Of a DNA stretch of 64,000 nt, positions 1 to 64,000 are shown piece after piece. The position numbers were made by a program, and so were the translations under genes. This DNA comes from Amycolatopsis sp. 2-15 (lineage in GTDB: Bacteria; Actinomycetota; Actinomycetes; Mycobacteriales; Pseudonocardiaceae), in assembly GCF_030285625.1 (NCBI RefSeq), contig NZ_CP127294.1:4164001-4228000 (forward strand), read 5' to 3'. The notes beneath the pieces are model-generated. The model saw only the letters and a list, made by a program, of their open reading frames with translations, was not told the DNA's origin and ran no database searches. Every line of letters begins with the position of its first letter. Within the stretch, counting starts at the first letter, position 1.

Positions 1-1
1 C

Positions 2-616
2 GACGACGTGGCGCGCCTCGGCGTCCCGGTGGTCGCCGGGTTCGCGACCCACCCCCACTGGGACCACCTGCTCTGGCACTCCCGCTTCGGCGACGTCCCG
101 CGCTACGCCACCGCCACTTGCGCCGAAGTCGCGACCGGAGCCCGGGAGCGAGCGCAGGCGATGGCCGCGGAGAGCGCGTCGGGTGTCCCGCTCGAGCTGG
201 TCGCGCTGGTCACCCCGCTGCCCGCGGACGGGGGCTCGCTGCCGGGCGAGCTCGTGGAGCACGACGCGCACGCCGCCGGCCACGCCGCGGTCCTCCTCGC
301 GGACCGCGGCGTCCTGCTCGCCGGCGACATGCTCTCCGACGTCCTGATCCCCCTGCTGGACCCCCGCCGCCCCGGCCAAGCCGACGCCTACGCGGCGGCA
401 CTCGACCGCCTGGCCGAAGCGGCCCGGCACGTCGACGTCCTGGTCCCCGGCCACGGCTCCGTCGCCGAGGGGCCTGAGGTGGCGGCCCGCCTCACCGCCG
501 ATCGTGCGTACCTCGACGCGCTGCGGAGCGGAGCGGAACCGGTCGACGCGCGTCTTGAACAGGACTGGCTCGCAGGCCCGCACCAGGCGAACGTGGCCCG
601 ATGCTCAGCCGGATGA
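2..616 (+). CDS. Metallo-beta-lactamase-fold hydrolase, 5' end outside the window
   Basis: The open frame runs in from the window edge, so the N-terminus is missing. The metal-binding motif THPHWDH lies about 20 residues in, followed by a second histidine region (DAHAAGHAA), the GDML aspartate segment and a final PGHGS motif. This order is that of the glyoxalase II/MBL superfamily of zinc hydrolases. The substrate cannot be told from sequence. The gene is convergent with the dienelactone hydrolase remnant, with only 8 bases between the stops. It belongs to the chromosomal flank, not the island. Confidence 0.8.
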   Translation, partial: DDVARLGVPVVAGFATHPHWDHLLWHSRFGDVPRYATATCAEVATGARERAQAMAAESASGVPLELVALVTPLPADGGSLPGELVEHDAHAAGHAAVLLADRGVLLAGDMLSDVLIPLLDPRRPGQADAYAAALDRLAEAARHVDVLVPGHGSVAEGPEVAARLTADRAYLDALRSGAEPVDARLEQDWLAGPHQANVARCSAG

Positions 617-624
617 ACGGGTCG

Positions 625-831
625 TCAAGCCGGTAGGGTCCGCTGCAGGAACTCCACCGTCAGCTCCCAAGCGCGAGCAGCGGCTTCCGGCCGGTAGAAC
701 ATCGGCGCCACCCGGTTGTGGAAGGCATGTCCGGCGTCCTCCTGCACATGGATTTCCGCCCCCGGATGCCCGGCGACCGCTGACTCGACCACAGCAACAT
801 CCGAACGCGGAATGAACGGATCCTGCCCCCC
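625..831 (-). pseudogene. Dienelactone hydrolase, 3' part (split by the island)
   Basis: This encodes the C-terminal 68 residues of a dienelactone hydrolase-family alpha/beta hydrolase. It begins at GGQDPFIP, carries the region of the catalytic Asp, and ends with the catalytic-His segment DAGHAFHN. The upstream sequence is foreign: the frame continues into island DNA without similarity to the family. The missing N-terminal part is at 55461-55958. Fused at the GA core, codons read F-H-F-G-G-Q-D-P across the join. The gene served as the attB site. Confidence 0.88.
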
Positions 832-862
832 GAGGCGGACTGCCATTTGTTTACATATACGT
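806..862. other. attL: attL of the island (core GA at 832-833)
   Basis: Left of the core is dienelactone hydrolase coding sequence. Right of it (834-856) is an arm that matches, as an inverted repeat, the arm left of the core at the other end (55438-55460), with about 20 of 23 positions identical. Two inverted arms around an asymmetric dinucleotide are what large serine integrases use as attP. The core was set by requiring both arm symmetry and restoration of the interrupted reading frame. Both criteria give the same dinucleotide. Confidence 0.8.
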
Positions 863-928
863 GACCTGGGCGAACCCGGCCCAGCCGTCCCGGCCCGTCC
901 CAGCAGCGGGACGCCTCGCACTGAGGCT

Positions 929-1345
929 CTAGCTGCGAAAACAATGGTTGGGGCAGGTGGGACACGTTTCCCCGCGCTCGTCCCAGCCGTCCCCGACACG
1001 CGCTCGAACTCCGTCTCCGAGAAGTGTCCGGCCTCGTACACACGCACTATCTACACCGGGGCTGGTCGTCGCATAGACGACCAGCTCTTTTGGTTCGTAG
1101 AGTAGCTCCAGGTTCAGCGCTCGGTACAAACAACTCAGGCCGGCCGTTGTCGCGTCGGCCAGCGTTCCGCAGACGTCGCCGAGAGCGTCAATCCTCGCGT
1201 AGATCTCGGCAACCGTCACGTTCGACTCCGCCGGAACAGCGTCGATGTGCGCCCGCGCCGCCGCGGGCTCGGCCTGCGCTTGGTTGATCGGTTCGAGAAG
1301 CGCCGCCGGGTCGACGCCGGCGGTAATGGCGGCCTGTTGTGCCAC
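929..1345 (-). pseudogene. Large serine recombinase, C-terminal relic
   Basis: The translated tail contains the segment AGVDPAALLEPINQAQAE, a later IYARIDALGDV and a terminal VDSACVRG. This is the pattern at the end of actinobacterial serine recombinases (coiled-coil region, then the helical C-terminus). The recombinase catalytic domain with its YxRxS serine, and the zinc ribbon, are absent. It is distinct from the C-terminus of the integrase at the right end. The relic sits about 100 bp inside attL, so it may come from an earlier element that used the same neighbourhood. Confidence 0.5.
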
Positions 1346-1449
1346 GAGTCCTATTGCAACCGCTACCGCGCCGCCACCCGCACCGGCCCCCCGACAGCTC
1401 CAGCGGCAACACCGGCTTCCGCACCGCCGCCGACACCTGAGAACGGCGT

Positions 1450-1933
1450 ACTGCGTCGATCCGGTAGAGCGGGCGTGACCGACACGTCCACGGACGCGTA
1501 CCGCGGTCAGGCGGACCCATGTGGCGTGCTGGTCGGTGAACACGGGGCTGCCCGCCAGGACCATGGGCATTCGCTCGCTCGGACCACGTACCGTGTCTTG
1601 TTCCTCGCGTTGCTCCGCACGTGCATCCGGACGACGCGATCCGGCTCCCCGGTCTCCCAGGTCCGAGACTCCGCGCTGAGCCGGGACTCGGCGAGCTGGG
1701 CTGCGAGTTCCCAGACCGGGACCACGTGGGGGCGCTGAAGATGACCCGGGCCGTCCGTGACGAGGTGCCTCCAGGTGCCGAGGACCCACACGGGGGGCGC
1801 AATCGGCCAGCTGACGGAAGACGACGATCTCGGTGGCGAGATGGGTGATGCCCAGGACACGGACCGCGGCAGGGTCGGCCGGGTCGGCGGGATGCGACGG
1901 ATCGCCGGGGAAGTAGGCGACGAGCCAGGTCAT
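1450..1933 (-). pseudogene. Unrecognised protein gene with two frameshifts
   Basis: From an ATG at 1933 the minus strand encodes MTWLVAYFPGD and continues sensibly to ...RQLADCAP. The reading then continues in a second frame (VWVLGTWRHLVTDGP to RNKTRYVVRASE) and a third (RMPMVLAGSPVFTDQHATW). The first frame change falls at a run of six G at about 1792-1797. The spliced product shows good amino-acid composition, but I recognise no family. It may be true decay or sequencing error in the homopolymer. Confidence 0.4.
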
Positions 1934-2009
1934 CGCGGAGTGGATGATCACGCCGCGCTCGGTCGTGACGTGGCCGGACTGTGGCTGAGGGCGTCGGATT
2001 TCGACGACG

Positions 2010-2732
2010 GTGCCGGCCGGCGGGAAAGTAGGTCGCGGGCGCTCCAGCGCTCGAAGTACACGTGCGGCGGATGCTGGCGCGGCTCGCCACGGCGGCCCGG
2101 GATCGACGATCCGGAGTGCACTCGGCGTGGCCGGCGACGCGATCCAGCGGCACATCGGCCATGCGCAGGCGGAGAGCACCGCACGGTACGGGGAGCATGT
2201 GCGCGACTTCGAGACGTCGCCGGCGCTGCTCGCGGCGACCGCCTTCGAGGCAGCCGGGCTACCGACGAACGCGACAACGCCGGTGGCCAAGATCCGAAAC
2301 CGGTTGATCGCGACGTACGGCCCGACGTGCATGACCTGTCCGACGCTGGGCGACCGTGTCGATCACGACCACGCGACTGGCCTTGTCCGCGGCCTTCTGT
2401 GCAACTGGTGCATCAGCCGAGTCGACCACTGCCTGCACGTGGATGGCTGTGCCTTCGCGGACTACCTCACCAGACCACCGGCAACCGGGCTGAGGATCCG
2501 CTACCCAAACCGCGGCCGTCCGGCTCGATCGCCAACCCTGGACGCAGCCGGCCGTCGAGCACGACGAGAGGAGATCGCCGCGGCTGCGGAAGGCGCCCTG
2601 CAGGGTGCAGAAGACCGCGCGGCGGAACAACTAGACCGGACCCGGCGGGCGCGGGCCGCACCGGCACATCGCCGGCGCCGACCGGCGCCGGGGACACCCA
2701 CCGCCCAGGACCTGTCCCCGGACAAGGCGTGA
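2010..2732 (+). CDS. Endonuclease VII-like HNH nuclease
   Basis: The middle of the protein carries C-M-T-C, then DRVDHDHATGLVRGLLCNWC. This is the signature of the recombination endonuclease VII (T4 gp49-like) His-Me finger family: two zinc CxxC pairs around the DHDH catalytic core. An Arg/Ala-rich, probably disordered tail follows. Such proteins cut branched DNA or act as nicking nucleases, and are common in actinophages and islands. The first GTG of the frame is used; a GTG at 2127 is an alternative, because the region before it overlaps a relic on the other strand. Confidence 0.65.
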   Translation: MPAGGKVGRGRSSARSTRAADAGAARHGGPGSTIRSALGVAGDAIQRHIGHAQAESTARYGEHVRDFETSPALLAATAFEAAGLPTNATTPVAKIRNRLIATYGPTCMTCPTLGDRVDHDHATGLVRGLLCNWCISRVDHCLHVDGCAFADYLTRPPATGLRIRYPNRGRPARSPTLDAAGRRARREEIAAAAEGALQGAEDRAAEQLDRTRRARAAPAHRRRRPAPGTPTAQDLSPDKA

Positions 2733-2762
2733 TCGTTCCCGGTCACCGCGGCCTGGGGCGAC

Positions 2763-3245
2763 CTACACAGTCGGAACGCGGCGGTCGTCCCACGCGAACA
2801 CCCCGTTCCCCTTCACCCAGCTGAGTCCATGAATCCCCATCGGGGCCAGGATTCCTCGCACGCCCGCAGCGTCTTGACGCGGCCGGTGAAACCGGGTAAC
2901 CCACCAGGTTCCCCGCGTCCTGTCCCGGCAGTGCTGCCACGCCTCGACTCCGCACTTCGAGCAGGGCACACCGGCACACGCGTTCCATGCCCGGCGCAGT
3001 GCGGCGTCGACGACGGCCGGATCGCGGGTTGCCCTCGTCGTCGGGTCGAGGGTGAAGTACTCCATCACCACGCGATGATGGCAGGAGCGCCGAACGCCGG
3101 GTTCCGCCGCTCCGGTGACCGCGTCCCGTCGCGCCCGGAACCGGGGCGACCTCGAATCAGAGTCGGGTGCATGGACGAGGCGGAAGAACAGTCGCTCGCC
3201 GGCCGCCGAGGTGGGTCTCATTGAAACTGAATCCGTGCACGTCAA
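2763..3245 (-). CDS. Small putative zinc-binding protein, unknown role
   Basis: About two thirds along, the protein has the pattern C-S-K-C-G-x5-H-C-R followed by T-R-F-H-R-P-R. This resembles the short CxxC...C...H zinc-binding modules found in many actinophage and island proteins. The rest is not recognised. The start is uncertain; MEYFTLDPT, about 60 residues in, would give a more compact protein. It lies between the HNH nuclease gene and an IS481 insertion. Confidence 0.4.
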   Translation of the reverse strand: MTCTDSVSMRPTSAAGERLFFRLVHAPDSDSRSPRFRARRDAVTGAAEPGVRRSCHHRVVMEYFTLDPTTRATRDPAVVDAALRRAWNACAGVPCSKCGVEAWQHCRDRTRGTWWVTRFHRPRQDAAGVRGILAPMGIHGLSWVKGNGVFAWDDRRVPTV

Positions 3246-3308
3246 GAGGAGGCGTGGGCGGTCAGATGTTGCGAGACAGGACAGTTGGCCAGCGCCCGCC
3301 CGACGAGC

Positions 3309-4428
3309 TCTAGGTGTGATGTCCGGGGACGTTGTTCAGCAGTTCGAGGGTGGTGTCACCTGACAGGTGAGGCCCTCCGGTTGTGAAGTGGAACTGCCTA
3401 GGAACCGTTTCACCAGCTGGAGGGCCTCGTGTCCCACCCTAACGCCACGCTGACCCCGATCACTCGTCTGCGGCTGGCCCGTCTGATCGTCGACCACGGA
3501 TGGACCTACACCGCCGCAGCGAAAATGTTCATGGTCGCCGCGCCCACCGCAAAGAAATGGGCCACCCGCTACCGCGACGAAGGCCCAGGCGGCATGACCG
3601 ACCGCAGCAGCCGCCCGCACCACAGCCCCACCAAGACCGCACCCACACTCGTGCGCCGGATCGCACGATTGCGGTGGCGCCACCGGCTCGGCCCCGTCCA
3701 GATCGCCGGCCGGACAGGACTACCGGCCTCGACGGTGCACGCGGTGCTCGTGCGCTGCCGGATCAACCGCCTCTCCCGCATCGACCGGGTCACCGGCGAG
3801 CCGTTGCGCCGCTACGAACACGACCACCCCGGCTCGCTGATCCATGTCGATGTCACCAAGTTCGGCAACATTCCCGACGGCGGTGGCCACCGCTTCGTCG
3901 GACGCGGTCAGGGCAAACGCAACCGGGAAGCCACCGCCAAACGCACCGGCCGACGCAACCACCGCTACGAACCCCGCCCCGGCATCAGCTACCTGCACAC
4001 CGTCATCGACGACCACTCCCGCGTCGCCTACGCAGAAATCTGCACCGATGAAACCTCCGCCACCGCGATCGGTGTCCTGCACCGCGCCGTCGCCTGGTTC
4101 GCCCAGCACCATGTCGCCGTCGAGCGTGTGTTGTCCGACAACGGCTCGGCCTACCGCTCCCACGCCTGGCATCAAGCCTGCGCCGAGCTCGGCATCACAC
4201 CGAAACACACCCGCCCCTACCGGCCCCAAACGAACGGCAAAATCGAACGCTTCCACCGCACCCTCGCCGACGGCTGGGCCTACGCCCGCTTCTACACCCG
4301 CGACCAGCAACGCCGAGCAGCCCTACCAGGCTGGCTTCACTTCTACAATCACCATCGACCCCACTCCGCCCTCGGAGGCCACCCACCCATCACCCGACTA
4401 ACCAACCTGCCTGAACATCACATCTAGG
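3309..4428 (+). mobile_element. IS481-family insertion sequence, intact, with 6-bp target duplication
   Basis: The element spans 3315-4422. Its ends start TGTGATGT on each strand (3315-3322 and the complement of 4415-4422). It is flanked by an identical 6-bp direct repeat TCTAGG at 3309-3314 and 4423-4428. An NCTAGN duplication is characteristic of IS481 insertion. One complete transposase gene is inside. Perfect duplications and an uninterrupted frame suggest a recent insertion. Confidence 0.88.
3429..4427 (+). CDS. IS481-family transposase
   Basis: The protein has 332 residues: an N-terminal helix-turn-helix (TYTAAAKMFMVAAPTAKKW), then an rve-type integrase core. The catalytic triad can be placed as Asp in LIHVDVTKFG, Asp in VLSDNGSAY and Glu in NGKIERFHRTL. 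Length and domain order match complete family members. The stop codon TAG (4425-4427) lies outside the element proper, inside the duplicated target TCTAGG, so the gene relies on its insertion site for termination. Confidence 0.9.
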   Translation: MSHPNATLTPITRLRLARLIVDHGWTYTAAAKMFMVAAPTAKKWATRYRDEGPGGMTDRSSRPHHSPTKTAPTLVRRIARLRWRHRLGPVQIAGRTGLPASTVHAVLVRCRINRLSRIDRVTGEPLRRYEHDHPGSLIHVDVTKFGNIPDGGGHRFVGRGQGKRNREATAKRTGRRNHRYEPRPGISYLHTVIDDHSRVAYAEICTDETSATAIGVLHRAVAWFAQHHVAVERVLSDNGSAYRSHAWHQACAELGITPKHTRPYRPQTNGKIERFHRTLADGWAYARFYTRDQQRRAALPGWLHFYNHHRPHSALGGHPPITRLTNLPEHHI

Positions 4429-4660
4429 CCGCGAGGTGCCGGCCGCCGACGTTGGCCGTCGGCGGTTACAACGCGCACATCGACGGAAACCGGCTCCCGA
4501 TCGCAGCAGGTGCGCGACTCGGCACGGACGTCACGACCCGATTCAACGGTCTCACCCCACGGCGTAGCGGGGCTCATCCACGAACCACCTCACACGGCCT
4601 GATCGCCGGCGACGTTCGAATACCGTGCGGGATTGGTCATCACCGGACGCAAGTGGGCGG

Positions 4661-4684
4661 CGCCGGCGGTAATGCCCGCCGGCG
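4661..4684 (-). terminator. GC-rich hairpin after the minus-strand gene ending at 4717
   Basis: CGCCGGCGG at 4661-4669 pairs perfectly with CCGCCGGCG at 4676-4684, a 9-bp stem with a 6-nt loop. There is no U-tract, as is usual for actinobacterial terminators. It is 33 bases downstream of the stop of the gene at 4717-5268. Confidence 0.45.
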
Positions 4685-4716
4685 GCACACGATCACTTGT
4701 CCGTTATAGACGTTGA

Positions 4717-5268
4717 TCAGGAATGGGGTTGGCAGCGGAGGTCGTAGAGTCTCCAGGCTTCGTTGGTCATCATTATGGCGTTGTGGAGCGCGACGGCGAT
4801 GCGGTCGATCGAGGGCTCTGGTTTCGCGGTGGCCGAGCCGTCCGGCTTCCGAACGGCGTCTTCGACCCGGATGAGGGTGAGCCTGCTGGAGGGGGTTCCG
4901 TGCGCGTGCCCGCTGGTCGTTCGCCAAAGGAATCCGGCGCTTGCGCGGATCTTCGCGCTGTGTTCGTCGCTGCCGGGAAACGCCAAATTGGTGGCGTCCT
5001 TGATCACCGTGGTCATGTCCAGCTTGTATGCCTTGATGTTGGCGAGCTGGAGTCCGATTTGGTCAGCTGCGATCGAGGCTTCATCGAGACGCACGTCGAG
5101 CTTGCGCAGGTCCTGGTCGGCGATGGCCTGGTGCTCGGCGGGGAGGGTGCCGAGGTCCCGGACCAGCTTGCGGCGTTGGTTGATGTCGTCGATGACGATT
5201 CGCAGGGCGTGCTCGCGTCGCTGTTGGCGTTGTCCGGCGAGCACCCACATGGCTTGAGAGGCGCCCAT
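4717..5268 (-). CDS. Conserved-type hypothetical protein, probably 5'-truncated
   Basis: The 183-residue frame starts MGASQAMWVL, has a central segment likely to be helical (LDEASIAADQIGLQLANIK) and ends NEAWRLYDLRCQ. I recall similar actinobacterial proteins of unknown function that are longer and contain a GASQAMWV block internally. The frame just upstream ends LDKSFTPL and overlaps as TGATG, so a frameshift or truncation at the 5' end is likely. Sequence further upstream is a LigD relic, which supports truncation. Confidence 0.5.
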   Translation of the reverse strand: MGASQAMWVLAGQRQQRREHALRIVIDDINQRRKLVRDLGTLPAEHQAIADQDLRKLDVRLDEASIAADQIGLQLANIKAYKLDMTTVIKDATNLAFPGSDEHSAKIRASAGFLWRTTSGHAHGTPSSRLTLIRVEDAVRKPDGSATAKPEPSIDRIAVALHNAIMMTNEAWRLYDLRCQPHS

Positions 5269-5338
5269 CAGAGCGGTGTGAAGGACTTGTCGAGGACGGC
5301 TAGCTGACCCGGCGTCGCGTGGCGAGGCGGCTGCGGCT

Positions 5339-5440
5339 CATCGGTCGGGCAGCGCCACGCGGGTGTCGGCCAGTTCGGCGAGCAGGTCGCCGTGTTCGTC
5401 GACGCGGTGCAGGACGTCCTCGGGTGAAGCTCAGTTCGGC
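5339..5440 (-). pseudogene. LigD polymerase domain, C-terminal relic
   Basis: The minus strand reads DVLHRVDEHGDLLAELADTR followed by VALP and a stop. This is nearly the same as the end of the intact LigD-type polymerase gene at 52248-53177. Sequence upstream of this block is not related. The relic is only about 30 codons long and is one of several ligase/LigD pieces scattered through the island. Confidence 0.65.
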
Positions 5441-5549
5441 CGTGGTGCGAATCAAACGAGCTCGGCAAGCACCGCGGGCCCCGCGGATGACCCGCGAATT
5501 CGTCGACTTTTAGCCGTACGAACCCGCGGGCCTCCGCGTGCTCGCCCGA

Positions 5550-6374
5550 TCAGGACCGGATGAACTCGAGCAGGTCGGCGTTGATCGTCTCGGCCTGCGT
5601 CGTCGGCATGCCGTGCGGGAAGCCCGCGTAGGTCTTGAGTGTGCCGTTCTGCAGGAGTTTCGCCGACAGCGGCGCCGAGTCGGCGTAGGGGACGACCTGG
5701 TCGTCGTCGCCGTGCATGACCAGCACCGGCACGGTGATCTTCTTCAGGTCCTCGGTGAAGTCGGTCTGGGAGAACGCGACGATCCCGTCGTAGTGCGCTT
5801 TCGCGCCACCCATCATGCCCTGGCGCCACCAGTTCTCGATCATGGCTTCCGACGGCTCGACCCCGGGCCGGTTGAAGCCGTAGAACGGCCCCGAAGCGAC
5901 GGCCCGGTAGAACTCCGAACGGTTCGCCAGCAGCTGCGCCTGCATGTCGTCGAACACGCTCTTGGGCAAGCCGTCGGGATTGGCGTCCGTCTGCACCATC
6001 AGCGGCGGCACGGCGCTGAGCAGCGCCGCCTTGGCGACCCGCGACTCGCCGTGGCGGGCGAGGTAACGCACGACTTCGCCGCCGCCGGTGGAGTGTCCGA
6101 TGTGGATGGCGTCGTGCAGGTCGAGGTGTTCGGTCACCGCGGCCAGGTCGTCGGCGTAGTGGTCCAGGTCGTGCCCGTCGGCCACCTGCGCCGACCGGCC
6201 GTGGCCACGACGGTCGTGAGCGATGACGCGGAAGCCGTGCTGCAGGAAGAACAGCATGTGGGTGTCCCAGTCATCCGATGACAGGGGCCAGCCATGGCTG
6301 AACACGATCGGCTGCCCGGTGCCCCAGTCCTTGTAGAAAATCTCGACGCCATCGTTGGTGGTGATCATCGGCAT
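5550..6374 (-). CDS. Alpha/beta hydrolase of the non-haem chloroperoxidase type
   Basis: The protein has 274 residues, starting [18 protein letters not shown]. The oxyanion loop [10 protein letters not shown], nucleophile elbow GHSTGGGE, acid Asp in MHGDDDQVV and final His in FPHGMPTT give the full serine-hydrolase triad in cofactor-free haloperoxidase/esterase order. The product is cytoplasmic (no signal). The natural substrate of such enzymes is generally unknown; esterase and perhydrolase activity are typical. The gene stands alone and is intact, unlike most of its surroundings. Confidence 0.88.
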
Positions 6375-6835
6375 GGGTGCGTTTCTCCGCTTCCTCGGGG
6401 TGCGACGGCTCCCCCGTCGGGGCCTGTCACAGTCGATGATCACGTTGCCCTGCCGGCCGGGGGCCGGGCAAGGTCGCGCGAACCAACTCGCCCGGATTAG
6501 GGCCAGAAGTACCTTAAATTACGGGTGGCACGGTGATCTCACCGACCACCACCCATCCATCCCGACGAAGTGGATCAGCATCATGAGCCACGTCAGACCC
6601 GGCGAGGCCGTCAGGGAGCAGAACTTGCGAGGGCTGTAGGCGACGGTCCAGCACGGGGCACGTCACGCCCACGGGCGACCCGGTGGCCTATACCTAGGCT
6701 GGCGGGATTCGGCCGCGGGCACGACACCGTGTTCCTCGAACACCGCAGTCCAGTCAGCTGACCTCAGGTGAAGTACGGGTCCCTTCGGTCGCTCAACGCG
6801 TCGGCGCGGTTTTCTCGTTTCGGGGACACATCCGC
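6375..6835. other. No gene seen between the hydrolase and the lipoprotein
   Basis: Short open frames on both strands here have no recognisable domains, good start context or family resemblance. The segment should contain the promoter of the minus-strand hydrolase near 6380-6500. I can point to no specific elements. Confidence 0.5.
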
Positions 6836-6877
6836 CGCAGCGCCGCGGCCGGACGTGAACCGGTCCGCGGCGCTGCG
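6836..6877 (-). terminator. Strong hairpin terminator after the lipoprotein gene
   Basis: A perfect 13-bp GC stem pairs 6836-6848 (CGCAGCGCCGCGG) with 6865-6877 (CCGCGGCGCTGCG), with a 16-nt loop. It lies 6 bases beyond the stop of the minus-strand lipoprotein gene. It lacks a U-tract. Confidence 0.7.
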
Positions 6878-6882
6878 TTGGA

Positions 6883-7488
6883 TTACAGGCGGCCTTCGAG
6901 GGTTTTCATCACTGCGGTGTATTCGGCGCGCATGGTGCCGTCGGGAGGATTCACCAGGGAGATCGTCGCGAGGCGGGTCTCACCATGGCTGAACTTGGCG
7001 ACCACGATGTCGGTGCCGCCGTCCTTGGTGTCGCAGTACATCGCGGCTTCGTAGAGGGACTGCACGTCATCTGCGCAGGACTCGCTGAACAGCTGCAGCG
7101 CCTTCTGCGGGGAGAGCAGCGACGGCACGCCGCCGACCGTCAGGGTTCCCAGGTGGGTCCCGGGGGGATCGGCGAGGCGGTACTCACAGTTGTAGGCGGT
7201 GAACTGGTCTTGGTGTGTCTGGGGCCGTTCACTGCTGGCGTCGACGTCTGTGTCATCGAACGTCTTCGCGAACTCCGCCGGGGACAAGAACGGGCACGCC
7301 GCGCTCAGGTGTGCCGGAGAAACCGCCGGCACGAACGGCGCCGGGGGAGGGGCGCTGCTGCTGGTGGTGGTCGGCAGGCTGCTGCTGGACGCCGGCGCCC
7401 CCGCCACAGCTCCGCTCCCACCGTTCGAGCACCCTGCGGCAGCCGCCGCCACGAAAGCGACGGCGATGAATCTTCGAGACAAACGCAT
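6883..7488 (-). CDS. DUF3558-type secreted lipoprotein
   Basis: The protein has 201 residues. The N-terminus is a lipoprotein signal (MRLSRRFIAVAFVAAAAAGC, lipobox Cys about residue 20), followed by a Ser/Pro/Thr linker and a folded domain with conserved cysteines in the CPFL, NCEYR, SCADD and YCDTK segments. This matches the DUF3558 lipoproteins abundant in Pseudonocardiaceae, anchored to the outer face of the membrane. Their function is not known. A terminator follows directly. Confidence 0.8.
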   Translation of the reverse strand: MRLSRRFIAVAFVAAAAAGCSNGGSGAVAGAPASSSSLPTTTSSSAPPPAPFVPAVSPAHLSAACPFLSPAEFAKTFDDTDVDASSERPQTHQDQFTAYNCEYRLADPPGTHLGTLTVGGVPSLLSPQKALQLFSESCADDVQSLYEAAMYCDTKDGGTDIVVAKFSHGETRLATISLVNPPDGTMRAEYTAVMKTLEGRL

Positions 7489-7637
7489 GCCCTGATCCTG
7501 CCGGACGTTCCCGGAATTCCCGCTGTCGGAGATCCACTCGTGATCACCATGAGTGACGATTTGGGGGACTTGTCCGCTGTGCGTAACATTTGCGCGATCT
7601 GGACCGGATTGCACGAGGGGACCGGCAGGATGAGGTG

Positions 7638-8119
7638 ATGCCGGACCTGCTCTGGGACGAGGTCAGAGGCCTCTTCGATCCCCACCTGACGGGCGCGCTT
7701 CCCGACGTCTCGGTAGCCGACGCGTCGGCCGAGGACTGGCAAGCAGTGTTCGACCTCGTGCGGTCACGGGGGTGGGCGTGGGAGTACCGGCTGGACGATG
7801 TCGTCACGCCGTTGCCCACGGCGGTCGAAGCGTTGATCATCCGGTCGATGCGGAGCTGCGGGTTTGGCCGGCCACGGGCGTGCTGGCGATCTTCCGGACC
7901 TACTCGCCTGATCAGATCGACTTTGACGTCGACCTACGGGAGTTGCAGGGCCAGACCGGAGTGAACGTCTTGTGCGACTTGCTACGCGCGATCGGCCAGA
8001 CGCTCGGGAAGCCGGTGCTGCTGACGCCTGAAGGAGACTCAGGGCAAGCGGTCCTCGCGTTCGATCCGCGCGTGGACCGTGTCGTTCTCATGGCCGACCC
8101 CGATCCGCGAACCCGCTGA
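7638..8119 (+). pseudogene. Hypothetical protein gene with one frameshift
   Basis: From the ATG at 7638 the protein reads MPDLLWDEVRGLFDPHLTG to TPLPTAVEAL. It then continues in another frame as DAELRVWPATGVLAIFRTY to VDRVVLMADPDP. The switch is at about 7836-7842. Taken together this gives a compact protein of about 160 residues whose C-terminal half looks like a small alpha/beta domain. I do not recognise the family. Its stop nearly abuts the next gene, so the two may have formed an operon. Confidence 0.5.
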
Positions 8120-8190
8120 CGAAGTCGAAGTCCCCTCGGGCTGGGCGGGCACTCGCTTCTGCGGCGATCGAGGCGCAGGGTGCTCGCGCG

Positions 8191-8664
8191 GTGCGGCAGC
8201 GCACCAAGCTCGCTTTGGCCGGCACTGCCGCCGCCGTGGTGATCGTCGGGTTGGGCGGGGCGGCGCTGCTGACCCGCGGAGCCCCGCAGACGATCACCCC
8301 GGCCGCAGGAGGGCAGGTCACGACCGCGGCGCCGATCGAACGCGAGATTGCCTACTGCTACCAGAACGCGGACATCACCAGCAGCGCGGACGGCCAGCAC
8401 GTCGCCGTCGGCGTCAGCGGCAACAGCGCCGACGGCCGCGGTGACACCGCAGCCCACATCATGTCGTACTGCAAGACCGCCTGGGCCGAGGACTACTACC
8501 AGTGGCAGAAGCCCGGGCTGCCCCGCGTCGTGCCTCCGCTCGTCGCGTGCGTGCTGACGTCCGCGGCCGTCAACATCGACCAGGCGGCGGTCGGCGCGGT
8601 CGGCGTGTTCCCTGGCGACGCGAAAACATGCGCCGCGATGGGCCTGCCCGTTGCACGAATCTAG
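8191..8664 (+). CDS. Small membrane-anchored exported protein, unknown function
   Basis: After a basic start (RQRTK) comes one transmembrane or signal segment (LALAGTAAAVVIVGLGGAAL). An extracytoplasmic domain of about 120 residues follows with four cysteines (YCYQN, SYCKT, ACVL, KTCAAM), suggesting disulfides. The GTG start was chosen because it leaves a normal N-terminal anchor. The same frame is open further upstream to the stop of the preceding gene, so a longer cytoplasmic N-terminus is possible. Confidence 0.6.
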   Translation: MRQRTKLALAGTAAAVVIVGLGGAALLTRGAPQTITPAAGGQVTTAAPIEREIAYCYQNADITSSADGQHVAVGVSGNSADGRGDTAAHIMSYCKTAWAEDYYQWQKPGLPRVVPPLVACVLTSAAVNIDQAAVGAVGVFPGDAKTCAAMGLPVARI

Positions 8665-8738
8665 AATCCGTGCGTTAACCAAAAACGCCGAATTCTTTCG
8701 TGATCTAAGTCACACCCGATTGGTTCTCGATACTTTTC

Positions 8739-8939
8739 CATGCCGGCCTCGGCGCTCCGTTCCGGCAGCTCGGGATCACCGCGCGGCAGTTGCGCACCGA
8801 CCGCATCCTCGACGAGGCCCACCATACAGCCGACCCTGTCCAGCTCATCCGTGTATTCGGGCTCGGCGTCACCACCGCCGTGAGCTACGTCCGCGCAGCC
8901 CACCCCGACCGCTTTGCCACGGACCCCACCAGCGCGTGA
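8739..8939 (+). pseudogene. Zinc-ribbon tyrosine recombinase, C-terminal relic
   Basis: The 66 codons end in a pattern (LRTDRILDEAHHTADPVQL, then FGLGVTTAVSYVRAAHP) that I associate with the extreme C-terminus of a large actinobacterial family of site-specific recombinases. These start with a zinc-ribbon domain. The N-terminal zinc-ribbon part of such a protein is seen separately at 27893-28294. No catalytic residues remain here. Confidence 0.45.
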
Positions 8940-9079
8940 CGCGGCGCTGCCGACTCACGAACACGAAGAGAACACGTTCCAGATCCACAGTGCGGAAACG
9001 ATCATGGGGACGAAGACTTAACGTCCGCTACTGCCGAATTGAGGATTTCGCAGCCAACGGCGTCAGGTACATTCCGTGC

Positions 9080-9388
9080 GTGTCTACGCATCTCAGCCCC
9101 GGCGCATCAGGAGCGATCCGTCGCTTTGCCGGATGGGTCGCCCGGGGTTCGGTCGGCCATCCGATGCTGGACGGGATCGACTACTGGGACGAGCTCAAGG
9201 ACTCGCCGTCCCAGATGGAGATCTGTTTCGCCATCTTCGCAAACGTCCTCGAGCTTGACGATCAGGGCCAACCGGTCAACGAAAAGTACGCCGAACGCCG
9301 TGCCGCGCTGTGGCTCTACAAGTACTGCACAGGAGAGCTCCCACCCGGGGAGGCGGAACTAGATGGGTGGGAGGTCGAGCTCTACTGA
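9080..9388 (+). CDS. Small acidic protein, DUF7677-like
   Basis: A 102-residue protein from a GTG. The region SGAIRRFAGWVARGSVGHPM, then LDGIDYWDELKDSPSQME and NEKYAERRAALWLYKYC, resembles a family of small proteins I associate with DUF7677. They often lie among polymorphic-toxin and immunity loci. The function is unknown. A longer frame opens upstream, but its composition there is that of a shadow frame, so the GTG at 9080 is preferred. Confidence 0.55.
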   Translation: MSTHLSPGASGAIRRFAGWVARGSVGHPMLDGIDYWDELKDSPSQMEICFAIFANVLELDDQGQPVNEKYAERRAALWLYKYCTGELPPGEAELDGWEVELY

Positions 9389-9464
9389 GCGAAGCGTCCT
9401 CGCGCGGCCAGCAACGTCAAGCTCGACGCATTCTCATGCCGCTGAGCGCGGGCTCTCGGCCGAG

Positions 9465-9881
9465 TCAGTCCCAGTAGTTGAAGAGTACTTCGCCCAAGTC
9501 CGCCGGAGCCCAGTACTTCAGGTCGGCCGAGTGGAGTCCGGGCCACTTCCGCGCGTCGAACGGTCCCGCCAGATCGGCCGGGGTGAGCACCTGGAACGCT
9601 GGGAACTCCGCCAGCACGGCGAGCAGGTCGGGAGCGTCGACGAACGTCAGTGGTCCCGCGCTGACCACGGTCGCGTCGATCGCCCGTGGCTCGGCGACCG
9701 CCACGACAGGTTCCCTTCGGTCCCTCGTGCACACGATTGACAGGTGATGGTCGCTGTAGTCGATCACGCCCTGGTGGAAGTTCGGCGTAACACTGTCGGC
9801 GATCCGGAACTCGACGAGCCGGCCGCCGGTGCGCCGGGCCGCTTCGTGGCATGCTCGGCGGAATTCGCGGAGGTCGACCAT
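9465..9881 (-). CDS. Small hypothetical protein, immunity-like size
   Basis: A 138-residue protein starting MVDLREFRRACHEAARRTGG and ending DLGEVLFNYWD. It has an N-terminal helix, then beta-rich segments. No motif is conserved enough to name. Its size, acidic character and solitary position resemble stand-alone immunity-like genes of actinobacteria, but this is only an impression. Confidence 0.5.
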   Translation of the reverse strand: MVDLREFRRACHEAARRTGGRLVEFRIADSVTPNFHQGVIDYSDHHLSIVCTRDRREPVVAVAEPRAIDATVVSAGPLTFVDAPDLLAVLAEFPAFQVLTPADLAGPFDARKWPGLHSADLKYWAPADLGEVLFNYWD

Positions 9882-10352
9882 CGCGCGACCCTATCGGCTC
9901 GACGCGGGTTCGTATGATCGGTTTTCCGGGCTCACAAGGCCGGTCAGAGATTGAGTCACTGCCCATGGCGTCCGCTCATGCCGCGAGGCGCTTGCTTCCA
10001 ACAGCCACAGCGGCTCATGTAGCGACGTGCCAGCCGTTGGCTGTCAACGCAGGTCCTGCAAGCCGGCCACGGCCTGACAGGCAATCGGGTCCATGACTTC
10101 CGGCAGTCCAGCGTTCGGGAGCTTCTCCCGCGGACTCTCCTCCATGCGCCTGGCCAGCGGACTTCGCTGCGACCGGGGAGAGCGGGCGCAGCGTGGTCTT
10201 CGTTCTACCGAGCGCTGGCGCACAGAACGTCTCGATTCTGCGATGGACTTGATGATCTCGCTCGTCAGGCAGGCGAACTTGCGTGCCCGTGCCAGAGTCC
10301 TTCGGTCATTGCGACCGGGTTCCGGAGGATTGCCCTCCAGGAATTCGTGAAC
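9882..10352. other. No convincing gene
   Basis: Open frames exist on both strands but none has a recognisable domain, a good ribosome-binding site or convincing composition. The segment ends at a DNA ligase relic and is probably degenerate DNA. Confidence 0.4.
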
Positions 10353-10458
10353 CTACGAGGTTTCGTCCCACTTGAACTCGTAGGCGTACTTGGGGTCGTC
10401 GCGCAGCCGGCCGCCGTCCGGTGTCGCGAGCATCGGCTCGCGTAGCCGGGCACCATTG
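10353..10458 (-). pseudogene. ATP-dependent DNA ligase, N-terminal relic
   Basis: The minus strand reads REPMLATPDGGRLRDDPKYA then YEFKWDETS and a stop. PMLA...YEFKWDG is the start of the adenylation domain of LigD/LigC-type ligases. Here the K-W-D-G motif has become K-W-D-E and the frame closes at once. The rest of the gene is absent. Confidence 0.6.
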
Positions 10459-10808
10459 ACCGGTCACCCGGCACGCGCTTGGCCATCGGACCTCCCCGGC
10501 TGACCGGTCGCCGGGCAGCTTGCGCTCGGCGCATCTGGCGCGAGCCTAACCCGGCAGCCCGCCCGCCGCCGGGGGAAACGTGCAGGTCACGAGCCCGGCC
10601 GGGTGGTTTCGCGGTGCGGCCGAGCGGGTACCGCCGCGATGGTCACCGGGGACTCGACCTGCCCGACCACCGGGACGCGGCCCGCCGGCCGAGGCCTTCG
10701 CCGCCCAGATGGCCGCCCGACAGAGCTCGGGGTTTCGGCTGATCAGGTCGGGTATCCACGCCGGGAGCGGGCGCGGTGGTGCGCCCCAGCAGGGAAGGAG
10801 AAGTACCG
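10459..10808. other. No convincing gene; upstream region of the DUF2188 gene
   Basis: No recognisable coding potential on either strand. The last bases hold the ribosome-binding site GGAAGGAG for the gene at 10809. It is otherwise featureless to my reading. Confidence 0.4.
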
Positions 10809-11030
10809 GTGAAGGGCGATATCGAGACCTTTTTCGAGGGCGGGCAGTGGAAGAACAAGGTCGAGGGCAGCAGCCGGGTCGCGAACATCCACGACACCAA
10901 GGAGGCCGCCACCAGCAAGGGCCGGGACATGGCGCGGGAACGCAAGGTCGAGCACTTCATCCGCAACAAGGACGGCCGGATCGGTGAGCGCAACACCTAC
11001 GGCCACGACCCCCGCAACATCCCCGGCTGA
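10809..11030 (+). CDS. DUF2188-domain protein
   Basis: A 73-residue protein from a GTG, with GGAAGGAG about 7 bases upstream. The pattern W-K-N-K-V-E-G...TKEAATSKGRDMARERKVEHF, then NKDGRIGERNTYGHDP, is that of DUF2188 small soluble proteins. Each presents a W-x-V-K strand, a helix and a final D-G-x-I hairpin. The biochemical role is unknown. It lies about 230 bases upstream of a WXG100-type gene on the same strand. Confidence 0.75.
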   Translation: MKGDIETFFEGGQWKNKVEGSSRVANIHDTKEAATSKGRDMARERKVEHFIRNKDGRIGERNTYGHDPRNIPG

Positions 11031-11262
11031 CCCTGTCACGCGCGACATGTCACCGGTGGCCCTGGCCGCCCGATCGGAGGCTCGAGGCGAAAACCCGGCC
11101 GGCGCGGACGCGCCAACCCCGGCACACCCTGATCCGAGAGACTGGGACCACCCAGGTGGCCTCCGGTCGATGCCTGGTTAACCTGGCGGTTGTCACTTCG
11201 TGTTGCTCACGGCCCATCGACATCTCGGCGGGGTCAGGCAAGTCGAGGAGGAAGAGGGACTC

Positions 11263-12972
11263 GTGACCAACCCATTGGTGGCCGCACCGGTGAGTTCAAC
11301 GACCGCGTTCACCGGGATCCAGCTGCTGGAAGACGCGCAATCGGTGAAGACCGGAATCGAGAGCGGCGACTGGGCCTCAGCGGTCCTGGGAGCCGCGGGA
11401 ACGGCGATGGACGCGCTCGCGGTCGTGGCGGATCCCTTCGGCGCGATCCTGTCCTCGGGCGTGAGCTGGCTGATGGAGCACGTCGGGCCGCTCAAGGATG
11501 CGCTGGACAAGCTCGCCGGCGACCCGGACCAGATCACCGCGAAAGCACAGACCTGGCAGAACATCTCCCAGGAACTCGCCGCCATCGGCGAGGACCTGAC
11601 CTCGCTGGTTCAGACCGACCTCCAAGGCTGGTCCGGTTCCGCCGCGGACGCCTACCGCCAGCGGGCGTCCGACCTGGCCGCGGTGCTCGGCGCCGCGAGC
11701 GAGGCCGGGGCCGGCGCGGGAACCGGAGTGCAGACCGCCGGTGAGGTCGTCGCCGCGGTGCGCTCGCTCGTTCGAGACACCATCGCCAAGGTGGTGTCCC
11801 ACATGATCTCGTGGGCGCTGCAGGTGGTCTTCACGCTCGGCGTCGGTCTGACCTGGGTCGTGCCGCAGGTGGTCAACCTGGTCGCGAGGACCGCCACGCA
11901 GATCGCCGGTCTCGTCAAACGCCTCGTCAGCGCGCTCAAGACGCTGTCCGGGCTGCTGGGCAGGGCGAGCAAGGTCTTCGACGGCGTGTCGGACGCGCTG
12001 AAGAAGGTCAAGACCGGCAAGGTCTCGCCCCCGACCGCTCCGGGCAAGCTGCCACCCGGGGTCAACAGCTTCATCAAGCTCGGTGGCGGCGCACCCGGGG
12101 CGAGCAGGGCCGGTGGCCCCGCCGGCCACGCCGGTGGCGGCACCACCGCGAGCCACGCAGGTGGTGGTGGCGGCTCGCGGTCGCTCGACGACGACCTGCC
12201 CATCGCTCCCGATCCGCCGCCTCAGTCCGCGTACGGCAACCACCCGGCCATCCCGCAGTCCGCTCACGATCACGTGATCTTCGGCAACCTCAAGCCACCG
12301 AGGAAGCCGAACAAACCGTGGGGGTTCACCGGGGGCCACGTCCTGCACGATGACCTCCCGGCGGGCACTACCGCACACAACTCGGCGGCGGCCGGCGCCA
12401 ACCCCAGCTGGCACGGAGCGGGGGTCACGGGGGTCAAACCACCGCCACCGGGGCTCGCGTCGGTTCCCGGGCCGGGGCCGTTCGGCTCGGTCCCTGCGCC
12501 CAACGGGGTGTACCACTTGAGCAACCCGACGATGACGCCCCCGCCAGGCCACATCGGTGACGCCGGGAAACCGGGCAGCACGATGTTCCCGCAGGGCATG
12601 AATCCGGGGCTGGTGCAGAACGTCGGAAACCAGGCGTGGAATGGTGGCGCGACCCACGGGCCGATGATCCCGGTCACCGGCCCGAACGGTGTGAAGCTGG
12701 ACCCGCACGGCAACCCGCAAAGCTATACGTGGCAGGGCCACGGGCAGATCCCGTACACCCCCATCTGGGACGAGCGTCCCGACGGCACCTTCGGCCCCAC
12801 CCACGGCAGTGGAGCTGGCAACCACCCGAACGCGGGTAGCACCATCCACGTATCGGGTTACGCGAACCCGGATTACTCCGCACCGGCACCCCCCGGCATC
12901 GCAGCACCTCCGGGTGGCACCGCCCCAGCGGTGATCAAGCCGGCCACCTATTACCCGGACGGCAGGAATTGA
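11263..12972 (+). CDS. WXG100-type protein with long Gly/Pro-rich tail
   Basis: About 569 residues from a GTG preceded by GAGGAGGAAGAG. The N-terminal ~230 residues are helical, contain W-S-G (GWSGSAADAYRQ, near residue 122) and a hydrophobic stretch near residues 180-210 (VVFTLGVGLTWVVPQVVNLV). They fit an ESX/type VII-exported helical hairpin followed by a membrane-active or channel-like region. The remainder is Gly/Pro/His-rich with repeated PPPG-like turns and no catalytic domain I can name. The next gene on the strand may be its partner. Confidence 0.7.
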   Translation: MTNPLVAAPVSSTTAFTGIQLLEDAQSVKTGIESGDWASAVLGAAGTAMDALAVVADPFGAILSSGVSWLMEHVGPLKDALDKLAGDPDQITAKAQTWQNISQELAAIGEDLTSLVQTDLQGWSGSAADAYRQRASDLAAVLGAASEAGAGAGTGVQTAGEVVAAVRSLVRDTIAKVVSHMISWALQVVFTLGVGLTWVVPQVVNLVARTATQIAGLVKRLVSALKTLSGLLGRASKVFDGVSDALKKVKTGKVSPPTAPGKLPPGVNSFIKLGGGAPGASRAGGPAGHAGGGTTASHAGGGGGSRSLDDDLPIAPDPPPQSAYGNHPAIPQSAHDHVIFGNLKPPRKPNKPWGFTGGHVLHDDLPAGTTAHNSAAAGANPSWHGAGVTGVKPPPPGLASVPGPGPFGSVPAPNGVYHLSNPTMTPPPGHIGDAGKPGSTMFPQGMNPGLVQNVGNQAWNGGATHGPMIPVTGPNGVKLDPHGNPQSYTWQGHGQIPYTPIWDERPDGTFGPTHGSGAGNHPNAGSTIHVSGYANPDYSAPAPPGIAAPPGGTAPAVIKPATYYPDGRN

Positions 12973-13039
12973 CCACACCACAGCCCGACAGCCGCAGGGC
13001 GATCCGGAACCCCTGTGACCTTGACCACGGAAGCGGCGT

Positions 13040-13681
13040 ATGACCAGCGCGATCACCTCCCCCTTCGACATCGGGGAATCGGTGTCGCTCGCGTTCGACG
13101 ACCAGCGCCGGCTGCGGATCATGGTGCCGCGCGAACTGCTTCCGGTCGCTGCCTGGCTGTACACCGACGCCCAGCCCAACATCGCCGTGCTCGACCGGCT
13201 CGGTGCCACCCTGCAGCGGTGTCGCAGCGAGGAGCGGACGCTGGTCGGCAACGGCTGCCAGGTCGACTTCGTCAATAACATCGTGGTGCTGGAAAGCCGG
13301 TACGGCCGGTGGCCACGCAAGATCGTGCCGCAGTCGGTGTTCTGGCCCGTGCTGAACGGGCTGCGGTCATTCCTCGTCGCGGCGGCCGCGGATCCGGCCC
13401 TGGCCCGGCCAGCGGACTACCCGCTGGCGGTCCCACGCATCTTCGAGGAACGGCCCGACGGCGGGCAAAAGCCGTACTTCGTCGACTACACCTACTTTCC
13501 GCCGGAGTGGTCGGGCGAGGAGGTGCGTGCGGCGGGCAACGGCGCTTGGCAGTCACCCACCGCGGTCCGGGACCTGGAGACCGGCGTGTGGTCCGGGATG
13601 TGGCGGGGACTCGAGCTGGCCGGGTACTTCGATCCCGCGACCGGCGAGGTGCTGACCTTCTTCCCGGTCATCGCGCCGTAG
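13040..13681 (+). CDS. Hypothetical protein downstream of the WXG100-type gene
   Basis: A 213-residue soluble protein starting MTSAITSPFDIGESVSLAFD, with a mixed alpha/beta pattern and aromatic-rich segments (YFVDYTYFPPEW, GMWRGLELAGYF). I do not recognise a family. Its location 67 bases after the WXG100-type gene, and the strong terminator after it, suggest a two-gene unit. A chaperone or immunity role is possible but not shown. Confidence 0.6.
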   Translation: MTSAITSPFDIGESVSLAFDDQRRLRIMVPRELLPVAAWLYTDAQPNIAVLDRLGATLQRCRSEERTLVGNGCQVDFVNNIVVLESRYGRWPRKIVPQSVFWPVLNGLRSFLVAAAADPALARPADYPLAVPRIFEERPDGGQKPYFVDYTYFPPEWSGEEVRAAGNGAWQSPTAVRDLETGVWSGMWRGLELAGYFDPATGEVLTFFPVIAP

Positions 13682-13700
13682 CCGAAGCCACAGCACAATG

Positions 13701-13736
13701 CGCGGGTGCGCCGGCCCGGAGGTCGGCGCACCCGCG
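13701..13736 (+). terminator. 12-bp hairpin terminator
   Basis: CGCGGGTGCGCC (13701-13712) pairs perfectly with GGCGCACCCGCG (13725-13736), with a 12-nt loop. It begins 19 bases after the stop of the gene at 13040-13681. Confidence 0.7.
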
Positions 13737-13779
13737 GCTCAGTTCGTACCGCAGCGCCGGCCGCACAGGAAGATCCGTG

Positions 13780-13832
13780 TTGCCGTACTCGCCGAGCGGT
13801 CGCCGAGCTTCGAACATGCGTGCGAGTCTACG
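13780..13832 (+). repeat. Dispersed ~46-bp repeat, copy A
   Basis: An ungapped block of about 46 bases shares roughly 35 positions with the complement of 27546-27598. Common cores are ACTCGCC, GCGG, AACATGC and TGCGAG at identical spacing. Copy A contains CGAACATGCGTGCG, one base from the actinobacterial LexA box consensus CGAACRNRYGTTCG. Its function is unknown. Confidence 0.45.
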
Positions 13833-14185
13833 TCGGCTCTCTTCAGCGTCCAGCTGGCAAAGGCTGCTGCATCGCCGGTCAGCCACGCCAGCCGCAGCCG
13901 GCTCAGGTCAGTTCTCCCGCCGGAGGCCGCGAGGGAGCGCGTCGACTGGAGCTGGTCACCCCGAGGTGAACTCGACTGCGTGCTGTGGCCGATCGCCCGC
14001 TCCGCTGCAGAAACTGCGGTCAGCGCCAACTTCGGCCGGATCAAAGAATGCCAAGGCCACGACGGCAGCTGCGGATGGCTGTTCTACGACACCAGCAAAA
14101 CGGCTTGCGCCGGTGGTGCAGCATGAGCGCCTGCGGTACCTGGGAGAAGAGCAGCAGGCGCAGCGCCACGGCAAGGAAGGGCTGA
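13830..14185 (+). pseudogene. CGNR zinc-finger regulator, C-terminal relic
   Basis: The plus strand reads DWSWSPRGELDCVLWPIARS, then a block ending CGWLFYDTSK, and after a 1-nt frame change at about 14096-14100 continues GLRRWCSMSACG. This is the C-terminal half of CGNR/ABATE-domain transcription regulators. The eponymous CGNR has decayed to CGTW. The N-terminal ABATE domain is not visible. A one-base deletion in a run of A explains the frame change. Confidence 0.6.
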
Positions 14186-14199
14186 GCCGTGTGCGGCAT

Positions 14200-14476
14200 C
14201 GTCCGCTCGGGCTGCCGCGTGCGGACACCGCAGTACACCTGCAGACCTTCGAGCCACTGGTCTTCGGCATCGGGCTGAGCCCATCGGCGGTGAGGACCTC
14301 CAGCAGCCGCTCGGCCACCCGGGCACACTCGACCACACTGGCGCCCTCGCCCGGGTCGAGATCGAACACGAGCCGGTCCGGTGCCTGGCGTTTCTGGCCG
14401 GGGCCGACTCTCCGCTGAGGCACGTGCAGCTCGAGCGCGGCGAGGTTGGCCGCCCACACCAGGCTCGGCATCCCGA
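14200..14476 (-). pseudogene. LigD polymerase domain, internal relic
   Basis: The minus strand contains SLVWAANLAALELHVPQ, then PDRLVFDLDPGEGASVVECA and LTADGLSPMPKTSGSK. These are nearly identical to the middle of the intact LigD-type polymerase at 52248-53177, including the DLDPGE metal-binding segment. Sequence on both sides is unrelated, so only about 75 codons survive. Confidence 0.75.
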
Positions 14477-14492
14477 CCGCCGGCCGGTGCCG

Positions 14493-15314
14493 ATGTGGCT
14501 GCCCGGCGAACACTCCAGCGCCTTCCCCGCCGCACGGGCGCTGCCCGACGAGGTCGAGCTCCGGCTGCCGTTCCCGACCGTGTTCGCCGTGCTGTCCACG
14601 CCGTGGCGCATCGAGCCCAACCACGAGAACAAGCACCCCATGCTCGACGGGCACCCGCTGTTCACCTACGCCCGCGGCCGCCTCGGCACGGACCTCGCGC
14701 CGCCGGAGTTAGGCGACGTGCTCACCCGGCTGCAGGCCACCGGGCTGGCCGAACGCGACGACCTGCCCTCGCCGCTGGAGTTCCTCGACGGCTACGGCGG
14801 GTACGTCGAAGGCGTCCTGCTCACCGCCGACGACCACGGCGTGCCCGGCGACGACGTCGCCTGGTGCGTGGCGATCTACCACCCGACGGGCCTGCCCCTC
14901 GCGCGCGTCGCCATCCCCGCCTCGCGGACCCGGGCACAGTGGCGCCGGCCGCTGGGCAACCTGATCGCCGGCATCGCGCTGAGCTGCTGGCACGAAGCCC
15001 AGGACCTGCCCGCGCGCCTGTCCGACCACCCGGCGCCGGGGATCGGCGCCCCGCTCGTCGACACTGGTGAGCTGCACGTGCTCGACATCGACGCCACCTC
15101 GCCCCGCCGCACCCACGACCCGGCCGAGACCGCCGGACCGGGGGTGCGGCCCCACCTGCGCCGTGGACACTGGCGCGACCAGCCCGTCGGCCCCGGCCGG
15201 CGCGAACGACGCTGGACCTGGGTTCGCTCCACCACGGTGCACGGCTCCCTCACCGGCGGCGGCCAGGTCTACGTCCTGCGCGACCGCAGCCCCGTGATGA
15301 ACCAAAGTCGCTAA
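14493..15314 (+). pseudogene. Hypothetical island protein, N-terminus lost
   Basis: A 273-residue frame starting MWLPGEHSSAFPAARALPDE and ending in a block I have seen in actinobacterial mobile regions: RPHLRRGHWRDQPVGPGRRE, then WTWVRSTTVHGS. It is probably a 5'-truncated gene, because the sequence immediately upstream is the LigD relic on the other strand. The function is unknown. The His/Arg-rich C-terminus might bind nucleic acid, which is only a guess. Confidence 0.5.
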
Positions 15315-15401
15315 CGACTTGACCGTGACGCTGAAGCCCGGCGACGAACCGCTCGGCTCGCGCGTGAAACGAATCTCCCGGCGCCGACGACGTTCACGCT
15401 T

Positions 15402-15974
15402 ATGAATCCGGAATTCTGGGGCATCAGCGCTCTCGCCTGGCAGGCGTTGAGCACCGTGGTCGCGGGCGGCGCGTTCCTCGTCGCGCTCGTGGTGGGCTAC
15501 TTCCAACTGCGCTCGGCCCGCAAGACACGGATCGAGCAGAGCAGGCCGTACGTGGTCGTAGACCTGGTCCCCGGCCTCGCCGCGGCAAAGCTGGCGGATC
15601 TCGTGATCACCAACATCGGCACCACCCCCGCCTACGACCTCACAATCACGTTCGACCCACCGCCCGAGCGCGCACGCGAAGACGCACCGCAGTTCAAGCT
15701 CAAAGACGTGCGGATGTTCAACGAGCCGACGCCGATGGTCGCGCCCGGCCGCGAGTTCCGGATGTTCTTCGACAGCGCTCCCGAGCGGTACGAAAGCACG
15801 TTGCCGATGTCGTTCGCCGTCACCACGCGATACCGCGACAGCCAGCGACGCTGGTACGACGAGACCGTTCAGCTCGACTTCGACGTTCGACGCGGCGCGA
15901 TGTTCACCGACGTCAAAACCATCCACGACGGAGTGAAGATCCTCGAAAAGATCGCCAAGAACCTCCAGCACTGA
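15402..15974 (+). CDS. Membrane-anchored hypothetical protein
   Basis: 190 residues. One transmembrane segment near residues 10-32 (STVVAGGAFLVALVVGYFQL), a basic stop-transfer (RSARKTR), then a beta-rich domain with ITNIGTTPAYDLTITFDPPP that looks like an Ig-like fold. The C-terminal helix is DVKTIHDGVKILEKIAKNL. The function is unknown. Its last ~50 residues recur as a separate fragment at 21496-21666. Confidence 0.7.
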   Translation: MNPEFWGISALAWQALSTVVAGGAFLVALVVGYFQLRSARKTRIEQSRPYVVVDLVPGLAAAKLADLVITNIGTTPAYDLTITFDPPPERAREDAPQFKLKDVRMFNEPTPMVAPGREFRMFFDSAPERYESTLPMSFAVTTRYRDSQRRWYDETVQLDFDVRRGAMFTDVKTIHDGVKILEKIAKNLQH

Positions 15975-16149
15975 CGCGCCGCTAGGCCGCAGCCCACGGA
16001 TCGCCGATGATTAGCGGAACGGCCTGAGCACTACTACCGATAACCTGTGATATCCGTGCGTTCAACAAACGCTGCGGGCGCTTCCCACCATCGCCGAGGA
16101 GATCCACGCCGCCGTACAGCAGCTGCCGCCCACGTGGATCCCCCGACGA

Positions 16150-16440
16150 GACGTGGCCGCTGGACTATCGCCGGCCCGGTTTGCATGCGCGGGAACCGGT
16201 GGGCGTGATCGGCGAGATCGTCGCCGAGGACGGCTCGATGTGCCGCGGCGAACGGCTGACGCGGTTTGTGGCGAAGCACGACCTGCCGGTGCTCGCGATC
16301 GCCGACCTCGTGCGCTACCGGCGGGCCACCGAACGGTTCGTGGAGCACGGCACGACCTCCGCCATGCCCACCGGTTTCGGCGACTTCCGGCTCCAGAACG
16401 CGCTCACCCGCGACCAGGAGTGCCCGTGTGCGGACTTTCG
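16150..16440 (+). pseudogene. 3,4-dihydroxy-2-butanone 4-phosphate synthase (RibB), C-terminal relic
   Basis: The plus strand reads WPLDYRRPGLHAREPVGVIG, then EIVAEDGSMCRG and LPVLAIADLVRYRR. This is the C-terminal half of RibB: the R-x-G-H-T-E region, degraded to RPGLHARE, then the C-E-L/E-I-V-x-D-x-G-x-M block and S-I-A-D-L-V-x-Y-R. The N-terminal catalytic acidic loop is gone. It is a remnant of a riboflavin pathway gene. Confidence 0.65.
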
Positions 16441-16705
16441 CGGTGTGCCAGGAGCTGCCAGCAGGTGTCGGCCCGTGTCGGGTGTACGCACATCGTGAGC
16501 TGAGGCTGGGGACTCTCGGCCCGGCCTACCAAGGGTAGAGGTGCCGCCGCGGGACGTCGGCAACCTGGTGAATCGCTCGTCCAATTAGGTGTCTACCTGG
16601 TTAATTCGCCGCGAATAGGTTCAGACCAGATGCAGCATTGTCCGGTTCGACCTCCGACCGGGCCCCCACAAGGGTGATGCGGCGGAGCAACTGGAGGGAC
16701 AGCAC

Positions 16706-17134
16706 ATGAGATTCAAGATGGGCGCGGTTCTTGCCGCGGCAGCGTCGTTAACGTTCGGCTTGAGTGGCGTCGCGAGCGCCGCGCCCGCGGCGACCGATCA
16801 GGTCGCCCAGGTGCCGGCTGCCACCGCCATGGCTGCGTGCGCGGGCCCCGTCTCGCCGGACGGGGGCGCGGGGGCCTGTTTCAACCCGACGGGGGAGCAC
16901 CTGCTCAACTGCGACCTCCTCGCCGATGGTCACCACCCGGAGGTTTACTACTTCCGGTCAACCTCCCCTAACACCCTGCGCCACATCAGCGACGCGCCCG
17001 AGGCCGGTAACTGCGTCGACCACGACCTGGCCGACATTCCCGAATCCGGCTGGATCGATGTCCAGGCCTGCAACTACGAGGGCAACACGGAACTCAGCTG
17101 CAGCAACTTCGTGCGCGAGTACGCCGCGGGCTGA
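16706..17134 (+). CDS. Small secreted protein
   Basis: 142 residues with a clear Sec signal peptide (MRFKMGAVLAAAASLTFGLS, cleavage after GVASAAP). The mature domain of about 110 residues holds six cysteines in regular spacing, consistent with disulfides. GGAGGG lies 8 bases before the ATG. No family is recognised. It is likely a small extracellular protein and is followed by a strong terminator. Confidence 0.75.
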   Translation: MRFKMGAVLAAAASLTFGLSGVASAAPAATDQVAQVPAATAMAACAGPVSPDGGAGACFNPTGEHLLNCDLLADGHHPEVYYFRSTSPNTLRHISDAPEAGNCVDHDLADIPESGWIDVQACNYEGNTELSCSNFVREYAAG

Positions 17135-17179
17135 GCACTCACGCCAAGGCGAGGTGTGAACCACCACGAGGACCGGGGA

Positions 17180-17210
17180 GCTCACCGCCGCTGTAACAGC
17201 GACGGTGAGC
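17180..17210 (+). terminator. 14-bp hairpin terminator
   Basis: GCTCACCGCCGCTG (17180-17193) pairs with CAGCGACGGTGAGC (17197-17210) with a single mismatch and a 3-nt loop, 46 bases after the secreted-protein stop. Confidence 0.65.
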
Positions 17211-17545
17211 TTCCGCCGCGCGGACCGCCACCTCACCGGAATCACGACGTGCCCGCCTGGCTGTACGAGTGCACACGGAGATCGTGGTAGTCGACGATTC
17301 GCGGACCCGGGGTTCGGCCGCCCACGCGCGGACGTGGCGCGCGTTGGTCCTTCTGTGGGACACCGCCCGCACTTGCTCGCCCGCGCCCTCGGCACCGACC
17401 CCTCCGGGCGTCGGGCTGCTTCGACTTCACCTACGCGGAGAACCTCCAGGCCTGTGTCGACCTGCTCGACACGCGACGCCTCGATGAGGGCGCGGGCGAG
17501 GAGATCACCACAACCGCGTCGACGGGCTGATCGACCTCTCCCCCC
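17211..17545. other. Degenerate region upstream of the nuclease-domain gene
   Basis: One frame reads CFDFTYAENLQACVDLLDTR before a stop at about 17529 and looks protein-like. It does not join the downstream frame and I do not recognise it. It may be the decayed 5' half of the nuclease gene at 17546. Confidence 0.3.
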
Positions 17546-18199
17546 GTGGTAGGGCACTACCAGGAGGCGGTGTTCTTCGACAGGTACAACCCCTCCCTCG
17601 AAGTGATCCTCAACCCCAAACCGATCGCGAAGCAGCTCAGCGGCAAGCTGACCGAAGACCCCTGGGACAACTCGCTGCTGCTGACCGCCGTCGACACAGA
17701 CCAGATGCGCTACGCAGAACAGGTCACCCGGAAAGTCAGCGGCGAGGTGCGCGACGCGCTGACCAGACGGCTGGCAACACAGCTTCCCCGCGACTGCTCG
17801 GCGCAGGTGCCGATGGCCCTCTCGGGCGTGGCCGTTGCATCCTCGGCGGCGACGCCGATCACGTTCGTGGGTGTTGCTGACGCCGTGCACGATGGTCAGG
17901 TCTTTGAGCTGAAGTTCGTGTCCGAACTCGACCGCGCCATGTTCCTCCAGCTGGCCCTCTACCTGGTGATGGGCGGATACCAGACGGGTGTCCTGTGGAA
18001 CACGCGTACCGACGAACGCTGGGCAGTGCAGGTGCCCGACCGCGAGAAATTCATGCACGCCGTCATCGTGTGCGTCACCAAACAACGGTATCGGGCGTTC
18101 CAGTCGACGCCGCAACAACCGGAACCGGGCGGCCGGCTCCGCAGGATCGCGGGCGGCTTGCTCGGCCGCTCGCGACGAGACGGACAGCCCCTCATCTGA
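17546..18199 (+). CDS. PD-(D/E)XK nuclease-domain protein, probably 5'-truncated
   Basis: 217 residues. The central segment FVGVADAVHDGQVFELKFVS supplies Asp and the E-x-K pair of a PD-(D/E)XK nuclease core, followed by the usual QLALYL helix and a strand ending TRTDERWAVQV. This arrangement matches nuclease domains found at the C-terminus of UvrD/AddB-like helicases. No helicase part is present, so it is either a stand-alone nuclease or a truncated larger protein. It starts at GTG. Confidence 0.55.
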   Translation: MVGHYQEAVFFDRYNPSLEVILNPKPIAKQLSGKLTEDPWDNSLLLTAVDTDQMRYAEQVTRKVSGEVRDALTRRLATQLPRDCSAQVPMALSGVAVASSAATPITFVGVADAVHDGQVFELKFVSELDRAMFLQLALYLVMGGYQTGVLWNTRTDERWAVQVPDREKFMHAVIVCVTKQRYRAFQSTPQQPEPGGRLRRIAGGLLGRSRRDGQPLI

Positions 18200-18300
18200 A
18201 GCACAGCGGCCAACGGGGACCGCACTGTTCGCACAGACACCTGACCAGGTACTACCCACTCACTTGGCAGTTTTGACGTGTATCCCGGCGGCCCCCTCTG

Positions 18301-18495
18301 AAGAAGCGCGCCACCGATGTGCTGGCCTACTTCGACCGGCCAGGAACGCGCAACGGCCCGACGGAGGCGATCAACGGCCGACTCGAGCACCTGCGCGGCT
18401 CCGCGCTCGGATTCCGCAACCTCACCCACTACATCGCCCGGAGCCTGCTCGAGACGGGGCGGCTTCAGGCCGCAGCTACATCCTCGACCGTGAAG
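18301..18495 (+). pseudogene. ISL3-family transposase, C-terminal relic
   Basis: The frame reads KRATDVLAYFDRPGTRNGPT, then EAINGRLEHLRGSALGFRNL and YIARSLLE. This is the conserved end of ISL3 transposases, with the catalytic Glu in TEAINGR. A frame change near 18466 removes the last residues. The rest of the element is absent. Confidence 0.75.
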
Positions 18496-18682
18496 AGCCG
18501 CTTTGCCTGGTCGAACACCCTCACACCACCGATCGGTCAGCGTTGGAATGAGGACTACGATGAAGATCAAATCTCTGGCGCACAACGAAGGGATGTGAAC
18601 AGGCTCTCAGTACCGCGGGGCTACGCAAGGGGGATCAGCTGCGTTACATGACACAACCGTAACGAAACTTTGGAAGGTCGCC

Positions 18683-18861
18683 ATGGCGAACACCTACGAA
18701 CACGGCCGCGTCGGTCTGCTTCTCATTGACCTCGTGAACGAGAACTTCTCGGAAGACGGCAAGGCGTACTCGATCTACGCGCCGGAGTACGAGCGGCTCG
18801 GCACGATCGAGAACCTGAAAAAGCTGATCGACGGAGTGCGCGAGCACGCGAACGTGACGAA
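18683..18861 (+). pseudogene. Isochorismatase-family hydrolase, 5' part
   Basis: Starts MANTYEHGRVGLLLIDLVNE, the N-terminus of an isochorismatase-like cysteine hydrolase with the catalytic Asp in LLIDLVN. After VREHANVT the frame runs into unrelated sequence. The rest of the protein is on the opposite strand at 19270-19732. Inverting 18862-19732 restores a continuous frame of 213 residues. Confidence 0.85.
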
Positions 18862-19260
18862 GAAGAGCTGGAAGACGAAGATCCCCAGGGTGGTGGCGCG
18901 CGGGCCGAACCGTCTGATGTGGATCGCCCCGAAGATGAGCACCACGAACACCGCGTCGGCCAGGACCCGGTACGGGGTCAGCACGCTGCCGAGCGCCATC
19001 GTGGCCAGCGCGACCGGCACGCCGGCAATCAGCGTCAGTGCCTGATCACGGAGCCGGGGCTCGGTCACCGCGACCGTGGTGACCATGGCGGTGAGTGCGC
19101 CTGCGACGAGGATCGGGACCCCGGCGCGCGCCGCCGCGAGGACGCCGAGCGTCAGCACCACGGCGAAGACCGTGCTGAGCGCGGAAAACAGCCGGAGCAG
19201 TCCGGGATCGGAGGCGATGAACCGATCCCGGACGTCCGTCAACCCGATTGCAGTGCGCAT
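18862..19260 (-). pseudogene. FUSC-family membrane protein, 5' part
   Basis: Starts MRTAIGLTDVRDRFIASDPG and contains four hydrophobic segments (for example FAVVLTLGVLAAARAGVPIL and ADAVFVVLIFGAIHI). It ends at LGIFVFQLFFV. This is the N-terminal membrane half of a fusaric-acid-resistance-like (FUSC) transporter. The continuation GTQVAQLPALFAAVAVA is at 19739 on the plus strand. In the ancestral order it followed the isochorismatase gene by 9 bases. Confidence 0.85.
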
Positions 19261-19269
19261 CGCCGTGGG

Positions 19270-19732
19270 TCAGGCCGCCGCGGACTTGTTGAGCGAAGCG
19301 AGGAACTCGTCGACGCTGATCACGTTGTGGGAGATCATGTTCAGGCCGCGCATCATCGCCTGGTACGTGACCAGGCCACCGGGCGCGGCGATCGCGTCGG
19401 TGAAGGTCGTGACGTGGTAGCCGCGCTCCATCGCGGTACGCGCGGTCGACTCCACGGCCATGATCCCGGAGACGCCGGCGATCGCGAGGTACTCGACGTT
19501 CCTCTGGCGGAGCTGGAACTCGAGGTCGGTGTGGGCGAACACGTCGAGGCTCTTGTGCGGCGCGAGCACCACGTCGCCCGGCTTAGGCGCCAGGTCCTCG
19601 AAGAACTCGGCGTTCCACGTGCCGGCTTCGAACAGGCGCTTGTCGAACATCTGGCGGTGGATCCCGGACACGTGCTTCCACGAGTCGTAGTCCGCGTCGG
19701 TGAACGCGGTGGAGGAGTAGAAGACCACGCAG
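19270..19732 (-). pseudogene. Isochorismatase-family hydrolase, 3' part
   Basis: Reads NCVVFYSSTAFTDADYDSWK through LAPHKSLDVFAHTDLEFQLR to EYLAIAGVSGIMAVESTART. Lys in the HKS segment and the GV/S...ESTA block are where isochorismatase-like hydrolases place the catalytic Lys and Cys. At the Cys position this protein has Ala (IMAVEST), so even the restored protein may lack the nucleophile. Confidence 0.8.
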
Positions 19733-19738
19733 TTCGTC

Positions 19739-21451
19739 GGGACGCAGGTGGCCCAGCTGCCGGCGCTGTTCGCCGCCGTCGCGGTGGCCTTCGCAGGCTC
19801 GGCGGTCACGCGCTTCGCCGTGCTGCGGCCGCGTCCGGAGCGGACCCTGGCGCGGCTGCGGCGCGCCTTCCACGTGCGGCTGGTGTTCGTGCTCGACGCG
19901 CTCGCGGAGGTGGCCGAGGGCGATGCCGCGGACGACCTGCGCCGGGCCGCGGCCCGCCTGCACGCGAGCGCGTTGATGATCCAAAACCGGCTGGGGGCAG
20001 GCACCGCGGACGCGGCGGCGATTCAGCGGCGCGTCGCGGAAGCCGAGACAGCCGTGGAGCGACTGGCGGTCCTGGTCTTGCGGTTCCGGTCGCCCGGAAC
20101 CGATCTCGACTCTTTGACCCGGCACCTGCCTGCGCGGGAGCCCACCGGCGCTGTCGACGAACGCGATGCCGTAGTGCTGCCCCGGCTGGTCGCCGAGCTG
20201 CGGGCGGTGCGGGGCGCGCTCGGCTCCGCGTCACCGGTGGAGGTGCGCGACCGGCTCCTGGGCTACCGCGACGACGAAGACCTGCCCGATGCGTCGCCCG
20301 CGCTGCAGGACGTCTTCCGCTCGCTGGGCGACTTCGCCTTCGCGCTGTTCGGCTTGCGGCTGGCCGCCGGTGATGACTCGCCCGCCGCGGACCCGCCCGA
20401 GACGGCCCAGGCGCGCGCGGAGCTGCAGGCGCAGGACCGCGGACTGGCCACCGCGCGCATCCGGCCCACGACGAGGACTGCGTTGCAGGTCTCGATCGGG
20501 TCCGCGCTCGCCATCGCCGGCGGCGAGCTGCTGTCGCCGGAGCGCTGGTACTGGGCGGTGTTCACGTGCTGGGTGGTCTTCATCAGCACCACCTCAACCG
20601 GCGAGATACTGGTGCGCGGCTACCGGCGCCTGCTCGGCACGCTCGCCGGCGTCGCCACGGGCCTTGCCCTGGCGGCGTTGATCGGCGACGACCCGTGGCT
20701 GGCCTTCGCGCTCGCGATCGGCAGCGTGTTCGGGATGTACTACACGAGCGCGGTGTCGTACACGCTGATGTCCTTCTTCGTCACCACGATGATCGGGATG
20801 CTGTACACGCTGCTGCACGTGCTCACCCCGGGTGTGCTGGTGGTGCGCATCGAGGAGACGGCGCTGGGCATCGTGGCCGGCCTGGTCGCTGCCGCGCTCG
20901 TCCTGCCGGTGCGTACGCGCGACCGCACGAACCAGCAGCTGCGCACGGTGCTCGACCGGCTGCGCTCGGCACTGGCCACATCGGTGGCCCGGCTCTCCGG
21001 CTCCGCGGATGGCGACCGGCTGGCCTCGGCCCGTGCGCTCGACACTGCCCTTGACGCGCTGCGGCTTTCGGTGCAGCCGCTGATCACACCGGTCGCCCCG
21101 ATGCGCTCCCGGCGGCGTACCACGCGGTCCGTGCTCGGCCTGCTCGAGACGGCCGCCTTCCACGTCCGCAGTTTGGCCGCCACCGCCGAGCCGGTGCCGT
21201 CGGGCGTGGATTCCCGGCTGGCTGCCGAGGCCACGCGGATCGACCACAACCTGGAAGCCCTCGCTTCGCGGGTGAGCGGCTCGGACGGTGTGCTCGCTCG
21301 CGGTGCCGGCGTTCCGGCTCTCGCGGGCGGCCCCGGCCGCCCCGCTGACACCCACACCACGCGCCGGGCGCTGCGGCACCTGCGGCGGCTGGACGAGAAC
21401 GTGCTGGCCCTGGCTCGCGAGCTCGGCGTGCCGGTCTGCGAGCAGCCTTGA
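19739..21451 (+). pseudogene. FUSC-family membrane protein, 3' part
   Basis: 570 codons beginning GTQVAQLPALFAAVAV, continuing through a long cytoplasmic helical region (RRAFHVRLVFVLDALAEVAE) and the second membrane block (SALAIAGGELLSPERWYWAV, then GMYYTSAVSYTLMSFFVTTM). It ends with a cytoplasmic tail. The domain order is that of bacterial FUSC/YccS-like proteins, thought to export aromatic acids or toxic organics. As it stands the gene lacks its start and first membrane segments. Confidence 0.85.
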
Positions 21452-21495
21452 CCGCAGGTCACAGCGGGCCCCGGCCTGGCTACGATTTCGCGACG

Positions 21496-21666
21496 ATGGC
21501 CTGGGAAGAGCTAAAATCGGCGTATCGAGACAGCCAAAAGCGTTGGTACGACGAGGTTGTGCAGCTCGACTTCGACGTTCGCCGCGGTGCGATGTTCACC
21601 GGCGTCAAAACCCTCCACGACGGCGTGCAGGTCCTGGAGGAGATCGCGAAGAAACTCGACTCCTGA
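21496..21666 (+). pseudogene. Fragment homologous to the C-terminus of the 15402-15974 protein
   Basis: The codons YRDSQKRWYDEVVQLDFDVR, then RGAMFTGVKTLHDGVQVLEE, closely match the last 50 residues of the membrane-anchored protein at 15402-15974. No transmembrane or Ig-like portion precedes them. The ATG at 21496 gives a short frame but is probably fortuitous. Confidence 0.65.
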
Positions 21667-21758
21667 CGGGTGCGGGGCGGCCGTGGGGTAGCCGTAGTAC
21701 TCGCCGAAAATCGGGCGGATATGGGTTGACCTGCGGCGATGTCGTGGGTGAGGCGTGG

Positions 21759-21998
21759 TCAGCGTGGCTTTCGTCGGACCGCACGGAGAGCAGGGACGCT
21801 GTTCACGGCCATGACAGACCACCACCCGATGTCCTTGCCTGCGCAGAGCAGCACCACGCCGAGCAGGACAGCAACCGCAGTGGCCGTGACCGCCACGAGC
21901 GTGACCAGTCGCCGGAACGCTGCCTTGCTGGTCAGGGCGCGGGTGAGCATGTCCTGAAGTAGCGCGATCCAGGACGGGGACGCCGGCGTCATCGTCAC
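21759..21998 (-). CDS. Small membrane protein
   Basis: 79 residues with one strongly hydrophobic segment (RLVTLVAVTATAVAVLLGVV) flanked by basic residues and a basic tail (RAVRRKPR). Hydrophobicity and charge pattern look genuine. GTG at 21998 or ATG at 21992 could be the start. Function unknown. Confidence 0.45.
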   Translation of the reverse strand: MTMTPASPSWIALLQDMLTRALTSKAAFRRLVTLVAVTATAVAVLLGVVLLCAGKDIGWWSVMAVNSVPALRAVRRKPR

Positions 21999-22145
21999 CG
22001 CTCAAGGTCGTGGATCCGGTACAGCCAGCTCACGCAGAAGCCCTGCATCAGGCGGCACGGCGACCTTGTCGGGCATCGACTGCAGCGCGGGCAACACCAC
22101 CAGCGTCAGTGCCCATCGACCACCAACCGGCAGGTCACATAGTTG

Positions 22146-22607
22146 TCAGGTACGTTCCCAGACCAGCTTGGTCGCAGACTCCTCCCCACGAACGACGATC
22201 GGGTCGGCCGTGGCAAGCTGCAGGCGACGCCCATCGAGGGAGACGATGCGCTCCTGTGTCTGGCCAAGCCAGTTAGGGAACAGGCTGACGGTCATGTGGT
22301 GGGTGAGTCGGCCGTCGGGGCTCACCTCGAACGGGCCCGAGTAGGCGATGTAGCCGCGTGCAGCTGCCGCTAGCTCGTTGTGGTCCGCTTGGTGCAGATC
22401 ACCCTTGACGAACGGCGGTGGGTCTGCCGCCATGAGCTGGGCCGACATGTAGCCGTCCGCGGTGTAGAGCAGCAGCCCCCAAGCGTCCTTACCCAGGGGA
22501 TGCCAGACGGTCCCGGTAGTGATGCTCCGCGTCTCGTACGAAACGAGTCGCCAGGCTCCTACCAGCTCGGTGCGAAGGTCCGCTGCGTTCATGAGCGTGT
22601 TATCCAT
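22146..22607 (-). CDS. Lipocalin-like domain protein
   Basis: 153 residues from ATG 22607 (an ATG at 22592 is also possible). LVGAWRLVSYETRSITTGTV near the N-terminus, then GLLLYTADGYMSAQLMAADP, GYIAYSGPFEV and a C-terminal LATADPIVVRGEE, give the typical lipocalin_5 pattern. In that pattern a G-x-W near the start and the Y-x-x-x-G-Y-M-S turn are conserved. Such proteins occur beside oxidoreductases in actinobacteria; here an SDR remnant lies just upstream. Probably a small-ligand binder of unknown specificity. Confidence 0.75.
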   Translation of the reverse strand: MDNTLMNAADLRTELVGAWRLVSYETRSITTGTVWHPLGKDAWGLLLYTADGYMSAQLMAADPPPFVKGDLHQADHNELAAAARGYIAYSGPFEVSPDGRLTHHMTVSLFPNWLGQTQERIVSLDGRRLQLATADPIVVRGEESATKLVWERT

Positions 22608-22641
22608 CCTCGATGGTGTTCGGATCGGCGTACTCGCCTTG

Positions 22642-22925
22642 TCAGTGCGCGGTCCATCCGCCGTCGATGGACAGCGAGGCACCACTGATGAACGAAGCCT
22701 GCGGGCCAATCAGGTACAGGACCAGTTCGGCGATCTCCTCCGGTTCCATGAACCGCTTGATCACGGCGCCGGCCAGCAGGATCTCGGACGCGACGCGGTC
22801 GGGGCTGATGTGGTGTGCGGCAGCCTGGTCGTCGATCTGCTTCTCCAGGATCGGGGTCCATATCCCGGCCGGGTTGATGCAGTTGGAGGTGACGCCGTGG
22901 GCTGCGCCCATCTGCGGGCCCGCGC
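22642..22925 (-). pseudogene. Short-chain dehydrogenase, 3' part
   Basis: Reads HGVTSNCINPAGIWTPILEK, then EEIAELVLYLIGPQASFISG and LSIDGGWTA. These are the N-x-I/V-N-P-G segment and the C-terminal F-I-S-G...D-G-G-W motif of SDR enzymes. The catalytic Ser-Tyr-Lys region and the nucleotide-binding part are missing here. The N-terminal part of an SDR is found at 25020-25297 on the same strand, with a carboxylesterase/TetR block in between. Confidence 0.75.
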
Positions 22926-22940
22926 TGCCCGCTGTGATCC

Positions 22941-24269
22941 TCAGCGGCGCCAGTGGCGGACGGCGGCTGAGTCTGCCGTGTATTGCGGCCAGGGCGGCTC
23001 GGTGGCCGGGGTGCCGGTGCGGATGAAGCCGAGCCAGGCGGCGCGCAGGCGCCGGCCCAGTGCCTCGATGTCGTTCGGGTCCGCTCCGGCGAGCATCGGC
23101 GCGGTGGCCCAGTCGGCGGCGGTGCCGAACAGGAAGGGTAGCTCGATGCAATGGGTGGCCCCGAAGGGGGACGCGGGCGGGGCGTAGTCAAAGCGGTAGG
23201 CCCGGACGCGCGCCCCGCTGTCGTTGAGGCGGGCGGCCAGGCGACGGGTGGGGCGGTTGCACACGGTGTCGCTCGCGTGATGTTCCCAGGTGTTGGTGAT
23301 CACTGGTCCCACGGCGGGAACTCGGCGCAGGCGGCGCAGCGCCGGATTCAAGGTGTAGAAGGCGCTCATCTCGCGTGCGGTGGTGCCGATGATGACGTCC
23401 AGCGTGGGTGCGCGGTCGACGAGGCAGGCGGTCCAGTCCGCCTCGTCCGGGAGGGGCCCGACTCCGGGGATGGGACAGAACGGGGAGATGATTTTCAGCC
23501 CGAACCTGCCGGCAGCTGCGCGCGCGACCTCACTCTGGGCATCGAGGATGTCGGGCACCGAAGCGGCGCGCGGGTCCTGACCGAGCCGGGTGAGGAATCG
23601 TTGGGCGGAACGCTGGGCGGTGCGGGCACTAGTGAGGTCGAGACGCGGCGAACTTTGGAGGATGGCCCGGCGGAAGAGGTTCTCGGCGGCGGGCATGCCC
23701 AGTAGGCACCGCACGGTGTGGCCACCTGCGGACTGGCCGGCCACCGTCACCGCGTCCGGGTCACCACCGAAGGCGGCGATGTTTTGGTGCACCCACCTCA
23801 GCGCGGCGAGCTGGTCGGCAAGGCCCAGGTTGCCCTCGGAGATCCCCGGGGCACGCAGATAACCGAGCACGCCCAGCCGGTAGCTGACCGAGACGACGAC
23901 CACGTCACCTTCCTGGGCCAGCCGGTGACCGCCGTACCACTTCCACGAGCCGGCGCCCGAGATCCAGGCGCCGCCGTGGAACCACACCAGCACCGGGCGG
24001 GCACGATCGTCGGCCCCAGGAGTGGTGATGGTCAGGTTCAGGCAGTCCTCACCCTGTTCGTGGGGCTCCGGAGCACCCATGACGGGCTCCAGCCGGGACG
24101 GCCGCTGCGGGGCGATCGGACCGTCGACGGTGGCGTCGCGCTCCCCGCTCCAGGTGGGCACCCGGCGGGGCGGGCCGAACCGCTCGCAGGTGGCATAGCG
24201 CACACCCCGGAAAACGGTCAGGCCGTCCTCGACCCGCCCGCGCAGCACGCCATCGGCGGTCTTGGCCAT
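22941..24269 (-). CDS. Type-B carboxylesterase
   Basis: 442 residues from ATG 24269. FRGVRYA near the N-terminus, EDCLNLTITTP, the oxyanion hole HGGAWISGAG, the nucleophile GQSAGGHTV (Ser near 190) and the His segment GATHCIELPFLFG are in the order of the carboxylesterase/para-nitrobenzyl esterase family. No signal peptide, so probably cytoplasmic. It is transcribed divergently from a TetR regulator and shares the twin-palindrome region with it. It is intact, although it sits between two halves of an SDR gene. Confidence 0.88.
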   Translation of the reverse strand: MAKTADGVLRGRVEDGLTVFRGVRYATCERFGPPRRVPTWSGERDATVDGPIAPQRPSRLEPVMGAPEPHEQGEDCLNLTITTPGADDRARPVLVWFHGGAWISGAGSWKWYGGHRLAQEGDVVVVSVSYRLGVLGYLRAPGISEGNLGLADQLAALRWVHQNIAAFGGDPDAVTVAGQSAGGHTVRCLLGMPAAENLFRRAILQSSPRLDLTSARTAQRSAQRFLTRLGQDPRAASVPDILDAQSEVARAAAGRFGLKIISPFCPIPGVGPLPDEADWTACLVDRAPTLDVIIGTTAREMSAFYTLNPALRRLRRVPAVGPVITNTWEHHASDTVCNRPTRRLAARLNDSGARVRAYRFDYAPPASPFGATHCIELPFLFGTAADWATAPMLAGADPNDIEALGRRLRAAWLGFIRTGTPATEPPWPQYTADSAAVRHWRR

Positions 24270-24303
24270 GGTGGTGAGCACAGAAACCTCCTCGGATCAC
24301 GCC

Positions 24304-24371
24304 AACGCAAGTCAACTTGCGTTAATTCCAGTGAAGCCCCCTTCCGGCCGGAACGCAACTCGACTTGCGAT
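24304..24371. promoter_or_regulatory. Twin operators between carboxylesterase and TetR
   Basis: The first is a perfect 20-bp palindrome, AACGCAAGT-CA-ACTTGCGTT at 24304-24323. A second, imperfect copy with the same half-sites (AACGCAACT-CG-ACTTGCGAT) lies at 24352-24371. Spacing centre to centre is 48 bp. They are very likely binding sites of the adjacent TetR protein, controlling both divergent genes. Confidence 0.75.
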
Positions 24372-24381
24372 GATGAGAGGT

Positions 24382-24987
24382 ATGGCACCACCCCACCCGG
24401 CCCCCTCGCACCGTCGCGGCGCCGCCGTACGCCAAGCCGTCCTCGAAGCCACCACCGAACTCCTGGCCGCCGAGGGCCTGGCAGGTGCTCGCGTCGCCGA
24501 CATCGCCGCCCGCGCCGGGGTCCACGAGACCTCCGTCTACCGCCGGTGGGGCACTCGCAACGCCCTGATCCTCGAGGCCCTCTCCGATCGTCTGGATGCT
24601 GAGCTGCCCCGTCCGGACACCGGCTCCATCCGCGAGGACCTGACGGCCTTCTTCACCGACCTGGCTGCCTTCCTCGCCACGCCCACCGGCCGGGCGCTGG
24701 CCCGCATCACCCTCGTCCAACCGGACGACACACGGTTCGAGGAACTGCTCCAGCAGTTTCGGGCCGCCCGCCTCGACCGCGCCGGCGAGGTCATCCACCG
24801 CGGCATCGACCGGGGCGAACTCCCCCGCGAAACCGACGCGGAACTCTTGCTGGAGGCCCTGACTGGCTCGCTGCACTTCCGCGTCCTGGAACGCAATCAG
24901 CCGGCTGACCGCGACTACGTCCGCCGGCTCGTGGACCTCCTGCTGGCCGGAGTCCGCTCCACGACACCGCCTGCCGAACGCGCGTAG
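24382..24987 (+). CDS. TetR-family regulator
   Basis: 201 residues. The N-terminal helix-turn-helix is GARVADIAARAGVHETSVYR followed by RWG, a typical TetR recognition helix. The C-terminal ligand-binding domain is of the TetR_C_11-like type (LATPTGRALARITLVQP). ATG 24382 is preferred over 24370 because the second operator overlaps the latter. It is probably a repressor of the divergent carboxylesterase and of itself. Confidence 0.85.
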   Translation: MAPPHPAPSHRRGAAVRQAVLEATTELLAAEGLAGARVADIAARAGVHETSVYRRWGTRNALILEALSDRLDAELPRPDTGSIREDLTAFFTDLAAFLATPTGRALARITLVQPDDTRFEELLQQFRAARLDRAGEVIHRGIDRGELPRETDAELLLEALTGSLHFRVLERNQPADRDYVRRLVDLLLAGVRSTTPPAERA

Positions 24988-25019
24988 TTACCCAGCCGTC
25001 ACGCCACCCGTCCCGCCCG

Positions 25020-25297
25020 TGGGCATGAAGGCACGTCCCTCTGCGAAGGCCGGCCCACGCGAGGGAGGGAGTCGGCGAGCACAGCCCTGATGTCCAGTAC
25101 CACTTCCTCCACCAGGGGGACTGCTCTGCGAGGTCGGCGAGACCGTCGGCATCGCGGTCCACAGCGCGCACGCGCGCACCCGCGGCGGCGAGGCGAAGCG
25201 CACATGCCCGGCCGACCCCGCTGGCCGCTCCTGTCACCAGAGCGGTCCGGCCGCTGAGATCGATACTGATTACGCTCTGCACAGCGCTCGGCTTCAT
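25020..25297 (-). pseudogene. Short-chain dehydrogenase, 5' part
   Basis: Starts MKPSAVQSVISIDLSGRTAL, then VTGAASGVGRACALRLAAAG with the TGxxxGxG dinucleotide-binding loop and the acidic AVDRDADGL. After LAEQS the frame changes (VEEVVLDIRAVLADSL continues in another frame) and similarity ends. The C-terminal third of an SDR lies 2.1 kb further along the strand. Confidence 0.75.
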
Positions 25298-25502
25298 GAC
25301 GTTCGTTTCCTTCCAATACGGAGAAGGTGGACTGGTCGCGTGTGGCGGCGAGGCCCCACACGCGACCAGCCTGATCGGCTCACGATCGCGCGATGCTCGA
25401 TCGTGATGGGCTTTCATGGGTGCCGCGATTTCTCGTGTGGTTCCGGCGTTACCGCGTTTCGCTGAGCGCTGGCAGGTGCGGACAGCGTGGCCGTGGTCGG
25501 GC

Positions 25503-25868
25503 TCAGACTGGGTCGGCGACGCGCTCGGTGTCGAGCTGTTTAAACCGCGTACGAAGGAAATTCCCCGCTGAGGTGATGATCTCGCGGCTGCGTGGCACGT
25601 AGGCTGACATGTTCAGCACCGCGTGGATCAGACCAGGGATCCGGACGTGTTCCACCGGTACGCCGGCCGCGGCCAATTGCTGGGCGTAGTTCTCGGCTTC
25701 GTCCCGCAGCGGGTCTACCTCGACCGTGATGACGAGGGCGGGGGTGAGCCCTTCGAGCGTCGAGGCTCGACTGGGTGCCGCGAGGGGCGACTTGCGGTCG
25801 CCGTGCTCGCCGAGGTAGCACGCCCACATCTGCTCGATGGCGGCCGTGCGCTGGTCGAACGGCTCACG
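25503..25868 (-). pseudogene. HSL-type alpha/beta hydrolase, 3' part
   Basis: Reads MWACYLGEHGDRKSPLAAPS, then TPALVITVEVDPLRDEAENY (catalytic Asp in D-P-L-R-D-E) and IPGLIHAVLNM (catalytic His). This is the C-terminal third of a hormone-sensitive-lipase-type esterase. The nucleophile region is absent. Similarity stops at about 25862, where a truncated plus-strand gene begins. Confidence 0.7.
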
Positions 25869-26060
25869 GGCACCCGCTGGATCCTGATGCGCGATGCCCG
25901 TGAGGCGGGGGCGTCCTGGTCGGAAATCGGGGCGGCGCTAGGGATGAGCAAGCAGGGTGCGCAGGACTGGTACCGGCGCAAGATCGCCGACCAGGAGAAG
26001 TACGTGCCGGACTTCCACGATGCGGCCCGGGCGCGGGCCGTGCTGGACGAGCAGGGCTGA
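25857..26060 (+). pseudogene. HTH-like hypothetical protein, 5'-truncated
   Basis: Reads DAREAGASWSEIGAALGMSK, then QGAQDWYRRKIADQEKYVPD to the stop. It looks like the C-terminal helix-turn-helix segment of a small actinobacterial protein that normally has about 60 more residues. The upstream part is replaced by the hydrolase relic on the other strand. Possibly DNA-binding. Confidence 0.5.
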
Positions 26061-26086
26061 GAGGCATGCCCGTCACCCGGGCTCGG

Positions 26087-26524
26087 CTAGTCACCCATGG
26101 CGCGAGCGGCGTCGGCGCGATGCTGCGCCAGGTTCCGCAGCCGGGCGAGCACGAAGTTTTTGCCGGTGCCGTCCCAGGCCGCGTGCGGGTCCCCCTCGGT
26201 AGCCCATGGCACGTGCTCGATCAGGGTGAGGTCGGCGTCGGCGATGGGGAATGACATCTGCCCCTCTCCGGGGTCGGCGTCGGGGTCGGTGAGGTACAGC
26301 ACCGTTTTGTAGCCGGGCAGCCCTGTGGGGTCGGTTTTCAACCGCGGGTTCAGGCCCGGGTCAGCCGCGAGCGCCGCGAGCAGGTGCATCCGATCGGCGT
26401 AGACGGAGCGGAGCTGGGCCTCCAGCTCGGCCACCCGGTCACGCAGCTGCTCCAGCTCACCGCCGGGGGCGCCGCCGAGGCCGGCAGGTCGGACGCTCGC
26501 ACGCTGCTCGTCGTGGAAGCTCAT
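26087..26524 (-). CDS. Hypothetical protein with N-terminal coiled coil
   Basis: 145 residues. After a short flexible start comes a leucine-rich coiled coil (ELEQLRDRVAELEAQLRSVY), then a beta-rich domain with TVLYLTDPDADPGEGQMSFP and IEHVPWATEGDPH. I do not recognise the family. Intact frame and good composition. It is immediately downstream of the DNA ligase gene on the same strand (46-base gap). Confidence 0.6.
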   Translation of the reverse strand: MSFHDEQRASVRPAGLGGAPGGELEQLRDRVAELEAQLRSVYADRMHLLAALAADPGLNPRLKTDPTGLPGYKTVLYLTDPDADPGEGQMSFPIADADLTLIEHVPWATEGDPHAAWDGTGKNFVLARLRNLAQHRADAARAMGD

Positions 26525-26570
26525 GGTTCAGCCTTTCACCGGGATGAGGTAGCGACCGCCGGGCGGGCCT

Positions 26571-27494
26571 TCATGACCTGGTGGTGAAAGGTTTCGCTCT
26601 CACCACGGTCAGTCGATGTCGGTACCGGCCGAGCTCGAATGCCGAGTCCGCGCGGGCCTCGACCACCACGCCGGGTTCGACCGGCCAGTACGTGAAGTCA
26701 GCGGTTCCGGGCAGGCCGGCCACGACCCCCGATGCCCGGACGGGGCCGCCGGGCGCGAGGCGGCGCCTGCCCGCGAGCGACGCGAGCGCCGGCCGGGACA
26801 GCGTCGTGGAGAGCCCGACCGCCCGCACCCGCCCGCGCCGGTCGGTCTGGCCGAGGACCAGCGCCGTCGGCCGGGTGGGGGAGCCGGTCACGCCCAGCAC
26901 CAGGGCGTCGACGTCGTCGAAGTGGCGGACTTTCACCCAGCCCGCGCGGCCACCGCGCGGCGGATACCGGCTGCCCAGCGGCTTCGCGACGGACCCCTCG
27001 ACGCCGACGGCGGCCTGCTCGGCGCTGATCCACCCGCGTGCCAGCTCAACGTCGCGGGTCGAGCGCATCAGCTGCACGCCGGCGTTGCCCGCGCCGATGA
27101 CGGTTTCCAGCCGTTCCCGCCGGCGCGCGTATGGCAAGGTCCGCAGGTCACGTCCGCGGGCGCCGAGCAGGTCGAACGCCACGAACACCGCCGTGACGCC
27201 CTCGGCGCGGCGCCGCACCGGCCCATAGCCCAGCGCCGCGAAGTCCAGGCGGCCCGCGCGGTAGGCGCACAGCTCGCCGTCGAGCACCACCCGGCCCAGC
27301 GTGGCCGCCGACTCGAGGATCCCGGGGAACCGGTCGGCCAGGCTGCTGCCGGTGCGGGACTGGACCGCCCCGGCGGGCACGTGGATGAGGCAGCGCCAGC
27401 CGTCGAGCTTGGGTTCATATCCGTGGCCGGCCTCGGGCAGCACGGCGGCCGGCTCGGCGACAGCGAGCCGCAACGGCAGTGACTGCACGGGCAC
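26571..27494 (-). CDS. ATP-dependent DNA ligase (LigC/LigD type)
   Basis: About 307 residues. Motif I is YEPKLDGWRC with the adenylated Lys, followed by LGRVVLDGELCAY (motif III region), VFVAFDLLGARGRDL (motif IIIa), GVEGSVAKPLGSRY (motif IV/V) and GWVKVRH. The OB-fold region follows. Length fits stand-alone LigC-like ligases used in non-homologous end joining. The GTG start is chosen by position 28 residues before motif I; no strong ribosome site is seen. No ku gene is in the window. Confidence 0.8.
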   Translation of the reverse strand: MPVQSLPLRLAVAEPAAVLPEAGHGYEPKLDGWRCLIHVPAGAVQSRTGSSLADRFPGILESAATLGRVVLDGELCAYRAGRLDFAALGYGPVRRRAEGVTAVFVAFDLLGARGRDLRTLPYARRRERLETVIGAGNAGVQLMRSTRDVELARGWISAEQAAVGVEGSVAKPLGSRYPPRGGRAGWVKVRHFDDVDALVLGVTGSPTRPTALVLGQTDRRGRVRAVGLSTTLSRPALASLAGRRRLAPGGPVRASGVVAGLPGTADFTYWPVEPGVVVEARADSAFELGRYRHRLTVVRAKPFTTRS

Positions 27495-27545
27495 CTGTCC
27501 ATCGTCAACCCCGCTGACCAGCAGCGCAGCCACAACCCCCGGCGT

Positions 27546-27598
27546 CTGGCTCGCATGCATGTTGGAGGCGCAGCGCCCGCATGGCGAGTTCGGCAGCC
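27546..27598 (-). repeat. Dispersed ~46-bp repeat, copy B
   Basis: Read on the minus strand this block matches 13780-13832 at roughly 35 of 46 positions without gaps. It lies about 50-100 bases upstream of the DNA ligase start, where a promoter would be expected. Its LexA-box-like core CCAACATGCATGCG is poorer than in copy A. Confidence 0.45.
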
Positions 27599-27750
27599 CA
27601 AATCGCGCAGGGTCATCGCAGTTCAGCGGCGACAGCAGCCCCAGCCAAAGCCGTCGACCGCGACCGCGGCGTCCCGTCGCGCAACGCCGTGGTCGCTCGG
27701 CGCGATGAGTCGTCGACAAGCGACGAGCGTCGACGACAGGAGACGTCCGC

Positions 27751-28011
27751 GTGAGCCTTGTTCCCCACTCGCTGGTCAACGACTACGACACCCGCGGCAG
27801 CGTCTGGTGGCACGCGGCCTTCCACGAGGTGCTGATCGAGGCCGGGATGCAGATCCACGCCTTCCGGCCCGCCGATGAGCCGACGCTGTTCGCTACTGCC
27901 CGTCAGCCGGTGACACCGCATCGTCCTGCATCAGATCCGAGCGACGTACGGCAACGCGGGCACGGGTTTTCGACCGGCTCGACGTGCTGCCTGCCCGGCG
28001 CGGGGGAATAA
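27751..28011 (+). CDS. Hypothetical protein, probably 3'-truncated
   Basis: Starts at GTG with AGGAGACG about 8 bases upstream. The first ~50 residues (NDYDTRGSVWWHAAFHEVLI, then EAGMQIHAFRPADEPTL) look genuine. The remainder, after about 27895, has the composition of a shadow frame. The gene probably lost its 3' end at the junction with the recombinase operon. Family not recognised. Confidence 0.4.
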   Translation: MSLVPHSLVNDYDTRGSVWWHAAFHEVLIEAGMQIHAFRPADEPTLFATARQPVTPHRPASDPSDVRQRGHGFSTGSTCCLPGAGE

Positions 28012-28294
28012 GGCTGGTGAAGGACGGCTGAGGATGGCGAACTTCAGCAACGCAGTGGATCTCCGTGACGCGGCGATCACCGATTTCGTGGGCGAGCGTC
28101 CGGGCGTTTTCCCAACACAAGCGGCAATGCCCACGCCGCAGCGACGCGGTCCGGGCGCAGGTGACGCAGGTGCCTTCCGGGTTCGCGCGGTCATGGGTGT
28201 AACAGGCCCTGCACCGCTTGCGCGCGAAGAGGGTTCCCCAGCCCAGGCAGCTCTCGCACGAATCCGCCGCGCGCTTGGCCGGCCGTGCGCTCAT
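27893..28294 (-). pseudogene. Zinc-ribbon site-specific recombinase, N-terminal part
   Basis: Four cysteine pairs occur in the first ~65 residues (CESC, CRAC, CVTC, CRLC). This is the zinc-ribbon start of a large actinobacterial recombinase family whose members usually exceed 500 residues. After about residue 90 the family resemblance ends. Its start overlaps the HTH gene stop by 4 bases (ATGA), so it was the third gene of an operon with the tyrosine recombinase. Confidence 0.55.
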
Positions 28295-28620
28295 TCCGGC
28301 GGGAGGGATCGCCCGTCACGGCGGCGCGGGGTGACCGTCGTGGGTGAGTCGGCGTCGCCGGTCGCGGCCGGGCGCGCAGTGTCACGCTCGGGCACGGGGA
28401 ACGCCTCGGGCTCGGCGACCATGATGTCCGCCAGCCCGCAGTCGAGCACCGCGCACAGGGCATCGAGATCGGTGCCCTTGAAGCTGGCGGGGTTGCCCGA
28501 CCACAGCCCGGACATCTTCCCGACGGAGAACACGACGCCGCGTTCGGCGAGCATCCTCTGCAGCTCGCTGGCCTTCCAGATGCCGCGGTTGGCGGCGGCC
28601 AAGCGCAGGTTCCACTTCAT
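28291..28620 (-). CDS. Small helix-turn-helix regulator (XRE-like)
   Basis: 109 residues. MKWNLRLAAANRGIWKASEL, then QRMLAERGVVFSVGKMSGLW and DLDALCAVLDCGLADIM, form a five-helix Cro/C1-type DNA-binding domain. A disordered Arg/Pro tail follows. ATGA overlaps join it to the tyrosine recombinase upstream and the zinc-ribbon protein downstream. It probably regulates the recombinase operon or acts as an excision factor. Confidence 0.8.
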   Translation of the reverse strand: MKWNLRLAAANRGIWKASELQRMLAERGVVFSVGKMSGLWSGNPASFKGTDLDALCAVLDCGLADIMVAEPEAFPVPERDTARPAATGDADSPTTVTPRRRDGRSLPPE

Positions 28621-29720
28621 GGCAGCAATCCCTCCAGGCGCCGGGCGGCGCGCTGCTGGCCGGCCAGCAGCGCCTCCTCGATGCGGGTTCGGTGAATGTG
28701 GACGTACTTCATGGTCGTGGCCACCCACGCGTGGCCGAGGATCTCCTGGATCGAGAGCAGGTCCGCGCCGGCGAGATAGAGCTCGCTGGCGCAGAAGTGG
28801 CGCAGCACGTGCGGGGTTAGCCGACCTGCCCAGGACGGCAAGTACGCCGCAGTCGCGGCGACCAGGCCGACGCGCAGGGCGTCGCACCCGACGCGGCTGG
28901 CCGATCCGTCGCGGGTGTGCCGCTCGGACGGGAACAGCGGCGCGCCCGGCCGCGTGTGGTCGTCGCCGAAATGCCCCCACACGTCCTCGACGAACCAGCG
29001 CAGTAACCGATCGGCGCCGTTGATCAGCGGCACCATGCGCTCACGCGGGCCGCTACCGCGGCTGCCTTTCCCAGCCCGGACGTGCAACTTGCCGAACGGC
29101 CCGAGATGCCATTTCACGTCGTCGAGATTGATGCTCCGGGTCTCGTTGATCCGCAAGCCCACCAGCGACGACAGCTTTGCCGCCGTGTAGTTGCCTGCGG
29201 TCGGCGCGAACTTGCGGCACGTTGCCAGCTCCCCGCGCCATCCCGTGAATAGCTGCCCCAGCTCGTGCGCGGTCGGCGGGATCCGCAGGGCCGCGTCCTT
29301 ATGGCCTCGAGGCCTGTTCATCTCGTCAATCGGGCACTCGACAACCCGCCCGGTCAGCTCGTGCAGCTCGACCTTGTGCCGAAGCTCCAGGAACTCGAAG
29401 TACGTCGTCAACGTCTGCGCGCGGGCATGACGCGTCCCCCTGGCCGCCGCGCGCATCACCTCGCCGAAGTAGCGGTCGGCGTCCGATGGCTGCATCTCCC
29501 ACAACGGCCGCTCGAACCACCCCCGCACGTGCTCCAGGTTCGACACGTCGTGCCGGATCGTGCTGTCGGCCAAGCCGGCCGACGCGCGCGCCAGCACGAA
29601 CCCGGCCATCACGTCGGTCTCGAAATCCAGAAGCTGCTCCGGATCAAGGTCCGGCCGCCAGTCACGCAGGTCCCGCACCACAGCCAGCGGCAACCCCACC
29701 ACCCCAACTTCACGAGCCAC
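28617..29720 (-). CDS. Tyrosine recombinase/integrase
   Basis: 367 residues. N-terminal core-binding domain (DSTIRHDVSNLEHVRGWFER); catalytic Arg I in LVGLRINETRSINL; the HxLRH box in TPHVLRHFCASELY; GH in ILGHAWVATTMKYVH with the Tyr nucleophile. All catalytic residues are present. It is the first gene of a three-gene operon with 4-base overlaps. Its 5' side borders a truncated DNA polymerase gene, which suggests the operon came in as, or at the end of, a mobile element. Confidence 0.88.
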   Translation of the reverse strand: MAREVGVVGLPLAVVRDLRDWRPDLDPEQLLDFETDVMAGFVLARASAGLADSTIRHDVSNLEHVRGWFERPLWEMQPSDADRYFGEVMRAAARGTRHARAQTLTTYFEFLELRHKVELHELTGRVVECPIDEMNRPRGHKDAALRIPPTAHELGQLFTGWRGELATCRKFAPTAGNYTAAKLSSLVGLRINETRSINLDDVKWHLGPFGKLHVRAGKGSRGSGPRERMVPLINGADRLLRWFVEDVWGHFGDDHTRPGAPLFPSERHTRDGSASRVGCDALRVGLVAATAAYLPSWAGRLTPHVLRHFCASELYLAGADLLSIQEILGHAWVATTMKYVHIHRTRIEEALLAGQQRAARRLEGLLP

Positions 29721-29758
29721 AACGAACCATCAAAACTCTCAGGATTTTTCAGAAATGC

Positions 29759-29774
29759 TGATGATTCGTCATCA
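29759..29774. promoter_or_regulatory. TGATGA-TTCG-TCATCA palindrome upstream of the integrase
   Basis: A perfect 6-bp inverted repeat around TTCG, 39 bases before the integrase start. It could be an operator for the HTH protein, part of the recombinase att core, or a stable tetraloop hairpin in RNA. The surrounding 30 bases are AT-richer than the rest. Confidence 0.4.
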
Positions 29775-29864
29775 TGAAGTAGATCACGCCGAGGGTCGTA
29801 AAAGACCTGGTCCTGCACAGATCAGGGCGAGCCGCCACCACCGGCGCGCGAGCGAACCCAGGCG

Positions 29865-30809
29865 GTGTCGCACAAAGCGCACTCGATGTCGTTCGCGTTG
29901 CTGGTCTACGCCTCCGCGTGGTTCAAGCGCTACTACCCGGCCGCGTTCTGCGCCGGTCTGCTGCGTGCCCAGCCGATGGGCTTCTACTCACCCCAGTCCC
30001 TGGTCGCCGACGCGCGCCGCCACGGCGTGACCACCCGCGAGCCCGACCTGAACCTGTCGCTGCCGCACGCCACCCTCGAACCCGACCCGGACTCCGAAGG
30101 CGGTGTCGCGATCCGGCTCGGCCTGGCCGGGATCCGCTCGGTGGGCCAGGACCTCGCCGAGCGGATCGTCGCCGAACGCGACGCCGCCGGCCCCTACACC
30201 TCGATCGGGCAGCTGACCGAGCGGGTGCAGCTCGACCGGCCCGTCGTCGAAGCCCTCGCCACCGCCGGCGTGTTCACCCGCCTCGGGCCCGACCGCCGCG
30301 CCGCGCTCTGGGCCGCCGGTGCCGCCGCCGCCACCCGCGCCGAACACATCCCCGGCCTGGCCATGGGCCACGACGCCCCCGCCCTGCCCGGCATGACGAC
30401 CTTCGAGCTCGCGTCGGCGGACCTGTGGGCCACCGGCATCACCGCCGGCCGCCACCCCATCGAGTTCCTGCGCACCCACCTCAACCAGCTCGGCGCCATC
30501 CCCGCCGACCACCTCCTCGACATCCCCGACGGCACCCGGATCAAGGTCGGCGGCGCCGTCACCCACAAACAACGCCCCGCCACCGCCGGCGGCATCACCT
30601 TCCTCAACCTCGAAGACGAGACCGGAATGGCGAACGTGATCGTGTCGGTCGGGATGTGGCGCCGCGACCGCCAAATATGGCTGTCCAGCCCAGCGCTGCT
30701 CGTGCGCGGCATCGCCCAAGTCGGGCAAGGCACCGTGTCCCTCGTGGCCGACCAGGTCACCCCGCTCGACCTCAAGAGCCTCGCCGCCAGCAGCCGCGAC
30801 TTCCGGTGA
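29865..30809 (+). pseudogene. Error-prone DNA polymerase DnaE2, C-terminal third
   Basis: The frame reads HSMSFALLVYASAWFKRYYP, then AAFCAGLLRAQPMGFYSPQS and LVADARRHGV. It contains the helix-hairpin-helix block (GLAGIRSVGQDLAERIV) and the C-terminal OB-fold (GGAVTHKQRPATAGGITFLN). These are the last ~310 residues of DnaE2/ImuC. The PHP and polymerase domains are missing, and the first 10 codons do not match. Translesion polymerase activity is impossible from this fragment. Confidence 0.85.
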
Positions 30810-30945
30810 GCACCCGGAGAAGGGGCCGATCCTAAATTGTCGTGGCATGCGAAGAAGACAACTCGTTTAGCCCAGCGACAGCGCTTGTATATCTCAGTTT
30901 ACTTTTCGGTGGCGCCACATCAACGGTGCAAATGGAGGGGGATCC

Positions 30946-31464
30946 ATGCCGATCAGAACGCTTGCTGTTGTCAGTACGGCAACACTGCTCTTCACCACGC
31001 TCTTCACCGGGTCCGCATTCGCGGCCGACATTTCGGCCGGTGCTCCAGGCGAGGAAGTCGACGCAGTGCCGACCACAGGCCCGGAGGTCCCCGGTCCCGT
31101 CAACGAGCCCAGCACGGCCGCGGCCGCGGCCCTGCCGTTCACCTACAGCTTCAACATTTGCTACTCGCTTAACTCGCGCCAGTTCACACCTGCGGGCCGC
31201 GAGTCGCGTGGGCAGGCCTGCGTGAGCCTGCGCGGCACCGGAAGCGACGATCCGAACTGGAAGGGCAAGATCGTCAAGGTGCTGATGTGGGACGAGGATG
31301 GCATCGACGGCCAGAAGGGGCCTACGGTCAACTACACGCTCGACGGCACGTACTACAAGTACTGCTGGACTGGCCTCACCGTGACCCACCCGCACCACTT
31401 CGAGATCCAGAAGCCGTGGGGGCCCTCCCAGCTGCAGGGCAACGGCTCGGCCACCCAGAGCTAA
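30946..31464 (+). CDS. Secreted protein of unknown function
   Basis: 172 residues with a Sec signal (MPIRTLAVVSTATLLFTTLF, cleavage after SAFAA). A Pro/Glu linker precedes a mature domain with three cysteines and many aromatic residues (YYKYCWTGLTVTHPHHF). GGAGGGGG is 7 bases before the ATG. No family recognised. It is the last gene before the catabolic cluster. Confidence 0.75.
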   Translation: MPIRTLAVVSTATLLFTTLFTGSAFAADISAGAPGEEVDAVPTTGPEVPGPVNEPSTAAAAALPFTYSFNICYSLNSRQFTPAGRESRGQACVSLRGTGSDDPNWKGKIVKVLMWDEDGIDGQKGPTVNYTLDGTYYKYCWTGLTVTHPHHFEIQKPWGPSQLQGNGSATQS

Positions 31465-31568
31465 ACTAACTAACTAAGACCTCGTTCTCGCGGGGGTGCC
31501 TCCGCCCGCGCTCGGCCCTGGCACAGTTCGAGCGCGTCTGCCCGCCACTCGTTCGGCGCCGGCACCTA

Positions 31569-33014
31569 TTACAGCTGGAAGATTGACTTGGACCGTTGGT
31601 ACGTCGCGAGTCCGTCGGGGCCCAGTTCGCGGCCGATGCCGCTGTGCTTGACACCGCCGAAGGGTGCCCCGAGGTCGGGCAGATAGCCGTTGATTCCGAC
31701 GCTGCCGGTGCGGATTCGGCGGGCGACGGACAGACCACGTTGGGGGTCGGCCGTCCACACGCTGCCTGCGAGGCCGTAATCGGAGTCGTTGGCGAGTATG
31801 ATCGCCTGCTCCTCGCTGTCGTAGGGGGTGACGGTGATGACCGGGCCGAAGACGTCCTCTCGCGCGACGTACCAGCTGTTATCAACGTCCGCCAGGACGG
31901 TGGGCTGCAGGAACCAGCCGTCGTCCAGCCCCGCGGGCCGCACGCCTCCGGCCACGAGCCGGGCGCCGTCGTCGATGCCCTTCTCAATCGCGGATTCGAC
32001 CCGGTTGCGGTGGCGTTCGGAAACCAGGGGTCCGATTTGCGTGGCGGGGTCGAGTGCTTCCCCAACAGCGAGGGAGTTGGCGAACGCGGCAAGGGTGCTG
32101 ACGACTTCGTCGTAGCGGGTCCGTGGCGCTAGCACCCGGTTGGAGAGGAAGCAGGTCTGGCCGTTGTTGATTAGCATCGCCCCGAACAGCGCTTCGCCCA
32201 CCCGGCTGAGGTCGAGGTCGGCGTCGTCCAGGATGACCGCAGCGGACCGGCCGCCGAGTTCGAGCACGACCGGGCGGATCAATGGGCCGCACAGTTCTGC
32301 GATCTGCCGTCCGATGGCGGTGGAACCAGTGAAAGCCACCATGTCAACTCCGCGGTGGCCGACGAGGTAGGCGCTCACGTCGGCTCCGGCAGGCACCACG
32401 TTGAGCACCCCGCGCGGCAGTTCTGCCTCGACGGCTGCCTCGGCCACCACCGCGGTGTCCAGCACCGTCTCGGGCGACGGTTTCAGGACGACGGTGCACC
32501 CGGCGGCGAGCGCGGGTGCGTACTTCTGCGCAGCGAGGGCCTGGGGGAAGTTCCAGGGGGCGATGGCGGCCACCACACCCGCAGGCTCGCGCCGCACGTG
32601 GGTGGTGCCACCAAGCAGACCGGGCCGGCTGGACTCCATTGGCCCCACTGTGACCAGCCCCGCGTAATAACGCAGCATGGCGGCCGGGAAGCGCCCTTCG
32701 ATCTGGCTGGACACCGAGATCGGCATGCCGTTCTGCTCACTGACGGTGCGCGCGATCTGGTCGCTGCGCTTCTCCAGAGCGTCGGCGAACCGCTCCAGGG
32801 CGGCGGCGCGTTCGTGCGGCGGCCATGCGGACCAGCCGACTGGGTCGTCGAACGCGGCGCGGGCTGCGGTGACTGCTCGATCGACGTCGGATCGATCGGC
32901 TGACACCGTGGTGCCCAGCAACCGCCCGGTGCTCGATGAATGGACGGAGATCGTCGCGGTACTCGCCGACGCCGTCCATTCGCCACCGATGAACAGGGAT
33001 TCATTGGTCGTCAT
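31569..33014 (-). CDS. NAD(P)-dependent aldehyde dehydrogenase, probably muconic-semialdehyde type
   Basis: 481 residues. The NAD-binding segment is APWNFPQALAAQKYAPALAA, the general base Glu is in VLELGGRS and the nucleophile in NNGQTCFLSNR, followed by EDVFGPVI. The size is that of a complete class 1/2-like enzyme. Divergent from the hydratase gene and at the edge of the catabolic cluster, it is a good candidate to oxidise a 2-hydroxymuconate-semialdehyde-like intermediate to the dioic acid. GGGAGAG lies before the ATG. Confidence 0.85.
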   Translation of the reverse strand: MTTNESLFIGGEWTASASTATISVHSSSTGRLLGTTVSADRSDVDRAVTAARAAFDDPVGWSAWPPHERAAALERFADALEKRSDQIARTVSEQNGMPISVSSQIEGRFPAAMLRYYAGLVTVGPMESSRPGLLGGTTHVRREPAGVVAAIAPWNFPQALAAQKYAPALAAGCTVVLKPSPETVLDTAVVAEAAVEAELPRGVLNVVPAGADVSAYLVGHRGVDMVAFTGSTAIGRQIAELCGPLIRPVVLELGGRSAAVILDDADLDLSRVGEALFGAMLINNGQTCFLSNRVLAPRTRYDEVVSTLAAFANSLAVGEALDPATQIGPLVSERHRNRVESAIEKGIDDGARLVAGGVRPAGLDDGWFLQPTVLADVDNSWYVAREDVFGPVITVTPYDSEEQAIILANDSDYGLAGSVWTADPQRGLSVARRIRTGSVGINGYLPDLGAPFGGVKHSGIGRELGPDGLATYQRSKSIFQL

Positions 33015-33115
33015 TGCCCACTCTCCCAAAGAACGGTCAGTGGCGATCAGGGTGCGTGGCGTGTAGGCCCGGCTCTACCCTCTGGTCCACTGGACGGGAT
33101 GCCGTTCTCGTTCGC

Positions 33116-33145
33116 GGACCGCTGGGTGATCGACCCGAGCGGTCC
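33116..33145. promoter_or_regulatory. Inverted repeat in the aldehyde dehydrogenase/hydratase divergent promoter
   Basis: GGACCGCTGGGT (33116-33127) faces ACCCGAGCGGTCC (33133-33145), complementary except for one bulged base. A further GGACCG half-site follows at about 33153. It lies in the 184-bp gap between divergent catabolic genes, a natural site for the IclR regulator of the cluster. Confidence 0.5.
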
Positions 33146-33198
33146 ATTGCGCGGACCGTCGTGCTGATGCAGGTGGCGTTGCGCCCGACCATGTCTGC

Positions 33199-34017
33199 AT
33201 GGCACTCAGCGAAGAGGAAATCCGGCAGCTTGCGAGCGAGCTGTGGGACGCGGAGCGGCGTTCGGCTCCGATCAGTCCCATCAGCCGCAGGTATCCCCAC
33301 GCCGACATCGACGACGCGTACCTCGTGCAGCAGGAGGGGATCAGGCTCCGGTGCGCGGACGAGGGCGACGCCGTGCGGGGACACAAGGTCGGGCTCACTG
33401 CACGCGTGATGCAGCAACAGATCGGCGTTGACCGTCCCGATTTCGGTCATCTGCTCGCGTCGATGTTTCACCCAGAGGGGGAGCCGCTGCCGATCGGCTC
33501 GTTGATCGCACCCCGAGTGGAACCGGAGCTAGCCTTCGTGCTCGACGCACCCTTGGAGGGCCCGGGTGTGACGGTGGCCGACGTACTCGCAGCCACGGCG
33601 TTTGTAATGCCCGCCCTGGAGATCATCGACTCCCGGATCGAGGACTGGCAGATCGGCATCGTGGACACGGTGGCGGACAACGCTTCCTCTGCCCGGGTTG
33701 TCCTGGGTGGGAAGCGGACCCCGATCGACGCACTCGACCCGCGGTTGATCGGCGTGGTGCTGCGGCGCAACGGCGAAATCGTGGAGACCGGTGCAAGCGG
33801 CGCAGTGCTCGGAAATCCGGCACAGGCCGTCGCCTGGCTGGCGAACGTCGTGGCGAACAACGGCGTGGTGCTCCGCCCTGGCGACGTGATCATGCCCGGA
33901 ACCTGCACGCGCGCGGTCGAGCTGAAGCCGGGCGACACCGTTCGAGCCGACTTCGAACACCTCGGCCACGTCGGCGTCTCCTTCAGCGCTGCCCGCGACG
34001 GGGAGGTGGCCGCATGA
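33199..34017 (+). CDS. 2-hydroxypenta-2,4-dienoate hydratase (2-keto-4-pentenoate hydratase)
   Basis: 272 residues of the FAA-hydrolase-like hydratase/decarboxylase family. GHKVGLTARVMQQQIGVDRP near residue 60, then APRVEPELAFVLDAPLEG, supplies the acidic metal ligands. PALEIIDSRIEDW and VADNASSARVVLG follow. The closest type is MhpD/DmpE, which adds water to 2-hydroxypentadienoate to give 4-hydroxy-2-oxovalerate. Its stop overlaps the next start (ATGA), so it is co-translated with the decarboxylase. Confidence 0.82.
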   Translation: MALSEEEIRQLASELWDAERRSAPISPISRRYPHADIDDAYLVQQEGIRLRCADEGDAVRGHKVGLTARVMQQQIGVDRPDFGHLLASMFHPEGEPLPIGSLIAPRVEPELAFVLDAPLEGPGVTVADVLAATAFVMPALEIIDSRIEDWQIGIVDTVADNASSARVVLGGKRTPIDALDPRLIGVVLRRNGEIVETGASGAVLGNPAQAVAWLANVVANNGVVLRPGDVIMPGTCTRAVELKPGDTVRADFEHLGHVGVSFSAARDGEVAA

Positions 34018-34784
34018 CCGGCGTTCGCACCTGGGCGGGCCGGCTCGACGACGCCGCCACCTCGCAGGCCACGGTCGCGCCCCTGACCACGGACGGCCTG
34101 GCAGACCTCCGCACCGCCTACGAGGTGCAGGACGCGCTCGTGCGCCTGCGCCTGGACCGCGGCGAACGGCTCGTCGGCGGCAAACTCGGCCTCACCAGCC
34201 GCGCGAAGCAGATCGCGATGGGCGTGGACAAGCCGCTCTACGGCCTGGTCACCAGCGGCATGAGCCGCGCTTCGGGCTCGCGCCTGTCGCTCAAGGACCT
34301 GATCCAACCGCGGGTCGAGCCGGAGATCGCGTTCGTGCTCGGCGAGCCGCTGGAAGGCCCCGACGTGACGGTCTCCGACGTCCTCGCCGCCACGCGCTAC
34401 CTCTGCGCCGCGCTCGACGTGATCGACAGCCGGTACGAGGGCTTCTCCTTCCGCCACCTCGACGCGATCGCCGACAACGCATCCTCGGCCGCTTTTGCCC
34501 TGGGCGACGACTTGGTCGCGCCCCACGGCGATCTCGCGTTGACAGGCTGCGTGCTCGAGGTCGACGGGCAGGTCGTCGAGTCGGCCGCCGGTGCCGCGGT
34601 GATGGGGCACCCGGCCGCCGCCGTCGCGTTCATGGCCAACCAGCTCGCCCTCGCCGGCAAACGCCTGGAGGCCGGCTGGGTCGTGCTCTCGGGCGGGCTC
34701 ACCGCGCCCGTTTCGCTGAAAGCCGGATCGACCGTGACCGCGACGCTCAACGGGCTCGGCAGCGTCACCCTCGGCGCAGAGTAA
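34014..34784 (+). CDS. 4-oxalocrotonate decarboxylase
   Basis: 256 residues, same fold as the preceding hydratase. GGKLGLTSRAKQIAMGVDKP, then LYGLVTSGM and QPRVEPEIAFVLGEPLEGPD, are typical of the DmpH/XylI branch, which decarboxylates 2-oxo-3-hexenedioate to 2-hydroxypentadienoate, usually in a complex with the hydratase. The overlapping gene order supports that complex. The next gene, 14 bases on, is the tautomerase that supplies its substrate. Confidence 0.82.
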   Translation: MTGVRTWAGRLDDAATSQATVAPLTTDGLADLRTAYEVQDALVRLRLDRGERLVGGKLGLTSRAKQIAMGVDKPLYGLVTSGMSRASGSRLSLKDLIQPRVEPEIAFVLGEPLEGPDVTVSDVLAATRYLCAALDVIDSRYEGFSFRHLDAIADNASSAAFALGDDLVAPHGDLALTGCVLEVDGQVVESAAGAAVMGHPAAAVAFMANQLALAGKRLEAGWVVLSGGLTAPVSLKAGSTVTATLNGLGSVTLGAE

Positions 34785-34798
34785 GGGAAAGGGACACC

Positions 34799-35011
34799 AT
34801 GCCGTTCATCCAGATCAACCTCGGGTCCGGTCGCACGCCCGAGCAGAAAGACCAGCTGATCCGCGCCGTGTCCACGGCGGCGGCCGAGGCGATCTCCGTG
34901 CCGGAGACGTCGGTGCGCGTGTGGGTCGTGGAAGTTCCCGCGACGGAGGTCCTCGTCGGCGGGGTCACGCTCGCCGAGCGGCAGGCCGCGAAACCGGCGG
35001 GCCCGGCATGA
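34799..35011 (+). CDS. 4-oxalocrotonate tautomerase
   Basis: 70 residues starting MPFIQINL, so removal of Met exposes the catalytic Pro-1. Arg residues in GSGRTPEQKD and SVRVWVVEV are where the family places its substrate-binding arginines. It converts the 2-hydroxymuconate enol to 2-oxo-3-hexenedioate for the decarboxylase encoded upstream. AGGGAAAGG precedes the ATG; the stop overlaps the next ATG by 4 bases. Confidence 0.88.
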   Translation: MPFIQINLGSGRTPEQKDQLIRAVSTAAAEAISVPETSVRVWVVEVPATEVLVGGVTLAERQAAKPAGPA

Positions 35012-35721
35012 CGCACTTCGTGCTGGTGCACGGCGGCTGGCACGGCGCGTGGTGCTGGGAGGCCGAGATCTCCGCGCTGGCGGCGCTCGGCCACTCGGCC
35101 ACGGCGGTGGAGCTGCCGTCCGACGATATGCGCGCGGGCGCCCGCCAGTACGCCGCCACGATCGCCGCTGCTGTATGCGGCCCTGGCGACGTCGTGGTCG
35201 GCCACTCGCTGGCCGGGCTGGCGATTCCGCTGGTCCCGCAGCGGACGGAGGTCGCCGCGCTCGTCTTCCTGGCCTCGCTGCTGCCCGAGCCGGGACGGTC
35301 GTGGCGGGACCAGTTGACGCTCAGCCGCCCGATGGCGGACTGGTTCTACGACAACGGGTTACCGAAGCAGGAACGCGACGAGCAAGGGCGCACGGTGTGG
35401 CCGGCGTCGGTCGCGGCCGAGCTGTTCTTCCACGACTGTCCACCTGCGACAGCCACCGCGGCCGCGTCCCGGCTGCGACCCCAATCCCCGGCGCCGATCA
35501 CGGAAGTCACGCCCCTGCAGGCGTTTCCCGAGCTGCCGATGCACTACGTCGGCTGCCGCGCCGACCGCGCCGTCTCCGGGGAGTGGGCCGAACGCACGGC
35601 CAAGGAGCGGCTCGGCGCCGACGTGACGTGGCTCGGCACCTCCCACAGCCCGTTCCTGTCCGCTCCCGGCGAGCTGGCCGACCTGCTCGTCACCCTCGCT
35701 TCGAGATCGGAGGCCCGATGA
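35008..35721 (+). CDS. Alpha/beta hydrolase of the catabolic operon
   Basis: 237 residues. FVLVHGGWHGAWCWE at the N-terminus and the nucleophile GHSLAGLAI (Ser near 76) resemble the EstC/hydroxynitrile-lyase/salicylate-esterase branch; the His is in GTSHSPFLSAP. It could release the aromatic acid from an ester, or hydrolyse a ring-cleavage product as in the cumate pathway. The sequence resembles esterases more than C-C hydrolases. Overlapping starts tie it to the tautomerase and the Rieske beta subunit. Confidence 0.8.
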   Translation: MTHFVLVHGGWHGAWCWEAEISALAALGHSATAVELPSDDMRAGARQYAATIAAAVCGPGDVVVGHSLAGLAIPLVPQRTEVAALVFLASLLPEPGRSWRDQLTLSRPMADWFYDNGLPKQERDEQGRTVWPASVAAELFFHDCPPATATAAASRLRPQSPAPITEVTPLQAFPELPMHYVGCRADRAVSGEWAERTAKERLGADVTWLGTSHSPFLSAPGELADLLVTLASRSEAR

Positions 35722-36212
35722 CCGCCGCCGTCACCACACCCGACCTGCACCACCGCGTCGAGCAGTTCCTGTACCACGAAGCCGCCCTGCTCGACGAGTG
35801 GCGGCTCGACGAGTGGTTCGCGTTGATGCACCCGCAGATCGAGTACCGCATTCCGTCGCCGGGCTCCGATCACCTCGACCCGCGCTTCACGCTGCAGGTG
35901 ATCCACGACGACCACACCCGCCTCGGCGGGCGCGTGACCCGGCTGAAGAGCAAGCACGCCCACGCCGAAAGCCCGCATTCGCGCACGCGCCGGCTGGTCA
36001 CCAACGTCCGGGCCGCACCGCTCGGCGACACGGTGGTGGCGCACGCCAACTTCCACGTGATGCGCACTCGGCTGGGCCAGCTCGACCACTTCCTCGGCAC
36101 CTACCGGCACGTGCTCGTCGAGGACGGCGCCGCGTTCCTCGTCCGCGAACGCGTCGCGACGCTGGACCACGGCATCGTCGAGGCCGGCGGCACCGTGTCG
36201 ATCATCCTGTGA
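35718..36212 (+). CDS. Ring-hydroxylating dioxygenase, beta subunit
   Basis: 164 residues with the SnoaL/NTF2-like pattern of Rieske beta subunits: EQFLYHEAALLDEWRLDEWF near the N-terminus, RLKSKHAHAESPHSRTRRLV in the middle, and FLVRERVATLDHG at the end. It has no catalytic metal and forms the structural alpha3-beta3 ring with the alpha subunit at 37218. Unusually, a decarboxylase gene separates the two subunits. Confidence 0.88.
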   Translation: MTAAVTTPDLHHRVEQFLYHEAALLDEWRLDEWFALMHPQIEYRIPSPGSDHLDPRFTLQVIHDDHTRLGGRVTRLKSKHAHAESPHSRTRRLVTNVRAAPLGDTVVAHANFHVMRTRLGQLDHFLGTYRHVLVEDGAAFLVRERVATLDHGIVEAGGTVSIIL

Positions 36213-36219
36213 CGGGAGC

Positions 36220-37221
36220 GTGACCGTGCTAGACCTGCACACCCACGTGGTGCCCCCGGAAACGCCGTTCGGCACCTCGTCCGACCCGCGCTGGGCCCGG
36301 CTCGACACCGCTACCGGGGTCGTCTCCGTGTCCGGCAAGCCGTTCCGGACGGTGCACCGCGTCGCCTGGGACCTCGATGCCCGCCGCGCGGCCGCGGAAG
36401 CCGTCGGCGGCACCGGACAGCTGCTGTCGGCCATGCCCGAGCTGCTCGCGCCGTGGGCGTCGCCGAGCGAAGGGCTCGCGTACGCGCGGGCCTTCAACGC
36501 GTGGCTCGCCGAGGCAGTGCGGCACCACGACGGGTTCTTCACCGGCCTGGGCGTGGTTCCGCTGCAGGATCCCGCTGCCGCGGCCGGCCTGCTTACCGAG
36601 ATTGCCGACGCGGGCCTGCTCGGCGTCGAGGTGCCCTCGAACCCGCCGACGGCACCCCTGCACGCGCCGGCATGGGCCGGGTTCCTCGACGAGGCCGAGC
36701 GGCTGGGCCTGCTCGTGTTCGTGCACGCGGCCGGGGGAGCGGCGGTCGCCGACTACCCGCACCCGATGGCCGCCAACGGGGTGGTGTTCCCCGCGAGCAT
36801 CGGCACCGCGCTCGGCGGCCTGATCGTCACGGGCGCGCTGGCCGCCCGGTCCGGGCTGCGGCTACTGGCCAGCCACGGCGGCGGCGCTCTGATCACCGAG
36901 CTGCCGCGGATCGACTACCTGCGCGGGATCACGCCCGCGCTGCGGGAGCTGATGCCCGAGTCCGCTGTGGACTCTGCACGCCGCCTGTGGTTCGACCCGC
37001 TGCTGTTCGACGCCGGCCTCGTGCGCCACCTAGCCGAGACCGTCGGACCGGACCGGATCGTGCTGGGCACGGACCACCCGTTCATGCCGACGGACCCGCT
37101 CGGGTTCCTCGGCGACCCGGCGCTGCCCGCGGGGTTCGCGAAGGCCGTGCGCGAGACGAACCCCGAGGCCCTGCTCGCAGCGCTCACCCGACCGAACTCC
37201 CGGCAAAGGAGCTGGAGATGA
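36220..37221 (+). CDS. Amidohydrolase-family decarboxylase (ACMSD-like)
   Basis: 333 residues. The metal-binding DLHTHVVPPE at the start, His in FVHAAGGAA, HGGGALITELPRIDYLRGIT, and the metal Asp in LGTDHPFMPTDPLG are the landmarks of amidohydrolase_2 enzymes such as 2-amino-3-carboxymuconate semialdehyde decarboxylase. In this cluster it probably removes the original carboxyl group after ring cleavage. GTG at 36220 is used; GTG at 36226 is possible. The stop overlaps the alpha-subunit start. Confidence 0.82.
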   Translation: MTVLDLHTHVVPPETPFGTSSDPRWARLDTATGVVSVSGKPFRTVHRVAWDLDARRAAAEAVGGTGQLLSAMPELLAPWASPSEGLAYARAFNAWLAEAVRHHDGFFTGLGVVPLQDPAAAAGLLTEIADAGLLGVEVPSNPPTAPLHAPAWAGFLDEAERLGLLVFVHAAGGAAVADYPHPMAANGVVFPASIGTALGGLIVTGALAARSGLRLLASHGGGALITELPRIDYLRGITPALRELMPESAVDSARRLWFDPLLFDAGLVRHLAETVGPDRIVLGTDHPFMPTDPLGFLGDPALPAGFAKAVRETNPEALLAALTRPNSRQRSWR

Positions 37222-38498
37222 CCTCCGAACTGATCGCACCCCCTTCCACCCCGCTGGTCGACGACCGCCCCGCCGACGGGCTCTTCCGCGTCGACCGGGC
37301 CGCGCTCGTCGACGAGGGCGTGCTCGCGCAGGAGCGCCGCGCCATCTTCGACAAGTGCTGGCTCTACGTCGGCCATGTCTCGGAAGTCCCGACGAACGGC
37401 GACTTCCGCGCCCGCACAGTGGCGGGTCGTCCGCTCGTGCTGTGGCGCGGCAGCGACGGCGAGGTGCGTGTGTTCCTCAACGCGTGCCGGCACCGCGGCG
37501 CCCAGCTGTGCCGCGTGCCCGAAGGCAACGCGCGCGGGATGTCGTGCTTCTACCACGCGTGGACCTATGCCAACGACGGCCGCCTGACCGCGTTGCCCGA
37601 CGTCGAGGGCTACGGCCCCGACTTCGACCGGTCCCGCTTCAGCCTGAACGCCCCGCCGCGGGTCGAGGAGTACCGCGGTTTCGTCTTCTGCTGCTTCGAC
37701 CCCGACGCCGTCACGTTGCCCGAGTACCTCGGCGAAGCCCGCGACTACCTCGACCTGGTGGCCGACCAGTCGCCGGACATGGAGGTGGTCGAGGGCGTGC
37801 ACGAGTACTCGATGGAGGCGAACTGGAAGCTGTTCGTGGAGAACAGCCTCGACGGTTACCACCTGATCCCGTTGCACCGCACGTACTTCGACTACCTGAA
37901 GTCCACCGAGGACTCCTATCTCGACCCGCGCAACGCGACCGAAGCGAAGGACCTGGGCAACGGTCACGCGGTGATCACCGTGGAGGGTCCGTGGGCCCGG
38001 CCCGTCGCCCGGTGGACGCCGGCGATGGGGGAGGAGAACCGCGAGTACGTCGAGGGGCAGCGGGCGCGGCTCGAAGAGCAGTTCGGTGCGGACCGCGCGC
38101 GCCGGATCGCGACGACCGACCGCAACCTGCTGATCTTCCCCAACCTCGTGATCAACGACATCATGGGCATCGTCGTGCGCACGATCACGCCGACCGCGGC
38201 CGGGCGCACGCTGGTGGCGCAGTGGACGATGGCTACGAAGGGCGAGCCGGAGTCAGTGCGGGCGCGGCGGCTGGACTCGTATGTGACGTTCCAGGGGCCG
38301 GGCGGGCTGGCGACGCCGGACGACATGGAGGCCTGCGAGTCCTGTCAGGAGGGGTTCGCCGTCGCGACGGAGTCGCCGTGGTCGGACATCTCGCGGGGGA
38401 TCCACAAGGAAGCCACCGGTGGGCCGTTCGTCGCGTCCGACGAGGTGCAGCAGCGGGCGTTCTGGCGCCGGTGGCGAGACCTGCTGGGTACCCCGTAG
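37218..38498 (+). CDS. Ring-hydroxylating dioxygenase, alpha subunit
   Basis: 426 residues. The Rieske [2Fe-2S] motif is C-R-H...C-F-Y-H (CxHx17CxxH, near residue 94). Mononuclear iron ligands lie in NWKLFVENSLDGYHLIPLH and near ESCQEGF. Overall it resembles p-cumate/benzoate-type dioxygenases. It would place two hydroxyls on an aromatic acid, using electrons from the reductase and ferredoxin encoded at 41355-42720. The substrate is not deducible with certainty. Confidence 0.9.
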   Translation: MTSELIAPPSTPLVDDRPADGLFRVDRAALVDEGVLAQERRAIFDKCWLYVGHVSEVPTNGDFRARTVAGRPLVLWRGSDGEVRVFLNACRHRGAQLCRVPEGNARGMSCFYHAWTYANDGRLTALPDVEGYGPDFDRSRFSLNAPPRVEEYRGFVFCCFDPDAVTLPEYLGEARDYLDLVADQSPDMEVVEGVHEYSMEANWKLFVENSLDGYHLIPLHRTYFDYLKSTEDSYLDPRNATEAKDLGNGHAVITVEGPWARPVARWTPAMGEENREYVEGQRARLEEQFGADRARRIATTDRNLLIFPNLVINDIMGIVVRTITPTAAGRTLVAQWTMATKGEPESVRARRLDSYVTFQGPGGLATPDDMEACESCQEGFAVATESPWSDISRGIHKEATGGPFVASDEVQQRAFWRRWRDLLGTP

Positions 38499-38571
38499 TC
38501 GGCGCCGCACCGACGGTCGACCCCACCCGAACAAACCCGGCCTGACGGCCGAGAACGGATATCGTGGCCGG

Positions 38572-39357
38572 ATGCGCATCAGTGCCGAGGAGACGGAGCA
38601 GCACCGGTCGGTGGGGGACCGGATGCTGCTCATCCTCGACACCGTCGCGACCTCCCCCGGCGAGGTCGGGCTCAGTGAGCTCGCGCGCCGGACGGGCCTG
38701 AAGAAGGCGACCGTGCACCGGCTGGCACTGGACCTCGTGGCGCACCGGATGCTCGAACGCGGCACGTACGGCTACCGGCTCGGGCTGCACCTGTTCGAGC
38801 TGGGCCAGCACGTGCCGGCTTCACGGCGGCTGCGGGCGACCGCGCTGCCGTTCATGGCCGACCTGCTGACGGCGACGGGTGAGGTCGTGCAGTTGGGCGT
38901 GCTCGACGACACCGACATCGTGTACGTCGAGAAGCTCACCGGCCAGCACAGCGCCACCGTGCCCTCGGCCGTGGGCGCGCGGTTACCCGCGTACTGCACC
39001 GGCCTGGGCAAGGCGATCCTCGCGTTCAGCGACGACTCCGCGGTGGAGCGCGTGACGTCCGCGCCCATGCCGGCGCGGACCGGCACGACGATCACCGACC
39101 CGAAGCACTTCCTGCGCGAGCTGGCGAAGATCCACGATTCCGGCATCGCCTACGACCGCGAAGAGGGCACGCGCGGCATCGCCTGCGTCGCGGCGCCGAT
39201 CGTGGTGGAGAGCTACGTCGGGCGCGACGGCCACCGCGCCGTCGCCGGGCTTTCGGTGACAGGGCCCGCGAACCGCCTGCAGCCGGCGCGGCTCGGGGCG
39301 GCGGTGCGGACCGCCGCCCTGAGCATCAGTCGGCTCCTGGGCTACCCCCTGCACTGA
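38572..39357 (+). CDS. IclR-family regulator of the catabolic cluster
   Basis: 261 residues. Winged helix-turn-helix at the N-terminus (GLSELARRTGLKKATVHRLA), then the IclR effector domain with DIVYVEKLTG, GARLPAYCTGLGKAILAF and GIACVAAPIV. IclR proteins of this branch commonly activate or repress aromatic catabolism in response to a pathway acid. It follows the oxygenase gene by 73 bases and is the only regulator inside the cluster. Confidence 0.88.
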   Translation: MRISAEETEQHRSVGDRMLLILDTVATSPGEVGLSELARRTGLKKATVHRLALDLVAHRMLERGTYGYRLGLHLFELGQHVPASRRLRATALPFMADLLTATGEVVQLGVLDDTDIVYVEKLTGQHSATVPSAVGARLPAYCTGLGKAILAFSDDSAVERVTSAPMPARTGTTITDPKHFLRELAKIHDSGIAYDREEGTRGIACVAAPIVVESYVGRDGHRAVAGLSVTGPANRLQPARLGAAVRTAALSISRLLGYPLH

Positions 39358-39367
39358 CCGGCGGGGT

Positions 39368-40156
39368 TCACGCGTCGGTTTCGCCCGCGGGCCTGCCGAC
39401 GCTCACAGTGGTGGCGCCGTCGAAGCGGGCCGTGATGGTACTGCCCGGCCGCAGCGGCACCGCGGAGGTGAGGCCGCCGGTGATGATCAACTCGTCTTTC
39501 TTCAAGCCACTTCCGCGCGCCGCGAGCTGCGCGGCCAGCCACGCCACGCCGTGCAGCGGATGGCCGGCGGCCGCCGCGGAGGTCGCGGTCGCGACGAGGG
39601 CGTTGTCTTCTTGGAGCTCGACGGTGACGCGGTGGGCCTGCAGCGGTTCGACGTCGAGCACCGGTCCCAGCACGACACCGGCGGCCGAGGAGCCGTCGGC
39701 GGTGTTCTGCTCGGCGGTGAACCGGTAGTCGCGCCAGATCGAGTCGACGACCTCGAGGCACACGCGCACCTCGGCGATCGCGTCGGCGACTTCGTGCAGC
39801 GCGAGCCCCGGCCCGGCCAGGTCGCGGCTCAGGATCACGCCGATCTCCGGCTCGACGCGTGGGTGCAGGAAGCCGGTGGCTTGCGCGCCGTCGCGCAGCA
39901 CCATGTCGTCGAGCAGCGGACCGTAGTTCGGCGCCGTGACGCCCATCTGCCGGCGCATTGCCGCGGACGTGTAGCCGAGCTTGTAGCCGACGGCGCAGCG
40001 TCCTTCGGCCAGGCGCAGGCGCGTGAGGTCGTCCTGGATCTCGTACGCGTTCTCCAGCGACAGCGCGGTCGCTTCCGTCGCCGCGTCGAGGAGGGTGCGC
40101 CCGGTGCGGGCTCGGTGCAGTACCTGCGCGACGGGATTTTCGATCGTGTCAGTCAC
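39368..40156 (-). CDS. Second 2-keto-4-pentenoate hydratase-family enzyme
   Basis: 262 residues from a GTG. GYKLGYTSAAMRRQMGVTAP, HPRVEPEIGVILSRDLAGPG and CLEVVDSIWRDYRFTAEQNT follow the family pattern. It is clearly distinct from the two paralogues at 33199-34784. It could be the hydratase or decarboxylase for a substituted intermediate. It is transcribed towards the IclR gene (10-base gap between stops) and divergently from the extradiol dioxygenase. Confidence 0.75.
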   Translation of the reverse strand: MTDTIENPVAQVLHRARTGRTLLDAATEATALSLENAYEIQDDLTRLRLAEGRCAVGYKLGYTSAAMRRQMGVTAPNYGPLLDDMVLRDGAQATGFLHPRVEPEIGVILSRDLAGPGLALHEVADAIAEVRVCLEVVDSIWRDYRFTAEQNTADGSSAAGVVLGPVLDVEPLQAHRVTVELQEDNALVATATSAAAAGHPLHGVAWLAAQLAARGSGLKKDELIITGGLTSAVPLRPGSTITARFDGATTVSVGRPAGETDA

Positions 40157-40284
40157 TTCTTCATCGTCACGACTGACGGTCGCCGATGAGTCCCACCGGT
40201 CCACTCGCCGGTCCGAGGCGTGGTCGCGGGTCCCGCCTGTTCCGAGACTGGACGTCACCACCCACTCGACGACGAGGAGGAACC
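40157..40284. promoter_or_regulatory. Divergent promoter region, hydratase-family gene / extradiol dioxygenase
   Basis: 128 bp between opposite start codons. GAGGAGG (about 40274-40280) is the ribosome site of the dioxygenase. A short inverted motif GTCGTGACTGAC lies near 40167. I cannot assign -35/-10 boxes with confidence. A likely second target of the IclR protein. Confidence 0.4.
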
Positions 40285-41358
40285 ATGGCCGAAGTACTGG
40301 GTCTCGGGGTCACCCACTACCCGCCGCTGAGCGGCACCGACGACAACCTGACGCGGGTGTTCCGCGGCGCGCTCGCGGACCCGAAGCTGCCTGCCGAACT
40401 GCGCGACCCGGCGTCGTGGCCCGAGCGGGCCCGCCGGGAATGGGCCGAGGACGAAGGCGTCGCCGCCGGCAAGGCGCACCGCGCGGCGCTGCGGGAGGGG
40501 TTCCGCCGCACGCGCGCCGCGCTGGACGAGTTCCAGCCGGACGTCGTGCTGATCTGGGGCGACGACCAGTACGAGAACTTCCGTGAGGACCTCGTGCCGC
40601 CGTACGCCGTGCAGATCTACGACGACCTCACCGTGCACCCGTGGCGCCACGCCGACGAGTCGTCGAACATGAAGGGCAAGCCCAACGTCTGGGGTGAGGG
40701 CGAGAACACCGAGCGCCTCATCCGTGGACACAAGCCTTTCGCTCGGCACCTGGTGGAGGGGCTGCTCGCGCGCCACATCGACGTGCCGTACTCCTACGAG
40801 CCGCTGCACCACCCGGGTCTCGCGCACGCGTTCCTCAACACGGTGCTGTACCTCGATTACGACCGCGAGGGTTTCGACTACCCGGTGGTCACGTTCCCGC
40901 TGAACTGCTACGGACGCAAGGTGATCAGCTTCCAGGGCAACATCAGCCCGCTCGGCGTGGAGCGCGAGCTCGACCCACCGTCGCCTTCGCCGGCGCGGAT
41001 CATGGACGTCGGCGCGGCCGTCGCGCGGATCTGCGCGGACAGCCCGTACCGGGTCGCGCTCGTCGCGAGCTCCAGCTGGTCGCACAGCTTCCTCGTGGAC
41101 TCGACGATGCGGCTGTTCCCCGATTCCGCGGCCGACGAGAAGATGTACGACGCGCTCGTCGCCGCCGACTATTCGGTGTGGGAGAACACGACACTCGCCG
41201 ACGCGGAGAAGGCCGGCCAGCAGGAGCTGCTGAACTGGTGGGCGCTGCTCGGCGCGATGCGCGAGCTGGGCCGCGGGCCGAGCTGGACGAGCTTCGTGGC
41301 GTCGAACATCTTCGTGTCCAACAAGGTCTTCGCGGTCTACGACGCGGAGCAGCCGTGA
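40285..41358 (+). CDS. LigB-type (class III) extradiol dioxygenase
   Basis: 357 residues. The N-terminal GLGVTHYPPL provides the first iron His. DVVLIWGDDQYENF, EPLHHPGLAHAFLNTVLYLD and LVASSSWSHSFL carry the remaining conserved His and acidic positions of catalytic LigB-fold proteins. These cleave catechol-like rings next to the diol using Fe(II). It starts an operon with the reductase, ferredoxin and a second aldehyde dehydrogenase. Its stop overlaps the reductase start. Confidence 0.85.
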   Translation: MAEVLGLGVTHYPPLSGTDDNLTRVFRGALADPKLPAELRDPASWPERARREWAEDEGVAAGKAHRAALREGFRRTRAALDEFQPDVVLIWGDDQYENFREDLVPPYAVQIYDDLTVHPWRHADESSNMKGKPNVWGEGENTERLIRGHKPFARHLVEGLLARHIDVPYSYEPLHHPGLAHAFLNTVLYLDYDREGFDYPVVTFPLNCYGRKVISFQGNISPLGVERELDPPSPSPARIMDVGAAVARICADSPYRVALVASSSWSHSFLVDSTMRLFPDSAADEKMYDALVAADYSVWENTTLADAEKAGQQELLNWWALLGAMRELGRGPSWTSFVASNIFVSNKVFAVYDAEQP

Positions 41359-42359
41359 CGCGCTGCGACGTCGCGGTCGTCGGCGCCGGCCCCGCAGGGC
41401 TGTTCGCCGCGGTGTACGCGGGGATGCGCGGGCTGTCGGTGGCGGTCGTCGACGCGCTGCCCGAGCCCGGCGGGCAGATCACCGCGCTGTACCCGGAAAA
41501 GCTCATCCGTGACGTCGCCGGATTCCCGGCGGTGAAGGGCCGTGACCTCGTGCGGGGACTGGTGGAGCAGCTCGACCAGTTCTCGCCGAGGATGCTGCTC
41601 GGGCACCGGGCGACGGCGCTCGACGACCTCGCGGACGGCGGGCTGCGGCTGGGCTTCGACGACGGTACCGCGCTGGAGGCCGGCGCCGTCGTGGTCACGG
41701 GCGGGATCGGCACCTTTTCGCCGCGCAAGCTGCCGTGCGGTGAGGAGTTCCTGGGTCGCGGGCTCACCTATTTCGTCCGCGACCCGGCCGAGCTCGCCGG
41801 CCGCCGTGTGCTCGTGGTCGGCGGCGGCGATTCGGCGCTCGACTGGGCCGAGACGTTGCAGCACACTGCCGACGTCACGCTCGTGCACCGCCGCGACACG
41901 TTCCGCGCGCACCAGCACACCGTCGGCCAGGTGCTGTCCGGGCCGGCGACCGTGCTGACCAACGCGACCGTCGACCGGCTCCACGGCGAGAACCGGGTTA
42001 CCCGCGCGGTCCTGCGCGACACGGTGAGCGGCGAGACGACCGAGGTGGCGTGCGACCACGTCGTGGCGGCGCTGGGCTTCGTCGCGAACCCGGGCCCACT
42101 GCTGCAATGGGGCCTGGCCACACACGATCGCAAGATCGTGGTCGACGCAGCCCTGCGCACGTCGCGGCTCGGCGTCTTCGCGGCCGGTGACATCTGCACC
42201 TACGACGGCCGCGTCCCGCTCATCGCGGTCGGCTTCGGCGAGGCGGCCACCGCCGTGAACCACGCGGCCGTCCACCTCGACCCGGCCGCCTCCACCTTCC
42301 CTGGGCACTCCACCGACGGCCCGGCGCCCGCCGCCCGGCCCCTGCGAGTCCCCGCCTGA
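41355..42359 (+). CDS. Ferredoxin-NAD(P)H reductase, thioredoxin-reductase-like
   Basis: 334 residues from a GTG. FAD-binding GAGPAGLFAAVYAGMRGL at the start, PGGQITALYPEK typical of YumC-type ferredoxin reductases, the NAD(P)H-binding VVGGGDSALDWAETL and the FAD motif GVFAAGDICTY. There is no CxxC, so it is not a thioredoxin reductase. With the adjacent ferredoxin it probably feeds electrons to the Rieske oxygenase. Confidence 0.85.
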   Translation: MTRCDVAVVGAGPAGLFAAVYAGMRGLSVAVVDALPEPGGQITALYPEKLIRDVAGFPAVKGRDLVRGLVEQLDQFSPRMLLGHRATALDDLADGGLRLGFDDGTALEAGAVVVTGGIGTFSPRKLPCGEEFLGRGLTYFVRDPAELAGRRVLVVGGGDSALDWAETLQHTADVTLVHRRDTFRAHQHTVGQVLSGPATVLTNATVDRLHGENRVTRAVLRDTVSGETTEVACDHVVAALGFVANPGPLLQWGLATHDRKIVVDAALRTSRLGVFAAGDICTYDGRVPLIAVGFGEAATAVNHAAVHLDPAASTFPGHSTDGPAPAARPLRVPA

Positions 42360-42378
42360 CCCGAGAGGAAACCCGGCC

Positions 42379-42720
42379 ATGGCCTACGTCATCACCGACG
42401 CCTGCGTCGATATCCTCGACCGCGCGTGCACCGAGGAATGCCCGGTCGACTGCATCTACGAGGGCGACCGCAAGATGTACATCAACCCCGTCGAGTGCAT
42501 CGACTGCGGCGCTTGCGAACAGGCGTGCCCGACGGGCGCGGCGCTCGCGGACCGCATGCTCACGGGCACCGACGCCGAGTGGAACACGGCCGACAACGCC
42601 GGGTTCTTCACCGAGGCGCTGCCCGGCCGCGACGCCCCGCTCGGCACTCCGGGCGGTGCCACCCACCTGGGCCCGGTGGGTGTGGACACCGAAACCGTCG
42701 CCGCGCTGCCTCGTACCTGA
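42379..42720 (+). CDS. 7Fe-type ferredoxin
   Basis: 113 residues. The first cluster ligands are C-V-D...C-T-E-E-C-P-V-D-C and the second C-I-D-C-G-A-C-E-Q-A-C-P. This pattern fits a [3Fe-4S]/[4Fe-4S] ferredoxin of the actinobacterial FdxA type with a C-terminal extension. GAGAGGAAA lies before the ATG, 19 bases after the reductase. Likely electron carrier between that reductase and the oxygenase. Confidence 0.88.
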   Translation: MAYVITDACVDILDRACTEECPVDCIYEGDRKMYINPVECIDCGACEQACPTGAALADRMLTGTDAEWNTADNAGFFTEALPGRDAPLGTPGGATHLGPVGVDTETVAALPRT

Positions 42721-42733
42721 TTCGGAGAGAACT

Positions 42734-44260
42734 GTGACAACCCTGGAAAACCGGCCGGTCGCCGGAGCCGATCCGTGGACCGGTGCGGCGCTGGTGCCGA
42801 GCGCGGTGGAGAACAGCGTGGCCGAAGTGCGCGCGATCGTGACAGAGGCGGCCGCGGCGGCGCCGGAGCTGGAGGCGCTGGGCCGGCGAGGCCGGGCGAA
42901 CCTGCTGCGTGCGCTGGCCCGGGCGCTGGAAGCCGCCCGTGAGCGGATCATCGCCGTGGCCGACGCCGAGACCGCGCTCGGTGCGGCGCGGCTCGGCGGG
43001 GAGCTGACCCGCACGTGCTACCAATTCGAGTTCTTCGCCGACGTCGTGGCGGACGGCGGCTACGTCGAGGCGACCCTCGACCCGGCCGGGCCGACGCCGA
43101 TGGGGCCGCGGCCGGACCTGCGGCGCATGCTGGTGCCGATCGGGCCCGTGGCCGTGTTCGGGGCGAGCAACTTCCCGCTGGCGTTCTCGGTGCCCGGCGG
43201 GGACACGGCGTCGGCGCTGGCGGCGGGGAACCCCGTGGTGGTGAAGGCGCACGGATCGCACCCCGGGACGTCGCGGCTCGTCCACGAGGTCCTACGTGAA
43301 GCGCTGGTCGCGGCTGGTGCGCCCGCTGGGACGCTCGGACTGGTCTTCGGCCGGGCGGCGGCGGAGACCCTCGTGACCGATCCCGCGATCAAGGCGGTCG
43401 GGTTCACGGGCTCGCTGTCCGGCGGCAGGGCGCTGCTGGATCTCATCCACGGCCGCCCGGAGCCGATCCCGTTCTACGGTGAGCTCTCCAGCCTCAACCC
43501 CCTGGTCGTGACCGCTGCCGCCGCGCGGGAGCGGGGCGCGGAGATCGGGGCGGGGCTCGTCGCGTCCGTGACCGGGTCCGCGGGCCAGCTGTGCACGAAA
43601 CCCGGTCTGGCCCTGGTGCCGGCCGGCGCCGAGGGCGACGCCGTGGTCGCCGCCGCGGCCGAAGCGCTCGGCACCGCGGAAGTGGTGCCGTTGCTCAACC
43701 GGCGGATCCACGAGGCCTACCTCGGCGACACCGCCGAGCTCGTTCGCGCAAGCGGGGTGTCCGAAGTGGCCAGTGGGCCGAACCCGGGATCGGACGGGTA
43801 TCGGGTGGCTCCGCTTCTGGCCACAGTGGACGCCGCCGACATCCCCGCCGAGGCGTTCGCGGAGTACTTCGGTCCCGCCGCCGTGATCGTGCGGTACCGC
43901 TCTCAGGCCGAGCTGCTCGCCGTCCTCGACCAGGCGCCCGCCTCACTCACCGCGACGCTGCACCTCGGTGCGGACGAAACACCGAAGGACCTGGTCACCG
44001 AGCTCGGCCGGCGCGTCGGCCGTCTGGTGTTCAACGGCTTCCCGACGGGTGTGGCCGTGAGCTGGGCTCAGCACCACGGCGGCCCGTGGCCGGCGACCAA
44101 CAGTCTCCACACCTCCGTCGGCGCCACGGCGATCCGCCGGTTCCTGCGCCCGCTCGCCTGGCAGAACGCCCCGGCGCACCTGCTGCCCGACGAGCTCACG
44201 GACGAGCCCGCGGCACCCCTGCCGCGCCGGATCGATGGGCGGCTCCAGACTCGGCGGTGA
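42734..44260 (+). CDS. Aldehyde dehydrogenase, ketoglutarate-semialdehyde dehydrogenase type
   Basis: 508 residues from a GTG. PIGPVAVFGASNFPLAFSVP (cofactor-binding entry), Glu in FYGELSSLNPLVV and the nucleophile in SAGQLCTKPGLALV define the KGSADH branch, which prefers NADP and short dicarboxylic semialdehydes. Final gene of the dioxygenase operon. It may oxidise the ring-cleavage semialdehyde or a downstream aldehyde, alongside the other aldehyde dehydrogenase at 31569. Confidence 0.85.
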   Translation: MTTLENRPVAGADPWTGAALVPSAVENSVAEVRAIVTEAAAAAPELEALGRRGRANLLRALARALEAARERIIAVADAETALGAARLGGELTRTCYQFEFFADVVADGGYVEATLDPAGPTPMGPRPDLRRMLVPIGPVAVFGASNFPLAFSVPGGDTASALAAGNPVVVKAHGSHPGTSRLVHEVLREALVAAGAPAGTLGLVFGRAAAETLVTDPAIKAVGFTGSLSGGRALLDLIHGRPEPIPFYGELSSLNPLVVTAAAARERGAEIGAGLVASVTGSAGQLCTKPGLALVPAGAEGDAVVAAAAEALGTAEVVPLLNRRIHEAYLGDTAELVRASGVSEVASGPNPGSDGYRVAPLLATVDAADIPAEAFAEYFGPAAVIVRYRSQAELLAVLDQAPASLTATLHLGADETPKDLVTELGRRVGRLVFNGFPTGVAVSWAQHHGGPWPATNSLHTSVGATAIRRFLRPLAWQNAPAHLLPDELTDEPAAPLPRRIDGRLQTRR

Positions 44261-44299
44261 CGACCGGGGCACTCCTTAATTCTCCCATCACATCCGAGT

Positions 44300-44740
44300 C
44301 GCACGAAAGCCATTCCTCAGAAGCCTCGGCCCGGAACGGTTCCCGGAAGCGGGGGAACCATTCCGGGCTGGCGCTCCTGGCGGCGGGCGCCTTTGCGCTC
44401 GCGGGCCAGGAAGTCGGTGCAGTCGACAGCGAATCGCGGCTTGTTCACCCGTCGCAACGGGCGATGCCATCGCATTGACCCGAGCTCGATCCGCGGCGGC
44501 CCGCGGCCACACGGTACGGCAGGTCCAGGCCGCGAAGCTCCGGCAGTGACGCGGTGTGGGCGGCCCAGTCGACCGCGCAGTCCAGTGGCACCGCCATGCC
44601 GGCCACGCCGCTATCGCAGCCGGTCCTGCTTCTGAGCCGGCCTCCAGCAGCAGGACGGTCGTGCCCGCATTCTCGCTGAGCGTCGCGGCGACGCCCGGTA
44701 CGGCCGTGCCTGCACTGGTCACGAGGGCGCAGGCAGCGAA
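44300..44740 (-). pseudogene. GMC oxidoreductase, N-terminal relic
   Basis: One frame reads VPGVAATLSENAGTTVLLLE, then AGS, the FAD-binding start of GMC flavoenzymes with its glycine loop degraded. A second frame continues DWAAHTASLPELRGLDLPYR, and a third NAMA, matching the ...GGSSAINAM region. At least two frame changes. Choline-dehydrogenase-like in type, non-functional. Confidence 0.5.
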
Positions 44741-44803
44741 CGAGCCAAGCCCGAGTCCGCACCGGCATTACCGACGACGGCATCACGAAGTGCCGTTGCA
44801 GTA

Positions 44804-45052
44804 CTAATCCGAGGGAAAGCGACACGGGGCCGATGGGTGACCACCGGCCCCGTTCTCATCGCGAACCGAGTACCAGTGGCCGCCGATTTTGGCGGAGGTG
44901 TAGGGCCCCACGGCTGATGTCGCAATCCAAAGAACCGTGTCGTACCAATTTCGTATGCGACATTCCCGTGAGACTTTCCCGCTCACCGAGACGTGTAACT
45001 CGGTTGAGTTCAGGTTGATGGCCGGTTGTCTCGAATTCTTCTCTTTCCGCAA
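44804..45052 (-). CDS. Small protein, possible SH3-like fragment
   Basis: 82 residues starting MRKEKNSRQPAINLNSTELH. The part LWIATSAVGPYTSAKIGGHW, then YSVR, resembles the end of secreted bacterial SH3-like domains, but no signal peptide is present. It may be a truncated remnant. Low confidence that it is expressed. Confidence 0.3.
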   Translation of the reverse strand: MRKEKNSRQPAINLNSTELHVSVSGKVSRECRIRNWYDTVLWIATSAVGPYTSAKIGGHWYSVRDENGAGGHPSAPCRFPSD

Positions 45053-45206
45053 TGGAGAACGAACGTGAACGCCGCCGAAACTGCCGAGGCGGAACCACCT
45101 TCAACTTCGCCGCGATGGGGTCGCAGAGGGCATGACCGCCCTCGCGCGCGCGTTCGGCCACGACACCTAACCCACGCCGGCTCGCCGCGCGCGGGGAAGC
45201 CCGGGT

Positions 45207-45659
45207 TCACCTCCCACGGCGGCGCGCGCCCTGCGCCGTGCGCTCCAACACGGTCGTGATCTCCGCGCCGAGCAGATCATCGGGCACACTCGGGATCAGC
45301 GAGGCGAAGCCACACGCCTCGAAGAACGCCACCCGGGCGCGGGTGTCCGTGCTCCGGTCCACCATCACGGCCACGTGCGTGCAGCCGTGCCGGAACATCT
45401 TGGTCCGCACCTTGGCGCCGTCGATCGCTTCCTGTCCGACCAAGCTGTCGGGGGGCAGTTCGCCGGTCGCCAGCCGGGTGAGCAGATCGATGCCGACAGC
45501 GCGGACGAGCGGTTCGGCGAACGGGTCGTCGATCAGCGCGGGATCCGTGCGCGTCGCGATCGCCCGGGCGGCCGCCGCCGCGGTCGCAGTCGCACCGACG
45601 CTGGAGGCGAGGTCCCAGGTGTCGCCGTCGCGCCTCGTGAAAGTCATGGTTTTGCTCAA
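45207..45659 (-). CDS. SAM-dependent methyltransferase (leucine carboxyl methyltransferase-like), truncated or rearranged
   Basis: 150 residues. The first ~70 ([20 protein letters not shown], then [20 protein letters not shown]) are the N-terminus of the PPM1/TIGR00027 methyltransferases common in actinobacteria. Those proteins have about 280 residues with a SAM-binding G-x-G-x-D motif, which I do not find here. The C-terminal half is different, so the gene is probably broken. It is divergent from a TetR gene 76 bases away. Confidence 0.55.
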
Positions 45660-45730
45660 CCTTCTTCGGACTTGGGTGTCCTGTGCTCAGCGGACCGTAG
45701 CGGATACTCCCGTCCGTCCGACTAAATTGA

Positions 45731-45745
45731 GAGCGGTGACCGCTC
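45731..45745. promoter_or_regulatory. 15-bp palindrome over the TetR start codon
   Basis: GAGCGGT-G-ACCGCTC is a perfect inverted repeat with a one-base centre. It covers the GTG start of the TetR gene at 45736. Probably its autoregulatory operator. Confidence 0.55.
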
Positions 45746-46341
45746 GTTTGCCTCACAGCCGACGTTCCGACGCCCGGGACAACCGCGACCGCATCCTTGA
45801 TGTGGCTTTCACGGTGTTCGTCACCGATGGACTGGACGTGCCGATCCGGGAGATCGCCCGAGGCGCCGAGGTCGGGCCCGCGACCGTCTACCGCCATTTC
45901 CCGACCAAGGAGAACCTGGTCGCCGAGGTGTTCACCGATCGAATGCTCGCATGGCGATCCAGCTTGGACGAAGGCCTCGCCGACCCTGACCCTTGGCACG
46001 GCTTCTGCCTCGCGGTCGAGAAGCTCTGTGAGCTGCAAGCACGCGACCATGGCTTCACCGCGGCCTTCAAGTCCGCCTTCCCGCGCGCGATGGACTTCGC
46101 CGCGACCCGCACTTCCTCGCTGACCTCCGCAGCCAAACTGATCCGCCGCGCCCAGGACACCGGCCAGCTGCGCCCCGACGTCGTCTTGGACGACCTCATC
46201 CTCATGATCATGGCCAACGACGGCATCCACGCGAGCACACCGGCGGCACGAATCGCGGCCTCCCGACGCTTCGCCGCACTCATGATCCGAGCTTTCCAAG
46301 CCCCACCAGCGACTTCGCCGCTGCCGCAGGCGCCGCACTGA
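45736..46341 (+). CDS. TetR-family regulator
   Basis: 201 residues from a GTG. The HTH is VPIREIARGAEVGPATVYRH followed by FPTKENLV. The C-terminal domain (SLTSAAKLIRRAQDTGQLRP, then DDLILMIMANDGI) resembles the SbtR-like C-terminal type. Divergent from the truncated methyltransferase gene, which it likely controlled. Confidence 0.85.
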   Translation: MTARLPHSRRSDARDNRDRILDVAFTVFVTDGLDVPIREIARGAEVGPATVYRHFPTKENLVAEVFTDRMLAWRSSLDEGLADPDPWHGFCLAVEKLCELQARDHGFTAAFKSAFPRAMDFAATRTSSLTSAAKLIRRAQDTGQLRPDVVLDDLILMIMANDGIHASTPAARIAASRRFAALMIRAFQAPPATSPLPQAPH

Positions 46342-46549
46342 CGTCGGCCACCGGCATCCAGCACCCACCTCGCCCTGCGGCGAGCACCTCAGAAACGATC
46401 GCGCGTGCCTCCTACAGCGACATCGTCTTCGGCCTGCTGTCCCCGGCCGGGCTGGACTACGCCCCACAGCTGGCCGACCTTAGCTCTACGACGGAGCGCT
46501 AATCTGAGCCACTCCGATCGCCGGGCTGAGGCGAGTCGTGTGGACGTCG

Positions 46550-46981
46550 TCAGCTCAGCGAAACGGTGCCGTCTTCGGAGATGCGCCAGTTGGGGTTGTG
46601 AGCGATCTCCCAAATGATGCCGTTCGGGTCGCGGACGTGGGCGTGGAAGATGCCGCCGAACTCGCCGGGTTGTGGCTTCTTCAGCACGGTTCCGCCGGCG
46701 GCGGCCATGGTGTCCACAATAGACCGGACTTCTTCGGGGCTGTCGACGTTGTGGGAAATGATCACGCCGGAGATCGAGGCACGGTCAGTGCCGTCGGCGA
46801 GATCACGGTTAAAATTCGCCGCGTCGAATAGGCCCAGCACCACACCGGGCGCCACCTGGAAGAAGATGATCTCGCCCGGCACGTCGGCCAGCGGGATCCA
46901 GCCCAGGGCGTCCGCATAGAAGCGACGCGCGGCGTCTAGATCGGCGGTCGCGAAGGTCATGAAGTGCACGTTCTGCCGCAC
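46550..46981 (-). CDS. VOC-family (glyoxalase/bleomycin-resistance fold) protein
   Basis: 143 residues. Paired beta-alpha-beta-beta-beta modules: MTFATADLDAARRFYADALG with a first-module metal position, then GIFHAHVRDPNGIIWEIAHN with His and Glu in the second module. Typical of small VOC enzymes or binding proteins of unknown substrate. It is intact and monocistronic, just left of the insertion-sequence stack. Confidence 0.8.
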   Translation of the reverse strand: MRQNVHFMTFATADLDAARRFYADALGWIPLADVPGEIIFFQVAPGVVLGLFDAANFNRDLADGTDRASISGVIISHNVDSPEEVRSIVDTMAAAGGTVLKKPQPGEFGGIFHAHVRDPNGIIWEIAHNPNWRISEDGTVSLS

Positions 46982-47484
46982 TGTGTCCCCTTTCGTCGGC
47001 GATCAGCCTAGAGCCTGCCTGTATACCAAAGGGCGCGAGCGGCAATCAGCTTGAGCAGGCTGGGACACGCCGTCGTACGTTCCAAGAGCCGGATCGAAGC
47101 TTCTCGCCGCTGTTGAACATATGTTCTAACGCTGGTGTGGACCTGTGGTAGCGGGAACCATCCGAGCGCCGCTGGCCGCGAACCTTGCCGGGCCCGGCCG
47201 AGGCAGGGTCGGGCGAACAGGCGACGCGCTCCATCTACCCGTGGTTCGGCGGCCCCGGCCAGGTCCGCGTGAAGTTCACCATCGCGCCGCGAAAGGTGAC
47301 GAGCTAGCTGGTCTTGTCCGCCCGTCGATCAACCCAGCAGTCCTGCGCCCCGGCACCGGGTTTCAGTCCCCACCATGCGAGCACCAGCGTTCGCCTCGCC
47401 GGTGGCTGCCGCGTGCTCAGCTCTGCCAGCCCACTCCACGTCGTTCATCGATCGTGAGTGGTCATCGGGTGGTCATCCGTAGGA
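46982..47484. other. No complete gene; possible C-terminal fragment
   Basis: One plus-strand frame ends IYPWFGGPGQVRVKFTIAPR before a TAG at about 47307. It looks like the end of a real protein, but I cannot name it. The rest shows no coding signal and runs up to the CTAG where IS701 begins. Confidence 0.3.
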
Positions 47485-48842
47485 CTAGTACTGCAACGGC
47501 AGTTGCTGGCGTTGTGGTAGATCATCGTGGTGGTGGTCGATGTGGTGATGGATCAGCTGGGTCGGGTGCATGAGCGGATCTCTGGCCGGTTCGCGCGGTC
47601 GGAGCCGCGGGCTCGGGCGCGGGAGTATGTGTCCGGGTTGGTCGCTGGTTTGGAGCGGAAGAATGGGTGGACGCTGGCCGAGCAGGCCGGTGAGATGTCG
47701 CCGGATGGGATGCAGCGGCTGCTGCGCTGGGCGGACTGGGACATCGACGGCGTCCGCGATGACGTTCGCGACTACGTCATCGAGCACCTCGGCGAGCCCG
47801 GTGGCGTGCTGATCGTGGACGACACCGGGTTCCTGAAGAAAGGCGTCCGCTCGGCCGGTGTGCAGCGGCAGTATTCGGGAACGGCGGGCCGGATCGAGAA
47901 CTGCCAGATCGGCACGTTCCTGGCCTATGCCGGTGCTCGCGGGCATGCGCTGATCGATCGGGAGCTGTATCTGCCCGAGCCCTGGATCGCGGACCGGGAT
48001 CGGTGCCGGCGGGCGGGGATCCCGGAAGGGGCCGAGTTCGAGACCAAGCCGCGCCAGGCCATGGCGATGTTGGCCCGGGCCTTCGCCGCGCAGGTGCCGT
48101 TCGCCTGGGTCACCGCCGATGAGGCCTACGGGCAGGTCAAGTACCTGCGGCTGTGGCTGGAAGCCCACGACGCCGCACACGTGCTGGCCACCAAGGTCAA
48201 CGACACCCTGGTCACCACCGGCGGCACCGAGACCCGCGCCGACGAGCTGATCGCGGACCTGCCAGCCAGGGCGTGGCGGCGGTTGTCGGTCGGGGCCGGG
48301 GCGCACGGGCCACGGGAGTACGACTGGGCGCGGGTACCGATCCGGATCGGCTGGCAGCCCGGGCGCGGGCACTGGCTGCTCGCCCGCCGCAAGGTCACCG
48401 ATCCGACGGAGATCGCCTACTACGTCTGCTACGGACCCCGCCGCTCGACGCTGCTGGACCTGGCCTGGATCGCCGGGACTCGCTGGCGGATCGAGGAATG
48501 CTTCCAGCAGGCCAAAAACGAAGCCGGACTCGATCAGTATCAGGTCCGGTCTTGGCGAGCGTGGTATGCCCACATCACCCTGTCCATGCTCGCCCACGCC
48601 TGGCTCGCCGTCTCCCGATCCCTTGTCACAAAAGGGGAACCGGAGCCGACGAGCCGGGCATGATCGGATTCACGCTACCGGAGATCCGGCGCCTGCTTAC
48701 CAAGCTGGTCTTGCGTGTCGCCGACGCCGCCAACCACGTCTGGGCCTGGTCCCGCTTCCGCCGCCGACGACAACACCAAGCCCGGCTCAGCCACTACAAA
48801 CGACGCGGCTACCCACTCGCCTAACTGCCGTTGCAGTACTAG
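47485..48842 (+). mobile_element. IS701-family insertion sequence with CTAG duplication
   Basis: The element spans 47489-48838. Its 16-bp ends are perfect inverted repeats (TACTGCAACGGCAGTT at 47489-47504 and its complement at 48823-48838). CTAG flanks it at 47485-47488 and 48839-48842, the 4-bp target duplication of this family. The right CTAG is shared with the next element. Confidence 0.88.
47527..48824 (+). CDS. IS701-family transposase, frame change near the 3' end
   Basis: The main frame encodes 378 residues with DDE residues in LIVDDTGFLKKG, VTADEAYGQ and WRIEECFQQAKNEAGLDQYQ. It stops at 48661-48663. The family's C-terminal tail (EIRRLLTKLVLRVADAANHV to HYKRRGYPLA) follows in the -1 frame. 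ACA-AAA-GGG-G at about 48627-48636 is a plausible slip site. Either programmed frameshifting or an inactivating indel. Start GTG 47527; ATG 47548 is possible. Confidence 0.8.
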
Positions 48843-49736
48843 AGCACGTCTGACAAAGCCTTGGTCCAGGTGATCACGGCGTGGAGGAGTACGGCGGAGC
48901 GGTAGACGATGGCCAGCTTGTCGAAGCGGGTGGCCAAGCCACGCCATTGTTTGAGCAGGTTGAAGCCGCGCTCGACGACGTTGCGGCCGCGGTAGTCGAG
49001 GACATCGAACGCTGGTGGGCGGCCGCCGCGTGAACCCCGGCGTGTGCGGTGCCCGACCTGATCGGCAGGTTCGGGGATGACGGCGGTGATGCCGCGGGTG
49101 CGCAAGTGCCCGCGGATCGCTCGCGAGGAGTAGGCCTTGTCGCCCCGGACCCGGTCGGGACGAGTACGTGCCCGACCACGCCCAGCCCGACGGATCCGCA
49201 GGTGCCGCATCAGGTGCGGAAACATCGGTGCGTCGCCGGCCTGACCGGGACCGACCAACGTCACCAGTGGTCGGCCGTTCCCGTCGACGAGGTGGTGGAC
49301 CTTCGTGCTCCAGCCGCCGCGCGAGCGGCCGATCGCATGATCAGGCGGCTCGGCGAGCAGATCCGTGTAGTTCGACCCAGCCCCCTGTGACACGCCTGAT
49401 GTTGGTGGCGTGCTGATGCGCCCGCGCGATCGTGGAATCCACCGACACCGCCCAATCCACCATCCCGGCCGCATCCGCAGCGGTCAGCAGCCGCTGCAAC
49501 ACGGTGTCCCACGTGCCGTCACCGGCCATGCGACGGTGCCAGGTCCAGATCGTCTGCCACGGACCGAACACCGCCGGCACATCCCGCCACGCGATCCCGC
49601 ACCGATACCGGTAGATGATCCCTTCCACCATCGCCCGCGCGTCCGAAAACGGACGACCCCGCTTACCGGTGCGCACCGGCAACAGATCCTCGATCAACAC
49701 CCACTGCTCATCCGACAGCAACATCCCAGCCGCCAC
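48839..49736 (-). CDS. IS5-family transposase in two frames
   Basis: The first frame (49341-49736) holds LLSDEQWVLIEDLLPVRTGK and the first Asp in WAVSVDSTIARAHQH. The second (to 48839) holds AIGRSRGGWSTKVHHLVDGN, Asp in VRGDKAYSSRAIR and Glu in NVVERGFNLLKQWRGLATRF. A -1 shift at ACA-GGG-GGC, near 49390, joins them, as in other IS427-type elements. The stop codon TAG is contributed by the flanking CTAG at 48839-48842. Confidence 0.8.
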
Positions 49737-49759
49737 ACACGACGTTTGTCAGACACGCC
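48843..49759 (-). mobile_element. IS5-family (IS427-like) insertion sequence
   Basis: Imperfect terminal repeats share GTCTGACAAA (AGCACGTCTGACAAAGC at 48843 and GGCGTGTCTGACAAACG reading back from 49759). CTAG borders it on both sides (48839-48842 and 49760-49763). Two overlapping frames on the minus strand encode the transposase. It lies directly between IS701 and IS481 with no other sequence. Confidence 0.82.
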
Positions 49760-49868
49760 CTAGGTGTATTTGGCCAGGACGTTGGTTGCGGAAGGGGTCT
49801 GGTTGACGTGGGGAGAACCTCCGGTTGAGGGGTGGCTTGTCTAGGACCCACGTCAACCGGAGGCTCTC

Positions 49869-50666
49869 GTGTCTCACCGTAATGCCCGGACCACGTTCCT
49901 GGGCAGGTTGCTGATCGTCCAGCGTCACCAGGCCGGATGGCCGCAAGCACACATCGCCGCCGCGATGGGAATCTCTCGCAAATGCGTGAAGACCTGGCTG
50001 GACCGCTACGCCACCGAGGGGGAGCCCGGTCTTCGTGACCGATCCTCGCGGCCGCATACCTCACCGCGGCGGACCGATGATCAGCTCGAGCAGCGGATCA
50101 TCACGTTGCGGCAGCGTGAACGCCGCGGCCCGGCCTGGCTCAGCTGTGCACTGGGTGTCCCGACACGGACGGTGTCGCGGGTGCTGGCCCGCCACCAGAT
50201 CCCGCGACTGGCGACGCTCGACCCGATCACCGGGCAGGTGATCCGGGCCAGCAAGACCACAGCCGTCCGCTATGAGCGGGAGCAGCCGGGCGAGCTGGTC
50301 CACATGGACGTCAAGAAGATCGGCCGCATCCCCGACGGCGGCGGCTGGCGAGCCCACGGCCGGGCCCAGCGGGAAGCCACCCGCGACCGCAGCGCCAAGA
50401 TCGGATACGACTACGTCCACTCCCTGGTCGACGACCACTCCCGCCTGGCCTACTCCGAGATCCACCCGGACGAGAAAGGGCCAACCTGCGCTGCCTTCCT
50501 CACCCGGGCGATCACCTACTTCGCCGGCCACGGCATCACCCGCATCCAACGGCTGATGACCGACAACGCCTGGGCCTACCGCTGGTCCCTGCGCGAGGTC
50601 TGCGCCGAGCACAACATCCGGCAGAAGTTCATCAAGCCCCACTGCCCCTGGCAAAACGGCAAAGTC
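49869..50666 (+). pseudogene. IS481 transposase, 5' part
   Basis: Begins VSHRNARTTFLGRLLIVQRH with an HTH (AHIAAAMGISRKCVKTWLDR). The DDE core has Asp in LVHMDVKKIG and Asp in LMTDNAWAY. It is cut after NGKV, two codons before the expected catalytic Glu. The remainder is at 52030-52200. Confidence 0.85.
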
Positions 50667-50699
50667 TGTGAAGACTGGGGCTTGGTGCTGCGCCGGGCT

Positions 50700-50865
50700 G
50701 GTTTGACCCCGGCCAAGGTATGACCCGAGGCGCGACCTTGGTGTCCTGCGTTCGATTTGTCGGCCGGTCCGGGCGCAGCACCGTACGCGCACCGGCCAGA
50801 CGGGTCTGACCTGATAGGAGCTTGGACCAGAAGCCCCGTCACAGACCTGTCGCCCGTCCGGTCGG
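50700..50865 (+). ncRNA. Candidate IS110 bridge RNA
   Basis: Four guide-like segments occur in the expected order. CAAGGT (50714-50719) matches the left target CAAAGT before the insertion point with one G-T wobble. CGTTCGAT (50749-50756) is the exact complement of the right target ATCGAACG (52030-52037). ATAGGAGC (50814-50821) is identical to the element's right end (52022-52029). TCACAG (50839-50844) is the complement of CTGTGA at the left junction (50666-50671). A hairpin GGCCGGT/ACCGGCC (50762-50768/50791-50797) separates the two guide pairs. The ends of the RNA are guesses. Confidence 0.65.
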
Positions 50866-50912
50866 TTCGCCCCGTCCGCGAGCGTGAACCCACCGGAGGA
50901 GCGAGTTCCAGC

Positions 50913-52016
50913 ATGGCAACCATCGCAACCCGTGTCATCGGCGGCGTCGACACCCACAAACACACCCACTACGCGGCCGTGGTCGACGAGCACGGCCGGT
51001 TACTCGGACACCGTGAGTTCCCCGCCCGCGACCGCGGCTATGCACAGTTGTTGGAATGGATCAGGGGCCACGGCGTCATCGCCTCGATCGGTGTCGAGAG
51101 CACCGGGTCGTTCGGTGCTTCCCTGAGCAGGTTTCTCACCGCCGCCAACGTCCGGGTCATCGAGGTCAACCGGCCAAACCGTCTGGCCCGGCGTCTGGAT
51201 GGCAAGTCCGACCGCCTGGACGCCGAGCAGATCGCCCGCGCTGTTCTCGGGCAAACATCGACCGCGACCCCGAAAGCCAAGTCTGGCGTCGTCGAGGTGA
51301 TCCGAACCCTCCGAATCACCCGAACCAGCGCGGTCAAGGCCCGGACCCAGACGTTCAACACCCTCTGGGGCGTGATGATCGGTGCGCCCTCGCCCTTACG
51401 GGACGACCTGGTGGCCTTGACCAAGAGGACCCTGATCAACCGATGCCTGCAACTGGACCCAGAAACCGATGACGTCCTCACTCTGATCGACGCACCCGAG
51501 CAGTTGCTCACGGCCGGAGTGACAACAGCGCTGCGCGACCTGGCACGCCGCTGGAAGGCATTGGACGAAGAGATCACAACGCTCAACAAACAGATCGAGG
51601 CGTTGGTCCGCTCCACCGCGCCGGAACTCGTCGAACTTCACGGGGTGGGCATCGAGTTGGCTGGGCAATTCCTGGTCACCGCCGGCGACAACGCCGAGCG
51701 CATCCGCAGCGAGGCAGCCTTTGCCAAACTCTGCGGAGTCGCTCCACAACCAGCCAGTAGCGGCCGCACCACCGGCCGCCACCGGCTCAGCCGCAGCGGC
51801 GATCGCGCCGCGAACAGCGCCCTCTACATCGTGACCATCGTCCGCATGCGCCGTCACCAGCCCACTCGTGACTACCTCGACCGGCGGACCGCCGAAGGAC
51901 GGAGCAAACGCGAGATCATCCGCTGCCTCAAGCGCTACATCGCCCGCGAGATCTACGCCAACCTTCCGCGATCGGCGACGGTCGACCCAGAGCCAGCCCT
52001 TCCGAGCGTTGCTTGA
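50913..52016 (+). CDS. IS110-family recombinase (DEDD/serine transposase)
   Basis: 367 residues from ATG 50913, GGAGGAG upstream. The N-terminal RuvC-like DEDD domain has Asp in IGGVDTHKHTH, Glu in IGVESTGSFG and the Asp pair in KSDRLDAEQIAR. The C-terminal Tnp domain has GVAPQPASSGRTTGRHRLSR with the catalytic Ser. All expected motifs are present and the frame is intact, so the element could be active. Confidence 0.92.
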   Translation: MATIATRVIGGVDTHKHTHYAAVVDEHGRLLGHREFPARDRGYAQLLEWIRGHGVIASIGVESTGSFGASLSRFLTAANVRVIEVNRPNRLARRLDGKSDRLDAEQIARAVLGQTSTATPKAKSGVVEVIRTLRITRTSAVKARTQTFNTLWGVMIGAPSPLRDDLVALTKRTLINRCLQLDPETDDVLTLIDAPEQLLTAGVTTALRDLARRWKALDEEITTLNKQIEALVRSTAPELVELHGVGIELAGQFLVTAGDNAERIRSEAAFAKLCGVAPQPASSGRTTGRHRLSRSGDRAANSALYIVTIVRMRRHQPTRDYLDRRTAEGRSKREIIRCLKRYIAREIYANLPRSATVDPEPALPSVA

Positions 52017-52029
52017 CAAACATAGGAGC

Positions 52030-52200
52030 ATCGAACGTCTCAACCGCACTCTGCTCGACGAATGGGCCTACCGCCAGGCCTTCGCCAGCAACGCTGACCG
52101 CACCGCAGCCCTTGCACCCTGGCTCCAGCACTACAACACTCAACGCCGCCACAGCGCACTCGGCGGCCACCCACCCACCAGCCGACTGCCACCAACCTGA
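52030..52200 (+). pseudogene. IS481 transposase, 3' part
   Basis: Reads IERLNRTLLDEWAYRQAFAS to HSALGGHPPTSRLPPT and a stop. This is the C-terminal end of the IS481 transposase including its catalytic Glu, separated from the rest by IS110. The stop is 11 bases before the element end. Confidence 0.85.
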
Positions 52201-52247
52201 TGGCCAAATACACCTAGGCCGGAGGGGCCACAAACCGTCGCCGACGA

Positions 52248-53177
52248 TCACCTGCGGTCGTTCGCAGGGAGAGCTACGCGCGACGTCTCGAGCTCGGTGA
52301 GCAGGTCGCCGTGCTCGTCGACGCGATGCAGCACGTCGGCGGCAGTGAAGGTGAGCTCGGCCGGGGTGCGGCAGGCGCGGACTTCGTTCCACGTGATCGG
52401 CGTGGACACGGTCGGTGTGGCGCGGCCGCGCAGCGAATACGGGGCGATTGTGGTCTTCGCGACGTGGTTCTGGCCCCAGTCGATGAGCACCTTGTTCGTC
52501 CGCAGGGCTTTCGCCATCTTTGACACCACGAGCTCGGGCATCTCGGCGGCGAGTTGCTCGGCGATGGCCTTGGCGTAGGTGGAGGTTCGGTCGGGCCGGC
52601 GGGTTCGGACGCCGCAGCAGATCTGGAGGCCCTTCGAGCCGCTGGTCTTGGGCAGCGGGGCGAGCCCGTCGGCGGTGAGGACCTCCAGTAGCCGCTCGGC
52701 CACCCGGGCGCACTCGACCACGCTGGCGCCCTCGCCCGGGTCGAGGTCGAACACGAGCCGGTCCGGGGACTGGCGTTTCGGGCCGGGGCCGACTGTCCAC
52801 TGGGGCACGTGCAGCTCGAGCGCGGCGAGGTTGGCCGCCCACACCAGGCTCGGCAGGTCTTCGATCAGCGGGTAGGTGATCGTGCCGGGGCCGCGGTCGC
52901 TGCGGGATCCGGAGCTGGGCAGCGTCACGGTCTGGACCCACTCGGGTGCCCCGCGCGGGCAGTTCTTCTCGAAGAACGCTTCCCCATCGGTGCCGTCGGG
53001 GAAACGGACCATCGTGATCGGCCTCTGCCGGACGTGTGCCAGCAGGATCGGGGCGACGCGGGTGTAGTAGTGCACGACCTCGCCTTTGGTGTACCCGCTC
53101 GGATATAGCGGCTTGTCCAGGTTGGACAGCACCAGCCGGCGTTCCCCGACCTGCACGGTCAGCTTCTTCTCGGGCAT
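52248..53177 (-). CDS. LigD-type primase-polymerase (NHEJ)
   Basis: 309 residues. LSNLDKPLYPSGYTKGEVVH at the start, ITMVRFPDGTDGEAFFEKNC, LVFDLDPGEGASVVECA with the paired metal-binding Asp residues, and KTSGSKGLQI are the motifs of the LigD polymerase domain (archaeo-eukaryotic primase fold). This adds ribonucleotides at broken DNA ends. It follows a truncated ligase gene by 5 bases. Its last codons are 30 bases from the IS481 flank. Confidence 0.88.
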   Translation of the reverse strand: MPEKKLTVQVGERRLVLSNLDKPLYPSGYTKGEVVHYYTRVAPILLAHVRQRPITMVRFPDGTDGEAFFEKNCPRGAPEWVQTVTLPSSGSRSDRGPGTITYPLIEDLPSLVWAANLAALELHVPQWTVGPGPKRQSPDRLVFDLDPGEGASVVECARVAERLLEVLTADGLAPLPKTSGSKGLQICCGVRTRRPDRTSTYAKAIAEQLAAEMPELVVSKMAKALRTNKVLIDWGQNHVAKTTIAPYSLRGRATPTVSTPITWNEVRACRTPAELTFTAADVLHRVDEHGDLLTELETSRVALPANDRR

Positions 53178-53182
53178 CGGGC

Positions 53183-53667
53183 TCACCCGTCGCCGGCGCC
53201 GCGGCTGGTGTCGGGGACGAGCACCTCGGGCGGTGTCTTGTCCGGGCGCCAGCCGCGCCACGCGGTGTGCCGCAGGCGGTGTTCGCGCGGGGTGAACTGG
53301 CGGTAGACGACCTCCCCGACCAGGACCGGCTCGACCCAGTGGGCGCCGCGGGCCCGGTCGCGCGGCACCTCGTTCGCGAACGGACTCGTCGAGCGGGCCA
53401 GCGGGTCGAGTTTGGCCTGGGCGTCGAGGAGGGCCTGGTGGTTGAAGCCGGTGCCCACGTCGCCGATGTACACGAGGTCGCCGGTGTCGCGGTCGTGCGC
53501 GCCGAGCAGCATCCCGCCCAAGAGGCCTTCGCGGCCGCCCTGGCCGGCGCGCCAGCCGCCGATCACGACCTCCTGCGTCTGGATCAGCGGGTGTTTCAAC
53601 CACTCGGGGCTGCGCCGGCCGGGCCGGTACTTCGACGTCCGGGCCTTCACCACCAGCCCCACGTCAC
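53183..53667 (-). pseudogene. ATP-dependent DNA ligase, C-terminal part
   Basis: Begins GLVVKARTSKYRPGRRSPEW (motif V and the start of the OB fold), continues VVIGGWRAGQGGREGLLGGM and ends with the family's WRGWRPDKTPPEVLVP tail. The adenylation domain with K-x-D-G is missing. Truncation is at about 53667, where unrelated sequence next to the serine integrase begins. Originally it formed an operon with the polymerase. Confidence 0.82.
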
Positions 53668-53675
53668 AGATCAGT

Positions 53676-53804
53676 GAGGAGTCACGTGCCTACTGGCACC
53701 CGATCGTCGCGGCGATGGCAACGCTTAGCGACGAGAAGATCGCCGATGTCGCCGCCCTATTGCGGCGGATAGAGGACAGGCGGGCCAGCACGGGCGAGGC
53801 GTGA
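53676..53804 (+). pseudogene. Short C-terminal fragment of an unknown small protein
   Basis: Reads EESRAYWHPIVAAMATLSDE, then KIADVAALLRRIEDRRAST. It looks like the end of a small helical protein of the kind carried on actinobacterial integrative elements; the start is absent unless ATG 53716 is used. It is convergent with the integrase across a strong hairpin. Confidence 0.4.
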
Positions 53805-53811
53805 TAGATCT

Positions 53812-53857
53812 TAGGTTGAGGGGTCGCCAGGTGATGTGTCGGCGGCCCCTCAACCTA
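53812..53857. terminator. Bidirectional hairpin terminator
   Basis: A 17-bp stem pairs 53812-53828 with 53841-53857, one G-T wobble, 12-nt loop. It ends both the short plus-strand frame (stop 53804) and the minus-strand integrase (stop within the stem at 53855-53857). Confidence 0.75.
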
Positions 53858-55425
53858 GCTGTTATCGACTTGCCTGCTGCGGTGAGTGTTCCAGGTCGAG
53901 GTGAGCGTTGCGAACTCGTCGGTATCGAGCGGCCTGATTCGAGAACGATCGAAGACTCGGTTGTTGTGGCGGCTGGGGAAGATGCACAGTTTGTCCACGT
54001 CGATCGCCTTTGACAGCATCGCCCGCCTCTCGGCGAGGTCGCCGGCGGCCCAATCGGCTTCCAGCGTCGCGGCCGACGCAGCTTTGGTCTGTTGGTGTGG
54101 AGCCTCGGTGGTTAGCGCTTCTTGTTCAGCCGACAGGCGCGCTAGATCGGCCGCGAGTGGTTCGTTCGCAACATCAAACGCTTCCATAGTCAACCTACGT
54201 CGACCAAGACGCTCGGACAGGTCGCGCTGAAGCTTCTCGATCTCCTTGATCTCGCGTTCCACTGCCAGCAATCGCTCGCTGGCTTGAGCTTTGGCCGCCG
54301 CCACTCGTGAGGCGTGGCGTTCGTCGGAGAGGGGGCCACGGTGAAGGCCAGTAGTTCGGCGTCGGTCTTGCGTCGGTCGATGTAGACCTTGCCGCAGCCG
54401 CCGCGTTGTAGCGGGCAGAAGTAGTGGCCGCGTTTGCTGCCGTCTGGGTAGGGGCTAGCCTTGATGCTTCGTGCGCTGAGTTTGCGGCCGCAGACGCCGC
54501 AACGCAGGATGCCCGAGCCGAGATAGGCCTGGCCGGCGATGCGGCCACGCTTCCGGCCTGCGAACAGCGCTTGCAACCGGTCGTACGTGCGCTGATCGAG
54601 GATCTGTTCACCCTTCAGCCGGCCAACGATCTTGTTGTCGTGGACCAGGTAGCCGCCCAGGGCTGGGCGCTGCATCGTGAACATGACCGTCGAGTGGATC
54701 CAGTTGCGACCGTAGACCGTCCGGATACCGGCGCCATTCCACATCTTCAGGACTTTCCAGCCCGTGCCGTCTTCCGAGAGCAGTAGCTCGGCGGCATCGC
54801 GGATTGCTCGGCGTTCCTGGTCGACCAGTTCGGCCGGGGCTTCAGGTCGGTCGGCGTTCGTCTCGCCTTCCCCCGGCTTCCATGTCATGTCCTTGCCCGG
54901 GAAACCGAACGCGCGCGGTCCACCGGTTTCCCTTCCTTGCGCGCGGATCGACTCGAACCGGCGCTTGAGCCGGCGCGAGGTATCGTCGCTCGACCGTGCT
55001 GCGTGGGCAACTTCGATGCGCAGAATGAACCGGTCATCCGGGTCGGCAAGGTCGCGTTCGCCGTGGGCTGAGTAGACCTTGTAGCCGTGCTCCGCGAGGT
55101 CGATCAGGGCTTCCAGGTCGCGTGGCTGACGAAACAGCCGGTCGGTGTGCCACACGACGCAGCCGTCCGACTCGCCGGACTCGACCCGGGCGAGCAGTCG
55201 CTCCCAGCCCGGTCGCTTCACCTTCCGGTTCCAGGCTGACAGGCCGTCGGACAGCTCAAGGCCCAGCGTCCCGCCGACGCGTTTGATCACCTTGCGGTTG
55301 TCCGCGAGCTGGTCGTCGATCTTCTCCAGCTCGCCTGTCTCCGGAACCTTCGACAGCCGGCCGTAGGAGTCCAAGATCAGGCGACGGCCCCTCTGACCTG
55401 CACTAGCCTTGTCGTCGCTGCTCAT
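53855..55425 (-). pseudogene. Large serine integrase of the island, one frameshift
   Basis: The N-terminal resolvase domain reads LILDSYGRLSKVPETGELEK (catalytic Ser) with WHTDRLFRQPRDLEALIDLA. Next come the recombinase domain (FGFPGKDMTWKPGEGE onward), a zinc ribbon (CGVCGRKLSARS...YFCPLQRGGCGKVY) and a coiled coil (SERLLAVEREIKEIEKLQRD) reaching a C-terminal LDTDEFATLTSTW. The frame changes at a run of five G at 54331-54335; one base more or less restores about 520 residues. Its start is 36 bp from the attR core, as usual for such integrases. Confidence 0.88.
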
Positions 55426-55434
55426 GCAGCCGAT

Positions 55435-55487
55435 CGTATGTCAACAAAAGGTAGTCCGCCGAAATGGAACTGGATCGGGCAACTCAC
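55435..55487. other. attR: attR of the island (core GA at 55461-55462)
   Basis: Left of the core (55438-55460) lies the attP arm that mirrors 834-856. Right of it is dienelactone hydrolase coding sequence. Rejoining the two inner arms across GA gives a near-palindromic attP of about 48 bp. Rejoining the outer sides gives attB inside the hydrolase codons for H-F-G-G-Q-D-P. Confidence 0.8.
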
Positions 55488-55958
55488 CTCATCCAGCGAA
55501 GCGATCTCCGCAGCCACCGTCGACCCGTAGAACGACACCGCCGTATCCGGCGTACCCGCGGCAGCGGCAGCGAAGGCGAGAGACCCACCCAGGCAGAAGC
55601 CCAACACGCCGGCACTGGAGGTCGAAGCCCGGAGATGCGCAAGGGTCGCCAGCACATCCGACAGCGCGAGCGCCGGATCCAACTGACCCGAGATCTCCAT
55701 CGACCGCGCGACCCCGGCCTCGTCATGCGCAGACGACCACCCCGGCGCGAAGCGGTGGAACAGCTCAGGCACGGCTACCACGTAGCCCAACTCAGCGAGG
55801 TCCGCGGCCACGCCGGACAGGTACGCGTCCAGGCCGAAGATCTCCTGGATCAGCACCAGACCGGGACCCCGGCCGCCGGCAGGCAGCCACACGGGCAGGT
55901 CGACGGGACCGTCGGCGAGCTGCAGGCGATCGACACGAGTGGGCAAGTTTCCTCCCAA
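55461..55958 (-). pseudogene. Dienelactone hydrolase, 5' part (split by the island)
   Basis: 166 codons. VWLPAGGRGPGLVLIQEIFG (family N-terminal motif with the active-site Glu), LAELGYVVAVPELFHRFAPG, and the nucleophile segment GVLGFCLGGSLA with the catalytic Cys. It stops matching at CPIQFHFG and continues directly at 831-625. The restored enzyme would be a normal cytoplasmic dienelactone hydrolase. Confidence 0.88.
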
Positions 55959-56039
55959 AGTAGGTCCACTGTGGACAATCAGGCTGGCCCACCGGCCTCC
56001 GGAGATCTATGTTGAGTTTTCCAGATCTCAGGAGGCGTG

Positions 56040-57392
56040 ATGGCGGAGCGCACCAAGTACATCCTGGACGAAGCCGATCTCCCGACGCAGTGGTACAACG
56101 TGGTGCCCGACCTGCCGGAGCCCCCGCCCCCGCCGCTGCACCCGGGCACGCGCGAGCCCGTGGGGCCCGAGGACCTGGCGCCGCTGTTCCCGCAGGCGCT
56201 GATCGCGCAGGAGGTGAGCACCGAGCGTTACGTGGACATCCCCGAGGAGGTCCGCGACGTCTACCGCCTGTGGCGCCCTTCGCCGCTGTATCGCGCGCAC
56301 CGGCTGGAGAAGGCGCTCGGCACGCCGGCGCGCATCTACTACAAGTACGAGGGCGTCAGCCCGGTCGGTTCGCACAAGCCGAACACCGCGGTGCCGCAGG
56401 CGTTCTACAACGCCGCCGAGGGCGTCACGCGCCTGACGACCGAGACGGGCGCCGGCCAGTGGGGCAGCGCGCTGGCGTTCGCGTGCGCGCAGTACGGGCT
56501 CGAGTGCGAGGTGTGGCAGGTCCGCGCCTCCTACGACCAGAAGCCCTACCGCAAGCTCATGATGGAGACCTTCGGCGCGACCGTGCACCCGAGCCCGTCG
56601 GCGCTCACCGAGTCCGGGCGGAAGATCCTCGCCGACGACCCGGACTCCACGGGCAGCCTCGGCATCGCGATCAGCGAAGCCGTGGAGCAGGCGGCGGCCG
56701 ACCCGAACGCGCGGTACGCGCTCGGCAGCGTGCTCAACCACGTGCTGATGCACCAGACGGTGATCGGCGAAGAGGCGCTCAAGCAGTTCGAGCTCGCAGG
56801 CGACACGCCGGACATCCTCGTCGGCTGCACCGGCGGCGGCTCCAACTTCGGCGGGCTCGCGTTCCCGTTCCTGCGCGAGAAGCTGGCGGGCCGGATGAAC
56901 CCGGTGATCCGCGCCGTCGAGCCGGCGGCGTGCCCGACGCTCACGCGCGGCACCTACGCGTACGACTTCGGCGACACGGCGGGCCTCACCCCGCTGCTGA
57001 AGATGCACACGCTCGGCCACGGCTTCATCCCCGACCCGATCCACGCGGGCGGCCTGCGCTACCACGGGATGTCGCCGCTCATCTCGCACATCTACGAGCT
57101 GGGCCTGATCGAGGCGCTCGCCGTCGGGCAGCAGGAGTGCTTCGCCGCGGGCGTGCGCTTCGCCCGGGCGGAGGGCATCATCCCGGCGCCCGAGCCGACG
57201 CACGCGCTGGCCGCGTGTATCCAGGAAGCGTTGCGCTGCAAGGAAACCGGGGAGGAGAAGGTGATTCTCACGGCGCTGTGCGGCCACGCGCACCTCGACC
57301 TGCCCGCGTACGGCGCGTACCTCTCGGGCGAGATGGTGGACAACGAGCTGTCCGACGACGTGCTCGCCGCTTCGCTGGCCGAGTTGCCGTGA
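56040..57392 (+). CDS. trpB2: TrpB2-type tryptophan synthase beta-like protein
   Basis: 450 residues. The PLP lysine is in [20 protein letters not shown], and the phosphate-binding glycine loop in [17 protein letters not shown]. The N-terminal extension ([20 protein letters not shown]) and [20 protein letters not shown] are hallmarks of the TrpB2 branch, which works without TrpA and converts serine or phosphoserine with indole. AGGAGG lies 5 bases upstream of ATG 56040 (GTG 56037 is also possible). Chromosomal flank. Confidence 0.9.
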
Positions 57393-57398
57393 CACCAC

Positions 57399-57427
57399 GG
57401 GCCGCGGGTCGCCCGGACCCGCGGCCC
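57399..57427. terminator. Bidirectional terminator between trpB2 and the ABC permease
   Basis: GGGCCGCGGGTC (57399-57410) pairs perfectly with GACCCGCGGCCC (57416-57427), a 12-bp stem with a 5-nt loop. It lies between convergent stops at 57392 and 57433. Confidence 0.8.
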
Positions 57428-57432
57428 GCGGT

Positions 57433-59025
57433 TCACCGCTCCTTCGACACTGTCGCCAGCAGCTCGGGGCCTTGCGCGGTGAGCCGACGCTGCGCGAGCC
57501 CGCCCCACCACCACGCCAGCACGGCGCCGACCACGATCCCGACCGGCACGCCGAGCCACTGCAGCACCGGCGAGCCGAGCACCGCGCCGGCGACGCACAG
57601 CGCCAGCACCGGCAGCGCACCGGCGGCGACCAGCAGCATCGTCGCGAACATCTGCAGCAGCCGCGCACAGCCCGGGCGGCCGCCGGACGACCACGGGCTC
57701 GAGCTCTTGCGCTGGTCGGGCAGCGGATACGCGAGGAACACCGACTGCAGCATCAGCACGCCCGCGCCGGCGCCCAGCAGCGACGGCACCAGGCCGAACA
57801 CCCACGGGTACGCGCCGGCCTCGCCGACCGCGCCCGGCAGGACGGCGGCCAGCACCAGCGCCACCGGCGCCACGATCAACGCCCACGCCAGCTGCCGGCC
57901 GCGGACGTCGGCGCGTTCGGCGCCGGGCACGGTGAGCGTGTGCCACAGCGCGCTGCCGTCGAAGCCGTAGAGGTTGCCCGACTGCATGCACGCGAAGAAC
58001 ACGACGGCGACCCCGAGGTAGGGCACGATCGCCGGCCGCCCGCCGCCGGAGAGCGCCGGGACGACCGTGACCACGGCTCCGACGATCAGCGTCGACAGCA
58101 GCGCGACGCGCCGGCGGGCGTCGCGCCACCACGTGAACAGCTCCTTGCGCGCCACGGCACCCACGGGTGTCGCGGGCAGCAGGCTGCGGCGCACTCGCGC
58201 GCCCTCGGCCCGCACCTTCGTGCGCGACGCGCCGCGGAACGACGGGCTCGTCACCTGCCGTGCGAGCAGCGCGCCCCACGCCGCGACCAGCACGGCGATC
58301 AGTGCGAGCATCGCGACTAGCAGCCCGAGCGCCGTGCCCCACTCGCCGGTGCCCGCCGCGTGCACGGCGACCGTGCCCCAGCCGGACGGCAGCACGTGCA
58401 TCACGTTCACGAAACCCGGCACGCGGCCGTTGATGATCGCGGGGCCGAGGCTGTTGATCGCCAGGTTCACGCCGACGCCGGACAGACCGGTCAGTGCGAC
58501 GAGGATGATGCCCAGCTCCTTGCCCTTGCGGGACGTCAGCAGCGCGCCGAGCGCCGCCATCACCACGCGGTAGAGCAGCACCACGAACGCCAGCTGCAGC
58601 ACCGTGAACACGAGCCCGACCAGCGCCGCGCCCGCGCCGAGGCGCAGGCCGTAGAAGAACAGGCCGAGGAACGCGACCAGGCTGACCAGCGTCGTCACAC
58701 CGACGAAGCTCGCGGCCAGCAGCCCGACGGCAAGCTTGCGCCGGCCGATCGGCAGCAGCGCGAAGTGCTCCGGGCGCAGCGTGTCATCCCCGCCGCCGGT
58801 GGCGATGGGCGCGAGCACCCAGCCGGCCGCCCACCCCGCGTAGATCGTGGTCAGCAGGTCGACGGTGATGTCACCGCCGCCGCGGATCGGCACGAGGGCC
58901 AGCACGATCGTCAGCACGGCGGCGGTCAGCCCGATTACCCCGCCGACCACCAGGCCCGCGACACGGCTGCCACGCAGGGAATTGCGCAGGACGCGCAGCT
59001 TCAGTCGGACGAGGACGCCAACCAC
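57433..59025 (-). CDS. ABC transporter permease (two-component exporter)
   Basis: 530 residues from GTG 59025, GGAAGGG upstream. About ten to twelve hydrophobic segments, for example VGGVIGLTAAVLTIVLALVP, LVSLVAFLGLFFYGLRLG and LAWALIVAPVALVLAAVLPG, with a central cytoplasmic loop (RRSLLPATPVGAVARKELFT). The start lies inside the 3' end of the ATPase gene (25-base overlap). Substrate unknown; linear-type exporters of this size often move peptides or lipids. Confidence 0.85.
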   Translation of the reverse strand: MVGVLVRLKLRVLRNSLRGSRVAGLVVGGVIGLTAAVLTIVLALVPIRGGGDITVDLLTTIYAGWAAGWVLAPIATGGGDDTLRPEHFALLPIGRRKLAVGLLAASFVGVTTLVSLVAFLGLFFYGLRLGAGAALVGLVFTVLQLAFVVLLYRVVMAALGALLTSRKGKELGIILVALTGLSGVGVNLAINSLGPAIINGRVPGFVNVMHVLPSGWGTVAVHAAGTGEWGTALGLLVAMLALIAVLVAAWGALLARQVTSPSFRGASRTKVRAEGARVRRSLLPATPVGAVARKELFTWWRDARRRVALLSTLIVGAVVTVVPALSGGGRPAIVPYLGVAVVFFACMQSGNLYGFDGSALWHTLTVPGAERADVRGRQLAWALIVAPVALVLAAVLPGAVGEAGAYPWVFGLVPSLLGAGAGVLMLQSVFLAYPLPDQRKSSSPWSSGGRPGCARLLQMFATMLLVAAGALPVLALCVAGAVLGSPVLQWLGVPVGIVVGAVLAWWWGGLAQRRLTAQGPELLATVSKER

Positions 59026-59780
59026 GACAACCCTTCCGCTCCGCCGGTGCGCCCGCCCACGATGTGCACGAACGCGTCTTCCAGGCTCCCGCCGCCGCGC
59101 ACGTCGTCCACGGCGCCCGCCGCGACCACCCGGCCGCGCGTGATCACCGCGACGTGGCTGCACAGCTGCTCGACCAGAGCCATCACGTGGCTCGAGAGCA
59201 CCACCGCGCCACCCGAGCCGACGAACCGCTGCAGGATCGTCCGGATCGTCGACGCCGACACCGGGTCCACCGCCTCGAACGGCTCGTCCAGCACGAGCAG
59301 CCGCGGCCCGTGCAGCAGTGCCATCGCGAGCCCGATCTTCTTGCGCATGCCCGCCGAGTAGTCGATCACGAGCGTGCGCTCGGCCTCCAGCAGCTCCAGC
59401 ACGCCGAGCAGCTCCTGCGCCCGCTCCGCAACGGTGTTCGGCGGAAGGCCCCGGAGAAGTCCCATGTAGGTCAACAGCTCGCGGCCCGTGAGGCGCTCCG
59501 GAATGGACAGTCCGTCCGGAAGCACCCCGATCAGACCTTTTGCCCGCTCCGGCTCTCGCCACACGTCGACACCGAACACGTTCGCCTGCCCCTGATCCGG
59601 CCGCAACAACCCCACCGCCATCGACAGCGACGTGGTCTTGCCCGCGCCGTTCGGCCCGACGAGCCCGAAGAACGAGCCCCGCGGCACCTCCAAGGTGACG
59701 CTGTCGACTGCGAGCGTGGTGCCGAACCGTTTGGTGAGCCCGTACAGGCCCATTGCGGCGTCCGCGCCGTTTTCGGCCAC
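59001..59780 (-). CDS. ABC transporter ATP-binding protein
   Basis: 259 residues from GTG. Walker A GPNGAGKTT, Walker B RLLVLDEPFEAVDP and the switch His in VVLSSHVMALVEQL are standard. The signature is YSAGMRKK rather than LSGG, a variant seen in some ABC-2-type exporters. It forms a two-gene unit with the overlapping permease. Confidence 0.9.
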   Translation of the reverse strand: MAENGADAAMGLYGLTKRFGTTLAVDSVTLEVPRGSFFGLVGPNGAGKTTSLSMAVGLLRPDQGQANVFGVDVWREPERAKGLIGVLPDGLSIPERLTGRELLTYMGLLRGLPPNTVAERAQELLGVLELLEAERTLVIDYSAGMRKKIGLAMALLHGPRLLVLDEPFEAVDPVSASTIRTILQRFVGSGGAVVLSSHVMALVEQLCSHVAVITRGRVVAAGAVDDVRGGGSLEDAFVHIVGGRTGGAEGLSWLASSSD

Positions 59781-59930
59781 GAGTGCCCCCTTCCGTGGTC
59801 TGGAAGGGGAGATTACGCGGGTTGGGGGAGGTGCGCGCGATGTTTGCGGGGTTGTGTCGTCGCGAGCGGGCCACGGCGCCCGCAGCCGGGATATCCAGTG
59901 ATGTCTGGTAAGTAGTGGGCAGACAGATCG

Positions 59931-60590
59931 ATGTCAGGGGTGAATGTGGCCGGCCCGCTTGATGACCTGGTAAAGACCTACGTCGACCCGGTGATGAAGG
60001 AGGGCGGCTTCCGGCGGCTGCGCCTGCGGAGGTGGTGGATCACCTCACCCGGCGGGAACGCGGTGTTCGTGCAGATTCGGCCGTATCTGTCGGAGCCGAC
60101 GGTCGAGTTCCACGTGGAGGTGGCGGCATTCCCGGCCGTGCTGCGCGAGTATCACGACGAGAGATCGGGTTCGAAACCGGTCAAGTTCGAGTGGGGGTTG
60201 CTCCAGACGCGGCCGAAGCCTCCCGACCACCTCAGCACGTACCCGCACCCAGGGAGCTCGCTGTGGGGCGTCCGTCTTGACGGCTTCGACGTGACTGGTC
60301 CGAAGCTGCGAGATCATTTTCGAGACTTCGCGATACACCTGTGGAAAAGCTTCCTCTCGCTCCCGGCACTCGCCCAGGCGGCGTATGGAGGACGGCGGGC
60401 CGATCTCGCGATCCTGAGTTGCTATGGTCCCGACTTCGGCAAGGTGATCCTCGAAGTGGACGAGGGCGATCCTCGCGAGCTGGAAGAGTCGATCGATGCG
60501 CTCATCGCGGCCAGAGCTGATCGGAATCTGCTGGAGTGGCTCCGCCGGCGCGTTCACGCCCGCGTGGAAGGAGCCGCCACCTGCAAGTGA
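59931..60590 (+). CDS. DUF4304-like hypothetical protein
   Basis: 219 residues. LDDLVKTYVDPVMKEGGFRR, then LRLRRWWITSPGGNAVFVQI, resembles the start of DUF4304-type proteins (a helix, then a strand with V-x-V-Q). The rest (FHVEVAAFPAVLREYHDE onward) is alpha/beta. Function unknown; such proteins occur singly or near toxin-immunity loci. Confidence 0.6.
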   Translation: MSGVNVAGPLDDLVKTYVDPVMKEGGFRRLRLRRWWITSPGGNAVFVQIRPYLSEPTVEFHVEVAAFPAVLREYHDERSGSKPVKFEWGLLQTRPKPPDHLSTYPHPGSSLWGVRLDGFDVTGPKLRDHFRDFAIHLWKSFLSLPALAQAAYGGRRADLAILSCYGPDFGKVILEVDEGDPRELEESIDALIAARADRNLLEWLRRRVHARVEGAATCK

Positions 60591-60610
60591 CCGTCGCCCG
60601 ACCGCCCGAG

Positions 60611-61440
60611 TCAGAGCGTCGTGGCGAACGTTTTCGCGAACGTGTGCACATCCCCAGGCCAGCGCGCCGACACGTAGTTGCCGTCCTCGACGCCGAACGT
60701 CGGCCGCGCGTCGTTCGCCGAGTCGCGGGCGCGGCCACTCGCCTGGACCCGGTCGGTCGTGTCGCGGAAGTCCTCCGGGCGCGCGAGGGCGCGGGTGACC
60801 TCCTGCTGCACCGACATGTACCCCGCAGTCTGCCCGGGCTCCTCGCGGTAGGTGCGGTAGTAGTCCGGGTCCCAGAACCGGGTCCGGCGCGCGACCTGCC
60901 AGGCGGTGCGTTCCAGCTGCCAGGTCAGGGCCGTCGTCGTGCGGCCTTGCAGGACGGAGCAGCCGGTGTCCGGGTCGATGCTGCGGGCGGCGAGCAGGAC
61001 GCCGTGGCAGATGGCGCCGACCGGGAGGTCGCGCCGGAACGCGGAGACGACCACGTCCTGCAGCAACGGGCTTTCGAGATAGGAACGCATCCCGCGGGCC
61101 CGGTGCCCGCCCGGGAGCAGGAGGCCGTCGAAGTCGTCGAGCTTGATGTCGGCCCAGAGGATCGGGGTGCGCCACGCCGGATCCGCGAGCAACACGCGGT
61201 GTGCCGCACGCGCGGCCGAGTCGGCTCGCAGCACGCGGCCGACGGCGGTGAGCCGCCACAGGCCCGGCACCCGGCTCCACAGGTCGAGGCCCTCGCCGGT
61301 GACCATCAGCTCGTCGCAGTTCGCCTGCGCGCCCTCGGGAGTCGCGAAGACCACGTCGTGGCCGGCCGGCATCGCCCGGCTCACGGCCACTCGGACGGGT
61401 CCGAGTCGCGGGCCGGGACGGGGATCAGCACTGTCGCCAA
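60611..61440 (-). pseudogene. DJ-1/PfpI-family protein with one frameshift
   Basis: From TTG 61440 (AGGAGG 5 bases upstream) the protein starts LATVLIPVPARDSDPSE, then must change frame at about 61388 to continue VAVSRAMPAGHDVVFATPEG. The nucleophile elbow PVGAICHGVLLAARS has the conserved Cys, and LLLPGGHRARGMRSYLESPL the Glu/Gly loop region. A single missing G explains the break. Without it this would be a type 1 glutamine amidotransferase-like chaperone or deglycase of about 275 residues. Confidence 0.7.
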
Positions 61441-61508
61441 GTCATCCTCCTGGAGCTCAGTCGGAAGGATGCCAGCTCACGATCTTCACGGCGAAACGCG
61501 CTACCGGA

Positions 61509-61748
61509 TCAGTCGACCTGCGCCGAGCTGACGAACCAGGAGCCCGACTCGGCATCGATGAGCTCGTCGACCCAAGGTTGCACGATGGCGGCGATTGCCG
61601 CCGTCATCGGCCACTCGTTCATGATCCAGCCTTCGGGCGTCATGTCGACCTGCCCGCGCAATGGCTCGGCGACCTCCGCCGGCAGGGTCCACTCCCGTTC
61701 GAGGAACTCGTCCGCACCGAACTTCTCGACCATGTTGACCACAAGCAT
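61509..61748 (-). CDS. Small acidic hypothetical protein coupled to the VanW gene
   Basis: 79 residues starting MLVVNMVEKFGADEFLEREW and ending DELIDAESGSWFVSSAQVD. Its ATG overlaps the VanW-gene stop (TGATG), so it is translationally coupled. Acidic, with no signal or membrane segment. Similar small proteins may be longer at the N-terminus. Family not recognised. Confidence 0.5.
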   Translation of the reverse strand: MLVVNMVEKFGADEFLEREWTLPAEVAEPLRGQVDMTPEGWIMNEWPMTAAIAAIVQPWVDELIDAESGSWFVSSAQVD

Positions 61749-63511
61749 CAGGCCCCGCAGGTGATCTTCGGCTGCGGGTTGTACCGCACCGTCCGCGTGT
61801 GGCGCGAGACTTCCTGCCCCGTGGCGGCGTCCTTCAGCACCCGGGTGTCCGTGGTCGTGAACCCGGGTGCCCCATTGGAAGCGTGGCAGTTCTCGGCCGG
61901 ACCCGGCTTCGTCGGCTGAGGCGTCGGATTGGTCCGTTCCCCGGGAATCGACTCCACCGAGTACCGCTTCGTCCCCCACAGCTTCACCGTCAACGACGAA
62001 GGCGACCAAATCGTCTGAATGGCGATCCCCGTCGACGAATCATTCGTGAACTTCAGGTCGATCACACTGGACCCGCTGGGGTTCTGGAAAACCGTCGCCT
62101 CGCGCGCCGCCGGATAGCGGCTGATGTAGTAACTGTGCTCCTTGTGCCCCGCGTCCTTCATTCCCGCGAAGTACGCCGCGTTGTACAGGGTCGTCGCGAA
62201 CTGCGAGATGCCACCGCCGACTTCGCGGGCCGGCGCGCCGTTTTCGATGACGCCGGCCTCGACGTAACCCTGGGGTTTGCCGCGCGGGCCGGTGAAACCG
62301 TTGAGGCTGAAGGTCTCGCCCGGTTTCACGATGGCGCCGTTCACCTTCTGCGCGACGACGCGGATGTTGACGCCCGAGTCGGGAGCGAAGCCGCCGGTGG
62401 TGAACTCGCCGACGACCTCCTTCACGCCCAGCGCGTTGGCCTGCTCGGTCGTCACCTTGGCCGGGCTGTTCTTGTACACGGCCTTCAGCGAACGACCGTC
62501 GGCACGCTTCAGCACGTCCGGCAGCGGCTTCAGGCTCGGCTCCCAATCGACGGACTTCCCGTCCGCCGAAGGCTCGACAGCCGGCTTCCCGCCGCTGAAC
62601 CCGACGGTCGCCTCCTTGCCCTCCTTCTCGGTGGACTTCAGCTGCGGGCCGGCGACAGCGACGAGTTTCTTCTGGTCCACCACCGGCGCGAGCCCGCCGC
62701 CGTCGGCCGGCGCGAAAGTCAACGCCGCGGCGATGTCACGGGGCTCCAGCACGGCCGAGGCGCCCTCGCCGTCGAGGGTTACGGGCGAAGCCACCGCGGG
62801 CCGAGCGAACTGCTCCAACGCCGCCTGTACCCCGGCCGCGGTGGTCCGCACCGGCGCCGGCACCACCGGCAAAGCCAGCTCCGACCCCGTCGCCCACTGG
62901 CTCAGCACGGCCGCCTTCGCGGCGGCGACATCGAGCTTCTGCCCCGGCTGCGGCGCCACGGCGACCGGAGTGGTGCCGTCGAACCGCACCGTGCCCTCCA
63001 CCGCGGCACGATCCACCCGCCCGCGCAGGTCCTCCAGCGCCGGGTCCAGCCGGTCGCCCTCGGCATGTGAGACGACGCCGATCTCGTGCGTCGAGAAGAA
63101 CGACGCCAGCCGCGTGAACGGGTTCAGCGGCTGGTCACCGGCCTGGTCCAGCGTCGCGGACCAGTCGAGGCGCAGGCCGGCGAGCGTCGGGGACAAGGTG
63201 GTCCGAGCCGCGCCCGCGGTCACCGTCAGCGGCTGCGTCAGCCGCGGCTCGATGAGACCCCGCAGCTCCCGCTCGGCCACCGGCCGGTCGAGGCCGCCGA
63301 CGTCGACGCCCGCCACCGTGGTCCCGCGCGGCACACTGCCCTGGCTGGTGAGCAGGTCGATCAGGTACACGACCAGCAGCGCGGCGGACACGCCGCCGGA
63401 GATCCACAGGGTTCTGCGCAGGCGAGGGCGCGTTTCGGGCTCGGTGGGGACCGCCGGCAGCACGACCGTCTGCTCGTCCTCGGACTCCGGCCAGCGCGGT
63501 TCGTACGGCAC
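61748..63511 (-). CDS. VanW-family peptidoglycan-associated protein
   Basis: 587 residues. An acidic cytoplasmic start, one transmembrane segment near residues 35-55 (TLWISGGVSAALLVVYLIDL), two repeated extracytoplasmic YoaR/peptidoglycan-binding-4-like domains, then the VanW domain. The last shows NIRVVAQKVNGAIVKPGETF, SLNGFTGPRG, REVGGGISQFATTLYNAAYF and SYYISRYPAAREATV. Probably located on the outer face of the membrane and involved in cell-wall assembly; the exact role of VanW proteins is unresolved. Confidence 0.88.
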   Translation of the reverse strand: MPYEPRWPESEDEQTVVLPAVPTEPETRPRLRRTLWISGGVSAALLVVYLIDLLTSQGSVPRGTTVAGVDVGGLDRPVAERELRGLIEPRLTQPLTVTAGAARTTLSPTLAGLRLDWSATLDQAGDQPLNPFTRLASFFSTHEIGVVSHAEGDRLDPALEDLRGRVDRAAVEGTVRFDGTTPVAVAPQPGQKLDVAAAKAAVLSQWATGSELALPVVPAPVRTTAAGVQAALEQFARPAVASPVTLDGEGASAVLEPRDIAAALTFAPADGGGLAPVVDQKKLVAVAGPQLKSTEKEGKEATVGFSGGKPAVEPSADGKSVDWEPSLKPLPDVLKRADGRSLKAVYKNSPAKVTTEQANALGVKEVVGEFTTGGFAPDSGVNIRVVAQKVNGAIVKPGETFSLNGFTGPRGKPQGYVEAGVIENGAPAREVGGGISQFATTLYNAAYFAGMKDAGHKEHSYYISRYPAAREATVFQNPSGSSVIDLKFTNDSSTGIAIQTIWSPSSLTVKLWGTKRYSVESIPGERTNPTPQPTKPGPAENCHASNGAPGFTTTDTRVLKDAATGQEVSRHTRTVRYNPQPKITCGA

Positions 63512-63601
63512 CTGTTCGACCCTCCGTTTGCTGCGTCCCGCGCCACAGCGTACGGCCTGAGCCGGACATGCCGGACTAGTGCCCCTTGCGGAACAAACCG
63601 G

Positions 63602-64000
63602 TCAACGGGCGTCGGGTTCCGGATTGACGCCGGCGCGCGCGAGGAAGTCGAAGTCGCAGCCCTCGTCGGCCTGGGTGATGTGCTCGGCGTACAGGGCACC
63701 GTAACCGCGTTCGAAGCGCGGCGCAGGCTCGAGCCAGCCGGCCCGCCGGCGCGCCAGCTCGTCGTCGGGCACCTCCAGCCGCAACGCGCGGGCGGGCACG
63801 TCGAGCGTGATCAGGTCGCCGTCGCGGACGAGGGCGAGCGGGCCGCCGACGTGCGATTCGGGGGCGACATGCAGCACACAGGCGCCGTACGAAGTGCCGC
63901 TCATGCGCGCGTCGGAGATGCGCACCATGTCCCGCACGCCCTGCGCGAGCAGGTGGTCGGGGATCGGCAGCATGCCGTACTCGGGCATGCCCGGGCCGCC
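63602..64000 (-). CDS. IlvD/Edd-family dehydratase, C-terminal part (runs off the window)
   Basis: The frame enters from the window edge as GGPGMPEYGMLPIPDHLLAQ, then VRISDARMSGTSYGACVLHV and APESHVGGPLALVRDGDLIT. These are the C-terminal swivelling-domain motifs of [Fe-S] dihydroxyacid/sugar-acid dehydratases. PAPRFERGYGALYAEHITQA and CDFDFLA at the end resemble the sugar-acid (arabonate-like) branch more than IlvD, but the N-terminus is needed to decide. Confidence 0.82.
   Translation of the reverse strand, partial: GGPGMPEYGMLPIPDHLLAQGVRDMVRISDARMSGTSYGACVLHVAPESHVGGPLALVRDGDLITLDVPARALRLEVPDDELARRRAGWLEPAPRFERGYGALYAEHITQADEGCDFDFLARAGVNPEPDAR

Follow-up and report, generated by a model that had tools for sequence, protein, structure and literature searches.

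A dienelactone hydrolase gene of Amycolatopsis split by a 54.6-kb island with the ends of a serine-integrase element family

Two pieces of a dienelactone hydrolase (DLH) gene lie near the opposite ends of the stretch of DNA analysed here, which raises the question of whether they are a single gene, what has come between them and whether this gene is a regular target of such insertions. The stretch, referred to as the window, comprises 64,000 bp (G000:C1:4164001-4228000) of a single-contig Amycolatopsis genome of 10.05 Mb. It is confirmed that one DLH gene is cut in two by an island of 54,629 bp, as the first-pass annotation had claimed (table 1).

The two halves match consecutive parts of profile PF01738 (E-values of 8.6e-24 for the 5′ and 4.8e-11 for the 3′ half) with neither gap nor overlap, and together they cover positions 8-150 and 151-216 of its 217. 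When joined at the GA dinucleotide common to both junctions, they give 498 + 207 = 705 nt in an unbroken frame, that is, 234 codons and a stop, exactly the join that had been proposed. The best solved relative of the joined protein is 1DIN (4.9e-32), with an alignment spanning residues 23-229. GFCLGG of the 5′ part is presumably the nucleophile motif, and GGQD and GHAF of the 3′ part are taken to be the Asp and His motifs. Because these motifs are parted, neither piece should be active and the gene would have been inactivated. No second DLH copy was found in the genome at 1e-20 beyond the two halves. The truncated 5′ frame crosses the right junction and ends at a TGA (55422-55424) overlapping the integrase ATG.

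Table 1. Features of the split gene and of the island (window coordinates)
Feature	Coordinates	Strand	Remarks
DLH 3′ part	625..831	-	PF01738 profile 151-216; GGQD and GHAF motifs; last 68 residues
Crossover dinucleotide, left junction	832..833	+	GA; TC on integrase strand
attP half arm, left island end	834..856	+	20/23 vs right arm
Remaining far end of putative original element	834..1031	.	blastn to G055 and G006 far ends
Aromatic-degradation cargo	31575..44255	.	89% identical block elsewhere in G059
Remnant (tail) of small gene convergent to integrase	53668..53804	+	in 10/11 relative loci searched
Integrase C-terminal part, out of frame	53888..54331	-	55% identical to residues 367-515 of G006/G008 integrases
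Serine integrase open frame	54190..55425	-	411 aa; resolvase domain
attP half arm, right island end	55438..55460	-	similar arm in relatives
Crossover dinucleotide, right junction	55461..55462	+	GA
DLH 5′ part	55461..55958	-	PF01738 profile 8-150; GFCLGG motif; first 166 residues

The gene was searched in 80 Amycolatopsis genomes, that of the window (G000) included, with a threshold of 1e-20. A match at or below this threshold is present in 55 of the 80 genomes (G000 included) and in none of the other 25. The gene is uninterrupted and without inner stops in 54 of the 79 other genomes, the copy of G020 being at 58% only. In the closest relative, G059, DLH is whole, 94% identical and adjoins trpB (98.7% identical). 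The empty site of G059 reads ...CCACC-GA-AATGGAACTGG... and the join falls exactly at GA, with no base lost and none duplicated. The uninterrupted relative with the predicted join, which the first-pass annotation had set in advance as its test, was therefore found, and it agrees base for base at the join. In G059, window segments 630-833 and 55456-59850 come together at 1037033/1037039; further out, the flanks (window 1-694 and 60599-64000) are collinear, with local differences of ~1.4 kb and ~0.75 kb. G059 carries ~1.4 kb extra between DLH and its counterpart of window 1-694, and no match to window 59850-60599 is present at the G059 locus. All 29 aligned DLH loci (all loci fetched in the genus search minus the window's own, with G059 included) retain TC as the core of the gene strand, and over 52 nt they differ at 3 to 12 positions. 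No other split DLH exists in the 80 genus genomes or among the element ends that were read.

Both junctions of the island are precisely delimited, as had been stated. The longest string common to both junctions is CCGA, with none of at least 5 nt; attL and attR share only this very short core and, as seen from the empty site of G059, the target was not duplicated. The left half arm and the reverse complement of the right one are identical at 20 of 23 positions, as was noticed earlier, and none of 200,000 random pairs of G059 DNA reaches 20. The arms around the core form a near-palindromic attP, which is the usual form for serine integrases. The integrase start lies beside the junction, its ATG (55425) being 35 nt from the core.

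The left end of the island has counterparts in elements of other genomes. An alignment of 200 bp places window 834-1031 against the far end of the G055 element at 80.5% identity, and over 104 bp the left end agrees at 72% with that of the G006 element. This homology rests on blastn; tblastx matches were considered composition noise and set aside. In a single sister element, that of G055, the two ends correspond to the left 198 bp and the right 1.5 kb of the island. These far-end matches to G055 and G006 tie both ends of the 54.6-kb island to one element family.

The resolvase domain of the integrase (PF00239, 1e-14) occupies residues 21-165 of the 411-aa frame. The zinc-ribbon PF13408 scores 24.9 bits against a cut-off of 25.3, and it is annotated in many relatives among the matches listed (precomputed annotation); DUF4368 was not reported by the profile search in either piece of the window integrase. 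Homology to the integrases of G006 (519 aa) and G008 (523 aa) covers only residues 1-364 in this frame, and a full-length C-terminal region in one frame was not found, the counterpart of residues 367-515 lying in another. Because of this shift, the integrase appears to be frameshifted and broken, unless a sequencing error is responsible. None of the 120 best of 405 matches is more than 76% identical to it. No relative above 80% was found in DLH by the genus, family, genome-contig, protein, phage and plasmid searches, where the genome-contig search gave one locus and the protein, phage and plasmid results are the best matches listed.

The aromatic-degradation cargo encodes aldehyde dehydrogenases, FAA-hydrolase family proteins, an alpha/beta hydrolase, a ring-hydroxylating dioxygenase beta subunit, an IclR regulator, a LigB-type dioxygenase and a ferredoxin. 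The counterpart of this 12.7-kb block is located at G059 8913856-8926555, far from the DLH of that genome, and its G059 flanks are ~260 bp apart in G000, at 6982591-6989175. Given these positions, the block would have moved independently, or would have been lost there and gained here. Transposase genes of the IS481, DDE and ISL3 types, or parts of such genes, are also present in the scanned interior, as are a second recombinase of the tyrosine type, a WXG100-like gene, an EndoU-like gene and fragments, among them a DNA-ligase C-terminus. The plasmid matches of 836-8800 that were listed (8 of 830 records) fall on the IS481 gene.

The island was compared with 129 proteins of seven sister elements at a cut-off of 1e-5. 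Besides the integrases, matches come from another G067 protein (27% to the integrase), from two proteins similar to the DDE-type transposase gene at 47575-48657, from one unnamed G055 protein (35%, 50898-51983) and from two that align, within 53454-53801, with the small gene lying convergent to the integrase. In the case of this small gene, a weaker match to a G008 protein extends the remnant back to 53454. The FtsK-like proteins among the 129 have no island match at 1e-5, and no FtsK/SpoIIIE-type (TraB-like) transfer protein was found in 40 selected island ORFs. On the contrary, an FtsK-type protein is clear in the G008 sister (PF01580, 8.1e-9) and below cut-off in G006, whose candidate protein is 84-85% identical to that of G055. 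For most sister-element proteins, profile names are absent or weak. The island is not intact: its integrase is broken, the FtsK/TraB-like gene of its relatives is missing and its interior is a mosaic. It is probably now immobile, unless helped in trans.

Relatives of the integrase occur at 1e-20 in 22 of the 80 genus genomes and at 1e-100 in 17 of the 297 family genomes drawn, G000 being included in both counts. Far ends were sought for 18 of these relatives (G006, G055, G008, G071, G021 twice, G067, G072, G062, G018, G225, G085, G200, G145, G270, G239, G091, and G247). The elements of 17 of them, 9.6-41.4 kb in size, were delimited and have the same end layout; G062 failed. Weaker far ends were accepted with 6 (G225 and G270), 5 (G085, G200, and G247) or 4 (G071) mismatches. 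The positions of the cores were determined by script, after a first reading by eye. In all 18 elements (17 relatives and the window's) the core is equal at both ends, namely TT in 10, TG in 4, CT in 2, AG in 1 and TC in the window. The integrases of the 17 relatives are 46-76% identical to that of the window. New here is the delimitation of these 17 related elements, with their cores and targets.

The six nearest relatives all have core TT and are placed mostly in hairpin DNA outside genes, whereas the window element has TC and lies within a gene. The joined 82-nt site has a folding z-score (100 mononucleotide shuffles) of at most -3 in 10 of the 17 relatives, of more than that in 7, and of -1.0 in the window. 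Five of the six nearest score -4.9 or less, the exception being G006 with -0.1. Selection by codon-position G+C assigns a gene frame to the site in the window and in four of the 17 relatives: G225 (a strong frame of 391 codons), G085 (411 codons, overlapping another frame), G021b (94 codons, weak) and G072 (128 codons, weak). G021b is the only case among the six nearest. Only in the window and in G225 do we regard the insertion as lying inside a gene. The element of the latter interrupts an open frame which, rejoined, reads ...LPESLDVALYRIAQETLTNALRHG..., and from its RIAQETLTNALRHG stretch we take this gene to be a sensor histidine kinase.

The sisters of G006, G055 and G008 (14.6-20.8 kb), with integrases of 76%, 74% and 72% identity, share the attP arms with the window, and those of G055 and G006 also the far-end sequence. 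They differ from it in the core TT, in having no selected gene frame over the site and in an integrase contained in one frame. The G055 element (integrase 74%) is located in a near-perfect palindrome, ~4.6 kb from the site in the whole DLH of that genome. A palindrome like the target in G008 occurs at 108 places in G008 and at 0 to 2 places in the other seven genomes scanned, an indication that this repeat is not common to the hosts of the family.

In the tree of the 18 integrases, rooted for drawing only, the window groups with six TT users to make a set of seven (100/99), inside which it forms an inner set of four with three of them, G006, G008 and G055 (95/94). The cores are weakly grouped on this tree, with 6 changes, a number as low in 5 of 200 shuffles. 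The TC core of the window is most simply explained by a change in its own line, and the window element probably shows a derived change of both core and target. An attB motif from the sites of seven relatives recovers six of the seven in a leave-one-out test, missing that of G055, and similarity among the repeats of these six may be the reason for their recovery. The DLH site was not recovered by this seven-site motif, a fraction of 0.46 of the background positions scoring as high. Since the motif misses both the G055 and the DLH sites, a common attB recognition for the family, DLH included, is unsupported. DLH cannot be called a regular target of this integrase, because it is a single case in the 80 genus genomes and among the element ends read.

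A rearrangement of the chromosome or an IS event as the cause of the split, the arms being coincidental, would suit an island rich in insertion sequences and fragments, with one cargo block found elsewhere in G059. Its probability is negligible, given the inverted arms together with the exact conservative join and the homology of both ends to those of one element family, the last two of which rule it out as far as sequence evidence goes. Very improbable as well is a composite of two different elements, with one serine-integrase end and the other end from an unrelated later event: most of the interior has nothing in common with the relatives, but the left 198 bp (80.5% to the G055 far end) and the 104 bp at 72% to that of G006 contradict it. 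With high confidence, an integrative element of a Pseudonocardiaceae serine-integrase family inserted through its attP into DLH and later decayed. The exact split, the empty site, the kinship of the island ends with the sister ends, the apparently broken integrase and the mosaic interior are established by sequence comparison.

How the inserted element came to DLH can be read in several ways. Mismatched cores generally fail in serine-integrase recombination. An attP core that was still TT at integration, as in the six nearest relatives, with the mismatch to the TC of DLH repaired to TC at both junctions, is an unlikely course, as both junctions would have had to be repaired in the same direction, and efficient strand exchange takes place only with parallel alignment of the crossover dinucleotides (PMC3783163). 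Alternatively, the integrase could be relaxed or multi-targeting and have hit DLH once, by chance, as a secondary (pseudo-attB) site, with no new specificity. The DLH insertion is a single case, the relatives occupy many different sites, one (G225) in the gene recognised as a histidine kinase, and multi-targeting clades of large serine recombinases have been described (PMC10083194). However, TC is found at both ends as in DLH, where an element with TT would be expected to face mismatched cores, and the site is well conserved, core included, throughout the aligned DLH loci, as is expected for a regular target; the evidence leaves a chance hit almost evenly balanced, leaning slightly against. 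It is possible, though doubtful, that a single-base change of the attP core from TT to TC barred the ancestral palindromic intergenic TT sites and redirected the element to a conserved coding TC site. The family cores TG, CT and AG would then be further switches, and core mutation a general route to a new home site; that the core mutation caused the target change is speculative.

For the insertion of a family element into DLH, the following history is proposed. The element would have recombined its attP with a site inside the gene, which was thereby cut so that the nucleophile motif fell on one side and the Asp/His motifs on the other; the core (TC) and the target would have changed in its own line, the nearest relatives using TT. 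Later, the integrase would have been frameshifted and the transfer gene lost, and the space may have been filled with insertion sequences, gene fragments and the independently moved catabolic block. We infer that this integrase performed the insertion, and the same applies to the order of the later events.

To our knowledge, the way in which serine integrases acquire new sites is poorly understood. The mechanism at this locus is ordinary and the event one more instance of a familiar type, the change of core and target being the interesting part. The locus offers an insertion site that is verified and lies in a gene conserved across much of Amycolatopsis, together with sister elements that differ in core dinucleotide and target, in which the change is testable through an intact sister integrase and attP core variants. 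This element family, with its cores and targets that differ, was not met in broad searches of the literature on DLH targets, Amycolatopsis and serine recombinases, which is a weak indication of novelty. Among large serine recombinases, multi-targeting is known, related integrases using several sites and the core TT occurring (PMC10083194); these groups are defined within 90% identity clusters, in contrast to identities of 46-76% between the integrases of the 17 relatives here and that of the window.

DLH, first noted as not known to be listed as a serine-integrase target, is not new in this role, as a precedent is in print: in Mycobacterium abscessus, the prophage prophiGD86-1 (cluster MabI) encodes a serine integrase and occupies attB-17, a site within MAB_3265, which belongs to the DLH family (PMC8092301). 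The two cases have in common the serine integrase, the short core and the disrupted reading frame of the DLH family, and they differ in that the prophage is an 81-kb phage genome and the element in the window a degraded island. The prophage integrase is distant (34% identical to the window's over 254 aa only), and MAB_3265 and the window DLH are likened at the level of the family. The prophage record of M. abscessus has no DLH match; among phage records, six have DLH matches over at least 80% of the query at less than 60% identity, none of them from Mycobacterium. The available text of the Amycolatopsis study PMC6549336 makes no mention of dienelactone. Serine-integrase elements commonly insert into genes (PMC10083194 and PMC6549336). 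For instance, Bxb1-type integration into the coding gene groEL1 (cited in PMC8092301) resembles the window, by target type alone, in the disruption of a gene by a serine integrase, the gene being a different one.

The TGA stop of the truncated dienelactone hydrolase frame overlaps the ATG of the integrase gene (ATGA), an arrangement that could allow translational coupling between the disrupted host gene and the integrase. In G055, another Amycolatopsis genome, a sister element with an integrase of the same family is located approximately 4.6 kb from the corresponding site in that species' whole hydrolase gene and is inserted within a near-perfect palindrome. Its closeness to the site may be either a coincidence or an indication of a regional hot spot. 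The palindrome TTGAGGGACTNNNAGTCCCTCAA (with at most one mismatch) was found at 108 places in the whole genome of Amycolatopsis G008 (L106), compared with 0 to 2 places in each of the seven other genomes scanned.

The aromatic-degradation block of the island differs in chromosomal position between the window's genome and its close relative G059. A shorter segment is more similar to a different place in G059 than the flanks are, and may represent either a recent exchange or a mobile unit.

In related loci a small conserved gene and the integrase gene are convergent. A remnant of that small gene remains within the island and, going by where it lies, might be a candidate directionality factor. 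The island's WXG100-like and EndoU-like pair may constitute a secreted polymorphic toxin. A second recombinase gene, of the tyrosine type, is also present.

Coordinates of the features and their counterparts
Feature	Position	Counterpart
Hydrolase stop/integrase start	window 55422-55425	
Small gene remnant	window 53668-53804	
Tyrosine-type recombinase gene	window 28617-29720	
WXG100-like protein gene, then EndoU-like nuclease gene	window 11200-13681	
Aromatic-degradation block	window 31575-44255	G059:C1:8913856-8926555 (L118), 89% identical
Flanks of the G059 block	window's genome 6982591-6989175, ~260 bp apart	
Shorter segment (1.4 kb)	window 6789-8166	separate G059 place, 8526946-8528326, 98% identical
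Sister element	G055:C1:1898994-1919834 (L066-L068)
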